Origin: Hippopus hippopus
Taxonomy: Eukaryota > Mollusca > Bivalvia > Cardiida > Cardiidae
DNA: 64,000 nt
Assembly: GCA_946811185.2 (NCBI GenBank)
Contig: OX328108.1
Coordinates: 40,752,357 to 40,816,356, forward strand
Direction: 5' to 3'
The notes under the pieces were generated by a model. It was not told the origin of the DNA. It worked only from the letters and a program-made list of their open reading frames with translations, and ran no database searches. Positions within the stretch are counted from its first letter, which is position 1, and every line of letters begins with the position of its first letter. The translations under genes and the position numbers were made by a program. Below, piece after piece: positions 1-64,000 of the stretch.

Positions 1-1729
1 TCTAAAATTAGTCGTTTGGAAATGGGTTAAATGCTAACATCAGTATTACATTTATATGCTATGAATTGGATTATTATGACCAACAAACTTGATTCTTATA
101 AATATTGTTGTATTATTGAAAAAATTGAGATAATTTATTTACTTCATAATTATAATGTCTTTGTCATAGCCAACTTTCACGGACATGCCTTATCAGCAGT
201 CTCGCATACCAACAAATCGATGAAAATAATCGATATCATACGTGAAGGTTCGGGAGTTTCCGGAGTTTGCCGAACTTAAACCGTCTATACTATTAATCGA
301 TAGTCGATACCCCGCAGCTATAAAAGATAAGAGAAACGTAACATTACGTAACAGAAGCCTGCTTCAAATTTACAATCCTTGCCTAGACTGGACATATATC
401 TGGCGTGTTTGGGTTTTTTTTTTTTCGGATTTCAACCTAAACCCTTTGTCAGCTAAAGGACAGTGTAGCCCTTCAAGATCAGTATCAGACTGCAAAGAAT
501 GTGCATCCATATCAGACTGCTCAGAATATTGGATTTACATTGGTCATCAGATACAGCAAGATTTTTCTTAGGAAAAGACCATTGAAATGGCTATATTTGA
601 GCAGGGATCTTATTTGAGCTTTGTTTGTCGGTTTGTAATGCATTCATTCCTCGGTTTAAGGGTTAAGTTTGGATTCTCTGAAACATCAACTGATCCCTGC
701 TGTTCGGCCCTTAAACTGCTCTGTGCGACTAAGTGCGCTTTTTGCTGACAATGTAGACCAGTAATTAGTAAACTGCACAAAAAAGTAGTCTGATCTTAAA
801 TCTAATCCATCCAGAAGCACTTTTGCTGACAGTGTAGAATAATAACAGGCCTCACAAAACAAGTAGTCTGATCATGGACCTAATCGATTCTATGCGCAGT
901 GCGTCGATTCTTTTTTTTTTTTTGTTGTTGTTGTTTAAAAAAAAATCGTTGTTATTGCAGTATCAACAGTTTGCTGAGTCAAGCAAAAAAAAAATCGGCA
1001 TTTTGGGAGTCCCGACTTAAATCATTCATACACTCCCGAGTCTAGCCTGAAAACTTAGTTGGAGAGAGAGAAAATTCTTGTAACCAGCATTTTCTCACAA
1101 TGTTTTCTACTTTTTCAAAGATAGGCAATGTGCTATATGCGGCAGTTAAATATCTTAGCAAATACATGTAATCCCATGGTTTTACGTGTCGCCTTTTCTC
1201 ACAATGTCTATCACTTTTATTAATAGTTCTATCAAGATGTTTCCATTTTGAGCGAGTCTAAATGTTGCATACTCCGTTTTAGGAACAACTTAGGTCTATC
1301 TATGCAATGAACTATATTTTGATACATAAAGATGGGTACAACCTTTTTTTGGTTATGCTTTTTACAGGTTGCGTCGTTTTAAATATGGAAGAATCAAGCC
1401 CTTCACTGTTTAGGCTAATTCTTACCAATGAACAATTAAAATATAAAAGTTGTTAAAAGGGGAACGCTTGAAAGACGAGAGATACTGTTTGATTGATGTA
1501 AAAAATATAGTTGTTTGGAAAAGTCGGAGATCAACTACAAGGTCGTTACAAGTCGCATTTTGTACAACAATAGGTTAAATTTGTTAATTAAGACTTCACT
1601 AAACGACAAAATTTTAGGCTCGTCCAAATTTAGACTACATGTATTTTGCTAAGACAAATAAAAGGTGACTCAGACGATGAGTCCTAAAAGGATCAAAAAC
1701 AGAGCGAGAAAAGGAGTAAATGCAATTAC
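1..1729. other. intergenic, no gene seen
   Basis: AT-rich DNA with short poly-T/poly-A runs. Open frames at the left edge (31-279, 242-571) lack recognisable domains and overlap each other, so I do not call them. Around 720-880 there are degenerate pieces of the family that carries GATCAGACTG-type palindromes elsewhere in the window. Confidence 0.6.
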
Positions 1730-1734
1730 TTTTT

Positions 1735-3662
1735 AGCTCACCTGAGCACGAAGTGCTCATGGTGAGCTTTTGTGATCGTGCTGTGTCCGGCGTCCGTCGT
1801 CCGTCGTCCGTCGTTCGTCGTCCGTCGTCAACTTTTACCTTGTGTACGCTCTAGAGGCCACATTTTGAGTCCGATACTCATATAACTTGGTCAGAATGTT
1901 TGTTTAAATGATATCTCAGATGAGTTTGAAAATGGGTCATGTCGGGTCAAAAACTAGGTCACTAGGTCAAATCTTAGAAAAACCTTGTGTACGCTCTAGA
2001 GGCCACATTTTCAGTCCGATACTCATGAAAGTTGGTTAGAATGTTTGTCTCGATAATATCTCGGATGAGTTCGAAAATGGGTCATGTCGGGTCAAAAACT
2101 AGGTCACTAGGTCAAATCTTAGAAAAACTGTGTACGCTTTAGAGGCCACATTTTCAGTCCGATACTCATATAACTTGGTCAGAATGTTTGTTTAAATGAT
2201 ATCTCAGATGAGTTTGAAAATGGGTCATGTCGGGTCAAAAACTAGGTTACTAGGTCAAATCTTAGAAAAACCTTGTGTACGCTCTAGAGGCCACATTTTC
2301 AGTCCGATACTCATGAAACTTGGTCAGAATGTTTGCCTCGATGATATTTCGGACGACTTCGAAAATGGGTCATGTTGGGTCAAAAACTAGGTCACTAGGT
2401 CAAATCTTAGAAAAACCTTGTGTACGCTCTAGAGGCCACATTTTCAGTCCAATTCTCATGGAACTTGGTCAGAATGTTTGCCTCGATGATATCTTGGATG
2501 GGTCATGTCGGGTCAAAAACTAGGTCACTAGGTCAAATCTTAGAAAAACCTTGTGTATGCTCTAGAGGCCACATTTATAGTCCGATACTCATGAAACTTG
2601 GTCAGAATGTTTGCCTCGATTATATCTCGGATGAGTTCGAAAATGGGTCATGTCGGGTCAAAAACTATGTCACTAGGTCAAATCTTAGAAAAACCTTGTG
2701 TACGCTCTAGAGCCACATTTTCAGTCCAATGTTCTTGAAAGTTGGTCAGAATGTTTGTCTTTATGATATCTCGGACGAGTTTTAAAATGGGTCGTGTCTG
2801 GTCAAAAAGTAGGTCACAAGGTCATTTTCAGTCCGATACTCATGAAACTTGGTCAGAATGTTTGTCTTGATGATATCTCGGACGAGTTCGAAAATTGATC
2901 ATGCTGGGCCAAAACTAGGTCACTAGGTCAAATCTTAGGAAAACCTTGTGCACACTCTAGAGGCCACATTTTCAGTCCATTGTTCTTGAAAGTTGGTCAG
3001 AATGTTTGTCTTTATGATATCTCGGACGAGTTTTAAAATGGGTCGTGTCTGGTCAAAAAGTAGGTCACAAGGTCATATCTTAGAAAAACCTTGTGTACAC
3101 TCTAGAGGCCACATGTTTGGTCCAAAACTCTTGAAATTTGGTCAGAATGTTTGTCTTGATGATATCTTGGACATGTTTGAAAATGGGTCATGTCAGGCAA
3201 AAAACTAGGTCACTGGGTCAAATCTTAAAAAAAAAACCTTGTGTACGCTCTAGAGGTCATAGTTTCAGTCCAAATTTCTTGAAAGTTGGTCAGAATGTTT
3301 TACTTGATGACATCTCACATGACTTCGAAAATTGGTCATGTTGGGTCCGAAACTAGGTCAGTAGTTAAAATCTTAGAAAAAAACTGTGTATGCTCTATAG
3401 GCCATATTTTCTGTCCAATACGTATGAAAGGTGGTCAGGATCTTTGTTTTGATAATATCTAAAATGGGAAATTGGCTATGGTAGGTCACTGAGAGAAATT
3501 CTAGAAAAAGCTTGTGTATATGCTAGAGGCCAAATTTTCAGTCCCATAATTATGAAAGCTTAGTAAGTTGTTTGTCATGATATCTCAAAAGAGATTGAAA
3601 ATGGGTCATGTTTGGTCAAAAGACTCAGGTGAGCGACTTTAGGTCCATCATGGCCCTCTTGT
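1735..3662 (+). mobile_element. tandem-array repeat element, copy 1
   Basis: About a dozen monomers of roughly 145 bp, recognisable by AACTTGGTCAGAATGTTTG and CTAGGTCACTAGGTCAAATC, lie between two fixed ends. The left end (1735-1768) is a long hairpin in which AGCTCACC pairs with GGTGAGCT and TGAGCAC with GTGCTCA, followed by CCGTCGT repeats. The right end carries GGTGAGCG and a GGGCCAT/ATGGCCC-type palindrome near 3640-3662. The same ends recur in inverted orientation at 32077-34000 and 35985-37508, which defines a discrete element. The design (unique ends around a tandem core) resembles the bivalve pearl/CvE class, often linked to non-autonomous Helitrons; that assignment is inference. The 60-96 aa ORFs inside are repeat shadows. 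Confidence 0.8.
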
Positions 3663-3734
3663 TACAAGTTGTTTTCAAAAGCTGTCTACCACAGGATCGT
3701 TTAATCTCGGGATTGTGTGGTACAGGGTTAAGTA

Positions 3735-3961
3735 TTAACTCTTTACCACACGAAAAAAATTTAGACTAGTCCAAATTGAAAGCATTTGCAGACGACAAAA
3801 TAAACATGACTCAAAAATTGAAACTTGACTTTAGAAGAATAGAAAACATTGTGGGAAAAAGAGAAAATGCTGGTTACCAGCACTTTCTCCTTTCCCATAA
3901 TGTTTTCAGAAGGCTTCTTCCTCTGGGCGTAAAAACCAGGGATTGTTTGGTAAAGGGTTAA
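3735..3961 (+). repeat. MITE-like palindromic repeat (family A)
   Basis: Starts TTAACTCTTTACCACACG and ends GGTAAAGGGTTAA, so the ends are inverted repeats with TTAA at the tips. The centre carries GAGAAAATGCTGG pairing with CCAGCACTTTCTC. The same ~230-bp unit occurs many times between 28 and 61 kb. Confidence 0.75.
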
Positions 3962-4389
3962 TTATCTTTTCCCACAGAGCAATTTCAAACGATGCCATTT
4001 CTCCGGGATTTTTCATGAGTCTGCAAGGGCTTACACGTAAATGATAATTATGCAGCATGTAACTTTTTAATTCACTGTTAAAGGAAAATTGGCTTGTTTT
4101 ACCCCCTTTTCCCACTATACTCATAGTCTGTGTCAACTTTAATCTATCAAATCTTGTATTGTCATTCTTTTTACGGTTAATGCTCTTTGCAGAAGAAACT
4201 GATTGAGTGATGTAGAAAAAAAAAAATTGAAAAGTAGAAGATAACTTGTAAAAAGTTATTGCGCCCGTTTCCATATTTTATCCTAAACAGTCAACCGCAG
4301 GGTCGTTAGAAGTCGTACTTGTACAGTCACAGGTCAAATTTATTATAATCCATATCGATTTTTACATGTCCGCGAAAGTTGGCTATGGT

Positions 4390-5350
4390 TGTCCGTTTTC
4401 AAACGTAGTCTGCCGTAGTAATACTACGGTCAGTTAGGTTGAAGTAAGTTCGAAGTAGGTTCAAAATTGGCAAAAAGGGGAAACATAAAAAGTCTAAGTA
4501 GGTTGAGCTACGTGTAAGTACGGTTAACTACATTCAACTGCGAGCAAAGTGGCTAGGATTAACTAGGGTATCACTAAGTCTAACTACGGCTAACTATGTT
4601 ACACTACGTATAAACTACCATGGTCCTAAGTACGCGCAAATACGGTTAGTTAGTGTCAACCTCGTTAAGCTACGGTAAAAAGTTGTGGCTGCGCCTGCTC
4701 AGTACGGGTAAGCTAGTCGTTGTGCTGTGGGAAGTTGATGAGCCAGAAATTGCTGATCACTTATTCAGCCATGCCGCCTTGGAAGAAAAGATGGTTTCCA
4801 AAACTACGGTCAACTACAGCACGCACTACGGTTAAGTACGGTTAATTACGGTAAACCATAGCCCTGTGAAACTCTATTGGTCGACCAAGGGATAACGAAA
4901 ATTTCATTATCGGACACCGTTCTTATAAATAGCACATTGGGGATTCCCTCTATATCGTATATAGTAAGACTAGAAAGGGTGTTAATGAAAATTTGAGTAT
5001 ATTTCGTGATATACAGGCGATGCACCAATGTTCTATATGTGTTCTATGATCGACCAAGGAAAATTTTAGTGTTCCGTGATAGACCAATAGAGCTTCAAAG
5101 GCCTGTGGGTTAACTAAGGTCAACTATGTTCACACTACGGTCTCGATAGGGACACAACATCGTAATTAACCGTAACTTATTTTTGAACATGATCAAAAAT
5201 TATTAACTTACTACGGAAAAATCATAAGTTCAAACTACGTTAATTACTATGTTGAACTAGGGTTATGTAAGTGTAACAATGTTCAAGTACTTTTAATACG
5301 TTCAACTACGGCCAACTATGGCCATTTCCCACTACGTTCAACTACGTAAG
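4390..5350. repeat. degenerate CTACGGTTAA-type repeat region
   Basis: Variants of AACTACGGTTAA, TAAGTACGGTT and TTCAACTACG recur tens of times at 4390-4860 and 5100-5350, with a non-repetitive spacer around 4870-5090. The pattern looks like an old, diverged short-period satellite. Small ORFs here are by-products of the repeat. Confidence 0.55.
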
Positions 5351-7249
5351 GAGTGACCACGGCTTTACTGATAACGAAAACTTTTGCCAGCCTTTTAATC
5401 CTTATGATGCAGAGTGGGACTTAAAGCGCGTTTGCAGATAGTACAGATCAAGATTAGACTGCATAGAACGTGCAGTCTAAGCTTGGATCTTCATTATCTG
5501 ATTGGCGTAACCATTTGGTTTAACTACTCAGAACTTGCATTTCTTTAAATTTTGGAAAAGTCTTGAGAATTGGATAAGAATAGCATTAAGACTGGTTTGT
5601 GGGGACTCTATCCAAGGTACAGCTTCTATATAGATCTAGATCTATGTCTTAATTATCCCTCGTGTGAATGTATATTATAGGCCCCGAATTCGACCCTTAA
5701 CTTCGCCCTAACTCTGACCTCTGTCTACGTCCTGTGAACTAGCACTTGGTACATTTACCATGATAATTTCCCTAGAAGCTTGATAAGTGTCGTCTGTGTC
5801 CAGCCGGTCTTTGACTCGTTCATGTAAGTCAGCTTCAAGGACAGTATCTAATACACTTTCAAATTATAAAAAATGTGGCTTTCGAAGTTGTGAGGTAGAG
5901 TATTGTCCTCGTAACCGTAAGATCCTGAGTTCGTTACCCGGGAGTGGCTATCAACTTCGGGACCGTTTATTCGCTCACACATTCGGTGCGAGTACTGGTG
6001 TAGTTCCCAGGAAGCAGAATCGAGAGAAATTAGTATTAAGCTGCAAGAACTTATTTCTCAATCGATGTAAAATAAATAAATTGAAACCAAATCATAGAGA
6101 AAAAAGTCCTGCAACTTATTAAATGCTTCATTGAGCACTAGATAAACAATTTCGTAGCGACTGTTAAAAAAAAAAGTTTGCGTCAATAATCAAGCCGTCT
6201 CTGGCAAAAGGGGGGGGGGGGTTAATGCATCTGCGAAACGTATCGACCCAGGTTTGTCAGCCTGCGCAGTCAGCGCAGGCTGACCTGAGCCGAAACTTAT
6301 CGCTATTGGTCAATTTTCTGCATGTCCAAGGACCAGTCTACCTAAAGATTAAGTTGGTTGTTAACAAAAAGAATCATGTGAAGGCTTAAAACGTCACCAG
6401 AAAGGACTACTGTAGACCAAAATCAGCCTGCACAGGCCTATTTTGTTAAACATTATCCCGAGTCAGCCTTTCTCCCCCCCCCCCTTTCCCGCTTCAACCA
6501 CCATATTTGCAGACTTTCCACGTGCGTAATTTGGACGTGTTTTGTATTCACTGTTTAGTGTGTTAGTCTCTTGTGTAAAATTCGTATTTAAGATGAGACA
6601 TTGTTTGATTTTACTTATGATGGATTACTAGTATTTAATCAATAAATAAAGTCTGGAATTACTAAACATCGAGGTGGGTGAATTGCTGTGGTCTGCCTTT
6701 TCTCCTTTTTTATCGTCACTTTTTAACCAGATCTATCATCATACTGTCACTTATTTTACCCCACCCCATACCTAACAAGGTTAAATTATGGTCGTCGTGA
6801 TGTATTCAGTCGGTAATATGCGGTGCTAGAAAATTTAGGGGTTGTGGGTTTGATACCGAGCCTAGTAGCTCAGTTGGTCACAGCTGGGATTGAAAATAGG
6901 AGTTGTGTGTTTGATGTCGAGCCCTGTGGTTCAGTTGGTGACTTAAAGTCGGTGTGAAAAGCTCAACAGAGCTTGTGTTTCTTGTTATATGTTCCCGACT
7001 TTGTAAATAAAATTCACTTGACTTGAAAATATACGAGTTCCATATCTAGCTTGGCCAAAGGGTGTCAGCTTGGCCAATTAGTTTAGGCGTAGGATCCATA
7101 GTCCACCAGTCACCGGTTCGATCTCTAGGAGAGAGATTTGGGTTTTGCGAGAGTTCCCAAGGGCAAAACACTTAAAAAATCTGTCCTAGTATCTGTGAGA
7201 CGAAGGAAGTTATGAAACAGGAATAACTGATCAGCTGTGGCCGTGATAT
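5351..7249. other. intergenic with decayed SINE pieces
   Basis: No gene seen. 6217-6300 has a hairpin repeat with CAGCCTGCGCAGTCAGCGCAGGCTGA, related to those at 62-63 kb. Near 6855-6960 and 7080-7250 there are tRNA-like pieces (TAGCTCAGTTGGT, GGTTCGATCTC). The latter runs to GTGATATGACTAA, the tail of the SINE family seen at 29205-29520, so the Polinton to the right sits inside an old SINE tail. Confidence 0.5.
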
Positions 7250-7255
7250 GACTAA
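7250..7255 (+). other. target-site duplication, left
   Basis: GACTAA directly precedes the left TIR and is repeated exactly at 24803-24808 after the right TIR. A 6-bp duplication is the Polinton/Maverick hallmark. Confidence 0.9.
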
Positions 7256-8318
7256 AGTAGTAATTATGGCACTATGCAGGTCAAATTGCCTGCGGCACTA
7301 TAGGGGCCAGGCCTTTGTCTTTGACAGTTCAGACTATTGTTAGAGGCCTTTGTCTGTTGGAGGTCAGACTGTCTGTGGCAATATGACGTAATCTTGCATA
7401 CCTTTTGTCTGGCTTTCGTTGCCTCCCACCTGCCGAGGCTAGATGACAATTCCAAGCGTGTTTTGGCGCGTTTTGACCGATCAGGCCGGCGCCCGATTGT
7501 ATAGAACCGAAAATTCAGCCAAAGCATTCGCCATTGAAAATGCATGAGAACTTTCTCTCAAAGAGGTTGCTCTACTAAAAATGCTTTTGTCTGTGAACGC
7601 TTTTACCCCCCTTACCATTCAAAGTCTAGGTTTTGTATTGACTTTAATGAATAAAATCGTATGGTGTTTAACGCCGTTTTCAACATTTTTGTTGCACTTA
7701 AGTCGCTGCGGCCAGTGCACCTATACATGCTTTCCAGCAGTATCTTTTACCAGGGCATCATTTTCTTTCCAAGTCACTGACTGCTGTCTCACATAACCAT
7801 TATTACGGTCAGCTGTGGTAGAGAAATAAATGGTTTCACAATTTTCAGTCCTCGACCTAGCCAGGGATCGAAGCCACGACCCATCTCAAGTCCTGCACGC
7901 TAGCTATTTAAGAGCTCAGCTTTTAGGTCCTCGCTTCTACATGGAAAAGTTTGCGAAAAACTTACTACGATCCCCAAATAGCGGTGGCATAATATAAAAT
8001 TCCCTGTTGGTTTGATCATTAGCTTTCTTAGAAATTCTGATTTTTTTTTTTTTATAATTCATGAGACCTTTCGATACTCTCCTGACAGAGTCGCATATCA
8101 AAATGATTTAATGTTTGAGAAATGTCGACACTCTTCCACGTGATGTCTGGCGCGATTGTATAATATCGTCTGCAAAAATTCAGACAAAGCATTCGCCTCT
8201 CATTAAAAATGCATGAGAAAATGTCGATATTCTTACAAAATAGGTCGCTTTCCGCTGATTAAAATGCGTGATGTCTGGCGCGATTGTATAATATCGTCTG
8301 CAAAAATTCAGACAAAGC
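7256..8318 (+). repeat. left terminal inverted repeat of the Polinton
   Basis: Begins AGTAGTAATTATGGCACTAT and matches the reverse complement of 23741-24802 with only scattered differences (for example near 7400, 7550 and 8135). The match stops at CAGACAAAGC (8318), inside the second 128-bp sub-repeat. The 93-aa and 71-aa ORFs in it are duplicated in both arms and overlap a SINE; I do not call them genes. Confidence 0.93.
7638..7928 (-). mobile_element. tRNA-derived SINE embedded in left TIR
   Basis: Reading leftward it carries a B-box-like GCTTCGATCCCTGGC, then body segments shared with the SINE at 29205-29520 (GCATG-ATAGGTGCACTGGCCG, AAAACGGCGTTAAACACCAT). It is clearly diverged from that copy. 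The same SINE sits at the mirror position in the right arm. Confidence 0.75.
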
Positions 8319-8472
8319 ATTCGCCTCTCATTAAAAATGCATGAGAAAATGTCGATATTCTTACAAAATAGGTCGCTTTCCGCTGATTAAAATGCGTGAT
8401 GTCTGGCGCGATTGTATAGAATCGTCTGCAGAAATTCAGACAAAGCATTCGCCTCTCATTAAAAATGCATGG
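8140..8472 (+). repeat. 128-bp tandem sub-repeat at TIR inner edge
   Basis: GTGATGTCTGGCGCGATTGT begins units at 8140, 8268 and 8396, so the period is 128 bp with a partial third unit. The right arm has one full unit plus a partial, so the arms differ by a unit. Confidence 0.85.
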
Positions 8473-8511
8473 AATTTATAAACACTTTATCAAACGCTTT
8501 TGTCTGTTAAC

Positions 8512-8522
8512 TATATAAAAGG
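8512..8522 (+). promoter_or_regulatory. TATA box
   Basis: TATATAAAAGG lies 82 nt before the ATG at 8594 and only 15 nt before the ATG at 8537. Normal TATA-to-start spacing (about 25-30 nt) puts RNA initiation after 8537, favouring 8594 as the translation start. Confidence 0.6.
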
Positions 8523-8593
8523 CAAACGTTTTGTAGATGAATGTACATTTTCGGAGGAATGTGAGAGTCTGTTATGTGATAGTTATTTTCAAA

Positions 8594-8881
8594 ATGAACA
8601 TTTTAATATCAGATCATACTTATGAAAAGCATTTGTATAACATATCCTATACAGGAGTTTCTTTTTTTTTCAGTAAAACTGTCTTGCTTAATGCAGTTCA
8701 GCTGTGTTTGGATTCTCCTGACAGGCAATATACTGTTGGAAGAAGAGTATATTTTCTAAAGCAATTTAGTTTTTACATAGGGGTTCTAGGTATCAATAAA
8801 CAATTAAGTAATAAAGTAAAAGTTGTGTGCGTTAGAAATGGCACAAAGTTTATTGTTGTAACAGCGTTTCCAGATCATTGA
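8594..8881 (+). CDS. small protein resembling BECR-fold (EndoU/RelE-like) nucleases
   Basis: A 95-aa product. The frame is also open from an upstream ATG at 8537 (114 aa), but the TATA box position favours 8594. Seen in the sequence: an N-terminal DHxxxxH segment (residues 7-12), a central stretch ending IGV (about 60-63), and a C-terminal strand pair ending VVTAFPDH. A leading Asp-His/His segment plus a V-x-TAFP ending is what I associate with phage- and toxin-type Barnase/EndoU/ColicinE5/RelE nucleases. That assignment rests on motif resemblance only. It is the first gene inside the left TIR and converges on the metalloprotease gene. Its role in the element is unknown; RNA cleavage or counter-defence would be guesses. 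Confidence 0.45.
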   Translation: MNILISDHTYEKHLYNISYTGVSFFFSKTVLLNAVQLCLDSPDRQYTVGRRVYFLKQFSFYIGVLGINKQLSNKVKVVCVRNGTKFIVVTAFPDH

Positions 8882-9280
8882 TGTTGGAACCTCGATTATA
8901 GAAAGGTAAGTCCGTTTTACTTCACTTGTTTGTAAACGCTTATAACTCGTTACCATACAAACCCTGGTTTTTACGGTAGTGAGGTAAAAGACTGAAAATT
9001 TAAACGGAACGGGGAGAAAATGAAAGCGTACAGGGGGAAAAGAAGAAAGGTTCTCAATGTGCACAATGAAAATCTGCAGTAAATATGATAGTAAAATATG
9101 AATCGACCTACCTTTAAAGCGTTGTAATCTATTCCTTTTTACAATATAAAAACATATACACAGTTTTCCCGACACACACCCACACAAACACACATAAACA
9201 CTATTTTAGCGAATTACAGGATTTTCTTTTTACATACATACATGTATTAACACAATTTCACATTTTGACCTACACTTGAA
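8882..9280. other. convergent intergenic region, no gene seen
   Basis: Lies between the rightward small ORF and the leftward metalloprotease. A 129-aa reverse frame (8804-9193) overlaps the small gene antisense, is rich in short-repeat residues (CA-rich stretch near 9172-9200) and has no recognisable domain. Confidence 0.5.
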
Positions 9281-9919
9281 TTATTGTATATTTGATCCCG
9301 TGATTGAAACCACGGGCATTTCTTTTGATCTATTTGTGACAAATAAGTTTGCAGCAGCCATGAGACATGCGGTTGTTGTGAACCAAAAATTGTTATGTCC
9401 ATTCCCAATTGGCAATATTGCATGTCCCATCTCGTGTATAATTGTTCCGGCACACTGTCTTTTTGAGTTCATATTGCCACAAAAAATGTGTATTTCATTA
9501 AATTCAGGACCAGCATACTTTGTGAAGCCATTATCATTCGAATCTTTTTCAGGGTGTAAATAAATGTGTAATTGTTTTTTATCTGTACTTCTTGTATGTA
9601 GACAGAACATTAATTGAGCTATAAGTTCTTTGCTATATTTTACAAACGCATCATAGGAGTTCTGTTCAATTAAAGCATCGAAAAAAGAATTAACCCTACA
9701 GATCATTACTTGGCATCGTTTATCAGTGAACTTGGGTGGTTGGTAGGTGATGTCTTCTTTCACCCATTGTGACCCTGAAAAGTGAAATAAAGAGACTCGC
9801 ATCTCTTTGCATTTGAATGGTCCTATCCCTGTTGTTAAAAGAAAACGTAAAGCTTCTATAAGGTTAATGTCTATCGCATGAAACATAACTATAATTTCCA
9901 GTAAATTTAGAATATCCAT
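9281..9919 (-). CDS. putative zinc metalloprotease, HExxH (SprT/WLM-like spacing)
   Basis: A 212-aa product. The motif HEMGH at residues 162-166 is the gluzincin-type zinc site with catalytic Glu. A further His at 175 lies in GHNNFW, recalling the HExxH...GH-x-x-F/W layout of SprT, WLM/Wss1 and YgjP-type proteases. The N-terminal 100 residues are not recognised. SprT/Wss1 enzymes cleave DNA-protein crosslinks; an element whose DNA ends carry a covalent terminal protein could use such an activity. Virion maturation in place of the missing cysteine protease is an alternative. Both roles are inference. The start codon overlaps the end of the upstream frame by 13 nt, so it may be a coupled downstream ORF or the body of a frameshifted longer gene. 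Confidence 0.55.
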   Translation of the reverse strand: MDILNLLEIIVMFHAIDINLIEALRFLLTTGIGPFKCKEMRVSLFHFSGSQWVKEDITYQPPKFTDKRCQVMICRVNSFFDALIEQNSYDAFVKYSKELIAQLMFCLHTRSTDKKQLHIYLHPEKDSNDNGFTKYAGPEFNEIHIFCGNMNSKRQCAGTIIHEMGHAILPIGNGHNNFWFTTTACLMAAANLFVTNRSKEMPVVSITGSNIQ

Positions 9920-10095
9920 CCTTCAGTTTCAGTAAAAAGAAGAGGTGCCCAAAATTGAAATAAATATGCTGAAACAAACTTCGTCAATTTTTCTTTTCGA
10001 AATCCTCGATTTAACAATGTGCTACTTTTGTGCAACCAGACACTGTTTGATATTAAATCTAAAGTGACTTTTCCGTTTTGAAAAATTTCAAACAT
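9907..10095 (-). CDS. 62-aa ORF upstream of and overlapping the metalloprotease
   Basis: Runs directly into the metalloprotease ORF with a 13-nt overlap in another frame. A TATATATG-like element lies about 30 nt upstream of its ATG (near 10122-10133). The product has no domain I recognise. Either it is a separate small ORF with termination-reinitiation to the next gene, as elsewhere in this element, or it is the true N-terminus of the metalloprotease separated by a one-base shift in the overlap. The sequence does not decide. Confidence 0.4.
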   Translation of the reverse strand: MFEIFQNGKVTLDLISNSVWLHKSSTLLNRGFRKEKLTKFVSAYLFQFWAPLLFTETEGWIF

Positions 10096-10239
10096 CTGCA
10101 GAAAAACACCTGGCTTTTAATTTTTGCATATATATGAACGTGTAAGTCTAATTTGTAACAATTGTTTACCTAATGTTACAAATTGCAATCAAGTTTTGAG
10201 TGATAAAATCTTTTTGAATTTACGCCGAACGTCGATTTT

Positions 10240-11545
10240 CAACTTTTATCTCTATATGAGATAATTTGTCAGATAAAATGTCATTGAGCATGTTCTTATC
10301 ATCTATGATCAAATTCTAACATGAATTTCGTTTAAAAAGCGAGAAAAACATCCATTTTTTGACCAAAGAAATGACTTTAGCGGATGCCTTTTACCCCGAT
10401 TTCATATATTGCATTCCATACAAGTGTTGCTGTATGTCATTTTAAATTAAGAAAAAAAAAAAAATTAGGTATAAAGGTATTAGAGATCACTTGTCAGATA
10501 AAATGTCATTGAGCCTGTTCTTATCATCTATGATCAAATTCGAAAGTGAATTTCGTTTAAAACACGACAAAATCCATTTTCTGACTACAGAAATGACTTC
10601 AGCGGGTGTCTTTTACCCCGATTTCATATATTACATTACATACTGCTGTCGCTATATTTCATTTTAAATCAAGAAATAAAAAAATTCAAATTAGGTATAA
10701 AGGTATTGGAGATCACTTGTCAGATAAAATGTCATTGAGCCTGTTCTTATCATCTATGATCAAATTCGAAAGTAAATTTCGTTTAAAACACGACAAAATC
10801 CATTTTCTGACTACAGAAATGACTTCAGCTGATTTCTTTTACCCCGATTCCATATATTACATTACATACTGCTGTCGCTATATTTCATTTTAAATCAAGA
10901 AATAAAAATTTTCAAATTAAGTATAAAGGTATTGGAGATCACTTGTCAGATAAAATGTCATTGAGCCTGTTCTTATCATCTATGATCAAATTCGAAAGTG
11001 AATTTCGTTTAAAACACGACAAAATCCATTTTCTGACTACAGAAATGACTTCAGCGGGTGCCTTTTACCCCGATTCCATATATTACATTACATACTGCTG
11101 TCGCTATATTTCATTTTAAATCAAGAAATAAAAATTTTCAAATTAGGTATAAAGGTATTGGAGATCACTTGTTAGATAAAATGTCATTGAGCCTGTTCTT
11201 ATCATCTATGATCAAATTCGAAAGTAAATTTCGTTTAAAACACGACAAAATCCATTTTCTGACTACAGAAATGACTTCAGCGGATGTCTTTTACCCCGAT
11301 TTCATATATTACATTACATACTACTGTCGCTATATTTCATTTTAAATCAAGAAATAAAAATTTTCAAATTAGGTATGAAGGTATTGGAGATAACTTGTTA
11401 GATAAAATGTCATTGAGGCTGTTCTTATCATCTATGATCAAATTCGAAAGTAAATTTCACTTAAAACACGATAAAATCCATTTTCTGACTAAAGAAATGA
11501 CTTCAGCGGGTGCCTTTTACCCCGATTTCATATATTGTATGCCTG
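10240..11545 (+). repeat. 226-bp tandem array, about six copies
   Basis: TGTCATTGAG recurs at 10279, 10504, 10730, 10956, 11182 and 11408 (steps of 225, 226, 226, 226, 226). Copies 2-5 are nearly identical; the first and last are more diverged. 226 is not a multiple of three, so the ~95-aa ORFs inside are repeat shadows. The array fills the space between the leftward metalloprotease genes and the rightward polymerase, the usual place for a shared control region. Confidence 0.92.
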
Positions 11546-11598
11546 TATTAAATTAGTATATCTAAAAATAGCTCTTTCTCAAAACGAGGCTAATGGAG

Positions 11599-11610
11599 AG
11601 TATATAAGAA
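11599..11610 (+). promoter_or_regulatory. TATA box of the polymerase gene
   Basis: AGTATATAAGAA lies about 60 nt before the polymerase ATG at 11661. RNA start would fall near 11630, leaving a leader of about 30 nt. Confidence 0.65.
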
Positions 11611-11660
11611 GACACACTCGGTAACATACCTATTCTGTTTTCAGATTTCAATCGAGCAAC

Positions 11661-13514
11661 ATGGACGCTGTGGCTGAAATAATGGACGTTATGATAAACT
11701 CTTATACGGATCCGGATGAGCTTATGGACTTTGCAACGACCATGGGGATCCAGGATTCCGTGTCTGTAAGACTTAGACTTTTCCAGCTGAGACAACAGGA
11801 ATATGATAATGAGTTTATCGAAGAACAAATGGACTTGGTGCTGCAAACCCTAGGTGGACGTATCCAGACTCCGGTTACTTTTAACGAGGAGGACATGGTC
11901 GTATCGCTAGAGTATGTACAAATACAGGAGGAAATTGATGGAGCTGTCAAAGCCCTTCTTTTTGATGACGATATGAACGAGACAGCAAGGTTGTGTTTGG
12001 AAGATGGTGATTGGGACGATCCATTTGTTCAGACAGGGGGAGGGGAAGAGCCACGGGCGGGACCCTCCGGTCTACAGAACGATCTTTTTGATGACGATAT
12101 GAACGAGACAGCAAGGTTGTGTTTGGAAGATGGTGATTGGGACGATCCATTTGTTCAGACAGGGGAAGGGGAAGAGCCACGGGCGGGACCCTCCGGTCTA
12201 CAGAACGACAACAAACTGAAATACACAATGAGAAAGAAGGACACCCGCACATATGCCAAAAATGCAGCAATAGATACAACATATCAAGTAAAATTGGATG
12301 AGCGGTACAATGGTCAGCGGTTAATAGACGTGAGGCAGGGACTTCATGACATGATCCAGGCAGCCCTTAACGAGGCCCGAGGACACCTGCAGGGGAATGA
12401 TCTAGGTCGTGTCGTGATATATCACGATGCTTTGCACAACCCTGTTGTCGTCCCTTTACAGAAGTGGGATACCCTTGACGCTAATAGAGTTATGGAGATC
12501 CTCGAAAAGGTACTCAATAGTAACCAGGAACTTTCGATCGATGAGACCTTTGATATAATAATAGGGACCATTGACCTACCTAAAGGAGGCAAGCGAAAAC
12601 ATATCATACGTATTAAAGGTGAAAACACTTCATTGGATTTAAAACGCTCGGTAGTGACTATTGAGAATGAAGATAAAATGTGTATGGCAAGGGCCATTGG
12701 AGTCAGCTGGGCAAAATTAAAGAGGTGTACCAAGGAAGAATGGGAGGAGGTAACGAAAAACAGACAGGGAAAAAGTAGCTTGGAGTTGGTTTTAGAATAT
12801 CAAAAAGTCCCCTTGTCTTACTATAACGACCTTGTCAAAAAGAAGAAGAAACACCAAGGACAGCTGGCAAGGGCTCTGTGTAAGATGGCAGGCGTACCCA
12901 TAGACCGAACAGCTAGTCTCAACGATGTGGAGGCATTTGAGGAAATCCTAGGAGTACGCGTGATGGTCATCAGCGCTCGCCTAGGCAATAAATTTATTAC
13001 TGGTCCTAGCAGTGACGGGCGTCCCTGTATCTACGTGTACTTGGTGGACGACGACCACTTTCATGCCATAACAAACATCACTGGGTTTTTTAGCGACTCC
13101 TATTTTTGTGAAAAATGTCTCAAACACTATAGTAATAGGGAATATCACCAGTGTGCAGAAAAATGTATAGTGTGCAAGAGGGACCACTGCCCTAAAACGA
13201 ACAAGACTCTGAGGTGCACAGATTGTAACATGGACTGTAGGTCAGATGATTGTTACAAACAACACAAGAAAGTACCCTTACACAAAAATGGAAGGAGAAA
13301 AGGTCAACCCAGTGGGCCTTCCCAGTGTGAAAAGTGGTGGAGGTGTTTCAGGTGTTACAAGGTACTAAGGACGGACATAAGGAAGAAGGAGGACCATGTG
13401 TGTGGGGAATACTTTTGTAAGACTTGTAAAAAGTATGTGTTGGACGATCATCAGTGTTATTTAAGAGCGAAAGAATGTAAGGACAAGTTTATACCTAAAT
13501 ATATATTTTTTTGA
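11661..13514 (+). CDS. protein-primed family B DNA polymerase, N-terminal part (frameshifted)
   Basis: 617 aa, ending at TGA in a T7 run. It holds an acidic N-terminus, a 42-residue tandem duplication (about residues 99-182), a globular middle domain, and a Cys/His-rich region at about 475-610 with many C-x2-C and H-x-C pairs, probably zinc-binding. The layout matches the long N-terminal region of Polinton polymerases, where a terminal-protein function is suspected. It stops just before the 3'-5' exonuclease domain; the rest of the enzyme follows in the +1 frame. Motif I of the exonuclease straddles the break, so this ORF alone has no catalytic domain. Start chosen for the TATA box and short leader. 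Confidence 0.9.
   Translation: MDAVAEIMDVMINSYTDPDELMDFATTMGIQDSVSVRLRLFQLRQQEYDNEFIEEQMDLVLQTLGGRIQTPVTFNEEDMVVSLEYVQIQEEIDGAVKALLFDDDMNETARLCLEDGDWDDPFVQTGGGEEPRAGPSGLQNDLFDDDMNETARLCLEDGDWDDPFVQTGEGEEPRAGPSGLQNDNKLKYTMRKKDTRTYAKNAAIDTTYQVKLDERYNGQRLIDVRQGLHDMIQAALNEARGHLQGNDLGRVVIYHDALHNPVVVPLQKWDTLDANRVMEILEKVLNSNQELSIDETFDIIIGTIDLPKGGKRKHIIRIKGENTSLDLKRSVVTIENEDKMCMARAIGVSWAKLKRCTKEEWEEVTKNRQGKSSLELVLEYQKVPLSYYNDLVKKKKKHQGQLARALCKMAGVPIDRTASLNDVEAFEEILGVRVMVISARLGNKFITGPSSDGRPCIYVYLVDDDHFHAITNITGFFSDSYFCEKCLKHYSNREYHQCAEKCIVCKRDHCPKTNKTLRCTDCNMDCRSDDCYKQHKKVPLHKNGRRKGQPSGPSQCEKWWRCFRCYKVLRTDIRKKEDHVCGEYFCKTCKKYVLDDHQCYLRAKECKDKFIPKYIFF
11957..12208 (+). repeat. 126-bp in-frame tandem duplication in the polymerase gene
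   Basis: Two copies (11957-12082 and 12083-12208) nearly identical in DNA; they differ at one G/A giving GGGEE versus GEGEE. Each adds 42 residues of acidic sequence. The near identity means a recent event. Confidence 0.95.
13506..13514 (+). other. frameshift site in the polymerase gene (T7 followed by GA)
   Basis: The zero frame reads TTT TTT TGA. Skipping one T opens the frame that runs through 16437. The arrangement allows a Phe tRNA on TTT to slip +1 onto an identical TTT at a stop codon, the layout of known +1 recoding sites. It could equally be a homopolymer mutation or assembly error. Confidence 0.8.
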
Positions 13515-13536
13515 TTTTGAGTGTAGTCAGGATGAT

Positions 13537-16437
13537 ATGAGTGAGTGCGAGAATGGATACATACCGCAAAAGAAAATAGAATGCGCAGATTGTCAACCAT
13601 CACAGGTATGTAAGTCTTGTTCTAAGTGTAAAAACTGCAACACGTCATGGTGCGGTAGAACTACGCATCGTCCCAACTTTGTCTTAGCTCATTCGGTATG
13701 CCCAAAATGTATTGACAATGAATTGACTGCCAAATCAGTATGTAAGAGATGCGGTAGCCGTTGTAAAAAATGTCAAAAAAATCTGGATGAGAAAGATTTG
13801 GGACCTTGTCCAGGGACATGTGGCTTTAGAGAAGTCACTTTCCAGGGACATGATACTGCTGAACAGTTTGGGCAATGGTTATTTACGGAACAACACGAGT
13901 ACTGCAAGGTGGTTGCTCATAACATGAAAGGTTATGACGGTTACTTTCTGCTAGAGTACCTCGTTGATCAGTCATTACGGCCAGACAAAATTATTTACAA
14001 CGGGTCCAAGATAATGTACATGACAGTAGAGCGAGACTTACATATCAAGGTAATAGACAGTCTTAACTTCTTACCCATGAAACTGTCAGCATTACCCAAA
14101 GCATTTGGTTTACATGAATTGAAAAAAGGGTGGTTCCCACATTATTTTAATACCAGAGAGAATCAAAATTATGTTGGGCCCTACCCTGATGCTAAAGATT
14201 ATGGTTACGATTTCATGGGTGAGAAAGAAAGAAGCGAGTTAGTAGAGTGGTTGAAACAGAGACAGTGTGAAGTTTTTGATTTTAGAAAAGAGATGTTAGA
14301 ATATTGTAGAAGTGATGTTGATATATTGAGACAAGCATGTTTGAAATTTAGATATTTGTTAATGAATGCAACGGGAGAAGAAAAAGAGGTCATAAATGGA
14401 AAGGGAAAGACTGAAAAAAGGTGGTTTGGGGCCGTAGATCCTTTCGACAGTGTTACGATTGCATCAGTATGCATGAATGTGTTTAGAAGTAAATTTCTAG
14501 AAGAAAAGTGGAAGGTACAATTGTATGACACTGATGAATGGATCCCAGCCAAACTATGTGAGGGAGTATTGTATGTACTGGTGAAAGATGAATGGGTGAG
14601 TGCAGCAAAATTGAAAGTCAAGGGTAAAGAATTTGTAAGCACCCCGATAGCAAAGATTCCTCCCAGTGGATACAAAGAACAATACAGTAAGGTGTCAATT
14701 CAGTGGTTAGAGTGGCGAGCGCTTACAGACCATGTACACATTCAGCATGCACTGAATGAAGGTGAAAAAAAGATACCAGGAACACGATACAAATTAGATG
14801 GATATTGTGAAGAAACACACACAGCATACGAGTACCACGGATGTGTGTTTCACGGATGCCCTGTGTGTTTCCCAGACAAACGAGAGGACACGTATCACCC
14901 CCTCACCAATCAATCACTGAATGAATTGTATGCTCTGACTCTAAAAAAGAAAGCATACCTCGAGCAATTAGGCATGAAGTATGTGTGTATTTGGGACCAT
15001 GACTTCAAAAAATTAAAGGACGAAAATGAAGAACTCAAAGAATGCATTGCACAATTAGATGTAGCTGACCGATTAGATCCAAGAGAGAGTTTCTTCGGAG
15101 GGCGCACTAATGCCAGTCAACTCTATTACAAAACCAAAGAACATGAACAGGTCAAATACGTAGACTTTACAAGTTTGTACACTTGGGTGAACAAGTATTG
15201 TCGGTATCCCGTAGGTCACCCCAAAATCTTGACCAAAGACTTCGGGAAGCTTGAGGAGTATTTTGGTATTGCCAAAATAAAGACATTACCCCCGAGAGGG
15301 CTGTATCATCCAGTCCTCCCCTATAGATCAAATGGCAAACTGAAATTTCCTCTATGTCGTACCTGTGCGGATACCGAGAATCAAGATTCATGTACATGTT
15401 CTTCTGAAGACAGGGTTTTAATTGGCACGTGGTGCATCCCCGAGATAAAAACGGCTCTAAGACTGGGTTACACACTAGAAAAAATATATGAAGTATACCA
15501 CTGGGAGGAAACAACACAGTATAATCCTGAGACGGGTGATGGGGGGTTATTCGCCAAGTATATCAACACGTTTTTGAAATTTAAGCAAGAGGCGAGTGGC
15601 CCTCCTGATTGGGTCAAAACGAAACAAGACATGACAAAATACATGGAAGATTATCATAAAAAAGAGGGTGTATTGCTGGATCAAAACAGCATTGTAAAAA
15701 ACCCTGGCAAAAGAGCTCTGGCCAAACTTTGTCTCAATAGCTTTTGGGGTAAGTTTGGACAGAGACTCAATATGCGTCAAACCAAAATATATCACGAGAG
15801 TCAAGCAAACTTATTTTTTCAAGTATTTTCTGATCCTACAAAAGAGCCTCTGAACTTTCATATACTCTCAAATGATATGATACAAATAGAGTGGATTTAT
15901 AAACATGACTTTCACCCCGAAGACAACGAAACAAACATTTACTTGGCGACCTTTACAACATGTTGGGCCCGATTAAAATTGTACAGTGTGCTCGAAAAGT
16001 TGAATAAAAGAGTGTTGTACTACGACACGGACTCTGTCATTTACGTGAGTAGACCCGGAGAGTTTGATCCTCCCTTAGGGGACTACTTGGGTGAGTTGAC
16101 GGATGAACTGGAGCAAGGAGAGCATATTGTAGAATTTGTGTCAGGAGGTCCAAAGAATTACGCATATAAGACCAGTACCAACGAGGAAACATGTAAGGTC
16201 AGAGGGTTTACTTTGAACTACACTAATAGCAAACTAATCAATTTTGAAGCCGTGAAAGCTATAGTAACAGATTCAAAAAGTAGTTCAAATATTGTTGTAA
16301 CCAACCCATGTAAAATATGTAGAGACAAAAGAAAGAGGAAATTGTATAATAGAGAAGAAAAGAAAAGTTATCAAATGGTGTATACAAAGCGAAGGAAACT
16401 AGACAATTATGACACTGTACCATATGGATATGACTGA
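13537..16437 (+). CDS. protein-primed family B DNA polymerase, catalytic part
   Basis: 966 aa from the first ATG; the frame is open upstream to the T7 run. It begins with a Cys-rich segment (about 16-95), then exonuclease motif II (AHNMKGYDG, 127-135) and III (YCRSD, 256-260). An insertion at about 415-490 with YHGCVFHGC looks like the VSR/restriction-type nuclease insert of many such polymerases. Polymerase motif A is DFTSLY (543-548), B is LCLNSFWGKFG (731-741) and C is YYDTDS (828-833). All catalytic aspartates are present. Motif A continues with Thr where Pro is usual in this family. The enzyme would copy the linear element from protein primers at the TIR ends. Exonuclease motif I needs the frame shift at 13506-13514. 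Confidence 0.95.
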   Translation: MSECENGYIPQKKIECADCQPSQVCKSCSKCKNCNTSWCGRTTHRPNFVLAHSVCPKCIDNELTAKSVCKRCGSRCKKCQKNLDEKDLGPCPGTCGFREVTFQGHDTAEQFGQWLFTEQHEYCKVVAHNMKGYDGYFLLEYLVDQSLRPDKIIYNGSKIMYMTVERDLHIKVIDSLNFLPMKLSALPKAFGLHELKKGWFPHYFNTRENQNYVGPYPDAKDYGYDFMGEKERSELVEWLKQRQCEVFDFRKEMLEYCRSDVDILRQACLKFRYLLMNATGEEKEVINGKGKTEKRWFGAVDPFDSVTIASVCMNVFRSKFLEEKWKVQLYDTDEWIPAKLCEGVLYVLVKDEWVSAAKLKVKGKEFVSTPIAKIPPSGYKEQYSKVSIQWLEWRALTDHVHIQHALNEGEKKIPGTRYKLDGYCEETHTAYEYHGCVFHGCPVCFPDKREDTYHPLTNQSLNELYALTLKKKAYLEQLGMKYVCIWDHDFKKLKDENEELKECIAQLDVADRLDPRESFFGGRTNASQLYYKTKEHEQVKYVDFTSLYTWVNKYCRYPVGHPKILTKDFGKLEEYFGIAKIKTLPPRGLYHPVLPYRSNGKLKFPLCRTCADTENQDSCTCSSEDRVLIGTWCIPEIKTALRLGYTLEKIYEVYHWEETTQYNPETGDGGLFAKYINTFLKFKQEASGPPDWVKTKQDMTKYMEDYHKKEGVLLDQNSIVKNPGKRALAKLCLNSFWGKFGQRLNMRQTKIYHESQANLFFQVFSDPTKEPLNFHILSNDMIQIEWIYKHDFHPEDNETNIYLATFTTCWARLKLYSVLEKLNKRVLYYDTDSVIYVSRPGEFDPPLGDYLGELTDELEQGEHIVEFVSGGPKNYAYKTSTNEETCKVRGFTLNYTNSKLINFEAVKAIVTDSKSSSNIVVTNPCKICRDKRKRKLYNREEKKSYQMVYTKRRKLDNYDTVPYGYD

Positions 16438-16479
16438 TGTAATTTTTTTTTTTTTTGTTCGTGGGTTGTTCAATGTCAA

Positions 16480-16685
16480 TCATTTTTCAAAAAAAGGTGT
16501 TAGTCATTTTTCAAAAAGTGTCACTCATTTTTCAAAAAGTGTCACTCGTTTTTACGTTTTTATACTTTTACAGGTAAATTCCCATAGGGTCTGTTTCAAA
16601 AAGTGTCACTCATTTTCCTAAAAGTGTCACTCATTTTCAAAAAAGTGTCACTCATTTTCTTAAAAGTGTCGCTTATTTTTCTAGA
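16480..16685 (+). repeat. ~22-bp CATTTTTCAAAAAGTGTCACT repeat cluster
   Basis: About eight imperfect copies of CATTTTTCAAAAAGTGTCACT with a gap of unrelated sequence at about 16550-16595. It fills the gap between the polymerase stop and the next gene cluster. Likely a control region, but this is inference. Confidence 0.85.
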
Positions 16686-16735
16686 TACCAACTGTTGTTT
16701 ATTTTATTTGTTAACGTGATAATTGTATTGCTTAT

Positions 16736-16741
16736 AAATAA
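16736..16741 (+). terminator. AATAAA polyadenylation signal
   Basis: AATAAA about 300 nt after the polymerase stop and just before the next gene cluster; candidate 3' end for polymerase mRNA. Confidence 0.45.
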
Positions 16742-16787
16742 AAAATTGTAAGAATGAGTTTCTTTTTGTGTTTTGAGTTAATCTAAC

Positions 16788-16795
16788 GTAAGAAT
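16788..16795 (+). promoter_or_regulatory. GTAAGAAT motif at gene start
   Basis: GTAAGAAT abuts the ATG at 16796; a second copy is at 16748-16755. Related octamers lie just before other starts (17706, 17729, 20783, 22517). It may be a late-promoter or initiator element; inference. Confidence 0.4.
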
Positions 16796-17056
16796 ATGAC
16801 AGAAACTCCCGAAAAAGAAACGTTTTTACGTTTCCCTAAACCTGACGAAGAAAGCCATAGTGACAAGTGGCATTTACTGGGCACCCGTGTCCCCCAAGCA
16901 GAGATTGTCTACTTTTGTCAGATGATCATAGTGTACATCATTATTATTACGTCCATCATTAACCTATCAGTGCAAAACGGGTCGACCGAGCTTTGGGTAT
17001 CACTCTTGAGTAGCAGTATCGGGTACGCTTTGCCTAACCCTAGACTTAAAAAATAA
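16796..17056 (+). CDS. small membrane protein conserved in Polintons
   Basis: 86 aa. A hydrophilic N-terminus is followed by a clear transmembrane helix at about 36-58 and a second hydrophobic segment at about 66-79 ending GYALPNPRLKK. I recognise this pattern (helix plus a GY-x-LPNP tail) from unnamed proteins next to the packaging ATPase in other Polintons; no function is known to me. Its stop codon shares bases with the ATPase start (TAATG), so both are probably translated from one RNA. GTAAGAAT directly precedes the ATG. Confidence 0.75.
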   Translation: MTETPEKETFLRFPKPDEESHSDKWHLLGTRVPQAEIVYFCQMIIVYIIIITSIINLSVQNGSTELWVSLLSSSIGYALPNPRLKK

Positions 17057-17709
17057 TGGCCGTCCCTCTTCCATTCGAACCATGTTCTAGTATGTGTATT
17101 AGCGGACAAATTGGTAGTGGTAAAACCCAATGGGTGTACCGCTTTTTAAAACAAGTAAACCTCATGTACGGACGGGACCCCCCTTCTCATATTCTCTATT
17201 GCTACGGTATCCACCAAGACTTGTTTGATGTCATGGAGAGTTCCATTCCAAACTTTGACAGTAAGCAAGGACTACCTACTGCAGAAGAATTGGATGACTT
17301 CACAAGAGACAAAAAACACAAGTTAATCATTTTAGACGACCTAATGCACGAGGTCATGCGGAGTAAAGAAATGGAGTTACTGTTCACCCAAGGCTGCCAT
17401 CACAGAAAAGTATCGGTGATTATGATCACACAAAACTTATACCCTGGGGGTAAACATGCCAGAACTATAGCTTTGAATACATGGTATCTGGTGCTTATGA
17501 AAAATATTCGTGACATATCTCAAGTAGGAGTGCTAGGACGGCAGCTTTATCCCGGTAAATCCGGAGTGTTTATGAAGGCTTACGAAGATGCCCTTAATAC
17601 GAGACACGGTTATTTCATAGTGGACATGTCCCCTTACTCCGACGACAAGTACCGTTTAAGGACTCGTATATTTCCCAACGAAGATCCTATTGTGTACCGT
17701 TTGACGTAA
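17056..17709 (+). CDS. genome-packaging ATPase (HerA/FtsK superfamily)
   Basis: 217 aa. Walker A GQIGSGKT at 17-24, Walker B LIILDD at 90-95, and a polar sensor TQN at 125-127, the standard order for the A32-like packaging ATPases of Polintons and related viruses. Length is normal for the family. It should power DNA entry into the capsid. Start ATG overlaps the previous stop as TAATG, which supports reinitiation. A GTAAGAAT octamer overlaps its 3' end (17706) just before the next gene. Confidence 0.93.
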   Translation: MAVPLPFEPCSSMCISGQIGSGKTQWVYRFLKQVNLMYGRDPPSHILYCYGIHQDLFDVMESSIPNFDSKQGLPTAEELDDFTRDKKHKLIILDDLMHEVMRSKEMELLFTQGCHHRKVSVIMITQNLYPGGKHARTIALNTWYLVLMKNIRDISQVGVLGRQLYPGKSGVFMKAYEDALNTRHGYFIVDMSPYSDDKYRLRTRIFPNEDPIVYRLT

Positions 17710-17736
17710 GAATGGAAATAAATAGCTTATAAGAAT
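17706..17736 (+). promoter_or_regulatory. GTAAGAAT / ATAAGAAT pair before the 17742 gene
   Basis: GTAAGAAT at 17706-17713 and ATAAGAAT at 17729-17736, six bases before the ATG. Same octamer class as at 16788. Confidence 0.35.
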
Positions 17737-17741
17737 ACAAT

Positions 17742-18065
17742 ATGGTAGAACTAATTAAACAGCAACGTCACTTTTTATATTTAGTGGCCAACACTACAGC
17801 CGACCAGAGAAAAGCGCTTTTAAAAACTATTACCCGTCAACAGCTAAGGGCGCTTAGTCAAATTGCGTACAACATTATCCGGTTCAAAGGTAGATTGACA
17901 CTTACGGAAAAAGCCACCTTAAAGAGGCAGAGACGCTTTATTTACTTGCTTGGAGATCGTAACACGGGGTTTGTTAAAAAGAAGGAAGCTATCCAACATA
18001 AACAACGTATTATCCATACATTGGTGAAGATTGCTTCAGCCTACTTACAACCCGTATTACAGTAA
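17742..18065 (+). CDS. small basic helical protein, paralogue A
   Basis: 107 aa, rich in Lys/Arg and predicted mostly helical. The pattern L-x-L...LL-x2-IT-x2-QL-x-AL-x2-IA-x-NI is shared with the product at 20409-20780 on the other strand, so the element holds two paralogues. Proteins like this sit next to capsid genes in many invertebrate Polintons; a DNA-binding core role like that of adenovirus core proteins has been suggested for that position, but here it is inference. It follows the ATPase by 32 nt and overlaps the next ORF as TAATG. Confidence 0.75.
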   Translation: MVELIKQQRHFLYLVANTTADQRKALLKTITRQQLRALSQIAYNIIRFKGRLTLTEKATLKRQRRFIYLLGDRNTGFVKKKEAIQHKQRIIHTLVKIASAYLQPVLQ

Positions 18066-18253
18066 TGGAGAAATATGTATTAGTGCCTTGCGAAAAGTTT
18101 GAGCGATTGAAAAAACTATCTGGGAGACAAGATGATCAGCAGAGAGAGGAAAGGGAAGATACCTCGAAAAAGAAGAATAAGAAATTAACACTATTTCCTC
18201 CGGGACTTAGAGAGAAGAAACGAAAGAAAGATATAGACTGGATTTCTTATTGA
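18065..18253 (+). CDS. small basic protein with DxDW C-terminus
   Basis: 62 aa, starting MEKYVLVPCEKFERL and then strongly charged, with Lys/Arg clusters (34-40 and 50-55) and the ending KKDIDWISY. The tail resembles that of the 19655-19999 product (RKDPDWAF), hinting at a shared peptide signal. TAATG overlap with the previous gene. Probably a minor virion or core component; inference. Confidence 0.65.
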   Translation: MEKYVLVPCEKFERLKKLSGRQDDQQREEREDTSKKKNKKLTLFPPGLREKKRKKDIDWISY

Positions 18254-18304
18254 ATAACGACTCGACAATTTCATGATTTTATATTTTTATTAACAGAATA
18301 ATAC

Positions 18305-18310
18305 AATAAA
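18305..18310 (+). terminator. AATAAA polyadenylation signal, rightward cluster
   Basis: AATAAA 52 nt after the last stop of the rightward cluster, in the gap where the two late clusters converge. Confidence 0.6.
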
Positions 18311-18381
18311 AGTATAAAAGAAGGCATGAGTCATTGTGTGTGTGTGGTTTTTTTTTTTTTTTTTTATTATTTCCCTCCGTA

Positions 18382-18387
18382 TTTATT
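18382..18387 (-). terminator. AATAAA overlapping the major capsid stop codon
   Basis: On the minus strand CAATAAA spans the capsid stop codon TAA; candidate poly(A) signal for the leftward cluster. Confidence 0.5.
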
Positions 18388-19645
18388 GTATATACACATT
18401 TCTCGCTTTATCGATTGTAAGTATTTCTGGAAAGGTAGCGTACAGCAACAATGTCACACTCTCTGGTAAAGGTTTAGCAAATTTGATTTCCAAACGGCAA
18501 AGACCTCTTCTTTTTGTGTTGTAAGAATAGTAGGGATCGATATCCAGCACATATAGGCAGTATCCTTGCTTGTACTCTTTGTATGTGATGTTGATATCAT
18601 TTCTACAGGAAGTGAGGGTCTGATAACAGTCGGTGAAATGATTTCCTTCAAAATTAGGTTGCAAAGGTTGCGATGGTACGGATTGGCCATCAACGAAGAA
18701 ACCGAGGTAACTGCAGTCGTAATGTTTCAGGTTGAATGGGTTTGTTTTGTAGTCTCCGTTATATGAAACGCTCGCAACCGTCCCTATGATGATTTTGTTT
18801 GGCACCCTACCTTGAAATATATCGTCTGCGTGAAAACTATATTGTCCTTGCGCTATCGAGGTTGTTTTTATCTCTGAGCGGAAATATGGGTACATAGCGG
18901 GAGTGTCCTGAATCATTTTGTCGTGAGCCAGAAGCAAATCGTTCTGTAACCGCTGAATACAGAGCTTGAAACGGGCGTCAACGATTTGCACCTTGTAATT
19001 CGGAGTAAACGCATCTGTAATGATTCGAAAGGCATCGGATGCTTGCCAAAATTTAAGCCCCATTTGCACTCCGTTAATAAGCAACTTGGGTTGTTGAAAC
19101 AAGTCCACCGGGATACTTCCTTCCAGATCTATAATTTTACCACCCTTGGTCTTTTCATATCTTTGGAATAAACCGGTATTTGATCCAGTTTTGGGGTCGC
19201 TATCGTCCAGATTCCGATAATCCTTGTAGAATAATTGACTGGTCAGAAAAGCTTCCTGTATAGATTGATTGGTATTTAATAAGGTGTCAATGTAGGTCTT
19301 ATACGGATGCGTGGTTCCGCTATTCGGGAGTGGTTTTTGTTGTAAATGAATGTCCAGCTGTCTGAAAATGGTGTGCAAAGGTAAATTGATAAGTCCCAGC
19401 GTATCATCTTCTGACACGGGTGTACCGTCTTGTAAAGCGAGTCTCAATTTCACCCTCAATTTACATTCCTTCAAGTTGATGTAGGCGCTGGCCTGTGGCG
19501 GTATATTAAATTCCAAGCTCGATGAAGAATCGGTTACCGGATTAATGGGTCGGAATTCGATCCAATCTTTCGATAACAAGGACGAATCTTTTGGGATCGG
19601 ATTAAATAACGATAATTCTTCACTGTGCTGAATTTTACTCTTCAT
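18383..19645 (-). CDS. major capsid protein (double jelly-roll type)
   Basis: 420 aa, close to the usual size for Polinton capsid proteins. The N-terminal region FRPINPVTDSSSSLEFNIP and the later DCSYLGFFVDGQSVPSQPLQP and HFTDCYQTL stretches match the protein family annotated in animals as F54H12.2-like, which is the Polinton hexon-like capsid protein. It would form the trimeric capsomers of an icosahedral shell. Last gene of the leftward cluster, 9 nt after the coiled-coil protein. The ORF is intact. Confidence 0.9.
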   Translation of the reverse strand: MKSKIQHSEELSLFNPIPKDSSLLSKDWIEFRPINPVTDSSSSLEFNIPPQASAYINLKECKLRVKLRLALQDGTPVSEDDTLGLINLPLHTIFRQLDIHLQQKPLPNSGTTHPYKTYIDTLLNTNQSIQEAFLTSQLFYKDYRNLDDSDPKTGSNTGLFQRYEKTKGGKIIDLEGSIPVDLFQQPKLLINGVQMGLKFWQASDAFRIITDAFTPNYKVQIVDARFKLCIQRLQNDLLLAHDKMIQDTPAMYPYFRSEIKTTSIAQGQYSFHADDIFQGRVPNKIIIGTVASVSYNGDYKTNPFNLKHYDCSYLGFFVDGQSVPSQPLQPNFEGNHFTDCYQTLTSCRNDINITYKEYKQGYCLYVLDIDPYYSYNTKRRGLCRLEIKFAKPLPESVTLLLYATFPEILTIDKARNVYIQ

Positions 19646-19654
19646 GCTAATTTT

Positions 19655-19999
19655 TCAAAACGCCCAGTCGGGATCTTTGCGATACGTTTTGTGAGTCTTC
19701 TTACGCTTGATATTCTTACGATCTTCGTCAACACCGTTCTTACGTTTTATTTGAGATTTTGCCCTATCAACTACTTCGGCTAATGGGCTCACCATTTTTA
19801 CCTGAGGAGTTTTGACTTTTTCAAGTTTTTCTTCCATATCTCGCAGCAGTTTATTCTTTTCTTCTAGTATTTTCTCCAAATTCCTTATTTGATCTGGGAT
19901 GTGGTCTTTCGGTTTAAAATAATCAATCCAATACTCCACATCTTCTTTGTACGGAACCCACTTCTGTAGTTTTGAATCAAAGACGTCTATGGAACCCAT
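19655..19999 (-). CDS. coiled-coil basic protein between capsid genes
   Basis: 114 aa. N-terminal part with aromatic residues, then a coiled coil at about 37-63 (LEKILEEKNKLLRDMEEKLEK) and a Lys/Arg-rich C-terminus that could act as a nuclear signal, ending RKDPDWAF. Overlaps the minor capsid ORF by 13 nt and sits 9 nt before the major capsid start. The ending recalls the 62-aa protein at 18065. Not assigned to a known family; a scaffold or internal virion role is inference. Confidence 0.7.
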   Translation of the reverse strand: MGSIDVFDSKLQKWVPYKEDVEYWIDYFKPKDHIPDQIRNLEKILEEKNKLLRDMEEKLEKVKTPQVKMVSPLAEVVDRAKSQIKRKNGVDEDRKNIKRKKTHKTYRKDPDWAF

Positions 20000-20412
20000 G
20001 ATTTCTTGAAATGAAGGACACAGTGAAAATCGTTCGAATTCAAATCAATCGGTTTTAAATCTTCGCCTTTTAACGACAGCCTAATAGTGTTAAATTTCTT
20101 GACACTCACGGGTCTATAACGTCGATGAAGACATTCCGTAAATTTAAATTTCTTGTATCTTGTTTCGATTTCTATATTGGTGAGAACGGGTTGTAACTTA
20201 TTCCTGACAAACGTTTCCTCTATAATGTCACAATTCAAATACAACCGCTTACTTTGAGGTGTAAAGTCGCAGGTCAATGACGATTCTACCAGAGCACATA
20301 ACCAACTTCCTTCTAAAATATAGTCCTTAGAAAACTGGAACAAGAAATCTGCGTTATTCTTACGTATATCGATAGATTCTGCGGAATTTAAATACAAGTA
20401 AAACTCTGTCAT
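19987..20412 (-). CDS. minor capsid (penton-like) protein
   Basis: 141 aa. The N-terminal MTEFYLYLNSAES, the central WLCALVESSL and LYLNCDIIEETFVR, and the C-terminal HCVLHFKKSW are the pattern of the single jelly-roll minor capsid protein of Polintons/adintoviruses. It would occupy capsid vertices. Start overlaps the previous stop as ATGA and its end overlaps the next gene by 13 nt. Confidence 0.88.
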   Translation of the reverse strand: MTEFYLYLNSAESIDIRKNNADFLFQFSKDYILEGSWLCALVESSLTCDFTPQSKRLYLNCDIIEETFVRNKLQPVLTNIEIETRYKKFKFTECLHRRYRPVSVKKFNTIRLSLKGEDLKPIDLNSNDFHCVLHFKKSWVP

Positions 20413-20780
20413 TCTTCTCTCCTTGTTCTCAATTGGTCTAGTATAGTAGGAATGAGATAAACTGGGCGTAATAAAATGGGTATAAATGAATGAAATCGTC
20501 GAAGTAAAGTCTTCTTACGGGTTGATGAAACGTTATTTGAGCATAGTGTGCGTAACAATAGTCTCCTTCTTTCAAAATCTTGAACATCTCTTCTCATTGG
20601 ATTAATGACTCCATTAAGTATACGTTTTGCCACCTCGATGATAGCCTTTAGTTGACGATTCGTTAAATTCTGCAGTAAATTCTTCCTTACCGTTGTTTCG
20701 GTCTCTTGTAGGTGAAGTAAATAAGCGATTTGTAAATAGACTGTAGAGTGTTCCATGATTGAATCGGTTAAAATACTCAT
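20409..20780 (-). CDS. small basic helical protein, paralogue B
   Basis: 123 aa (a second ATG lies nine codons in). Same helical pattern as the 17742-18065 product (KNLLQNLTNRQLKAIIEVAKRIL), with Arg-rich clusters toward both the middle and the C-terminus. Linked by ATGA overlaps to TBP upstream and the minor capsid gene downstream. GTAAGAAG lies two bases before the ATG. Likely DNA-binding or core role; inference. Confidence 0.75.
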   Translation of the reverse strand: MSILTDSIMEHSTVYLQIAYLLHLQETETTVRKNLLQNLTNRQLKAIIEVAKRILNGVINPMRRDVQDFERRRLLLRTLCSNNVSSTRKKTLLRRFHSFIPILLRPVYLIPTILDQLRTRREE

Positions 20781-21340
20781 TCCTTCTTACGCGTATAGAG
20801 TTCGAGTTCAATTAGTGTGGGACAAACAATCTCGTCCTCTTTTTGTGAAGAGGTTACACCCGTTATGACCACTTTCCCTGTATGAAAACAACAAAAATGC
20901 ACCCCTTCCCTTTTAAAGTTAAGAGAAGGAAATAACTGGGGTTCGTATACGACATCTTTATCGACAGACAAACGCTTCAAATCCAAATCCGAACTGAGGG
21001 TATGGCTCATAGACATGGTTAAAAGTTTCACGTCCGATAAATTCACTGGATATCCACAATTCTGTATCAGTCTCGCATATTTCCGTATTCGTTCGTACCC
21101 CTCTCTTTTACTCGAAACTTTGCCGTTACAGTTGATAATACCGTTAGAAAACACTAAACAGTTTCCTCCAGCTTTTCTGTGTTGCCATATCAGTCCGGGA
21201 AATCGTGCTGGATCATACCGTACATTCGTTATTTTGGAGCAGAGTTGTCTTAAATCAATAGGACAGTTGAGTTGAGCGCTGTAAAGCACGTTTGTGATGA
21301 TCATGATCGTTTGACTGTCTAGACATAAATGATAGAACAT
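20777..21340 (-). CDS. TATA-box-binding protein (TBP) homologue
   Basis: 187 aa; 175 aa if the second ATG (21304) is used, which the TATA box at 21358-21365 favours. The core has two direct repeats about 90 residues apart. Repeat one has NVRYDPARFPGLIW and CLVFSNGIINCNGK; repeat two has YEPQLFPSL and CCFHTGKVVITG. The four Phe residues that cellular TBP wedges into DNA are all present at the right places (F47, F64, F137, F152), as is KYARLIQ. There is no long N-terminal tail. It likely recruits host or modified transcription machinery to the element's promoters. It heads the leftward late cluster, overlapping the next gene as ATGA. Divergence from any cellular TBP is large, so it is not a recent host copy. 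Confidence 0.88.
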   Translation of the reverse strand: MFYHLCLDSQTIMIITNVLYSAQLNCPIDLRQLCSKITNVRYDPARFPGLIWQHRKAGGNCLVFSNGIINCNGKVSSKREGYERIRKYARLIQNCGYPVNLSDVKLLTMSMSHTLSSDLDLKRLSVDKDVVYEPQLFPSLNFKREGVHFCCFHTGKVVITGVTSSQKEDEIVCPTLIELELYTRKKE

Positions 21341-21357
21341 TGCTAGTTTTCAGCCTC

Positions 21358-21365
21358 TTTTTATA
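21358..21365 (-). promoter_or_regulatory. TATA box before the TBP-like gene
   Basis: TATAAAAA on the minus strand, 18 nt before the ATG at 21340 and 54 nt before the one at 21304. The TBP-like gene may therefore control itself. Confidence 0.55.
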
Positions 21366-21376
21366 TTCTCGGTTGT

Positions 21377-22489
21377 TTACGAGTATTGCTTAATATCAGT
21401 TTCCGGTATCCAGCTGTCATACTTTTTTGGCCAGTGTAACCAGCGCACCAGGACTTCCTGTTTCTTATTGCGTGTCCTTCTTTTCAAAATTTTTTCGATG
21501 CTAAAGTCGGTACCGTCGTCAACGTTTATGGCTTGTAATTCTTGTTCGTAAAATGTACCATCAATTTCATCGTTGTCCCAGTCTACTAACGTGTAAATTG
21601 GAAGTCCTTGTCTTTTGAAACGTGATCTGATTTTGAAAATCTCCCCTGTCCATTTTTGCGAGTATTCTCTGTCAAATACGGACCTGATGTGTGACAATCG
21701 TACAGTCTGGCCGATTTTATATTTGAATTTTTTTATAACGGGCTTTTCCCCTTTGCTTCCTTTGGTTCTAATGAGATACTGTTGAAGACGACTTTCCCCT
21801 TCATTTTTCACGGAAATTGCTGCTGGGTTTTCTCCAAGACTCCTGTGGTGAGTGTGATTGTAACTATGTACAAAATCCTGTAAAATGTCAATGTATCTAC
21901 TAGTTCTGTTTTTGAGCAGGTATCGAAAAATCTTGTGTTTTAGCGTTTTAATAACTCTTTCCGCGTAATTTGCTTTTGTTTCCGTATTATATGCGTACAT
22001 ATGATGTATACTTTGACTATTTAAATATTTATTTACTTCTTTACTTCTAAATTCCATTCCTCTGTCCGTACGAATTGTGTTTGGCTTTTTGGGGCCTGTC
22101 AGTATACGTTTCAATGCCATGACTACATCAGCGCCTCGCTTACTCTTAACAGGTTGAGCATAAAGAAAACGAGAAAATACATCGATAACAATCAAAATGT
22201 ATTTCACACCTTCGTTATGCTTCTGTAAATTGGCCATGTCCATAAGATCCATGTCCCATTGACTGTCGATGCCATTTACAATCACCCTGGAACGTTTAAA
22301 GCGGCGTCTAGCACCCCTGGTCAGAGAATATGCTTCTTGATTCTGCAACCATTGGCGTATTCTGTGCCTGCCAATTTTGTATTTACCCTCGTCTTTAACA
22401 TGTTGATAGAGTTTTTCAGGACCACCATAGCTAGCGGGAGATTTTAAGTCAAAATACAAAGAAGACAAATATTGTTGCCAGTCAGACAT
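21377..22489 (-). CDS. Polinton integrase (RVE superfamily) with chromodomain
   Basis: 370 aa. N-terminal helical DNA-binding part with HRIRQWLQNQ, then the RNase-H-fold core with D81 (WDMDLMDM), D142 (IRTDRGMEF) and E177 (YAERVIKTLK). A beta-rich domain follows (about 255-320) and a C-terminal chromodomain (about 329-368, EVLVRWLHWPKKYDSWIPE). The order and length match the F54H12.3-like integrases of Polintons. It cuts and joins the 5'-AG/CT-3' ends and makes the 6-bp duplication. The chromodomain may steer insertion toward marked chromatin. Ends 36 nt before the TBP ORF. Confidence 0.95.
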   Translation of the reverse strand: MSDWQQYLSSLYFDLKSPASYGGPEKLYQHVKDEGKYKIGRHRIRQWLQNQEAYSLTRGARRRFKRSRVIVNGIDSQWDMDLMDMANLQKHNEGVKYILIVIDVFSRFLYAQPVKSKRGADVVMALKRILTGPKKPNTIRTDRGMEFRSKEVNKYLNSQSIHHMYAYNTETKANYAERVIKTLKHKIFRYLLKNRTSRYIDILQDFVHSYNHTHHRSLGENPAAISVKNEGESRLQQYLIRTKGSKGEKPVIKKFKYKIGQTVRLSHIRSVFDREYSQKWTGEIFKIRSRFKRQGLPIYTLVDWDNDEIDGTFYEQELQAINVDDGTDFSIEKILKRRTRNKKQEVLVRWLHWPKKYDSWIPETDIKQYS

Positions 22490-22516
22490 GTTTATTTATT
22501 ACATGGACATCCATAC

Positions 22517-22524
22517 ATTCTTAC
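22517..22524 (-). promoter_or_regulatory. GTAAGAAT motif upstream of the integrase
   Basis: On the minus strand GTAAGAAT lies 27 nt before the integrase ATG; it begins at the last base of the small ORF stop codon. Same octamer as before the late genes. Confidence 0.3.
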
Positions 22525-22688
22525 TACATCAAATAGAAATAGTAAATAGAGAGGTTTCTTTCGTTTTCTATATACAAGCCAACGAGCCTTTCAACACCCT
22601 CCGCGGCGTCTCTTCGCAATTGTCTGTATTTCAACCACAATTCGAAGTCATTCATTGTTGTCACAAATATAAGAATGAGTCCGAACAT
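22524..22688 (-). CDS. 54-aa ORF between BIR gene and integrase
   Basis: Opens 13 nt after the BIR stop and ends 34 nt before the integrase start, filling the gap in the tight packing of this strand. The product has a hydrophobic start (MFGLILIFVTTM) and an amphipathic charged remainder (LWLKYRQLRRDAAEGVERL). No family recognised. Confidence 0.35.
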   Translation of the reverse strand: MFGLILIFVTTMNDFELWLKYRQLRRDAAEGVERLVGLYIENERNLSIYYFYLM

Positions 22689-22701
22689 GTTCACATCGGT
22701 T

Positions 22702-23091
22702 TTAGAAAAAGGCTGAATTCAAAGCACTCCAGTTATATGTAGAACCGTCACGGGACAATCTTCCATTGGTAACAGACGCGTTTCGTTGTGTATCACACCT
22801 TGAAGTGATTTGACTCGTGTATCCCGTCATTTTCAAATATATACAGGACGGAGACCATTTCTCGTGCTCTTCCCAAGGATCGTCCTTTTCCTCCCATGAC
22901 ATTATGTTGACACCACAGGCAAAACACGTCACTTTATCCGCAGTACCGGTGTAAAAGAAGCCCGCTTTTGCTAATGACCATTTCTCAGGCTTTATTTGCT
23001 TCGACCAGTGCTCATACGTTTGTAGTCTATCTTCACATAACATCAAGGCTGGCTTCGAATATGCAGTCACTTTTGTAGAATCTTTGAACAT
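22702..23091 (-). CDS. single-BIR inhibitor-of-apoptosis-like protein
   Basis: 129 aa. BIR domain at about 20-88: RLQTYEHW, then LAKAGFFYTGTADKVTCFACG and DDPWEEHEKWSPSC. Zinc ligands are C56, C59, H76 and C83 in the correct C-x2-C-x16-H-x6-C spacing. There is no RING domain. Viral and cellular IAPs bind caspases or IAP antagonists; a single-BIR protein in a virus-like element fits blocking of host cell death, but binding partners cannot be read from sequence. The 40-residue tail is not recognised. Could have been taken from a host IAP gene, though no intron trace is seen. Confidence 0.9.
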   Translation of the reverse strand: MFKDSTKVTAYSKPALMLCEDRLQTYEHWSKQIKPEKWSLAKAGFFYTGTADKVTCFACGVNIMSWEEKDDPWEEHEKWSPSCIYLKMTGYTSQITSRCDTQRNASVTNGRLSRDGSTYNWSALNSAFF

Positions 23092-23133
23092 GGTGCTTAT
23101 TAATGTGATGTTAATTCTGTCAATCGCGCCTAT

Positions 23134-23619
23134 TTACCAGTTTCCGTTATCGTTAGGGTTACATTCAGAACACCGCAACGCCCCTAACTGGTTCATATGA
23201 TCACTTTGAAGGTAACAGGGAATGACAGCGTCCAACTCGGGTAGATTCCTACCAATCTCTGACACGTGTTTTTTAAGAGAGTTATATTCAGCGGGTCTTA
23301 AGCAGATACCCTTTTTGGTCGGTACCACTTCATTGTCTGGTTTCCAATACTGTCTTATATCTACACAAACGCTGTTTTCACCGATACTGCAATAAACGTT
23401 TCCTCCTAGGTGAGCGCTGTATGCTTTTTTACCGTGTAATGCTTGATCAACAAACTCAGAGGCATCTACCAAATTCTTCCATCTCATAAGCGTAAGACTA
23501 ATGCCTTTCTTAGTAGGTATGTCTTCCTGCCATTCCCTGATATCGACTCTCAGTTCACCCCTCCATTCACTGACCTGTACGTAGCGTTCGTTACCGAGAC
23601 TAAATTTACATCTAACCAT
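23134..23619 (-). CDS. tandem PC4/p15-domain protein
   Basis: 161 aa with two PC4-like repeats: residues about 4-55 (RVDIREWQED...PTKKGISLTLMRW) and about 70-115 (VDIRQYWKPD...PTKKGICLRPAEY). Cellular PC4 is a transcription coactivator that also binds single-stranded DNA, normally as a dimer; two domains in one chain could mimic that dimer. A short tail has C-x2-C (LRCSEC). In this element it may work with the TBP-like protein at promoters, or cover single strands made by protein-primed replication. Both are inference. First gene inside the right TIR, transcribed leftward; a TATATTA-like site lies near 23673-23680. Confidence 0.85.
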   Translation of the reverse strand: MVRCKFSLGNERYVQVSEWRGELRVDIREWQEDIPTKKGISLTLMRWKNLVDASEFVDQALHGKKAYSAHLGGNVYCSIGENSVCVDIRQYWKPDNEVVPTKKGICLRPAEYNSLKKHVSEIGRNLPELDAVIPCYLQSDHMNQLGALRCSECNPNDNGNW

Positions 23620-23740
23620 GTTGCTGATTCGAGTGTCAAAACTCTTATGACTCCAAACACGAAATTCAGCTTTCTAATATAGTCACAAAGTCTCTTCTGA
23701 TTGGTCAGTTTGTTTTTTCCATCTGACCAATTGATTATTC

Positions 23741-24802
23741 GCTTTGTCTGAATTTTTGCAGACGATATTATACAATCGCGCCAGACATCACGCATTTTAA
23801 TCAGCGGAAAGCGACCTATTTTGTAAGAATATCGACATTTTCTCATGCATTTTTAATGAGAGGCGAATGCTTTGTCTGAATTTTTGCAGACGATATTATA
23901 CAATCGCGCCAGACATCACGCGGAAGAGTGTCAACATTTCTCAAACATTAAATCATTTTGATATGCGACTCTGTCAGGAGAGTATCGAAAGGTCTCATGA
24001 ATTATAAAAAAAAAAAATCAGAATTTCTAAGAAAGCTAATGATCAAACCAACAGGGAATTTTATATTATGCCACCGCTATTTGGGGATCGTAGTAAGTTT
24101 TTCGCAAACTTTTCCATGTAGAAGCGAGGACCTAAAAGCTGAGCTCTTAAATAGCTAGCGTGCAGGACTTGAGATGGGTCGTGGCTTCGATCCCTGGCTA
24201 GGTCGAGGACTGAAAATTGTGAAACCATTTATTTCTCTACCACAGCTGACCGTAATAATGGTTATGTGAGACAGCAGTCAGTGACTTGGAAAGAAAATGA
24301 TGCCCTGGTAAAAGATACTGCTGGAAAGCATGTATAGGTGCACTGGCCGCAGCGACTTAAGTGCAACAAAAATGTTGAAAACGGCGTTAAACACCATACG
24401 ATTTTATTCATTAAAGTCAATACAAAACCTAGACTTTGAATGGTAAGGGGGGTAAAAGCGTTCACAGACAAAAGCATTTTTAGTAGAGCAACCTCTTTGA
24501 GAGCAAGTTCTCATGCATTTTCAATGGCGAATGCTTTGGCTGAATTTTCGGTTCTATACAATCGGGCGCCGGCCTGATCGGTCAAAACGCGCCAAAACAC
24601 GCTTGGAATTGTCATCTAGCCTCGGCAGGTGGGAGGCAACGAAAGCCAGACAAAAAGTATGCAAGATTACGTCATATTGCCACAGACAGTCTGACCTCCA
24701 ACAGACAAAGGCCTCTAACAATAGTCTGAACTGTCAAAGACAAAGGCCTGGCCCCTATAGTGCCGCAGGCAATTTGACCTGCATAGTGCCATAATTACTA
24801 CT
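23741..24802 (-). repeat. right terminal inverted repeat of the Polinton
   Basis: Reverse complement of 7256-8318 with only scattered mismatches. Holds one full 128-bp sub-repeat (23793-23920) plus a partial, and the same embedded SINE. Confidence 0.93.
24130..24420 (+). mobile_element. tRNA-derived SINE embedded in right TIR
   Basis: Mirror copy of the SINE at 7638-7928, with TAGCGTGCAGGACTTGAG, GCTTCGATCCCTGGC, ATAGGTGCACTGGCCGC and AAAACGGCGTTAAACACCAT. Confidence 0.75.
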
Positions 24803-24808
24803 GACTAA
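24803..24808 (+). other. target-site duplication, right
   Basis: GACTAA, exact partner of 7250-7255. Confidence 0.9.
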
Positions 24809-25011
24809 AATGTAACCTCAAGTTCGAGCCTCACTGGAAACACTGTATTTTCGTGGGAATGTCCCAGAGCAAGACAATCTAGAACTCCAGACTAGTACTG
24901 GTGAAACACAGGAAATACATGAATATGTAGGCTGTCGCTGTGATATGACTGAAATAATTTAGAAAGCGGTATCAAAACACAACAGACTATGAGCCAGCAG
25001 GGTGTTTGCTT

Positions 25012-28000
25012 TCCCCCCCCCCCCCCCCACGGGGGAATTTTCGGGACTATGATTTTCTTGAGCCCCAAGGTCTCCTGAGCAAATTCTGAAAGTCTGCCAC
25101 CTGGCGAGTGGGGCTTTTGGAAGTTATAGAGGTCAAAGGTCATCAAGTGCACCTCTAACCCTAACCTCATTAGCTAATCTTCAATTGACACTTCTTTGGA
25201 AAGTTTATACCTTGTGAAAGTCCCAAATGATCTCAGGTAATGTAATAAGCTCATATTTAGATAATTCTATGTATTTCTAACAAAATAGAAGAACATTTAA
25301 TGCAAATCAAAGCACTGACAGCACTATTTTTTATGATTCAAGCTTCCACAAAAATCATAATCTGAGAAACTACAAGGATATTTTTCAGATAAAGCACATT
25401 TTCTTGATCACAAATGCCTTGAATGCATCCTAGAACCAACCCAGATGGCATTTTCAGATTTATTGTATATCAGTTTGTCATATTCATGGATAAAATGGAA
25501 GCACTTATAACCAAAGTTCATTCATATACTTTTTAATTTTTTATACCAGTTGCTTAGAATTCAACAACTGTCTGGTTCATTTCTTTATTTTCGATAAACA
25601 AAAAAAATCTAAAATTTATTAGTATGCTTATTTTCATGATCTTAATAGTTATATTCATTACAGTAAATTTTAAGAAACTTTTAGTGTAAATCAAAGTACT
25701 GAAGTTACTGATACATTGTGTACCATTTAACTCGTGTATCTAAAAAACGGACAAAAAAGTTTAAAAGTAAAATATACCTTGATCTTATTTACTAAGAGGA
25801 CATTGCATATGCTATCTACAGTGCCTTCTCTTGTTAATTTATCAATTTAGTTCTCTCAGACAATGATATCAAAGTACTAAAATTAGAATTTGCCATGAAG
25901 TAGTAAAGGTATGACCTACAGGCATACCCACCTTTTTAGTTAAATACTGCATACATATGCATGAATTTAACCCTTTCAGCATTATAGGTGAAAACAGTGG
26001 CCTTTGCGGACATCATAGATCAAGATCAGACTGAACGGAACTTGTAGTCTGATCTTAGAACTCTGTAGTCCGCTTGTTTAGTCAAGCCTAATATGATAAA
26101 ACTCTGAGTTTCATTGGAGCCTATTTCCAGGCATCGAAAGAGGTGGGCATTAACTATTTGGCTTGGAAAGAGTTAATTGCCAAAAATCAGAGATGTATTA
26201 TTCATATTTAATCTTGTTTCACTTTTTACACACATCATTTAAGTCACCAGGTGATTTACTAGCAATTTGAGTTACCAAGATGAATTCCCCATTTGGATTT
26301 GATATTTCAATAGGGCAGATGCACCTGTTATCTCACACTGTTGGTCAGTATTCATTTACAGAGGACCATAGCGTTATAGTGAATGAGAGCTTACTCATGC
26401 TTGTATTTGCTCAGTAAAACCTTCACCATCATCATTCTCATGCCTACCCGCCCTATCTGTGACTTTATGTTTTTGTTATGAAAACTGTGGTTGTCGTTTT
26501 TTTCCGTTCTTACATGTTCAGAATTATGTCAGGGTAACTGGTTGGCATTAAGAAACAAGGAAATAATTTGAAGCATTGTGCCATGACTATAACAGAAGGC
26601 TAAGTTTAATTGTTGGAAATGAGTTGCATTGGGTTTGATATCATATGCTTAAGTCTTAAACTATGCAATGAAGAGCCCTGGTTTTTTTCCTTATTCTTTT
26701 ATCAATTTTGTTTCCCTTCTATGTTATCTTTGAAATGAAGGTCATTTGTGTGTTACCATGTACTATTAATGTTCTTGTCATTAACATATTTTTTTTTTTT
26801 TTGGCGTAAAGGTCATGCAAATTATCATCATTCACATGGCAATCCTTTAATTGCTCAGACTATTTTGTTCTTACATATGTATAACTTCTTGTTTTCTACT
26901 TGCATAGCTTCAAGGCTATGTCTTCTTTTAGTCAATTACATTGTATTCTATTGATTTATAATCTGTGTAAATTCAAAAAAAAATTTTTTTTTTAGTTTTT
27001 TGTTTGATATTGTACACATTTAAGAGAGAAGCTTTTTTGATATTTTATCTGGCCAGTTATCATTTACCTTGTTTGATAGATGATTAGTGACTCTCCTTAT
27101 TTCTGCTATGGGCAAAAGGCCTATGCATGAGCTTTGTTTTTCTCTATTTCTATCAAACATATATATAAAGGTACTTGTCGTATGTCAAAAAGAAAATGCC
27201 TGCAGCAGTATACTAAGACTATGCTTAGCTCCACCTCATCCAATATCAGCACAACTGTAGTATTGTGCATGAATAGATGAACATTTTTTTTTTTTGCATT
27301 TGGTATCATGATCATGGGCTTATTGTTATTTCCAGGACTTTGTTTCCCATATTACAAATGATAGATTTCATTTTACTGTGCTGTTCCATATACGTGATGC
27401 ACCAATAATTGCCCAACTGTAGGAAGAAATTATCAGTGATCTAATGGGGAGACAGTTTCTTCTTTTCTGACCTGATTTCTCATTTGCAAAGTTTATGCTG
27501 TGAAGGGAAGTCTCTGTAGTTCGACAAAAGTAGATTCTGTTTTGCGAAATGCTACCTTGGAACCATTTAGAGAATAACAAACCTAGAGTGTTTCAAAAAT
27601 GGTTTTATGCATGCCCTCTTTGCGTACATTTTGATGTTTTTCATTTGTGGTAAAATGTCATATTGTGAACAAAACAGAAATGCTATTGAATTTTCACAAT
27701 GTTTACTGGGTACTTCCCCATGTCACAGACATGCAGTACGTGTATAGAATAATATACAGTATAATTCATAGCAATGATTTAGTTAACATATTGAAATATA
27801 TTCTAACCAAGTAATAAGAAAGATGATAACAATTGACTTCATGAATGTGGTCAAATTCGGTGATAGTGGATAGATTTTCATATGGAATGATCTGTTGTCA
27901 ACATCACTGTTATCATTTCAATGAAAAGCAATTTTATATCAGTCTCGAACACTATGAAGAAAAAGATCTACACAACTTTATTCACTGGGTTTAATACAAT

Positions 28001-28641
28001 ACCAATCAATGTGGCAAATTACTGTTGATTATAGAAGTGATAAATGCAATCCTGACGTCAGTGAGTTCTTATGGGTCAACAGCAAGAAATATCTTAAATT
28101 TCAGTAAATAGCTTAAGATTTTAAAAAAAGCTCAACATTTGTAACTATTAATACTCTGATTTCCTTCGCTGAAACAGCTTATAGATAGGATAAATTATAT
28201 TGGTAAGGCACAATGTTTGTCATGGAATCTATTCTGTATCACTAAGATCATAATTGATGATTTTGTATGCTGTGAATATGATTTTGCGTACCAGCCATTT
28301 TACGCTCACAAACGTGGCCAAGAACAGTTCTCTCAGTACTTTGACTCAAACAAAATTGCTTCTATTTGTGTAAAACAGCTGTTTTGACTAAAGATATGGG
28401 TTTATAAACCCACCTGAACATGTTTCTGACATATTAAATGTAGAAAATGAAATGGAAATTTAACCTGAACTACTCTTCATTGATATCTCTTATGCAACAG
28501 TGCACTTGATGACCTTTGACCTCTATAACTCGCAAAAGCCCCACTCGCCAGGTGGCAGACTTTGATAAAGTGCTCAGGAGACCTTGGGGTTTCAGAAAAT
28601 AATAATGCCGAAAATTCCCCCGCGGGGGGGGTGGAGGGGGT
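25012..28641. mobile_element. 3.6-kb element with ~150-bp inverted ends, no coding capacity
   Basis: 25030-25170 and 28499-28634 are inverted copies: GGGGGAATTTTCGG, CCCCAAGGTCTCCTGAGC, AAGTCTGCCACCTGGCGAGTGGGGCTTTT and AGTTATAGAGGTCAAAGGTCATCAAGTGCAC all pair. Poly-C/poly-G tracts mark both tips. The AT-rich interior has no ORF with a recognisable domain, so it is non-autonomous or a pair of inserted repeats. Confidence 0.6.
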
Positions 28642-29204
28642 CTATTGGTGGCTCAAGGTCTACAATCAATCACCTTCAAAGTTAAATAATTACCACAGTG
28701 ACAGAAATCGTTTCTCGGAAAGCAGCCGATAACTTCATCACCATAGACATCATTTCAAACTCTGTATCAGACGGCAAAATTTTAGATTTGTCCAAATTGA
28801 AAGCTTTTGCAGACGATTAAATTTTTGAGATTTATCTGTAGTGAGAAAGAACGGTAAATATTTTGGACAAAGGCGAAAATGCTTTTCACCAGTACTAGAC
28901 TGGGGCTTTGCAGTGCCTTGCCCAGGAACACCTCAACAAGAACAACCTTGTATGCGTGGATCGTTCAAGAATTTGATTGTTACAAATCCAGCACCGTAGT
29001 CTTTTACCAAACAATCTAGTGTTTGATCGACCACGAGAAAGAAAGCTTTGGTAAATATTGCGGTGAAAGCAGAAAATGCTTTTCCCACAATATTTTCAAC
29101 TCTAATATGGACAAATACTATGTTAGCCATATCTGAATTGTCGTCTGCAAGTACTTCCAATTTGGACAAGTCTACAATTTTGTCATCTGGTAAAGTCATC
29201 TGGG
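28642..29204. other. intergenic with MITE pieces
   Basis: Parts of two family-A MITEs (about 28775-28900 and, inverted, 29050-29195) recognised by TTTAGA-TTGTCCAAATTGAAAGC and its complement. No gene seen. Confidence 0.5.
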
Positions 29205-29520
29205 GCCGAGCCCCGGTAGCTCAGTCGGTAGCGTGCAGGACTTGAGAACACGGGGTCCAGGGTTCGATCCCTGGCCACGAGCCCTGGCTCGGCCAATTTC
29301 TTTCCGAGGATTGATGATAGTCACTGCGACAGGATTCATTCCTCTCCCACCGCTGACCATTGTTTCGACGGTGATTATGTGGGAAAGCAGCCAGTGGCTT
29401 GGAAAGAAGATTGTGCCGAGTACTGGTAAAAGACTCCAGGAAAGCATGGATAGGTGCACTGGCCGCCGCGATATAACTGAAATAATGTTGAAAACGGCGT
29501 TAAACACCATACAATCAATC
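29205..29520 (+). mobile_element. tRNA-derived SINE
   Basis: A-box TAGCTCAGTCGGTAGCG and B-box GGTTCGATCCC in a tRNA-like head, then a body ending in AAAACGGCGTTAAACACCATAC and (CAATC/AAAG)-type tail. Best-preserved copy of the family also found in the Polinton TIRs and at 54120-54370. Confidence 0.8.
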
Positions 29521-31262
29521 AAAGTCATCTGGTAAAGAGTACGTTTAGGGGAGCGATATATAATTTAGAGATTCTGGGGTCGATTCTCACCGGCCACACT
29601 GGGTTTTCGTGGGAGTGTCCTTTAGCAACGCGGAGTACTGGTCAGCCTATTAGTCAAAATGTTCATGAAACACGTAGCATACAGTATGGATCAAGATCGG
29701 ACTGCACATGACAGCTAGTCTGATTATAGTCTTGAAAAATCTGTTTTCATTTTTCTTTTTGCTTTTAGTTGGCGATCTAAGTTTTGATACACTATATTGC
29801 TACATGTAATTTCTTTAATCGTATTTGTTTATTTTTTTATGCTTCTCAGCAGGGATTCTATATAATTATATACGATCCCTGTTCTCAGATAATGAACATC
29901 TATGTAAGTTTTTGTTTTTCCATATCGTAGTTGTCGTATACATTGCAAGCTATAAACATGCAAGTGCGTTTTTATGCCGAATAAAAAAAGTTGTATGTAC
30001 TTGTTCTTTTGAAAACGGCATAACGACAGCCTGGGTTCCAGTCTGATCATTTTTCTCCTACTATTTGACGTAACTTAGTCAGAAATGACCAAAAAAGAAA
30101 AAATGGTATAGATATGCAGATTATGTGTAAAGATCTATGTAGACCGTGATAGGGACTCGGAAATTGTTAACGCCAGGACCCGAACTGAACAGTACCTCTT
30201 GTCACTATCTTTTCACGTGCGTTCATATTTTTTATCGTCACCATCAGTATTTCACAAGGATATGTTCAGTTATTTGCTGCGTTAGTGTTTGATTGTAGCA
30301 GACGACAAAAATTAAGAATCGTCCATTATAACCGCCATACGAAAGATCAAATGTGGCTTAAAAATGGTATTTTTCTTTGAAAGTGAAGAAAACATTGCGG
30401 GGACAGAAAAAATGTTGATTATCATGATTTTCTCCATTTTCCACAATGTTTTCAATATTCTTCTGTCAGTGGTTGTTTAAACATAGACAGTTTGATAGAA
30501 AGTTTTGCTTGAAGAATTGAACTCACCTGGCGTTGATAGCGAGACTTCCGGTTGATTTTTTTTTTATGTTTTTACAAGACATTGTATTCAAATATAAACT
30601 ACAATCTCAATCCTATAGGCTCCAAATTGGCCTAATGGTCAGGGGAGTCGACTTGGAACTCGGCGAACCGAGATCGAGACGCAACCGAAACCCAGAAAAA
30701 AAAATCACAGAGAGGGGGGGCGAAAACAGAAAGACAGCCGGCTAGAGAAACGACGGCCTGACAGAAAACGGGCAAGAAAGACACTTGGATAGGCGATGGT
30801 GGGACACAGGGAAATTACCTTTTACTACTCTATGTATTTGAAATTATCATTTTTGATACAGATGTGTATAAAATATGAAATAAATATTATTAGAGTTATT
30901 GTAATAAATTTACAGAACTTGTTTCTGTGTACAGAAATCAAGTTTAAACAAGAAGAACAACGAAATATGAAAAGAAAATATTTTAATACTCAAAATGATA
31001 AGTTCATGACTGTATACAACATATTACCCAAAGATCAAATTCATCAATCTTAAATTAAAATGGCTATAGAAAACAATGTGGAAAAAGGAGAAAATGCTGC
31101 ATACCAAAATTCTTAGACTGGTCCAAAGTCAAAGAAGACAAATTGAATATAGCTATGACCATGGTCTTTCAAGGGGTAGAAAACAATGTTGAAAAGAGAA
31201 AATGTAGATTACAAGCACATTCACCATTTTCCATAATGTTTTAAAAACATTTTACATCTTTT
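29521..31262. other. intergenic, no gene seen
   Basis: Contains a diverged SINE head near 29540-29640, a tRNA-like stretch near 30625-30680 (GGCCTAATGGTCAGG...GATCGAGAC) and family-A MITE pieces near 30390-30460 and 31060-31260. ORFs are short and without domains. Confidence 0.5.
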
Positions 31263-31266
31263 TCTC

Positions 31267-31498
31267 TAACTCTTTTAACAAAAGACAAACTTTTAGACAG
31301 GTCCAAATTGAAAGCAATTGCAGATGATATACATGAATTAGCCGAAATGATAGCAATTGTCCATGAAAGTGTAGAAAACCTGTTGGAAAAGGAGAAAATG
31401 CTGGTAACCAGCATTTTCTCCTTTTCTCACCATGATTTCAAAAGCTGCCTTCTGTGACAGGGTTGTTAAAACTCAGGATTGTGTGGTAAAGGGTTAAC
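31267..31498 (+). repeat. MITE family A
   Basis: Contains GGAGAAAATGCTGGTAACCAGC and its complement as a central palindrome; ends GGTAAAGGGTTAA. Confidence 0.75.
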
Positions 31499-31796
31499 AA
31501 CAATGGCTGGTACTAGAAAAGGTTAAAATAGAAGACAATAAACCTCATTACAATACAGAATATTTCAACTCTTTACCAAACAACAAAATTTTAGACTTGC
31601 ACATGTTGCAAGTACCAGTATTTGCAGCTGACTAATTATTATGTGGTATAAATGCTGTGATTTGTCTATGATCGGGTAGAAAACATGAAGGAAAAGGAGT
31701 AATTACTACTTACTAGCAGTTTCACCATTTTCCACAATGTTTTCAAGAACCTATTCAATCATGGTTTTTTAAATAATGGCTGGTTTTTATACAGGA

Positions 31797-32030
31797 TTAA
31801 GCATTTACCACATAGTTATGACTTTTAACAAGCCTGAGAAAGAATGCATTTGAAAGCATTGTGATAAAAGGAGAAAATGCTGGTAACCACCATTTTCTCC
31901 TTTTCCCACAATGTTTTCTAACCTTTCATAGACAAATCCAATCATTTGATCCACTAGTAACTTTTGTTTAGAAACACTTTCAATTTGGGCAAGTCTAAAA
32001 TGTTGCCATGTGATAAAGGGAAAGAATAAA
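31797..32030 (-). repeat. MITE family A
   Basis: Central GAGAAAATGCTGGTAACCAC/ATTTTCTCC palindrome and GCAAGTCTAAAATGTTGCC-type end. Confidence 0.65.
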
Positions 32031-32076
32031 CACCAACTCATCAAACTAAACACTATTTTAACTTTTTACAAAAAAA

Positions 32077-34000
32077 ACAAGAGGGCCATGATGGCCCTGA
32101 AATTGCTCACCTGAGTCATTTGACCAAACATGACCTATTTTCAATCTCTTTTGAGATATTATGACAAACATTCTACCAAGATTTTCATGAGTTATTGACC
32201 CGAAATGACCCACTTGCAAACTGGTGCAAGACCAACATTCTGACCAAGTTTCATGAGTATTGCATTAAAAATGAGGCCTCTAGAAAGTAAACAAGGTTTT
32301 CGAAGATTTGACCTAGTGACCTAGTTTTTGATCAAACATTACCCATTTTCGAACTCTTTCAAGATATTATCAAGACAAACATTCTGATCAACTTTTAAGA
32401 GTTTCGGACTAAAAATGTGGCCTCTACAGCATACACAATGTTTTTCTAAGATTTGGCCTAGTGACCTAGTTTTTGATCAGATATTACCCATTATCAAAAA
32501 CTTTTTAGATATCACTAAGACAAACACTCTGACCAAGTTTCATGAGTATTGGACTGAAAATGTGGCATCTAGAGTGTACAAAAGGTTTTTCTAAGATTTG
32601 ACCAAATGACCTAGTTTTTGATGCAACATTACCCATTATCAAACTCTTTTGAGATATCACAAAAACAAACATTCTGACCAAGTTTAAAGAGTATCAGACT
32701 GAAAATGTGGCCTCTAGAGCGTATACAAGGTTTTTCCAATTTTTGACCCAGTGATCTAGTTTTTGACCCCACATGACCCAAATTTAAACTCATTTAAGGT
32801 CTCATCAAGACAAACATTCTGACCAAGTTTCAGGAGTATTGGACTGAAAATGTGTCCTCCAGAGCATACACAAGGTTTTTCTAAGATTTGACCTAGTGAC
32901 CTAGTTTTTGACCCCACATGACCCATTATCAAACTCGCCTGAGCTATTATCAAGACAAACATTCTGACCAAGTTTCAAGAGTTCTTGACAGAAAATGTGG
33001 TTTCTAGAGCGTACACAAGATTTTTCTAAGATTTGACCTAGTGACCTAGTTTTTGACCCAACATGCCCCATTTTTAAACTCGTCTGAGATATCATCAAGA
33101 CAAACATTCTGACCAATTTTCAGGAGTTTTGGATTGTAAATGTGGCCTCCAGAGTGTACACAAGGTTTTTCTAAGATTTCACCTAATGACCTAGTTTTTG
33201 ACCCCACATAACCTATTTTTGAACTCATCCGAGATATCATCCAGACAAACATTCTGACCAACTTTAAAGAGTTTTAGACTGAAAATGTGGCCTCCAGAGC
33301 GTACACAAGGTTTTCCTAAGATTTGACCTACTGACCTAGTTTTTGACCCGACATGACCCATTTTTTGAACTCGTCCGAGATATCATCAACACAAACATTC
33401 TGACCAACTTCCAACAGTGTTGGACTGAAAATGTGGCCTATAGAGCGTACACAAGGTTTTTCTGAGATTTGACCTAGTGACCTAGTTTTTGACCCGACAT
33501 GACCCATTTTTGAACTCGTCCAAGATATCATCAAGACAAACATTATGACCAACTTTCAGGAGTGTTGGACAGAAAATGTGGCCCCTAGAGCGTACACAAG
33601 GTTTTTCTAAGATTTGACCTACTGACCTAGTTTTTGACCCGACATGACCCATTTTTGAACTCATCTGAGATATCATCAAGGCAAACATTCTGACCAACTT
33701 TCAGGAGTATTGAACAGAAAATGTGGCCTCTAGAGCGTACACAAGATTTTTCTAAGATTTGACCTAGTGACCTAGTTTTTGACCCGACATGACCCATTTT
33801 CGAACTTGTCCAAGATTTTATTGAGACAAACATTCTGACCAAGTTTCATAAGTATCGGACTGAAAATGTGGCCTCTAGAGCATACACAAGGTGAAAAGTT
33901 GACGACGCACGACGCACGCCGCACAACGCACGACGGACGCCGGACACAGCATGATCACAATAGCTCCCCATGAGCACTTCATGCTCAGGTGAGCTAAAAA
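32077..34000 (-). mobile_element. tandem-array repeat element, copy 2
   Basis: Begins AACAAGAGGGCCATGATGG and ends with the AGCACTTCATGCT hairpin and GGTGAGCTAAAAA. About a dozen ~145-bp monomers in the orientation opposite to copy 1. The ~71-aa ORFs with MVRMFV...starts are repeat shadows. Confidence 0.8.
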
Positions 34001-34002
34001 GT

Positions 34003-34213
34003 GACAAAATTTTACTATTGTCCAATTTGAAAGCATCTGCAGATAACAATTTCAAAGTGGCTCAAATGGTGCAATTTTTCTTTGATAAGGTAGAAAACAT
34101 TGTCGGAAAAGGAGAAAATACTGGTTACCAGCATTTTCTCCTTTTGCCACAATGTTTCAATAGACTTCTTCCCCAGGGTTGTTAAAAGTGGGTATTGTAT
34201 GGTAAAAGGTTAA
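34003..34213 (+). repeat. MITE family A abutting the array element
   Basis: Starts at the last bases of the array element and has the central GAGAAAATACTGGTTACCAGCATTTTCTCC palindrome (written here as one arm pair). Confidence 0.65.
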
Positions 34214-34387
34214 TGCGCCTGAATAAACCCAACAGACTCTTTCAGTCTAGAAATAAAACCCAATTAATTGCAGTTTCAAGGTTGCTTTTGTCAGCAAAGT
34301 GGACAGAGTAGATCAAAGATCAGACGGAACGTGTCTGATCTTGATCTAAACTGGCCACAAAGGCAACTGTGGTTGTAAAAGGCTATT

Positions 34388-34612
34388 TAACCCTTTACCA
34401 CACAACAAAATCTTAGACTGTACCATATTGAAAGCATTTGCAGATGACACACAAATGTGACTCAAATATTGAAACATGTTTTGGGAAGGGTAGAAAACTG
34501 GGGGAAAAGGAGAAAATGCTGGTTACCAGCATTTTCTCCTTTTCTCACAATGTTTTCAAAAGCTTTCTTCTTCAGGGTCGTTAAAAGTCGGGATTGTGTG
34601 GTAAAGAGTTAA
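34388..34612 (+). repeat. MITE family A
   Basis: TTAACCCTTTACCACACAAC at the start, GTGTGGTAAAGAGTTAA at the end, central GGTTACC palindrome. Confidence 0.75.
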
Positions 34613-34907
34613 AGATTAACTTTTTACAAAACGACAAAATTTTAGTACTGTCCAATTTGAAAGCATCTGCAGAAGACATATGAAGTGTTGCTCAAGTATC
34701 TTCCAAGAGATACGAAACACAGTGTAAAAGGAGAAAATTTATGCTGGTATTAAGCACTTCCACCATTTTCAACAAAGATCTCAAACACCTACTACATACA
34801 GTTTTGAAAAAAATTGGTTTTGATAGAGGGTTAAAATTAATACAATAAACTCATCACAATACAAACTGTTTTATGTTACCAAATGACAATATTTTTGACT
34901 ATGCCAA

Positions 34908-35905
34908 AGGAGGGGTGTCCATAAGGCTGTTTTCATGGCCACCACCCACTTTCTTCAAACTTTGTACACTGAAACCTATATACATGTTGGCTGTAATATT
35001 ATGCAATATTGAATCAATTGGTAAAGGTTTGTAGGGTGTGTGCTGGTTCAAAGTGGGTGTGGTAATTCTGACCCGAAGCGGGGTCTGAACAGCTTATGCT
35101 GAAACTTATGTAAAATTCTTATACTGAATGTGTTTTTACCAGTATGTCTCCTCAGGTTTTTCTCTCGAACTAAAAAAAAAATCAATTTGGTAACCTATTA
35201 TTTGTTTATGTACGAATAGATCTTCCAATGTCAAGTCAAACATCGGGAAATCATTTTACCTTCCTAAATACATGTATCTATCATTTGGTAATTTTAAAGC
35301 TTGCAATTCTGGTTAAATCATTGAGGAACATAGTGAGGACTAAATGATGAAAAAATCTGTGTAAGGGAAGTTTGAACTTCGAAAAAAAAAACTTATCTTT
35401 GTACAGGTAAAAGATGAATTGTATTAGCAGACCGATGATTTTAGGACATGTTTAGGGAGTACTAGGGAGTAATAGATAAATGTATTAAATTATCAAATGT
35501 AAGAGTAGTGAGACTGCGTTTTTCAACTGATTTCTAAATAAACCAGCCTCTATTTCAGTTTTTCACACTCCTATAACGTAGAAAAACCTGATCCAGAAGA
35601 TGTAAGTGCCTTTTCTTAAATTACTCCAATGCTTATTTTATCTAGAATAATTATTTTATGGTAGAAACATCTCCCGATAACTTACACATATCTCCTAGCT
35701 AAGCCCTAGTGTCCGGGTTGTTTGTCTAGGTATCTTGATTCGCAGACCACGTGACATCAGTGGGAGGAGCGATCTATGGTCTGTCGTTTGGTTAATCGAT
35801 TCAATATTGCATAATATTACAGCTAACATGTATAGGTTTCAGTGTACAAAGTTTAAAGAAAATCGGTAGTGGCCATGAAAACAGCCTTATGGACACCCCT
35901 CCTTT
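34908..35905. mobile_element. 998-bp non-autonomous TIR element
   Basis: The first ~115 bp (AAAGGAGGGGTGTCCATAAG, CTGTTTTCATGGCCACCACC and onward to TTATGCAATATTGAATC) are found inverted at the right end with about 90% identity. No transposase ORF in between. No clear target duplication could be fixed. Confidence 0.8.
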
Positions 35906-35984
35906 AAACCTTTTGCACATGACAGTTTAGCTGTGGCTTAAAAAAATGACAGCTTAAACAAATGGATTGGTCTTTGGCACACTA

Positions 35985-37508
35985 AACAAGAGGGCCATGA
36001 TGGCCCTGAAGTCGCTCACCTGAGTCTTTTGGCCAAACATGACCCATTTTCAATCTCTTTCGAGATATTATGACAAATATTCTACCAAGCTTTCATATAT
36101 ATTGGACTGAATATTTTGTCTCATGCTTGTACACAAGCTTTTTCTAGAATTTCTCTCAGTGACCTACTTTTTAGCCAAACATAGCCCATTTTCCAATTGT
36201 AGATATTATCAAAACAAACACTCTGACCACCTTTCATAAGTATTGGACAGAAAAGTGGCCTTTAGAGTGTACAAAAGGTTTCTCCAAGATTTGACATTGC
36301 AACCTAGTTTTTTACCCAATGTGACCAGTTTTCAATTTCATCATATTGATCATCAAGACAAAGAATCTGACAAATTTTCATAAGTATTGGACAGAAAATG
36401 ATGACTTTAGAGCTACACAAGCTGTTTTAAAGATTTGACCTGTGACCTAGTTTTTGACACAATGTGACCTATTTTCAAACTAATTCAAGATATCAATATG
36501 AAAAACATTCTGACCAACTTTCATCATGAGTATTTGACTGAAAATGTGGCCTCTAGAGCGTACACAAGGATTTTTTAAAATTTGACCTAGTGACTAGTTT
36601 TTGACCCAACATGACCCATTTTCAAACTCGTCCGAGATATCATCAAGACAAACATTCTGACTTACTTTCAAGAGTTTTGGACTGAAAATGTGGCCTCTGG
36701 AGCATACACAAGGTTTTTCTAAGATTGACCCAGTGACCTAGTTTTTGACCCAGTGACATGATCCATTTTCAAAATCCTCTAAGATATTATCAAGACAAAC
36801 ATTCTGACCAAGTTTCAAGAGTTTTGGACTGAAAATGTGGCCTCTAGAGCGTACACAAGGTTTTTCTAAGATTTGACTTACTGACCTAGTTTTTGACCCC
36901 ACACAACTCATTTTCAAATTCTTCTGAGATATTATCAAGACAAACATTCTGACCAACTTTCAAGAGTTTTGGACTGAAAATGTGGCCCCTAGAGCAAACA
37001 CAAGGTTTTTCTAAGATTTGACCCAGTGACATGACCATTTTCAAACTCCTCCAAGATATCATCAAGACAAAAATTCTGACCAACTTTCAGGAGTTTTGCA
37101 CTGAAAATGTGGCCTATAGCGTGTACACAAGGTTTTTCTAAGATTTGACCTAGTTTTTGACCTGACATGACCCATTTCTACACTCATACGAGATATTATT
37201 GAGACAAACATTCTGACCAACTTTCTGGAGTATTGGTCTGAAAATGTGGCCTCTAGAGCGCACACAAGGTTTTTCTAAGATTTTACCTAAGGACCTATTT
37301 TCTGACCTGACATGACCCATTTTTGAACTCTTCCGAGATATCATCAAGACAAACATTCCGACCAAGTTTCATGAGTATCGGACTGAAAATGTGGCCTCTA
37401 GAGTGTACACAAAGTAAAAGTTGATGATGGACGACGGAAGACTCACAACGGACACAGCACAATCACAAAAGCTCACCTTGAGCACTTTATGCTCAGGTGA
37501 GCTAAAAA
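35985..37508 (-). mobile_element. tandem-array repeat element, copy 3
   Basis: Same ends as copy 2 (AACAAGAGGGCCATGATGG; TTATGCTCAGGTGAGCTAAAAAA) with about nine monomers. Confidence 0.8.
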
Positions 37509-38511
37509 AGTATTGTCAGACTAACAGAAAATGCTGGTTACTAGTAACTACCATATTCTCCTTTTACCCACAAATAAATGTGGCTCAAATGTTGGGATTT
37601 GACCTTGAAAGTCTAAAATACATAGTGGAAAAAGAAGAAAAATGCTGAATATTGTTATTTTCTCCATTTCCCACTTTGTTTTCAAGAGTCTTCTTCCTCC
37701 AAGTACACAGAGTTGAGTCTTAAGTCATACAGCAAACAACATGTACAAGTGGCAAAAAGGATAAATTTTGTAAGGAAACTACGCATAATAGTTTAAAGCC
37801 AAATATTGTGATTTCATCCTTTTCCTTTTTGATAGAATATCCCACTGTACAGGTTGATCAAGATTAGACTGCCCGTCCTAAGCAGTCTGGTCTGTGATTT
37901 ACACTGCCGCAAAAGTGTGTGACACTAAGTCTTATCAGCCAAAGGGTGAAATAGCACTCTTGATTCGGAGTGTGTAATGATTCTGAACCCCTGGTTACGC
38001 ATTTGTTATTCGATACGTCACCTGCAATACCTATTATCATCATTCCAACAGATTTATCTCTCTTTTGGGCACTCTTGTGCATACATAAAATATATATGTT
38101 TTTTTTCGTGAAAGGTCAAAATTTACTTCATTAAGTGAACATTCTCCGTAATATTTTCACAAGTGGCAATGATGTTCTCTTGATGAAATAAATTTCTATC
38201 TTTCACTGAAAAAAAAAAAAATTCTATTTACGCCATGGGAAATTACCAAAAAACAACTGTACTCTTGATGAAAGTCCTAAGAAAAAAGGGGTTAGTGGCA
38301 TGAAATAAACAGACTATATTATTTTCTTGAATGACTGAAATTCATTTCATCAAGTGATACGTCATTGCTAATATTTTCATGAGTGACACCACCACTCCTG
38401 AAAATATTACTGATGATGTTTACTTGATGGAATAAATTTTGATCATTCACCAATAAAAAAAAAAACATCATCTATGTAAACCAAAATTTTGTAGGCCTAA
38501 GCCCTGTTGTT
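37509..38511. other. intergenic with dispersed repeat
   Basis: 38095-38470 carries TTCACAAGTGGCAATGATG/AATATTTTCACGAGTG-type sequence shared with 57030-57250 and 60710-60850. No gene. Confidence 0.5.
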
Positions 38512-38719
38512 CAACTCTTTACCAGACAAAAAAATTTTAGACTTGCTCAAATTCAGTACATTTGCAGACAACAACTCAACTATGGCTAAAATGATGAAAT
38601 TTGTCTTTGAAAGGAAAAAAAAAGCTGGAAAGCCAGCTTTTTCTCCTTTTCCCACAATGTTTTCCAAAGCTCTCTTCTTTAGGGTTGTTAAAAGTCAGGA
38701 ATGTTTGGTAAAGGTTTAA
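38512..38719 (+). repeat. MITE family A
   Basis: CAACTCTTTACCAGACA start, GGTAAAGGTTTAA end, central GCTGGAAAGCCAGC palindrome. Confidence 0.7.
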
Positions 38720-41168
38720 GAAAAGACAATTCTTGAAGATCTGCAAAATTTCAAATTACAAGTCCTTTTTTTCTGGCAGTAACAGGTTTAACTCTTCACT
38801 CCAAGGTCCAATACTCCTTGCTGAAAGGATTCAGTCTGATACCCATCTCTACATCACATTGTCTTCCTGAAAATAGAAAGCAAAATTTATATTGATTTTA
38901 ACTCTTCTTTAAAACCCTTCAAGTGCCTTTAAAACAATAGTTGCCATTTGCAGTCAGTGAAGATCCAAGATCACATTGCATGTTTACTGCAGACTGACCT
39001 TGGATCTACACCAAACATCATGTTCATTTTATAAGTAGTTTCACAACTATGGTTACAGATAGATAGTTTCACAACTACAGTTACCTTTCCAGACAGTGAA
39101 GATCCAAGATCAGACTGCATGTTTACTGCAGACTGATCTGGGATCTAAGCTCACCACTATGCAGAGACATTCTCTCCGATAGCAGTTTTAAAATGGCAAT
39201 TTGTTGGCTTATTTTCCAAACAGAAAATCTCAATTTGTTTACTTCGCACTTGCAGGGTAAATGCTTTACCAGTATTTACAATGTAAACATACCTGTAAGC
39301 ACACAAAAATCAGTTGAGAAATAAAAGACTATGGTGCAACCGATAGTTTTACTGATTATTTCAAGCATATCACAGCAACAGCTCTTTCAAGTATGTCCTG
39401 GGTTACAACAGCACTAGGTTAGGACTCTGTAGTGTCTTGCTCAAGAACCCTCCATTTCAAAACCCCAACCCTACATCAAATCTGAAGTCTTACATTAATT
39501 TAACTATACCAGTTTGTAAAAAATCAAATCAATAATTGACCTTTCTGCCGATTTTGATTGACATGTCTTATCTGCCAATCAAAACGCTGCTCTGAGTGTC
39601 ATGTAAACAAAAAGGTTAGACACAATTTGTCATAACATGAGATAATTTGATTATCAAAACAGCAATTGTGTTATTGGTCAATAAAAATCTGTGAAATGGT
39701 GAAAAGGTGTAGTTACGGATTCTGCGACACTGATAATCGTTATCCAGTCAGTTAACAAATCTATATCTTCAAAACATTCCATTCCCTGGGAAAGTGTAAA
39801 CTGTGTAAAGAATGAATATGTAACATAAAGGCTGATGTTCTCTTAGACGTGTTGCACCTTTGTCTCATCATGTACTGTAACAGAACATGAGGTGATTATT
39901 GTGCACACGCGTCCGCGATCAGGTTATAAAACTTGTGCATTTTATACAGTGGGATTCTCCCATTTGCAATTTTGAAATCGATATCAATATATTTTTTATT
40001 TCAACTTCCTTTTGTACCACTGGAACTTCCTTTGTCGTTATACGCAAACCAGTTTGTTATATGACCACCCAATCTCATATTGTACTTTATTCATGTAACT
40101 GAGAGAAAATAAAGTATATTGTATTGTATTGTATTGTATTGAGACAGAATGCGGGGGGGAGGGGAGTTAAATTCGTCCCATTTTCAAAGCCAAAAACACA
40201 TCTCGAAAAATGTATTCGGTGGACAAAACTATGTAGAAGACCTCGTGAACAGCTTCATCCATCGTGGATCAATAAGAATCGTATGTACATGTATGTACAA
40301 AGGTATGTATAAATGTCATTTTAGGAAGTGCTTGCAAAACAAAAAACAGGCATAGAAAAATCCCATCTAAGAAAATTGCTGTTTCAATCGCCAACAAGGT
40401 CTGTTGGATAACTACCTCCCAAATTTATTTTGCTTAACCCTTTAATACAGACCCTCAGGAGGAGGGCTTTTGAAAACATTATGGGAAAAGGAGAAAATAC
40501 TGGTAACCAGAATACATGGATCCGTAGTAATAAGATAAGCCTACTTCCTCGTTAACTTTAGAGATGCTTTAACTAATTTACACAATGTTAAGTACAAAAA
40601 GTCCGTATTACGGGGGTGAAGGACAGTGCAATAGATTTACATGCTTCAGCAAAGTTTTGTACATCAATGAGAAAGAATGAAACACCTAAAAACTTAAACA
40701 TACCTCAGTTTTGCCAAAGAATAATGGAATTTAAGATGCTTATTGATTTTGTGAGGCTAGTTAAGTCATCTCAACATCATATTCAATAATAAATTACACC
40801 AAATAACATGCATATCAAATATTCATAGATTGTCTGATTGTTAATATCATTGACGGCTGTTTGTTTTGCACTTCGATGATATACTGAGACAAAGATGGTC
40901 AAGTGGATTAGAGCAGCAATTTTGGTTTGCAATCAAACACACATTCTATCAAATTTACAGTTTACCGACAAACCCTTTGAAATGGCAGATGTGCTAATCC
41001 ACTTAAATATGGCTAAATCAAAAGTTGATTTGATTAAGGTAAGTTGCCTTTTCAAATGAACTTCTAAAACAGAACAGAATAGAAGTAAGACCTTAAATCT
41101 ACTGTAAGTATGCTTAAAAATGTAAGTAGCAGATGGTTTAAATCCAAGACTAGGCTGCATACTATTTG
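38720..41168. other. intergenic, no gene seen
   Basis: Includes GATCAAGATCAGACTGCATG-type palindrome pieces at 38950-39150 and a (TATTG)n microsatellite at 40117-40141. Short ORFs carry no domain. Confidence 0.5.
40117..40141 (+). repeat. (TATTG)n microsatellite
   Basis: Five consecutive TATTG/GTATT units. Confidence 0.9.
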
Positions 41169-41450
41169 CAACCAGCCTGCATAGCTCAGTTGGTAGAGCA
41201 TAGGACTCGTGATCATGAGGGTGTAGGTTCGATTCCCACGGCTGGCCATCTAAAATTACTAATAGACTTTCGGATGAGACGTTAAACTGAGGTCCCATGC
41301 GCTATACACCGAGCACGTTAAAAAACCAGGTGTAACTTAGGATGGGTTTCGTCCTGTATCCGCACTATCCCCCGTAACAATACTAACGGCCTTCAGGGGG
41401 CGTCGCCTATATGGGAAACGGGTGGCGACGATAAATAAATGCAAATTCAA
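41169..41450 (+). mobile_element. tRNA-derived SINE, second family
   Basis: Head with TAGCTCAGTTGGTAGAGC and GGTTCGATTCCCAC, then an unrelated body (GATGAGACGTTAAACTGAGG, CCTTCAGGGGGCGTCGCC) and a tail of AATTCAA repeats. The anticodon and acceptor stems do not pair well, so it is not a working tRNA gene. Confidence 0.75.
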
Positions 41451-41631
41451 TTCAATACTATTTGCAATCTGATCTATATCTACACACTCAGCATATTCTT
41501 CACGCACCAAGGGTTAAAATTAATGCCAAACTGGAACATTCATGACATGTGCCACTTTTCCGATGTGTAGAGGTTGTATTTTAAACTTAAAATACTACTG
41601 CACCTCTCAGACTCAAACAGGTATAGAGGCA

Positions 41632-41816
41632 GACTTCCAGATAGAGGGAGTGATTCTAATTTCAAAATTGAAAATATTAAGTATTCTCCACTAAACCCTA
41701 TGTTATGGGTACTCATTAGAATCGTCTCATCGAGACAATTCTAATGAGTATCCACAACATAGGGATTGGAAGAGAAATAATGGATTTAGAATACCATCAC
41801 TCCCTCTTATCTGGAG
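41632..41816. repeat. 185-bp foldback element
   Basis: Outer arms CCAGATAGAGGGAGTGAT and ATCACTCCCTCTTATCTGG pair, as do inner arms CCCTATGTTATGGGTACTCA and TGAGTATCCACAACATAGGG around GTCTCATCGAGAC. Confidence 0.85.
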
Positions 41817-41833
41817 CTCTGTAGAGGTGTTAA

Positions 41834-42027
41834 TTAACTCTTAACCAGACAACAAAACATTAGATTCATGTATTTTGAAAACATTTGCTGTTGAAAAAAT
41901 TAACTGTTGCTCCAGTGATGAGATATGTTTTTGAAAGGGCAGAAAACAGCCAAAAAAAGAGAGAAATGTTTTCAAAAGTCTCCTTCTTCAAGGTCGATAA
42001 AGGACGGGACTGTGTGGTAAAGGGTTA
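41834..42027 (+). repeat. MITE family A, internally deleted
   Basis: TTAACTCTTAACCAGACAAC start and GTGTGGTAAAGGGTTAA end with the central palindrome lost. Confidence 0.6.
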
Positions 42028-45000
42028 AATTGTAAATCCTTTTCCTATATTGTTTACAGTCAAATTATGTTATATACTGACGAAATGTCTTAAAAGCTTA
42101 TGCCCCTTTTAGTAATTATACTCATACTCTTTATTAAAGCTTTAAAACACTTACAGTGTTTCTAGCCATAACATTACATACATGATGTAACAGATATCTT
42201 TTACAAAGGTCGATAGATCTAGTTTGAAAATTACAATAGACAAGGCATACTACATGCATTCTAAATATGTTCAACAGACTATTTTTTGAGGGGAAAAAAG
42301 TTAACCCTTTACCTCCGAAATAAGCGAAATAAAAAATTTCAAGCGGATAGTATAAACCCAAATGTTGCCATTTCAAAGTGATTTTGGGGAAAAAATATCT
42401 CCTTATTGGGCAGTGCAGGTCCAAAATCAGACCGCATGTTCTGTGCAGTCTGATTTTGATCTGCACTACCCAACGTATAGTCAGGCTCAACAGCGTCAGG
42501 CTTATCAGACAACAACAGAGAGCCAGATAAGCTGCGTATTTGCTCATTTTACGCAAGTTGGAATAGGAAATACACAACGAAACTTATTTTGAAGCGTATT
42601 AAATACGCAAATGCAGTCTAGGATATGCAATTCACCTGAATTTCAAGGCGTATTTTTTGTCTACAACCGAACTTGGGATCTTGATCGGCTTTATAGTCAC
42701 TGAAACGCTTACATATCACCTTCTGAATGAATTAAAACCTTTTATGTAACTTGGTTATATTTGTACTTGTTTCGGAGTTCGGTGCGGTATGGAATCGTGG
42801 AATCCCCGAAACCGTTTTATGAAAAAGGCAGTGTGTGCAATCACGTAAAGTGATAGTGAGTCGGACACCCTCACGCTATTTTTAGTAATTCTGTCTATAT
42901 TTGGTAACATATCGAAGCCTGGTTTTCGCTGGTACCTTTCTTGATATTCCCGAAAGCATATGAAAGCTTTCACAGCCAGAAATAAGCCTATTTGTAGGGG
43001 AAATATGTGTTTAAAAGAGGTTACCCCATAACGATAATGACTCGGACGAAATCGATAATGAGTCGGACATGCGTGATTTTGAGTCGGACGATAAGTGCTA
43101 CTACTATATTATACCTAACAAGTGGTCAAACCTTAATCAAACAATCCCGAGTTTCATCTATCCTGATATGGAATGCTGATAACTAACATTTTCTTCTTTT
43201 CTTTCAATGATTTCTACCCTTTCTCAGACAAACTTCACCATTTTTGCATATTCATCTTGTCGTCTGCAATTGCTTTGAAATAGGTCAAGTCCTAAACTTT
43301 GCCGTCTGTTAAAGCGTTAAAACGGAGACTATGACCTATTTAAAACTTGAACAGGTGAAAGAGCGAAGGTGAGACTGTCGTTAAAAATTTATTTTTGTAT
43401 CGAGTGGCCAACATCACTCGACTTTTTTGCCTCATCATATCAGTCTGCTTTTGGTTTCCAAAATAGACGGTGGTCAGTCAAAAGCTATTACTTTTCGCTA
43501 CTCGGGGTTGCGTTTGGAGAATTTATGCTTGATGTACTGACCAACGATGCAACTATAAAAATACGTTGAGTCGATCTTTATTTTCGTGAAGTCCTGCATT
43601 GCTGTCCAGAACGTAGGTCTCTAAAATGCGGACATTGGAAGCAATTATGAGACTGCGTAATAAATGCCTCTGATCTTTATATACCTTGTCCGTGTATTAT
43701 TTGACCTATTTTTGGAGAAAAAAACTTGGAGAATTCACTGAACCCAGTTTTAACATAGCGGATGGTACGGCGCAAATTCACATTCCAGGTTCAGTGCAAG
43801 TTCAGTCCAATTGCTCCAAGCCATCTGTAAAATGGCTTAAATGAGCCTAACAAGAAGTTGAGCGTACAGGCATCTTTCAAACGTTGTGATAAGAAAAAAA
43901 AAAAAAGGTTTAAAGATGCCCGTCTACAGCCGGTAAGCAAAAACGCTGTTAAATTTCAAACAATTTAGAATGGTACAGAAATCAGTCCTTTGTGTAAACA
44001 TGGATAAATTACTGACATATAATGGTGTACTTGAAAAAAAGAAACAGAAATTTGTATTAGAAACCGAACATTGGTCAGAAGAAAACTGGCTGACGATCGG
44101 AGCTGTAAACAATGGCGGTGCGTCACGGAAATTTATCTTTGGTTTCCGCCTAGAGTCGAATACGGTGTAATTTGCATATATAGGCCGCGACCTCCGTCTG
44201 AAAATCGAGGCTGCAACAGAGAAGTCTCCATTTTCCTTCGTTTACCTCATTAGACAAAGGGCGAAGGTCAAATATAGTCACGTGACAGAATGCATGATCA
44301 TCATACGAATCTATCCGAGTGTATAACGGACATATCGAAATCTTCGATTCAAAAACCAGAAACGACGAGTCTGTTTACATGGAAGGCATCAACCCAGCGA
44401 AATGCATTTTCTATCGACCGTAATCTAAGCAACCTTGCAACCGTGAGGCACAATATTTGGCATGAAGATATGAGAATGACTATAGTTTGATAAAATAAAG
44501 ACAAAATGAGTTAAAACTGGCTGAAAATGAGTATCAGGGCCTCTTTAAGCTACTATAATTGAATTTTCACATTACAAAAACGTTTTCACAATCATGTTAT
44601 GATCACATTGACCTTATCATCGAATTTCGTTTATTTCTTTTTAACTTTGTAATCTAGAAATAGTAGAAAGTTTGAAAATGGTGCCTGAGTTTAAATAATC
44701 TATAGAGCTAAAGTATTTTTCAAGTTTTAAAGTTTCAACTGTTTTAATCAAACCATTTGCAGGGAATTTTGAAAAATTCAATCAGCCAAAAACGTAAGAT
44801 TGATCATTTTGTTAATGGATCCTTACATTGTCATCCCGGACCATATTCTTATTACATTATTACAAGAGATTTTTCAGTTTTCTCGATAATGAATCATGCT
44901 CTTTAAGTGGAGGCTGACCCTACCAGTCTGAGCAGACAGACTTCCAGTTGTATAAAACTCGAACTGTGCATACCGACAAGGAAAACTTGCATTATATAAC

Positions 45001-48000
45001 GTTCTTGAATGACCTTTTTTGAAGAATGACATGTGCAAAGCAGACAGCAGTAGAACGAAGTAATAAGTGAACAGTTCAATTCACTGTACTAAAACTTATA
45101 TAGAAACTCAACTGAGCTTGATCGGGACATTTGAAAGGATGAATCAAGGGCGTAGCGTCCTCTACACACAATACGCACGTGCGTAGGAAAAAATTCCACG
45201 ACCAAAGTTGCAAGTCTCAATATCACATAGAGTCTACATGTACTGATTTTTCTGCAGATATACATGCGTTGTCAAACTAAAAAGATGCGCAAAAATGATG
45301 CAATGAAGGAATTCCTCTAGGCTTTTCAATAAATGGTGATGCTTCAGCTCCGTCCCCATTGGCATTTTGTGCCACACTGTGTATGAATATTCTAAACCTG
45401 GCTACGCCTATGTGAATCTTCCTTTGTGAAAAGGGTTAATGCATCTGCATGTAATAATTGTCCATGTCCTTGGGCCGATAATTTCAATAAAAAATCTAGA
45501 TAGAATTTCCATGGTAAATATGTAGAATACTTATGAAAATTAAAAGTTTTCTCCAACATTAGCCTGAGCAAACTGTCAGGGCTGACACTTGTCACAGAAT
45601 CATGAAGCCCACCTTTAAAGAGCGTGGTTCATATCCAATCACTTTTTATCAAAAAGTAAAAGATTACGTATTGGGCTTTTTAAAACACATCAAAGCGAAT
45701 TACTGATGGTATTTCATTTCATAATGTTTTCACCTGAAATGATTTTGAAACGGAAAAAGCTGTACACAAAACATGAATGAGCGGATTTGAATACAAGCAC
45801 AAGAAGTGCTCCACTGTAATTTTCATTATTGCGGGTAGTGCTTTGTCTATTGTATACAGGAACGAAAATGTTAAGGGATGATCTGTCAAGTTGTACTGTC
45901 CGGCTCAATATCAAATCAACACTTTTCTGTGTACGACTAAATATCAAATCAATGGGTATAGTAAATTGGAAAGTTTAGCATTTTCACATTGAAAAACCTT
46001 TCTGAAATGCTACTAAATATCAAGTAAACTGGAAATTCCCTTGTAATGATGTAATATGAGTGTTGTCCGAGTTGATTATCTATGTAAATGTCCAATAACA
46101 AAATTACCAATCTTACTTTTTTGGCTCATTGAAGCTTACAAAATTGACCGAAAACGGTGTTTATAAAAACGGGTTCCACTAACAGCGGAAATATGTCACA
46201 AAATTACAAACAACTTCTTCGCAGAGAATGAATAAAGACGTGTATTACAGAGTTCAATTTCTTATGTTTCGAGGCCCATACCAGGTGCGAATTTACATTC
46301 AAAAATGTCTGACTCTAGATCGTGTCCGACACTCTATCACTTTACCCTATATGTATGTGATTCACGCATAAAATAGAAAAATCACGAACAATTTTTCTCT
46401 GCTATACGTACCAGAACGTACAAAAAACTTGCCCTAAAAACAATGAAATTCATAGAACTTAGTAATTTCGGGGATAATTTGCACCGAAATGTTTACAAAC
46501 ACTCACTCTAGCTTAGGGCTTCCCGATTCTAAATATAGATACTGAACCGGAACGTTCTAAGGTTATCATATGATGTTATATTGTTCGTGTCCAAAATGTT
46601 GCGGCTCTGTTTTGATCGGTTTGCCAACTTTAACATTTTTGCCACTAGGATTGTAAAATAAAATAAAGCATTAACAAAGCCATTTGTTTTAGTGGACGAA
46701 TTAGGCTGCAATGTGATTATTTGCTGGCGAAAGATGGCTCAATTTAAATGACCTTTGTTCTTTTCAATAACAATAGAATGTCAGAGCTGTGGATCGGCAA
46801 CTAGATCTATCTTCCGAAATTGACAGTACGTGCTATTCAAACGCCCATGCGACCGAAAAGAGGGAAAAAGTTCATTCATGCCCTGTAATCCGATTTGTAG
46901 TGGTGGGCCAATGATTGACTATAGTCGAAAGTCAGTTGGTTTTGGCTTCCGATTGCGATAAGCTATTGAGAAATCCCAGAATCGATTGTAGTCGGTACCG
47001 AAGCTCGCTCGGTCGCTAAACGTGAATTCTGGTTTTTAGCGCTTGGTTTTGTGACTAATATTTATCACACTCTAGGATTCAACATAGTGATAACAAACAC
47101 GAAAATTGGCCGGAAAAATGAGAAAAAAATTTTTGTCCATGGATGTCTTGGCAAAACTTGACAACTCGACAAGTTTCTCATTTGATCCCTGAGCCCGGGT
47201 TTTGACGCTTGGAAATTTGAATTGACATGTCGTTGCCGCTGAAAAATATCTGCCTAATTGTCAATCTGACGCATGAAATTATGGTCCAGGAGCTTCATAT
47301 AACCTAGCTTGTATGCATCCAGCAGAAATATGGGCTAAACACGATCAGTATAAAATGCGAAGGACACGCGCGTGATCTAATGAAGCTGGCGAGTCATTTA
47401 TGAGAACCTAATAAAGGTGTTAATCCTCTTATCTTGTGTAAAGTGGCAGATTTTAAAGTTTCTGCTATTCAAAATGACTAACTGATGTCAAATCATGTGG
47501 TAATACTTCTCCAGAAATTAATTGACAAAAAAAATTGATCGCAAATAAAAACGTGAAAACCCATGACACTACAATGATTTGCGAGGAATCGTCCGATCAG
47601 AGGGACTTCAAACTATCTTCTCATCTTTAATAATGAATTTAAACAGTGAATTTACACAAATCTCTAAATAAAACAATAAGTGGAAGCTAAAATTCTGTCA
47701 TGACTGAAAAAAAATTGTTGTTTTATGAAATGAAAATATAGATCTAAAGCGGGGGGGGGGGGGGGTCGTCGTCTGCAAATGCTTGAAATATATCTGAATT
47801 TTTTAACTGGTTTGGAAATTAAAATTTAAAGATCAAAATAAATGATATTAAATAAAGCAAAAAAATAATGGTATTGTATTTCCATTGATTTTTAAAGTAC
47901 AAAACACAACATCTTTATAACGATTGTACAACCGATAGCTAGTTGGTTTACTCTTTTGATTACAAAGTGATAATCATTTGTAAATTTAAACTGATTGCCC

Positions 48001-48116
48001 AACACTACCGATTTGATAGATTTTTTTACAGGAATTGGACCAGTTCCATGGTATATCACTTACCTGCTTGTTTTAGCAAACATTAGAATTGATTTTGCCA
48101 AAAATGTTTGCACATT
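42028..48116. other. 6-kb intergenic stretch, no gene seen
   Basis: AT-rich. At 42360-42480 there is a GATCAGACTGCAC-type palindrome. GAGTCGGAC recurs at 42848, 43032 (variant), 43050 and 43080, and in inverse form near 46060-46340. Open frames near 43970-44500 have no domain I recognise. A poly-G run sits at about 47750-47765. Confidence 0.5.
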
Positions 48117-48250
48117 TTAGGAAAGGTTCCTAAAGTGTTTGAAGAGCTTTTAACTGTGAACATGTAGATCTATCTACAAAATCTTAGGAAAGGTTCCTAA
48201 AGTGTTTGAAGAGCTTTTAACTGTGAACATGTAGATCTATCTATAAAATC
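48117..48250 (+). repeat. 67-bp tandem duplication
   Basis: TTAGGAAAGGTTCCTAAAGT through AGATCTATCTA is present twice in a row with one difference (C/T). Confidence 0.9.
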
Positions 48251-48683
48251 TTGTTTGCGCATATCGCATGAAAACAGTCTTTCATTAAAAGTGTCCTGCT
48301 CAAAACTGATAAAAATAATAAAATGATTCTGTTACTTTTCAATCAATCTTACTAACTGGACAGTATCTATAATATGAGATAAAAATGATGTAATTGAAAC
48401 ATACTCCAGTTCCAAACTGAAATGAAACTTGGTTTTTACTCTACCATTAGAATTTCGTTGCTTAAAAATTCGCTTCTTAAGCAAAGTGGTTTTAATTTAC
48501 CCCTTTCATAAGCAAAATGATGCTTAAATATTCCTTGGCTCAAAAAATTATCTGGGGCACTGCAACAATAATGAAAATAAAACCGGAGCATTTTATTGAA
48601 CTATGAGCTGCTTCTTAATTTATTTGCGAACTATATATATTTTGAAAGGCTTTCATAAATAAATAAATAATCACTTTTTTCGA

Positions 48684-49361
48684 TTAAGACATCATTAACG
48701 AATAGAATTTGCCCTCAGATGGCCATCTGCAGAATTTTTTGCTAAGATATTTCTGACGTATTTGAGTGTACTTTGGGCAAACTAATAACAAGTGGTACTC
48801 GTTTTCGATCATTCTCATATTACAATGCGTACAAAGACGTTCTTCACAAGGGATATTATCGAACCTACCTCTCTCAATATTGAGATCATGGGATGATGTT
48901 CTGAATCTGTTAAGCGCAAATGTATCTTTAAAATTGATATTTATGTTGTTTTGGTAGAACTATGTGTAACCTAAACCATTTCGTTGTAAAATATCTTCAA
49001 TTATGTATGCCCAGTTACTCCCACTATATGTATAACCATTTTCACAATCATTTAGCAGAGACAAGTAGACCGTTTTAATGAGGGAGTTTTCTGGTTGCCT
49101 AAGGATATGGATCCAGTACCTTAACATACTGATCTTTCTACTTACAATAAGTGGCATTTGACCTGTTTTACCATATAAGGTTACTAGAGGTGTAGATCTC
49201 CTCACATTTAAGATTCTATGGATAAAATTAGAATGCAGAGCTTCTACGTCTTTTGCATCATGGCTACCCCATATTTCTGATGCAAAATTAAGAACAGATC
49301 CTTCTAGGGAATCAAAAAGAGAACATTTTTGCGATAAGGGTAAGTAAATATTTGAGTTCAA
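48684..49361 (-). pseudogene. non-LTR retrotransposon reverse-transcriptase C-terminal fragment
   Basis: The frame 49361-48960 (133 aa) contains SVLNFASEIWGSHDAKDVE and LHSNFIHRILNVRRST, typical of the region after the RT domain in CR1/Jockey-like LINEs. An in-frame TAG follows at 48960-48962, and the same frame then goes on to a natural TAA at 48684, passing a C-x2-C...H...C finger (RLCTHC, EYHLLLVCPKY) common at LINE ORF2 ends. The 5' part is missing. A 5'-truncated, dead copy with one nonsense change. Confidence 0.75.
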
Positions 49362-49363
49362 GT

Positions 49364-49589
49364 TTTAACCGTTTACCACGAAATCCCGAGAATTAACAAT
49401 CCTGAAGTAAAAGCCTTTTGAATACATTGTAGGAAAAGGAGAAAATGCTGGTAACCAGCATTTTCTCCTTTTCTTATAAAGTTTTCTATCCTTCCAAAAA
49501 CAAATTTTAAATTTTGAGTCACATTTGTCATCTGCAAATGCCTTCAGTTTCAACCAGTCTAAAATTCTGTCATTTGGTAAAGAATTAAC
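49364..49589 (-). repeat. MITE family A
   Basis: TTAACCGTTTACCACG start, GGTAAAGAATTAA end and the full GGAGAAAATGCTGGTAACC palindrome. Confidence 0.75.
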
Positions 49590-52500
49590 AGCATTTTTTT
49601 CTCTCTAGCTGTAAAGATGTACCTTTAAAATCATATGGCTGCAGTTCTCATCAAAATATATTCATAGACAAAAAGCCATTTTCCTTACTGTTAATAGAAT
49701 GTCCATGACAGACTGTATATGTGTATATATATATACGTGTGTCAAAAAATTTGGGAATTACTGATGACAGGACATTAGGCATATAGAAATGTTTGCAAAA
49801 TCAGTTATTTTTTGGTACACTTGTAGTAAAAATATGTGAACAGAAAGTTTGCGAATTTTTTGAATTTGTGAAATTGCAAGAATTTCCACATAGCAAAAAT
49901 TTCCACTTGTACAGTATTTACAGACAGCAGGGATACTATATGCCACCTGCATTTAACCCATTAGATTAACCACACAAATTTTTACGACCCTGTTGGAGAA
50001 GACTTTTAAGAAATTGTGGGTACTGGAGAAAATGCTGGCTCCTTTTCTCACAATGTTTTCTACCCTGTCAAAGAACTTCAGGTTATTCACATCACTGTTG
50101 AAATTGTTGTTTCCACTTGGACGAGTCTAGAATTTGTCGTTTGGTAAAGATTTCAAATGGCAAGAGCATCACTAGCACTTTGATTATTTAGAACAAAATT
50201 TGTAGAAGTAAATGTACCTCTGTCTAACATTCATCTTCAATCAGTCACAGATTTGACCCCATCTGGTGTATTACACTACTTCCAGCAGTATATCAGTAAT
50301 GCCATGGCAACAGCAAACTTGTTCATCTATTTTCTATGTTTCATCAAGCTTAGACTAGGGCTCTTCAATATCATTCCCCAGGGTACACCTATCAAAACCA
50401 TCACTGCAAGTGAGGAACAAACCCAGGACCTCTAAATAACAAATCTGGAAATATGTTCACACTGTCACCTGTAAGTAAATAAGATATATAACAGGAAATA
50501 AACCCTCTACTAAACAACAATTAACCTCTAAAGTGCCTTTCATGACTTTGTTGCCTTTGTGGCCTGTGTAGATCAAGATCAGGCTGCACAAAACATGCAG
50601 CCTGATCTTTGATCCACACTGTCCACTTTGCTGAAATACTGTAGACAAAAGCAAGCATGAAATTGCAACTATTTGGGCCATATTTCTAGGATGAAAATGT
50701 CTGATAGGTTTTTATCACATAACCTTCCTTGTTTTTAGTGTAATATATCAATTACAGATTTTCTTATCTTATACATGTTTGATATCACAATAATTACCGT
50801 GTGACCTCATTTTGTGCGTATTTCATAGTAGTGAATAGCTTTTATGAATATTACCACAGGTGCATCTATAGATGGTTTTGCATCTTCTGATCTATAATTT
50901 GTGAAATAGCATTATGTGTTAAAAAGAATCCAACATTCGTTGGCATTTGCAATAAAACTTTATTAAAGTCGTCAAGAAAAAATGTCATTAAGCTCAGCAA
51001 AGTACCCCTTAATAACATTTTCCCTAGACTCGTTTAATAATATCTTATCTCAAACCCCAACTCATGTCAGATCCTATAAATTCGGCACACTAAGGGGTTG
51101 ATGTTGTTACAGTTATTACAATAGAAAGAATTTGTAAACAGAATGCTGATCAAATGTGGGTTTGCTTCTTAAAGAGTCAAAAAAAAAAACAACTGCAGGA
51201 AAAAGAGAAAAAATAGTTATGATGATTGTTTTTTCCTTTTTTCCACAATATATTATTAACCCTTTACCACACAGTGTTCCCACTAGCTTTTTATTTCAAG
51301 GGTACACTTATCCCCTGAGGTGTAACACTGGGGGTAAGATTTCATATTAATTAGTGGGTATGACAATAATGGTTCCTAAGTAGAGGTAAAGCAATCCATA
51401 TTGATGATTTAGAGCAAAAATGTCCATTATATTAAGATATTTACGTAAATCTACTGCTTAAAGTCATTAAAAAGCTAAAAAGGTAGTCTGAAGTGACTCC
51501 GATTGGACAATGTCGAAGAGACATTTTGTTGTGTCATGGGTTTCTGTGTATTTTGCACTGATCAATTTTTCATGTCTGTTACTTTCTGGATAGGTATGCA
51601 TGATTTGAAAAAAGATTGTAAATAAGGGTAACAGGTAACTTCAAAACTTAACATTTTACATAAAATAAGCAAATAAATGCCTTTTTTGTCCATGTATTTT
51701 CTTACGTGAGGTCTCACGTGTAACCAATATTTGTTACATGAATTTCAATTCCATAACGTGATTTACGCAAGAATTTGCTCAAGTGGGAACACTGCCACAC
51801 AATCCCGAGTTTTAACAACCTTGAGGAAGAAGCCTTTTGAAAACATTGTGGGGAAAAGAGAAAATGCTGGTAACCAGCATTTTCTCCATTTCCAACACTT
51901 TTTTTCTTCCCTATTAAAGACAAATTCCATCGTTTAAGTCACAAACATATTGTCGTCTGCAAATGCTTTCAATGTTGCCTTGTGGTAAAGAGGAACATCC
52001 TCTTTCAAAGGGTCTTAAAACAGAGAACCACCTAATAAATGGAAATGAAGTTTCACTAGATTTGCACAAAGCACAACTTTTGAACATAACTATGGCAGCC
52101 TAAGTAAACATTCTGGAGAAATTTGTGGTCTTCATTCCACTACCCAATAAGTACATGTGACAAAAATGTATTTGATGTACCCTTCACCTTACGAGTCCAT
52201 GCTATCCTGAGACTTGAAATCATAACAGGGAGAGAAGAAACTGGCTTGCATTTTCTCCTTTCCCATAATGTGTTAAACTCTTTCAAAGACAAATTCCATC
52301 TTTTGAATCACAACTTTTCATCTAAAATTACTTTGAATGTGGATAAGTTTATGATTTATTTATGAAGAGCAATACTTCCAACCACCCATGGGACTCGGCT
52401 CACGTGATGAAGATGTGTTCACTTGCTACAGGAATTTTCAACTGTAACCTTCATTTGCTCACCTCAACCCTCAGGCTGGTAAGCGTAACTCATTGACTTT

Positions 52501-55500
52501 TTGCGGACAGTGTTGGTCAAGATCAGACTGCACAGAATGTGCAGTCTGACTTTGCATCTACATTGTCCGATATGGACATATCTTTTCCCAAATATTACCT
52601 TTGAAACTGCAAAGTTTGGGTTTTTACTATCACTTTGAAAGTTTCATTTCACTTTTTTAGCAGGATAAGTGTTAAGTCCATCAATTGATTATCATACAAG
52701 ATCAATAGATCTAGACATTAAAATGTTGAACTATCATCATTTAGACAAAGATAGGACAAAGAACTCTCATGCTGGAATGAAAAGGCTTTTTCGTTCCTGG
52801 GCTTGTTCGCCTGGGCCTGTTCTTCCAGGCCTGCTCTTCCAAACTCAGAGGATTTTCTGCCTTTCCTTTGGGGCCAAATTCGGCTCCATTCCCAATTCAA
52901 AAATGGCATTAGTTTTCCCCAATTCCAGGATTTTTTCCCAAACAAAACAAATTCACCTTGGATACTGAGCATTGGTCAGTGCTTTTATGAAGCAGATGTA
53001 GATGTAATATACCTACCTCCTGAAAAATCCCAAAAATGTCAAAAAAAAAATGGAAATTTTTCGTACATCCAAAATTTAACAAATAGAATCAAAGGTGTTA
53101 ATGATAAACTATCTATCACTGATTGTGACAAGTGTGCGAAGGTGTTTACAACAATAATATTCCAAACTACATGTATGTCATAAACAAGAACCTTTAATTG
53201 TAGAAATATTGAGTATTTGTTCATATTTCTTGAGCCAGGGTTGATTTAAAAACGAAAAAAGCCCAGGTAAACGAGCCCAGGGACGAATAAGCTAAGGGCC
53301 GAATAAGCTAAGGGACGAAGAAGCCCAGCACCGAACAGAAAAAGGAGTGGGTCTGGGATGAAGGCTTGTTCCTTTTTATTTCAAATTGTTTGTCATCTTT
53401 AATTTACTATCGATCCATCAATAGGATTTGCATACCTTTCGGACTGTCTCTATTTAAAAGGCAGGACTCTGCTCGTGCAGTTAAGAACGTGTCCACCAAC
53501 GTCATTTCCGTTTTAGCTGGTGCCTGATATAGGTGCAGCACGAAATTCCGTTATTTCCGTTATCTATACAAATCTTTCCCAAAGCTTCCCCAAAAAGACC
53601 AGAATGCATATATTTTTGCAGTCTGATCTTCATCTACACCATTCGCAAAAGCTATCTGGGTCATTCTACCGAAAACGTATAGATCTATATCGCGTCCCGT
53701 GCATTTTCTCTCAATAGAAAATGTTATTTCTGAAACTTATTCCACCTTTTTTTCACCATATAACATCCCAATCCAGTCTGGAACAAATACGTCATTTGAA
53801 TTCAAAAGAAAATAATGTGAAAATACATGTAGGCAAAGCCTAGAAATGGGCGAAAGAGACTTTTTCCTCAGACATATGAAAACAATCGGTACAATAACTG
53901 ATCGGTACAGATATATTCATTTGATCCTGCCAAGCAAAATTTTTGATGGCAGAAGATATCTGCAGACAACAAATTCGAAAGTGATACAAATATGACAAAA
54001 GTCCTCAACAGGGTAACATTTTACTGGCATTTTTATCCTTTTCCGTCAATGTTCTCAGAATCCTTCTTCAGGGCCGTTTGAACTCGGGATTGTGTAGTAA
54101 TGAGTTAACTTGTGACGAAATTCAGCCCTAAATTATCAGGAGTCGCTAATCCCAGCTGGACTAGTTTTTTTTCCCAAGAATCAATGATAATCACTGCGAC
54201 AGAACTCATCCACCTGTTATCGCTGATCATTTGTAAGATGGGAAAACAGCCACTGGGCTGGAAAAAAGTTAATGTAATCCTAATTAAAGGAACTTTAGGA
54301 AAGCAAGGATAGGTGCACTGGCTGCCACGATAAATAACTGAAGTAATCTTGAAAGTGGCCGAATAAACATACAAATACCCGTATTTTTCATGGCTCTGTG
54401 TACATTAAGAAATATATTATTTCTCAGGCTTTGACAAACGCTACATTTACTCATTAGTTAGTGCCCCACCCACAAACTTAAAATGTTTTTTTCCTAAAAA
54501 ATAAGGCTGGTGACCTATTTGTTTTAAGCCTGATTCTTTAGTTTAGTACCTGAATATTATTTATTGAAAAAATAAGAAAAATCTGAAAGTTAGAACATTT
54601 AAAAAATAACTTTAAAAGATAATCTTTGGGTTTTTTTTGGTTTTTTTTTTCCCCCAAAATAAAGGTGTTTTAGCCGTAAGTTAAGTTTTTTTTTTTAAAT
54701 ATTGATACTCAGTATACACTAAATTATTTCTTTCATTAAATTTGATGTTTCACCAATACAATGACATAAAATTTGCTTATAATTGTTGTAATTTAAAAAA
54801 ATATACATAGACTTAGTTTTCATAGGTGAAATTTCATCCTGAACTGCCGCAATGCAGGGTGTACTAAAAGAAATATTCATAGAATTTTCCCAAAGCTGGT
54901 GACCCCCTCTTTTTATCTCCTATTTTTGTAGATCAGATAATAAACTATCACCAAACAAAGTTTCACGAAATTCTGAATGTTTTGAAAAAATGACGAAACT
55001 GTAGCGATCGTCTTTTAAAATATTTTTCTACGCTCGTTTAGTAAAAGAATATCTCAAATGCCAACTGATATCAGATCTCAAATATCTTTGTGAAATTTAA
55101 CATTCCTATTTCAATCTTTTTATTAAAAATATCTCAATTGCCGTGTTGATACAAGATTAATCTGTGCATTCTATTTTTAAATTTAATGCTTTATTTAAAA
55201 AAAAAAAAAGAATAATCAGGAGAGAGTTCGATCTCTTTTATTCGTTTATTTTAAATTTTACAAGGAAGACAAGCTTGACAAATCCGACTATCTAACTATT
55301 TTACAACCAAGCGTCAGTATTCTATATCGCTTGACCACTTACTCACGCTGCTAATGACAATGACTGCTACTCAAACTCCTAATGTATGGAATAGTATAGA
55401 ATGGAGGTATGGACGATCCATGAACTGAAACTTCAAAACACGTGTTGTGCAGTCTGGTCTTGATCTACTCTAACCGCCCATGTCCGTCAAAAGGTAAACT

Positions 55501-55509
55501 GTTTGCGCT
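49590..55509. other. intergenic, repeats only
   Basis: MITE family A pieces at about 49957-50150, 51795-51995 and 53920-54108; a palindromic GATCAGGCTGCAC-type repeat at 50560-50635; a similar one at 52510-52570; a diverged SINE at 54120-54370. Short ORFs carry no domains. Confidence 0.5.
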
Positions 55510-55738
55510 TTAAGTCTTTACAAGACGACAAAATTTTAGACTTTTCGAAATTGAGAGCATTTGCAGACGACAAATTAAATGAGATACTAATGTTGAGATT
55601 TGTCTTGGAAAGTGTACAAAATACTTTGGAAAAGGGACAAAATGCTGGTTACCAGCATTTTCTCCTTTATCCATAATGTTTTCGAAAGTCTTCTACCTCA
55701 AGGTTGCACAAAGTCGGCACTGTGTCATAAAGGATTAA
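55510..55738 (+). repeat. MITE family A
   Basis: GTCTTTACAAGACGACAAAATTTTAGAC-type start (first 20 nt only partly conserved), central AAAATGCTGGTTACCAGCATTTT palindrome (arms), ends CATAAAGGATTAA. Confidence 0.7.
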
Positions 55739-58043
55739 ATATGTGAAATCGACATTTTCAGTGGAATAAACAGAAGGTAGACTGGTTTTGGTCAAAGCAT
55801 CTCGCATACATACCGTACAGTGAAGTCCCAAGATCGGAATGCACGTCCTGTGCAGTGTGGTCCTGGTCTACACTGTCTGCAAAAGTATGTCAATCCGTGC
55901 ACAGGGCTCTTAAAATCGAAATTGCCTGAAGCGAAACAGTTCTTTCTTTTAATTAATCCGTCAGGAGATTAGTAGATTATGTAATGTAAAAAAGATATGA
56001 AACAAATTCGCAAACTGTGCTCTTTCAGTGCCAAATAAATAAACTCGATCTCTTTTCACGGCTCTAAATACAATCTATTGAAACTTACAAAGATTTTGAT
56101 TGTATAGGCTTGACTACACAAGCGGACGGTATAGATCAAAGATCAGACTGCACGTTCTGTGCAGTCTGATCTTGATCTATGCCGTCCGCAAAAGTCACTC
56201 GGTGCAGAAAAGGTTAAGAGAAAAAAATATATAGAACATTATAAAGAAACAGCATTTTAATTGAGTCTGTACATTAAAATACAAATAAAGATAAAACTAA
56301 AATATACATATTGAAAAAAAAAAAAATATGAAATTTTGAAATGTTATATACATCAGTATAACGAAGCCATAATGAAGCCATAGACTCCAACTGCCCAGCT
56401 ACAAACGTTTATGTTACTTTACTGGCAAGTTCTTCATCTTGGTAACCAGCATTTTCTCCTTTTCCAACAATGTTTTCAGAAGGCATTTTCTCCTTTTTCC
56501 CTCAATGTTTTCTACCTTTCCATAACAAACCTCAATTTTGAGTCACGTTTATTGTGTCGCATACAAATGCTTTCAATTTGGACTAGTCTCAGATTTTGTC
56601 GTTTGATAAAGAGTTAAGCAACATGTAGCAAATGTTCTAAACATGGATAGGTCTATAGCATTCGCCAGGTTCATTGTTGAAAGAGCGATTTAGCGTGTGT
56701 TTCTCATTGGCCCAGAAGAAAGGCATAGGTTTGTTATCAGGGAACCTTGGGCCTCAAAACCCCCAAAACATGTGGATGCCCTTGAGCCAAGCACTGGAGA
56801 GCCTCGGTACTACTGAACTCCACTTGGTTTATCCAATCAGAAACTGTTGCTTTCAAATTTCGAAAATTCTTGAGGATAAGACTAGGAATGTTCTGAAGAA
56901 ATAACTGGTGAATACGGGCCGAGACTGCAAGTTTTATCAAATCGATCTTGATCTACATAGGCCGCTAAATCAACTCATGACGTGCACCTAGCTTCAATAT
57001 ATATAAATAGAGCATATTTGTTTGTTTTTTTTTTTTTTTTTGTTAAAGATCGAAATTTGAGTGAACATCATCGGTAATTTTTTTTTCACTCGATCTGCGT
57101 CACTCGTGAAAATATTACCGATGATTTTCACTCGATGAAATTAATTTCGATTTTTCACTCAAAAAATAAATATCCTCTATTTATTTCATGCTTCTAAACC
57201 CTTTTTCGTTGGGACTTTCATCAAAATCCAGTACAGTTGTTTTTGGTAATTCCCTGTAGCGTACCTCCCCCCCCACACAAGAACGCATTACAGTGTTACG
57301 CAAAGCGCAAGAAATGTAAGGTAAATGCGCGTAAATTACGTCATATTTCCCTCTGGTTGACTGGCACTCACTGTTTACCTAGGTAACTAGTGCGCGGGAA
57401 CTACTGTTTCCACCTTCAATTGAAGAGTTACGGAAACATTTACGGTAAATTTCACTGGTCGTAAACATGAATTATTAAACCTTATAATCCACTATTATCT
57501 CTCGATAAATTACCGATAAGTATGGCATAAATTGCAGTATTTCATATGTGAAATGCAATTCTCCTATTCTTCTTCTTTATATACTCAAAATAACATAAAA
57601 ACTACATTAATAACGATAAAAATGCTAACAATTCCAAATAACCAATAACCCTTAAACTACTAAATAAATGAAAGGAAAATTTCCACTCATTAATAAAAAC
57701 CCAAATTTTATGATTTTAAAGTTGATTTCAACGGGGCAGCATTAGGGTTAACAGAATCAAATCACTCATTTGAATCACTGCTAAATCTCTTTACCAAACA
57801 AGAAAGAAACGCCTTAGTTCTCCATATTGAAAGCGATTGCAAATAATAAATTATGAATGGCAATAGTGATGGAATTTGTCTTTGATTTGATGTGTAGGCA
57901 AAATTGTGGCAAGACGAGAAAATAACAATTACTAGCATTTTCTCATTTTGCCACAATGTTTTCATAGGCGACTTCCTTAGTATTGTAAAAATACGGAATT
58001 GGTTAGTAAAGTGTTATGCAGCAAATAGTTTCGTGTAACTTTT
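55739..58043. other. intergenic, repeats only
   Basis: Palindromic AGATCAGACTGCACGTTCTG-type repeat at 56125-56195, MITE pieces at 56440-56616 and 57775-58015, and the dispersed repeat with ATCGAAATTTGAGTGAACATC at 57030-57560. No gene. Confidence 0.55.
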
Positions 58044-59624
58044 TTATAAGCATGGCCCCCTGAATATTTTTTCCGACACGGTCTGTGTGTTGTTTTCATT
58101 CACACGTCTTCTTAGGATATCGAATTCGTACACTTTGTCACCTCTAATAAAATGTATTGTATAGCGGTTCGCAGTGTAGGCAGACGTCATACCAATCGGC
58201 ATATTATGTCCAAGGGTCTTGAGAGGGTAAGGCCAAGCGTCAACTGTTTTCTTTTCAAAATTCCAGAACCAAAACATGTTGTCACTGTATAACAGAATCT
58301 TTTCTGTCCATCTTCCGGAGTAAAATCTCATTGTAGTGGCAGCACGCGGACGCCCCGGAAATTTTCTAGCATAAAACCAACTAGGGTATCTGTCTTGACT
58401 GTCTATATAGAACGTATTCCTCCTGCTATCAAAGGAGTATCGATAGACTCTTGTTGAGCTAAATAAGAATACCTTGTCTCGTTGTTGATATGTGTTTATG
58501 TATACGGCTGCGTCAACTCGGTATGGATATGGTCTGTGACCAGATCTAAACCTAGGGTTTTCCAAGAACATCCTCGCTATCGGCGTTTTGGACGCGATAT
58601 CTAACCCGTTCTCGTCGTCAACTTTGTACACATAGGTCTTCTTCAACCATCCTTGTCGTTCGCGCGTAAACACGTACGTGATACGGCCAATTTTAAATGC
58701 CGCAGTTATCTGCATATCACACTGAGGTGGTCTCTCTTTCCTTCGAGGTGTTGTTGCCCTGGTAATAGGTCTCCAAGTAGGTCTTTGCGTAGGTCTCCAA
58801 GTAGGTCTTTGCGTAGGTCTCCAAGTAGGTCTCTGCGTAGGTCTCAGGGTAGGTCTCTGAGTGATTGGCGGGTTTGTGACAGGGTCAGTATTTCTACCAT
58901 AAAGTGCCTGAATTGCCCTTATATCATCTTGATGAAGCTTCAGATTTTTAGAATATCTATAGTATGGTGCCATTAAAGCGTCTTGAATGTTGGAGTGTGA
59001 GATTCCAAGGGTGTGGCCGAATTCGTGTGCTGCGACAATGTAGAGTTCGGTTCCATCTTGTGAATTTAGGACGAATTTTTCTTCGTCATCGAAATGGACG
59101 ACACCAGACTGTGGAAAGAAGGCGTGTGCAAGCACACCACCTTTGCCGTCAAAATCGTAGTATGGGGGATTTATAGTATGACGCTTGACTTCGAACGATA
59201 TATTTATGTGTGTGGTAATATCAGCCGTTTTTATGTGTTGAAAACGCAAGTTTGTTTGGTCAGCCCAAATCTGTAGCCCTCGTCTCATGGCATCATCTAC
59301 TTGTTCATGGGTAAGATGCCTATTATACCGTGGATACTTAGTAACAGACCACTTCAAGTGTTTCTCAGTCCATTTCGTGCTTCCGATGTTGTATTCTTGT
59401 GGACTTAAAAGGGTCTGTGGCATCATTTTGAACTCAGGTTTAACAATGTCTTCGCAACCGCAGCGGGGCCGTGACATTAATTCTTTCGTCTTTTGGTCAC
59501 AAATTCCTGTCACATTCAGACCGAAATCGGCACTTTTCATTTGGTACAAACATAGTGCAGCTTCGTAGTCAGATTCTGTGTTGTCCTTAGTGACGTCAAG
59601 GTAACCGTACTGTTTTAGATATTG
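58044..59624 (-). CDS. matrix metalloproteinase, main exon (526 aa)
   Basis: Begins at a splice acceptor (CTATATTTCAG, AG at 59625-59626), phase 0. Encoded in order: peptidoglycan-binding-like propeptide (QYLKQYGYLD), cysteine switch PRCGCED with the inhibitory Cys, catalytic domain with zinc site HEFGHTLGISH and Met-turn ALMAPYY, a linker of RPTQRPTW-type repeats, and a hemopexin domain bounded by Cys in PPQCDM and the final GPCL. Secreted zinc endopeptidase acting on extracellular matrix; the Cys-switch keeps it latent. No furin site, no transmembrane or GPI tail seen. The joined protein with exon 1 is 559 aa, normal for the family. Having nearly the whole protein in one exon is unusual for an animal MMP gene. 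Confidence 0.95.
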   Translation of the reverse strand, partial: QYLKQYGYLDVTKDNTESDYEAALCLYQMKSADFGLNVTGICDQKTKELMSRPRCGCEDIVKPEFKMMPQTLLSPQEYNIGSTKWTEKHLKWSVTKYPRYNRHLTHEQVDDAMRRGLQIWADQTNLRFQHIKTADITTHINISFEVKRHTINPPYYDFDGKGGVLAHAFFPQSGVVHFDDEEKFVLNSQDGTELYIVAAHEFGHTLGISHSNIQDALMAPYYRYSKNLKLHQDDIRAIQALYGRNTDPVTNPPITQRPTLRPTQRPTWRPTQRPTWRPTQRPTWRPITRATTPRRKERPPQCDMQITAAFKIGRITYVFTRERQGWLKKTYVYKVDDENGLDIASKTPIARMFLENPRFRSGHRPYPYRVDAAVYINTYQQRDKVFLFSSTRVYRYSFDSRRNTFYIDSQDRYPSWFYARKFPGRPRAATTMRFYSGRWTEKILLYSDNMFWFWNFEKKTVDAWPYPLKTLGHNMPIGMTSAYTANRYTIHFIRGDKVYEFDILRRRVNENNTQTVSEKIFRGPCL

Positions 59625-59732
59625 CTGAAATATAGTGAGGAACACACAATTTAACTTTTTACCAAAAGAGCAGTCTTTTATTGGAACCTGGGTCCGTTTT
59701 GACGATTTGGATAATAAGACTAAGAATGTTCT

Positions 59733-59962
59733 TTAACCCTTTACCAAACAAGCCCTGGTTTTTCACGACCCTGGGAAGGACAGCTTTTGAAAACCTTGTG
59801 GCAAAAGGAGAAAATGCTGGTAACCAGCATTTTCTCCTTTTCCCACAAGGTTCTCTACCCCTTCAGACAATAAATTTCATAAATCGAGACACTTTTTATT
59901 TGTCGTCTGCAAATGCTTTCAATATGGACCAGTCTAACATTTTGTCGTTTGGTAAAGAGTTA
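59733..59962 (+). repeat. MITE family A in the MMP intron
   Basis: TTAACCCTTTACCAAACAAG start, TTTGGTAAAGAGTTAA end, central GGTAACC palindrome. Confidence 0.75.
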
Positions 59963-60404
59963 AGATAGGTCGGTAAATAGGGATCCTATTGAAGAACCCA
60001 TTGTAAGTATTGAGGAAAGACTGGTACATTTTCTGTTTTGTTTTCTTTTTCGAGAATCTTCTCTGCCTTTCAATGACAAATTCATTCTTTTCAGCGTTAC
60101 TTTACGTGCCAACAATACCTTTAGTCCAAACAAGTTTTTTTTTTCCTCATGCAAGAGTTTAAAAAGTGTGTATAATCAGTTTCTGTGTCAAGCTAAGAGA
60201 AATGTCTTTGCTTTCTCTCATATAAATCGTGGAAACAAATGTATCCTGTAGCAGTGACAATCATCAATCCTGGGAGAGAAATAGAACGAGGGCAATATTA
60301 GGATTTCAGATATTTATAAGCTTGAAGTTTGCATGTTATCCATTTTAATGGCTGCTTGAGAGCGACTTAATAAACATTTAGCGGACAGTGTAGATCAAGA
60401 TCAG

Positions 60405-60634
60405 TCAGCAAAACTTCACCACACAGTCCCGAGTTTTAATGATCCTGAGAAAAAAAAAGCTTTTGAAAACAATTTGGAAGGAGGAGAGCCACCATTCTCT
60501 CCTTTTCCCCAAAAGTTTTTTCTCCTTCAAAAAACAAATTTTCACTGGTTAAGTTGTACATGTATCTTATTTGTCGTCTTCAAATGCATTGGATTTAGGC
60601 AAGAGTAAAATTTTGTCATTGGATAAAGAGTTAA
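60405..60634 (+). repeat. MITE family A, diverged, in the MMP intron
   Basis: CTTCACCACACAGTCCCGAG start and GGATAAAGAGTTAA end; centre degenerate. Confidence 0.6.
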
Positions 60635-61501
60635 CACAAGTTTCAATGAAATTTAACTTTTTTACTTCGATTTGTGAGATAAATAGCCTTTGCAGATAGC
60701 TTAGATATAGAGGATATTTGTTTTTTACGGTGAAAGATCGAAATTTATTTCATCGAGTGAACATCATCGGTAATATTTTCACGAGTGGCGCAGCGAAAAA
60801 AACAAATATTCTATTTATTTCATGCTTTTAACCCTTTCTGAGGGGGAACTTCATCAAAATCCAGTACAGTTCTTTTCGGTTATTCCCTGTGGCGTACCTC
60901 CTCCGCATAGCAACGCATTACAATATTACGTCAAGCGCGAGAAATGTAAGGTAAATTACGTCATATTTCCATCTGGTTGTGAGGCACGCGCATTTTACCT
61001 AGGTAACTAGTGCGCGGGAACAAGTGTTTCCACCTTCAATTGAAGAGTTAGAATAAAAAAATCGGTATTTTCACTGGTCGTAACCATGAAATATCGAAAA
61101 ATATTTCACCGATATTTCTCGCTAACCTACCGGAAAGCATGAAATAATAACCCGTATTCTGCTCAGTAAATTAAATGAAACTTTCAAGCCGATATTAAAA
61201 ACGCGGTTGATGCATTTCAAATTTATTTTTTGGAGAAAAAATATCTCCTTATCGGACAGTGTAGATCTAAGATCAGACTGCACGTTCAGTGCAGTCTGAT
61301 CTTGATCTACATTGTCCGAAAAAAAGGTGCTTGAGTCGCGCTTAGCAGCTTAAATGTTAAGATGATCTAGTTCCACTACATGTCTCTAAACTACGAGGGT
61401 ATGTATGTTCGAAGAGAAATTGCACTTTTAGACAGGAAATGAAGTCGAATTTACTAACAAAGAAAAAGAGGAAAGCAAAATAAAGCTACGCGTAATGATA
61501 C

Positions 61502-61600
61502 CTTTTCTTTAGCTGAACATCCCGTGGCCGATGTTAATTGAAAGGTGGCTGCTCCAAGGAGAAGAAGCATGAACACAGAGTTCCACGGCTCCTTCATCAT
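61502..61600 (-). CDS. matrix metalloproteinase, exon 1 (signal peptide)
   Basis: 33 codons from ATGATG at 61600. The product has a short charged start (MMKEPW), a hydrophobic core (VFMLLLLGAA) and small residues at a likely cleavage site (LTSA-TG), i.e. a secretory signal peptide. It ends AAG followed by GTATCA, a phase-0 donor matching the phase-0 acceptor at 59625. No other signal-peptide candidate lies between, and the main exon lacks one. Confirmed only by fit of phase, strand and function. Confidence 0.75.
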
Positions 61601-62867
61601 TGTGTTTTCTTCTATACTCTTTTGTCTGTATGTCGTTTTAGCATATGCTACCAGCAGAATGTATGTGCAGTAATGACCAAATTCACGTCTTTACTAATAA
61701 TTGTTACTACGCAATGTACAGTACTTAAATACAATAGCAACACGGATGCTCAATCCTTGCCTGCTCTTGCAACCCTTGGTCTGGATGATATATTTTTGTT
61801 TTTCCTCACATCAATCCAAATAAGGGCATAATTTGACGATCAAACTAGGCAAAGTTAGGTGACTCTTGAGAAAAACATATATACTGCTTAAGTAGAAGTT
61901 GGCAAAGTGACTTTGGGTATCTAAATGTAAGAACTTTCCTGGAGACAAAATCGGATACGTGAATCTGGGCACAAATGTTTCAAAGGCGCAGTGTCAAGTG
62001 CTTGATGTCTCATCCTGTGATTAAGGATCATTTGTTCATGGGTAAGTATTTCATAAATGAGCCATGCTCTGCGATTAGGAGGGGGTTATTGCTTCTGCAA
62101 AAAGTATCGATTCATATCAGCCTGCGCAGTCCGCGCTGGCCGACATGGACCGAAACTTTTTGCTATCTTTAATTTTCGTGTCAAAAGACTACTATACTTC
62201 ATAATTCGGTCGGTTGTTCAACGAAATGGATTTTAGTGGTCCATGATTATATGATAATTTAAATCTTTTTTCCCGTCAAAAGACTGTTATACTTCATGAT
62301 TCAGTCGGTTGTTAAATAAAATAGATTTTATAGATCCATGATTATATGATGACATGTTTGGTATCATGCATCACGGAGATCCATTAAGCCCCCTTTTGCC
62401 TGAGCACGGCTCATATATTTCTGCTTTGAAAGGTCTGTATCATTTTTACTTTGCAACTAAGAAAAAACAAACTTCAAGAAAACTTTATTGCACCAGCTAC
62501 GATTCTTTATTCGATGACTTTGCCCCGCATGGAAAGCCTGCAGTACGCAGTCATCAACGAATAGCGAACATGTTGCGACTTTGAGGTAAGGTGTGAGACA
62601 GGGCTCGTTATATCCGGCATGCAGGGTGTGCGCGAAATAAGTGATGCTACTTGACCATCTTAGCTGTCCATCTTCAAGCCTTAGTTATATTGACGAAATG
62701 CGCCATGCTCTGGTAAAACAGGGTTTCATGCTTCTCCGTGACGCATTTTACCAAGTAATTCATCACATAATCATGGATCGGTAAAAATCCGTTTTGTCTA
62801 ACAATAAACGAAATCATGAGGTAGAATAGTCCTTAGACATAAAGAAAATTTACCAAAAGCAAAAAGT

Positions 62868-62925
62868 GTCGACCCATGTAAGCCTGCGCGGACTGCGCAG
62901 GCTTACATGGGTCGATAATTTTTGC
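62868..62925. repeat. perfect hairpin repeat
   Basis: TCGACCCATGTAAGCCTGCG pairs with CGCAGGCTTACATGGGTCGA around GGACTG. Confidence 0.85.
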
Positions 62926-63182
62926 AGATGCATTAAGCCCCCTTTTCACAGAGCATGGCTCAAATGTTTATTTACGGTACAAGCCGCCGGAAGAGCGGGA
63001 TCCTTTTTATTTCAATGTTGTTTTTATGTAGAATGTATCACAAAATCGAATGGTGCAGACCAGATTTCAAACTAAACAAAATGTGCAACCTGCTATAAAT
63101 CTACATTGTGCACAAAGGCACGTAATTATGATTTATTATAATTTGCCTGCAACACGAGAAAAAGGGCATTCGGACATTTGCG

Positions 63183-63243
63183 TAAAGTGTCGTTTCGGAT
63201 CAGCCTGTGCAGTCCGCACATGCTAATCCGAAACGACACTTTC
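63183..63243. repeat. hairpin repeat
   Basis: AAAGTGTCGTTTCGGAT pairs with ATCCGAAACGACACTTT; inner arms imperfect. Confidence 0.85.
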
Positions 63244-63303
63244 CGTTTTTATGTAATTTTCTGTTTTGCGCAAGTCTACTGTAGCACAAAATCTAATGTA
63301 GTC

Positions 63304-63366
63304 GTAAAGTGCCGTCTCGGATTAGCCTGCGCGGACTGCGCAGGCTGATCCGAGACGACACTTTAC
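63304..63366. repeat. hairpin repeat
   Basis: GTAAAGTG-CGTCTCGGAT pairs with ATCCGAGACG-CACTTTAC; inner AGCCTGCGC/GCGCAGGCT. Same class as 63183-63243. Confidence 0.85.
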
Positions 63367-64000
63367 GCAAATGTCCGAATGCCCCTTTTCAAGTGTTGCA
63401 AGTCATACCATAGGTCAGGCCAGGGTCTAGAGGGGTACGCCGACTTCTCAAAGTAGGAATGCGACCATGAATGATCTCGGACTTTGTACGTCATTTAACA
63501 TGAGTGTTGACATTATGTCTCACGTACAAAAAAAAAGAAAGGAAAAAAAAACCAGAAAAACCCCCTTCTCAGTTTTCCATTAACTTAAAGGCGATATATT
63601 TAGCAACATTGCAAGAAATTGCTGTTTTTCTTCGAAACTTTATTCCATTACTGCAGAAGGTACACGTACACATGTAATCACCTAGGATAATATCAAAGAA
63701 AACTAACACCCACGGGGAGGCCAGTGTTTCGAGAAACTGACAGTTAGAAGCTATGACAGGAGCTCAGGAGCTTTAGGAAAGGGGGGGGGGGGGTTCCGGG
63801 TCATGACCCGAATAGATCCTGCTCCATCTATCGTTTTATCCTCGAAGAACTGGCGACTGATAAAACAGATACATTGTTAAGGTCTACGGCCCCTACCTCC
63901 TCGGTAAACATCCACATTTTTGTAAAAGCTATTCGGCCAATATCGGCAGCTTCCGTCTGTTAATATGGCAGTTAGGGGTCGAAGACTCACTAACTCATCG

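What the first reader, a model, noticed from the sequence alone, without database searches (positions are those of the whole stretch)
7250..24808. Virus-like Polinton carrying a transcription and host-control module (TBP, tandem PC4, BIR)
One intact element encodes the core set (polymerase, integrase, ATPase, two capsid proteins) plus a TATA-binding-protein homologue, a two-domain PC4-like protein and a BIR protein. Together these could let the element set up its own promoter recognition and hold off cell death, as large DNA viruses do. Core genes are established knowledge for Polintons; the joint presence of this accessory set is, as far as I know, not described.
Basis: partly seen in the sequence, partly recalled or inferred. 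Interest (0 to 1): 0.93.

Follow-up and report, generated by a model that had tools for sequence, protein, structure and literature searches.

The report
Clam virus-like transposon with transcription genes
This clam-like genome carries very many near-identical copies of a virus-like transposon that brings its own versions of two basic transcription proteins and a cell-death inhibitor, and similar single-exon genes in other clams, now read as host genes, may come from such elements.

Summary
Window 7256-24802 is a Polinton/Maverick with 1.06-kb inverted repeats, AGTAGT ends and a 6-bp target duplication. TBP (Pfam 2e-26; AlphaFold pLDDT 91.7), a two-domain PC4 (2.7e-27) and one BIR (8.7e-25) are real. 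The capsid gene has the double-jelly-roll fold. "Intact" is not shown: the polymerase lies in two ORFs in different frames.

It is not one element. The host genome (1.07 Gb) holds at least 176 loci with a match. Sampled copies of the window's class differ by 0.9-3.8 substitutions per kb, so amplification was recent. TBP, PC4 and BIR lie together in most scored copies; a second subfamily keeps TBP and PC4, with no BIR found. TBP and PC4 are under purifying selection (dN/dS 0.23, 0.08). Named animal relatives are bivalves, one nematode record apart. The open library's listings show no record of the set.

Most consequential lead: published hard-clam "retroposed" intronless BIR genes and a "BIR+PC4" gene type look like cargo of such elements, because here PC4 and BIR are adjacent and intronless. 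Not tested on hard clam. A promoter code of its own is not supported: no significant TATA or motif enrichment.

The parts
7250..7255 (.). Left copy of 6-bp target-site duplication GACTAA
7256..8318 (+). Left terminal inverted repeat, begins AGTAGT
9281..9919 (-). 212-aa ORF with HEMGH zinc-metalloprotease-like motif (weak SprT-like match E 0.1, below cut-off)
   Evidence: sequence; same gene in two more copies
10258..11536 (.). Array of a 226-bp repeat, 5.7 copies, between metalloprotease-like ORF and polymerase
11661..13514 (+). 617-aa ORF upstream of polymerase, no Pfam match; read as the N-terminal part of the polymerase gene (inference)
13537..16437 (+). 966-aa family-B DNA polymerase ORF (DNA_pol_B_2, 1.7e-45), in a different frame from the preceding ORF
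16796..17056 (+). 86-aa small ORF with a hydrophobic stretch, whose stop overlaps the ATPase start
17056..17709 (+). Genome-packaging ATPase (Pox_A32, 8.6e-6)
17742..18065 (+). 107-aa small protein, weakly like the 123-aa protein (24% identity, E 0.025)
18383..19645 (-). Major capsid protein, double jelly roll (Sputnik E 1.1e-16, mavirus 4.1e-16)
19655..19999 (-). 114-aa charged protein, no family above cut-off
19987..20412 (-). 141-aa protein, candidate minor capsid (inferred only)
20409..20780 (-). 123-aa small protein
20777..21340 (-). TBP homologue, two TBP repeats
21377..22489 (-). Integrase (rve 5.6e-14) with C-terminal chromodomain (3.2e-9)
22702..23091 (-). Single-BIR protein in one open frame
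23134..23619 (-). Tandem PC4 protein with a conserved C-terminal Cys/His cluster
23741..24802 (-). Right terminal inverted repeat, ends ACTACT
24803..24808 (.). Right copy of target-site duplication GACTAA

Best explanation
A bivalve-type Polinton (integrated, virus-like double-jelly-roll DNA element) that carries a selected transcription module. Its divergent TBP is proposed to replace or compete with host TBP on some element promoters and recruit host TFIIB and polymerase II. Its fused double PC4 is proposed to act as a built-in dimer that binds melted or single-stranded DNA, helping promoter opening and strand-displacement replication. Its BIR is proposed to bind caspases or their activators while the element replicates. 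Shown: domains, TBP fold, gene order, copy number, purifying selection. Inferred: every biochemical step.
For: TBP 2e-26, PC4 2.7e-27 in two stretches, BIR 8.7e-25. TBP model pLDDT 91.7; the 44 Foldseek hits with E <= 0.001 are TBP or complexes holding it. The four Phe that align with the DNA-kinking Phe of human TBP (roles recalled) are at 47, 64, 137 and 152; in 30 aligned TBPs 47 and 64 are invariant, 152 is kept in 90% or more, 137 is less conserved. 111 TBP and 276 PC4 relatives at E <= 0.001. A against B (L023): dN/dS TBP 0.23, PC4 0.08, capsid 0.11. Of 149 element TBP rows 124 have a PC4 row within 4 kb and 109 a BIR row, with capped lists. Three of 3 fetched loci with a 65-68% BIR have PC4 upstream and integrase downstream. 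One 9,321-nt contig length recurs in the TBP, PC4 and capsid lists.
Against: No significant TATA or shared-motif enrichment upstream of 12 ORFs. No expression data. The polymerase frame is split, so this copy may not replicate by itself. No BIR found in the 5 sampled B copies, nor a BIR row beside any of 24 PC4 rows at 75-79%. Several sampled copies have stops or broken frames in single genes. Contig-length coincidence is indirect evidence of linkage. TBP-capsid co-divergence is modest (r = 0.62, 13 of 720 permutations at least as high, 6 pairs).
Confidence: 0.55

Rival explanations
1. PC4 and TBP act against the host rather than for element promoters: TBP soaks up TFIIB/TFIIA or TAFs to damp host transcription, and PC4 serves as the single-strand binding protein for protein-primed strand-displacement replication.
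For: No significant promoter motif enrichment; element TBP is far from host TBP (31.6% identity over 57 residues of a host exon), so it need not read host TATA boxes; no other single-strand binding protein was recognised among the ORFs scanned.
Against: The Phe residues aligned with DNA-contacting positions are largely retained; two upstream regions (first polymerase ORF, TBP itself) do carry a TATAWAW.
Confidence: 0.3
2. Passively captured host genes without function in the element.
For: Vertebrate Mavericks mostly have two accessory regions with diverse ORFs (PMC8097293, passage); no BIR found in subfamily B.
Against: Purifying selection on TBP and PC4; same PC4-BIR-integrase order in three older loci of this genome; hundreds of relatives; element TBP only 31.6% identical to host TBP over the exon compared.
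Confidence: 0.05
3. Domesticated host genes rather than element genes.
For: TBP-like and PC4-like proteins appear as clam or mussel proteins in public records.
Against: Sampled copies lie inside elements: the 6-bp duplications differ between sites (3 of 3 tested: GACTAA, GTTCTT, ACCGAC), 14 of 20 fetched copies show the right end with differing flanks, and near-identical copies lie at many sites.
Confidence: 0.04

Closest known systems
Polinton/Maverick elements of animals
   Same: Family-B polymerase, rve integrase, A32 ATPase, double-jelly-roll capsid, TIRs, AGTAGT/ACTACT ends (the commonest ends of vertebrate Mavericks, PMC8097293 passage), 6-bp duplication
   Different: Carries TBP and tandem PC4 as conserved genes and BIR in one subfamily; no adenain-type protease recognised; has a metalloprotease-like ORF
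Mirusviruses (PMC10132985, passages)
   Same: A eukaryotic DNA virus lineage in which TBP is common (59% of genomes)
   Different: HK97-fold capsid (PMC10675990 passage), genomes up to about 437 kb; PC4 and BIR were not looked for there
African swine fever virus and other large DNA viruses (recalled)
   Same: TBP-like and IAP genes in one virus (recalled, not tested)
   Different: Encode their own RNA polymerase (recalled); none was recognised in this element
Burro giant retrotransposons of planarians (PMC6431247, passages)
   Same: Mobile element with a BIR domain
   Different: LTR retrotransposon, BIR inside a polyprotein
Hard-clam intronless IAP genes and 'G3' BIR+PC4 type (PMC7831173, passages)
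   Same: Single-exon BIR-only genes scattered over chromosomes, DNA transposons enriched around IAP genes, and a BIR+PC4 gene type
   Different: Interpreted there as retroposition and domain co-option; 0 occurrences of 'Polinton' or 'Maverick' in the main text

Membership tests
[quoted passage not shown]
   DNA_pol_B_2 1.7e-45, but gene in two frames; protein priming not testable
Polinton/Maverick | Retroviral-type (rve) integrase | tested here: met
   rve 5.6e-14 plus chromodomain 3.2e-9
Polinton/Maverick | A32/FtsK-type packaging ATPase | tested here: met
   Pox_A32 8.6e-6, above cut-off
Polinton/Maverick | Double-jelly-roll major capsid protein | tested here: met
   AlphaFold pLDDT 84.1; Sputnik and mavirus capsids top Foldseek hits
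Polinton/Maverick | Minor capsid (penton) protein | tested here: inconclusive
   141-aa candidate, no Pfam match, not modelled
Polinton/Maverick | Adenain-type cysteine protease | tested here: inconclusive
   No such Pfam match in 18 queries covering 16 ORFs, E limit 10 or 1; remote forms and smaller ORFs could be missed
Polinton/Maverick | TIRs with AG...CT ends and 6-bp target duplication | tested here: met
   two more copies
TBP | Two-repeat saddle fold | tested here: met
TBP | Binds duplex DNA and TFIIB | not testable with these tools
   Aligned Phe largely kept; family consensus YEPELFP as in human TBP, window YEPQLFP; function untested
PC4 | PC4 single-strand DNA-binding domain | tested here: met
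   Two PF02229 stretches; matches solved PC4 chains
BIR/IAP | BIR zinc fold | tested here: met
   PF00653 8.7e-25; 82 PDB sequences at E <= 0.001
BIR/IAP | Caspase or IAP-binding-motif binding | not testable with these tools
   The Trp of the NIMSW motif is kept in 12 of 14 sampled copies with BIR (one Arg, one stop); its role is recalled

The most novel reading that the evidence does not exclude
Bivalve Polintons are virus-like elements that bring part of their own pre-initiation machinery (TBP and a fused PC4 dimer) to host RNA polymerase II. Through repeated amplification they are a major source of the intronless BIR genes, PC4 duplicates and BIR-PC4 fusion genes that are now reported as bivalve stress-adaptation gene families.
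Probability: 0.4. Interest if true: 0.88.

Novelty: new variant of a known kind. Interest (0 to 1): 0.74.

Why it matters
A small double-jelly-roll DNA element with its own TBP and PC4 would be a route to transcriptional autonomy without a viral RNA polymerase. Bivalve IAP expansion and PC4 genes are discussed as stress adaptation (PMC7831173, PMC8328476, passages); if many of these genes are element cargo, those gene counts and association results need re-reading. The test is simple: map the published genes onto Polintons in the same assemblies.

Tried and rejected
Relatives in IMG/VR viral contigs by capsid and by TBP alignment: no confirmed match. Prokaryote genome contigs by TBP alignment: none confirmed. 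Phage records by ATPase: none. Promoter code: TATA and k-mer tests not significant. The presumed left end of a B copy (L034) matched no window gene or repeat, so the left part of subfamily B is unknown. Idea that element PC4 and BIR are one gene: they share a frame in the window and in 10 of 10 class-A copies, parted by a stop, but not in the 4 A' copies nor in L029 (ORF coordinates), so they are treated as two genes. Paralogy of the 107-aa and 123-aa proteins: weak only. Idea that the C. nigoni protein P0111 shows a TBP-bearing nematode Polinton: rejected, its TBP part is host-like (86.7% to the L001 exon over 30 residues) next to a stretch that reads like a capsid fragment (eye comparison only).
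Full report
WHAT IS THERE. The window lies in an unnamed 1.07-Gb genome of 34 contigs. The element spans 7256-24802. Its ends are AGTAGT and ACTACT, the inverted repeats are 1.06 kb, and GACTAA flanks both sides. Pfam finds family-B polymerase, rve integrase with chromodomain and A32-type ATPase. The 420-aa protein models as a double jelly roll (pLDDT 84.1) and hits the Sputnik and mavirus capsids first. TBP, two PC4 domains and BIR are all far above Pfam cut-offs. The TBP model matches solved TBP chains over about 180 columns, TM-score 0.84 at the top hit.

CORRECTIONS. The polymerase region is two ORFs in different frames, so this copy is not shown to be intact. I did not ask what would make it whole. 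The second capsid protein is inferred. No adenain-type protease was recognised in the ORFs scanned.

A FAMILY, NOT A SINGLETON. TBP search of the own genome: 409 first-look candidates, 150 scored, all matches. The best row has a different, ordinary TBP sequence and is read as a host exon; 148 of the other 149 show no stop in the matched domain. PC4: 432 candidates, 150 scored, 148 without a stop; 73 rows match the window's protein over its full length at 100%. BIR: 291 candidates, 150 scored; 130 rows at 97-100% identity, 123 of them without a stop, 75 at 100%, then a gap to 63-68%. Of 130 BIR rows at 97% or more, 126 have a PC4 row within 1 kb and 109 a TBP row within 3 kb; of 126 PC4 rows at 96% or more, 126 have BIR within 1 kb and 106 TBP within 4 kb; of 24 PC4 rows at 75-79%, 18 have TBP within 4 kb and none has a BIR row within 1.5 kb.

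SUBFAMILIES. Twenty copies were fetched, chosen by me across score classes from the 150 TBP rows. Class A (10 copies) differs from the window by 1.7-3.4 substitutions per kb, and copies differ among themselves by 0.9-3.8; A' (4 copies) differs from A by 14.5-17.7 per kb. Class B (5 copies) keeps the capsid gene and TBP, keeps PC4 in 4 of 5 (in L019 that end is damaged), and shows no BIR; one copy, L026, is a fragment. Several copies in all three classes have stops or broken frames in single genes. Between A and B the capsid gene and TBP differ by dS 0.2-0.3, the integrase by 0.54 and PC4 by about 2 (near saturation). That points to a recombinant: the PC4/BIR end was exchanged as a block (inference).

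SELECTION. A against B (L023): dN/dS TBP 0.23, PC4 0.08, capsid 0.11, ATPase 0.09, integrase 0.13; the 123-aa protein is loosest at 0.39. L017 gives almost the same. Within the recent A/A' split the counts are too small to weigh.

AGE OF THE MODULE. All three have PC4 on one side and integrase on the other; PC4 is only partial in two, the integrase is broken in all, and in L029 a polymerase stretch follows the broken integrase while PC4 and BIR are open. None of the 20 rows has a scored PC4 row within 3 kb, probably because the capped PC4 list ends above their similarity. So PC4-BIR-integrase is older than the present burst. The same BIR type occurs in inverted pairs about 5-8 kb apart at several places, not followed up.

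ACROSS SPECIES. 111 TBP, 276 PC4 and 162 capsid relatives were found at E <= 0.001 (at most 120 listed). Distances in TBP and capsid agree modestly over six pairs, the window and those five. Some capsid relatives sit in records of gill-symbiont bacteria of clams, which I read as host DNA carried over (inference).

MECHANISM. The residues of TBP that align with the DNA-kinking Phe are largely kept; the family consensus YEPELFP (YEPQLFP in the window) is the stretch that in human TBP meets TFIIB (residue roles recalled). The PC4 protein has two domains and a nearly invariant Cys/His cluster at its end; human PC4 acts as a dimer (recalled), so this looks like a fused dimer. Genes from TBP to the capsid overlap or abut, which leaves little room for promoters between them. 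I tested for a promoter code and did not find one. Expression, DNA binding and caspase binding are untested.

PUBLISHED GENES THAT MAY BE CARGO. The hard-clam paper (PMC7831173; passages, part of the abstract among them) reports 159 IAPs, 51 of them intronless and scattered, read as retroposition; one clade has 49 members, 42 intronless with one exon encoding BIR; DNA transposons are enriched around IAPs (0.12 against 0.05); a BIR+PC4 gene type is called an innovation of hard clam and mussels. The main text does not mention Polintons or Mavericks. Another hard-clam paper lists Mavericks at 31-35 Mb, the largest entry in the part of its DNA-transposon table that I saw (PMC8905726, passage). Here BIR and PC4 are neighbours, each in one open frame. 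In bay scallop, two of five PC4 genes are single-exon with two PC4 domains (PMC9223095, passages). The thermal-tolerance candidate PC4 lies on chromosome 15 (PMC8328476, passages), where one single-exon and one three-exon PC4 gene are listed; the text speaks of 'CDS 1', so the three-exon gene is as likely, and I cannot say which it is. None of these genes was tested here.

NOVELTY. Listings from the open library for Polinton, Maverick or adintovirus with TBP, PC4, IAP or BIR show no paper describing the set (listings of titles and abstract starts, some cut: 30 of 223 papers, 25 of 33). Term searches inside three Polinton or Maverick papers gave no TBP or TATA, PC4 or apoptosis hit (PMC11071308, PMC8097293, PMC10120064; not every term was tried in each). 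TBP in mirusviruses and BIR in a planarian retrotransposon are known. Subscription papers and most preprints are not covered.

Noticed in passing
window 58044-59732 (-): Long host-like ORF resembling a matrix metalloproteinase (by eye; no search run).
   Followed up: no
window 1799-3233, 32294-33896, 37146-37453: Related repeats in inverted orientation; the block at 32.3-33.9 kb matches at steps of about 145 bp.
   Followed up: no
window 10258-11536: 226-bp tandem repeat, 5.7 copies, four of them with a TATAAA at the same spacing, in the left part of the element.
   Followed up: partly
window 9281-9919: HEMGH metalloprotease-like ORF kept in the two further class-A copies read; its reading frame is broken in one of them.
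   Followed up: partly
L002-L008, between TBP and integrase: These copies have a stretch similar to the terminal repeat (about 70% over 187 nt) between TBP and integrase.
   Followed up: no
P0111 (Caenorhabditis nigoni protein): Gene model that seems to join a capsid-like stretch to an ordinary nematode TBP.
   Followed up: no
G000 C2, C3, C8, C10, C12, C14: BIR matches in inverted pairs about 5-8 kb apart, and a group of BIR frames of about 131 aa mostly on C3.
   Followed up: no
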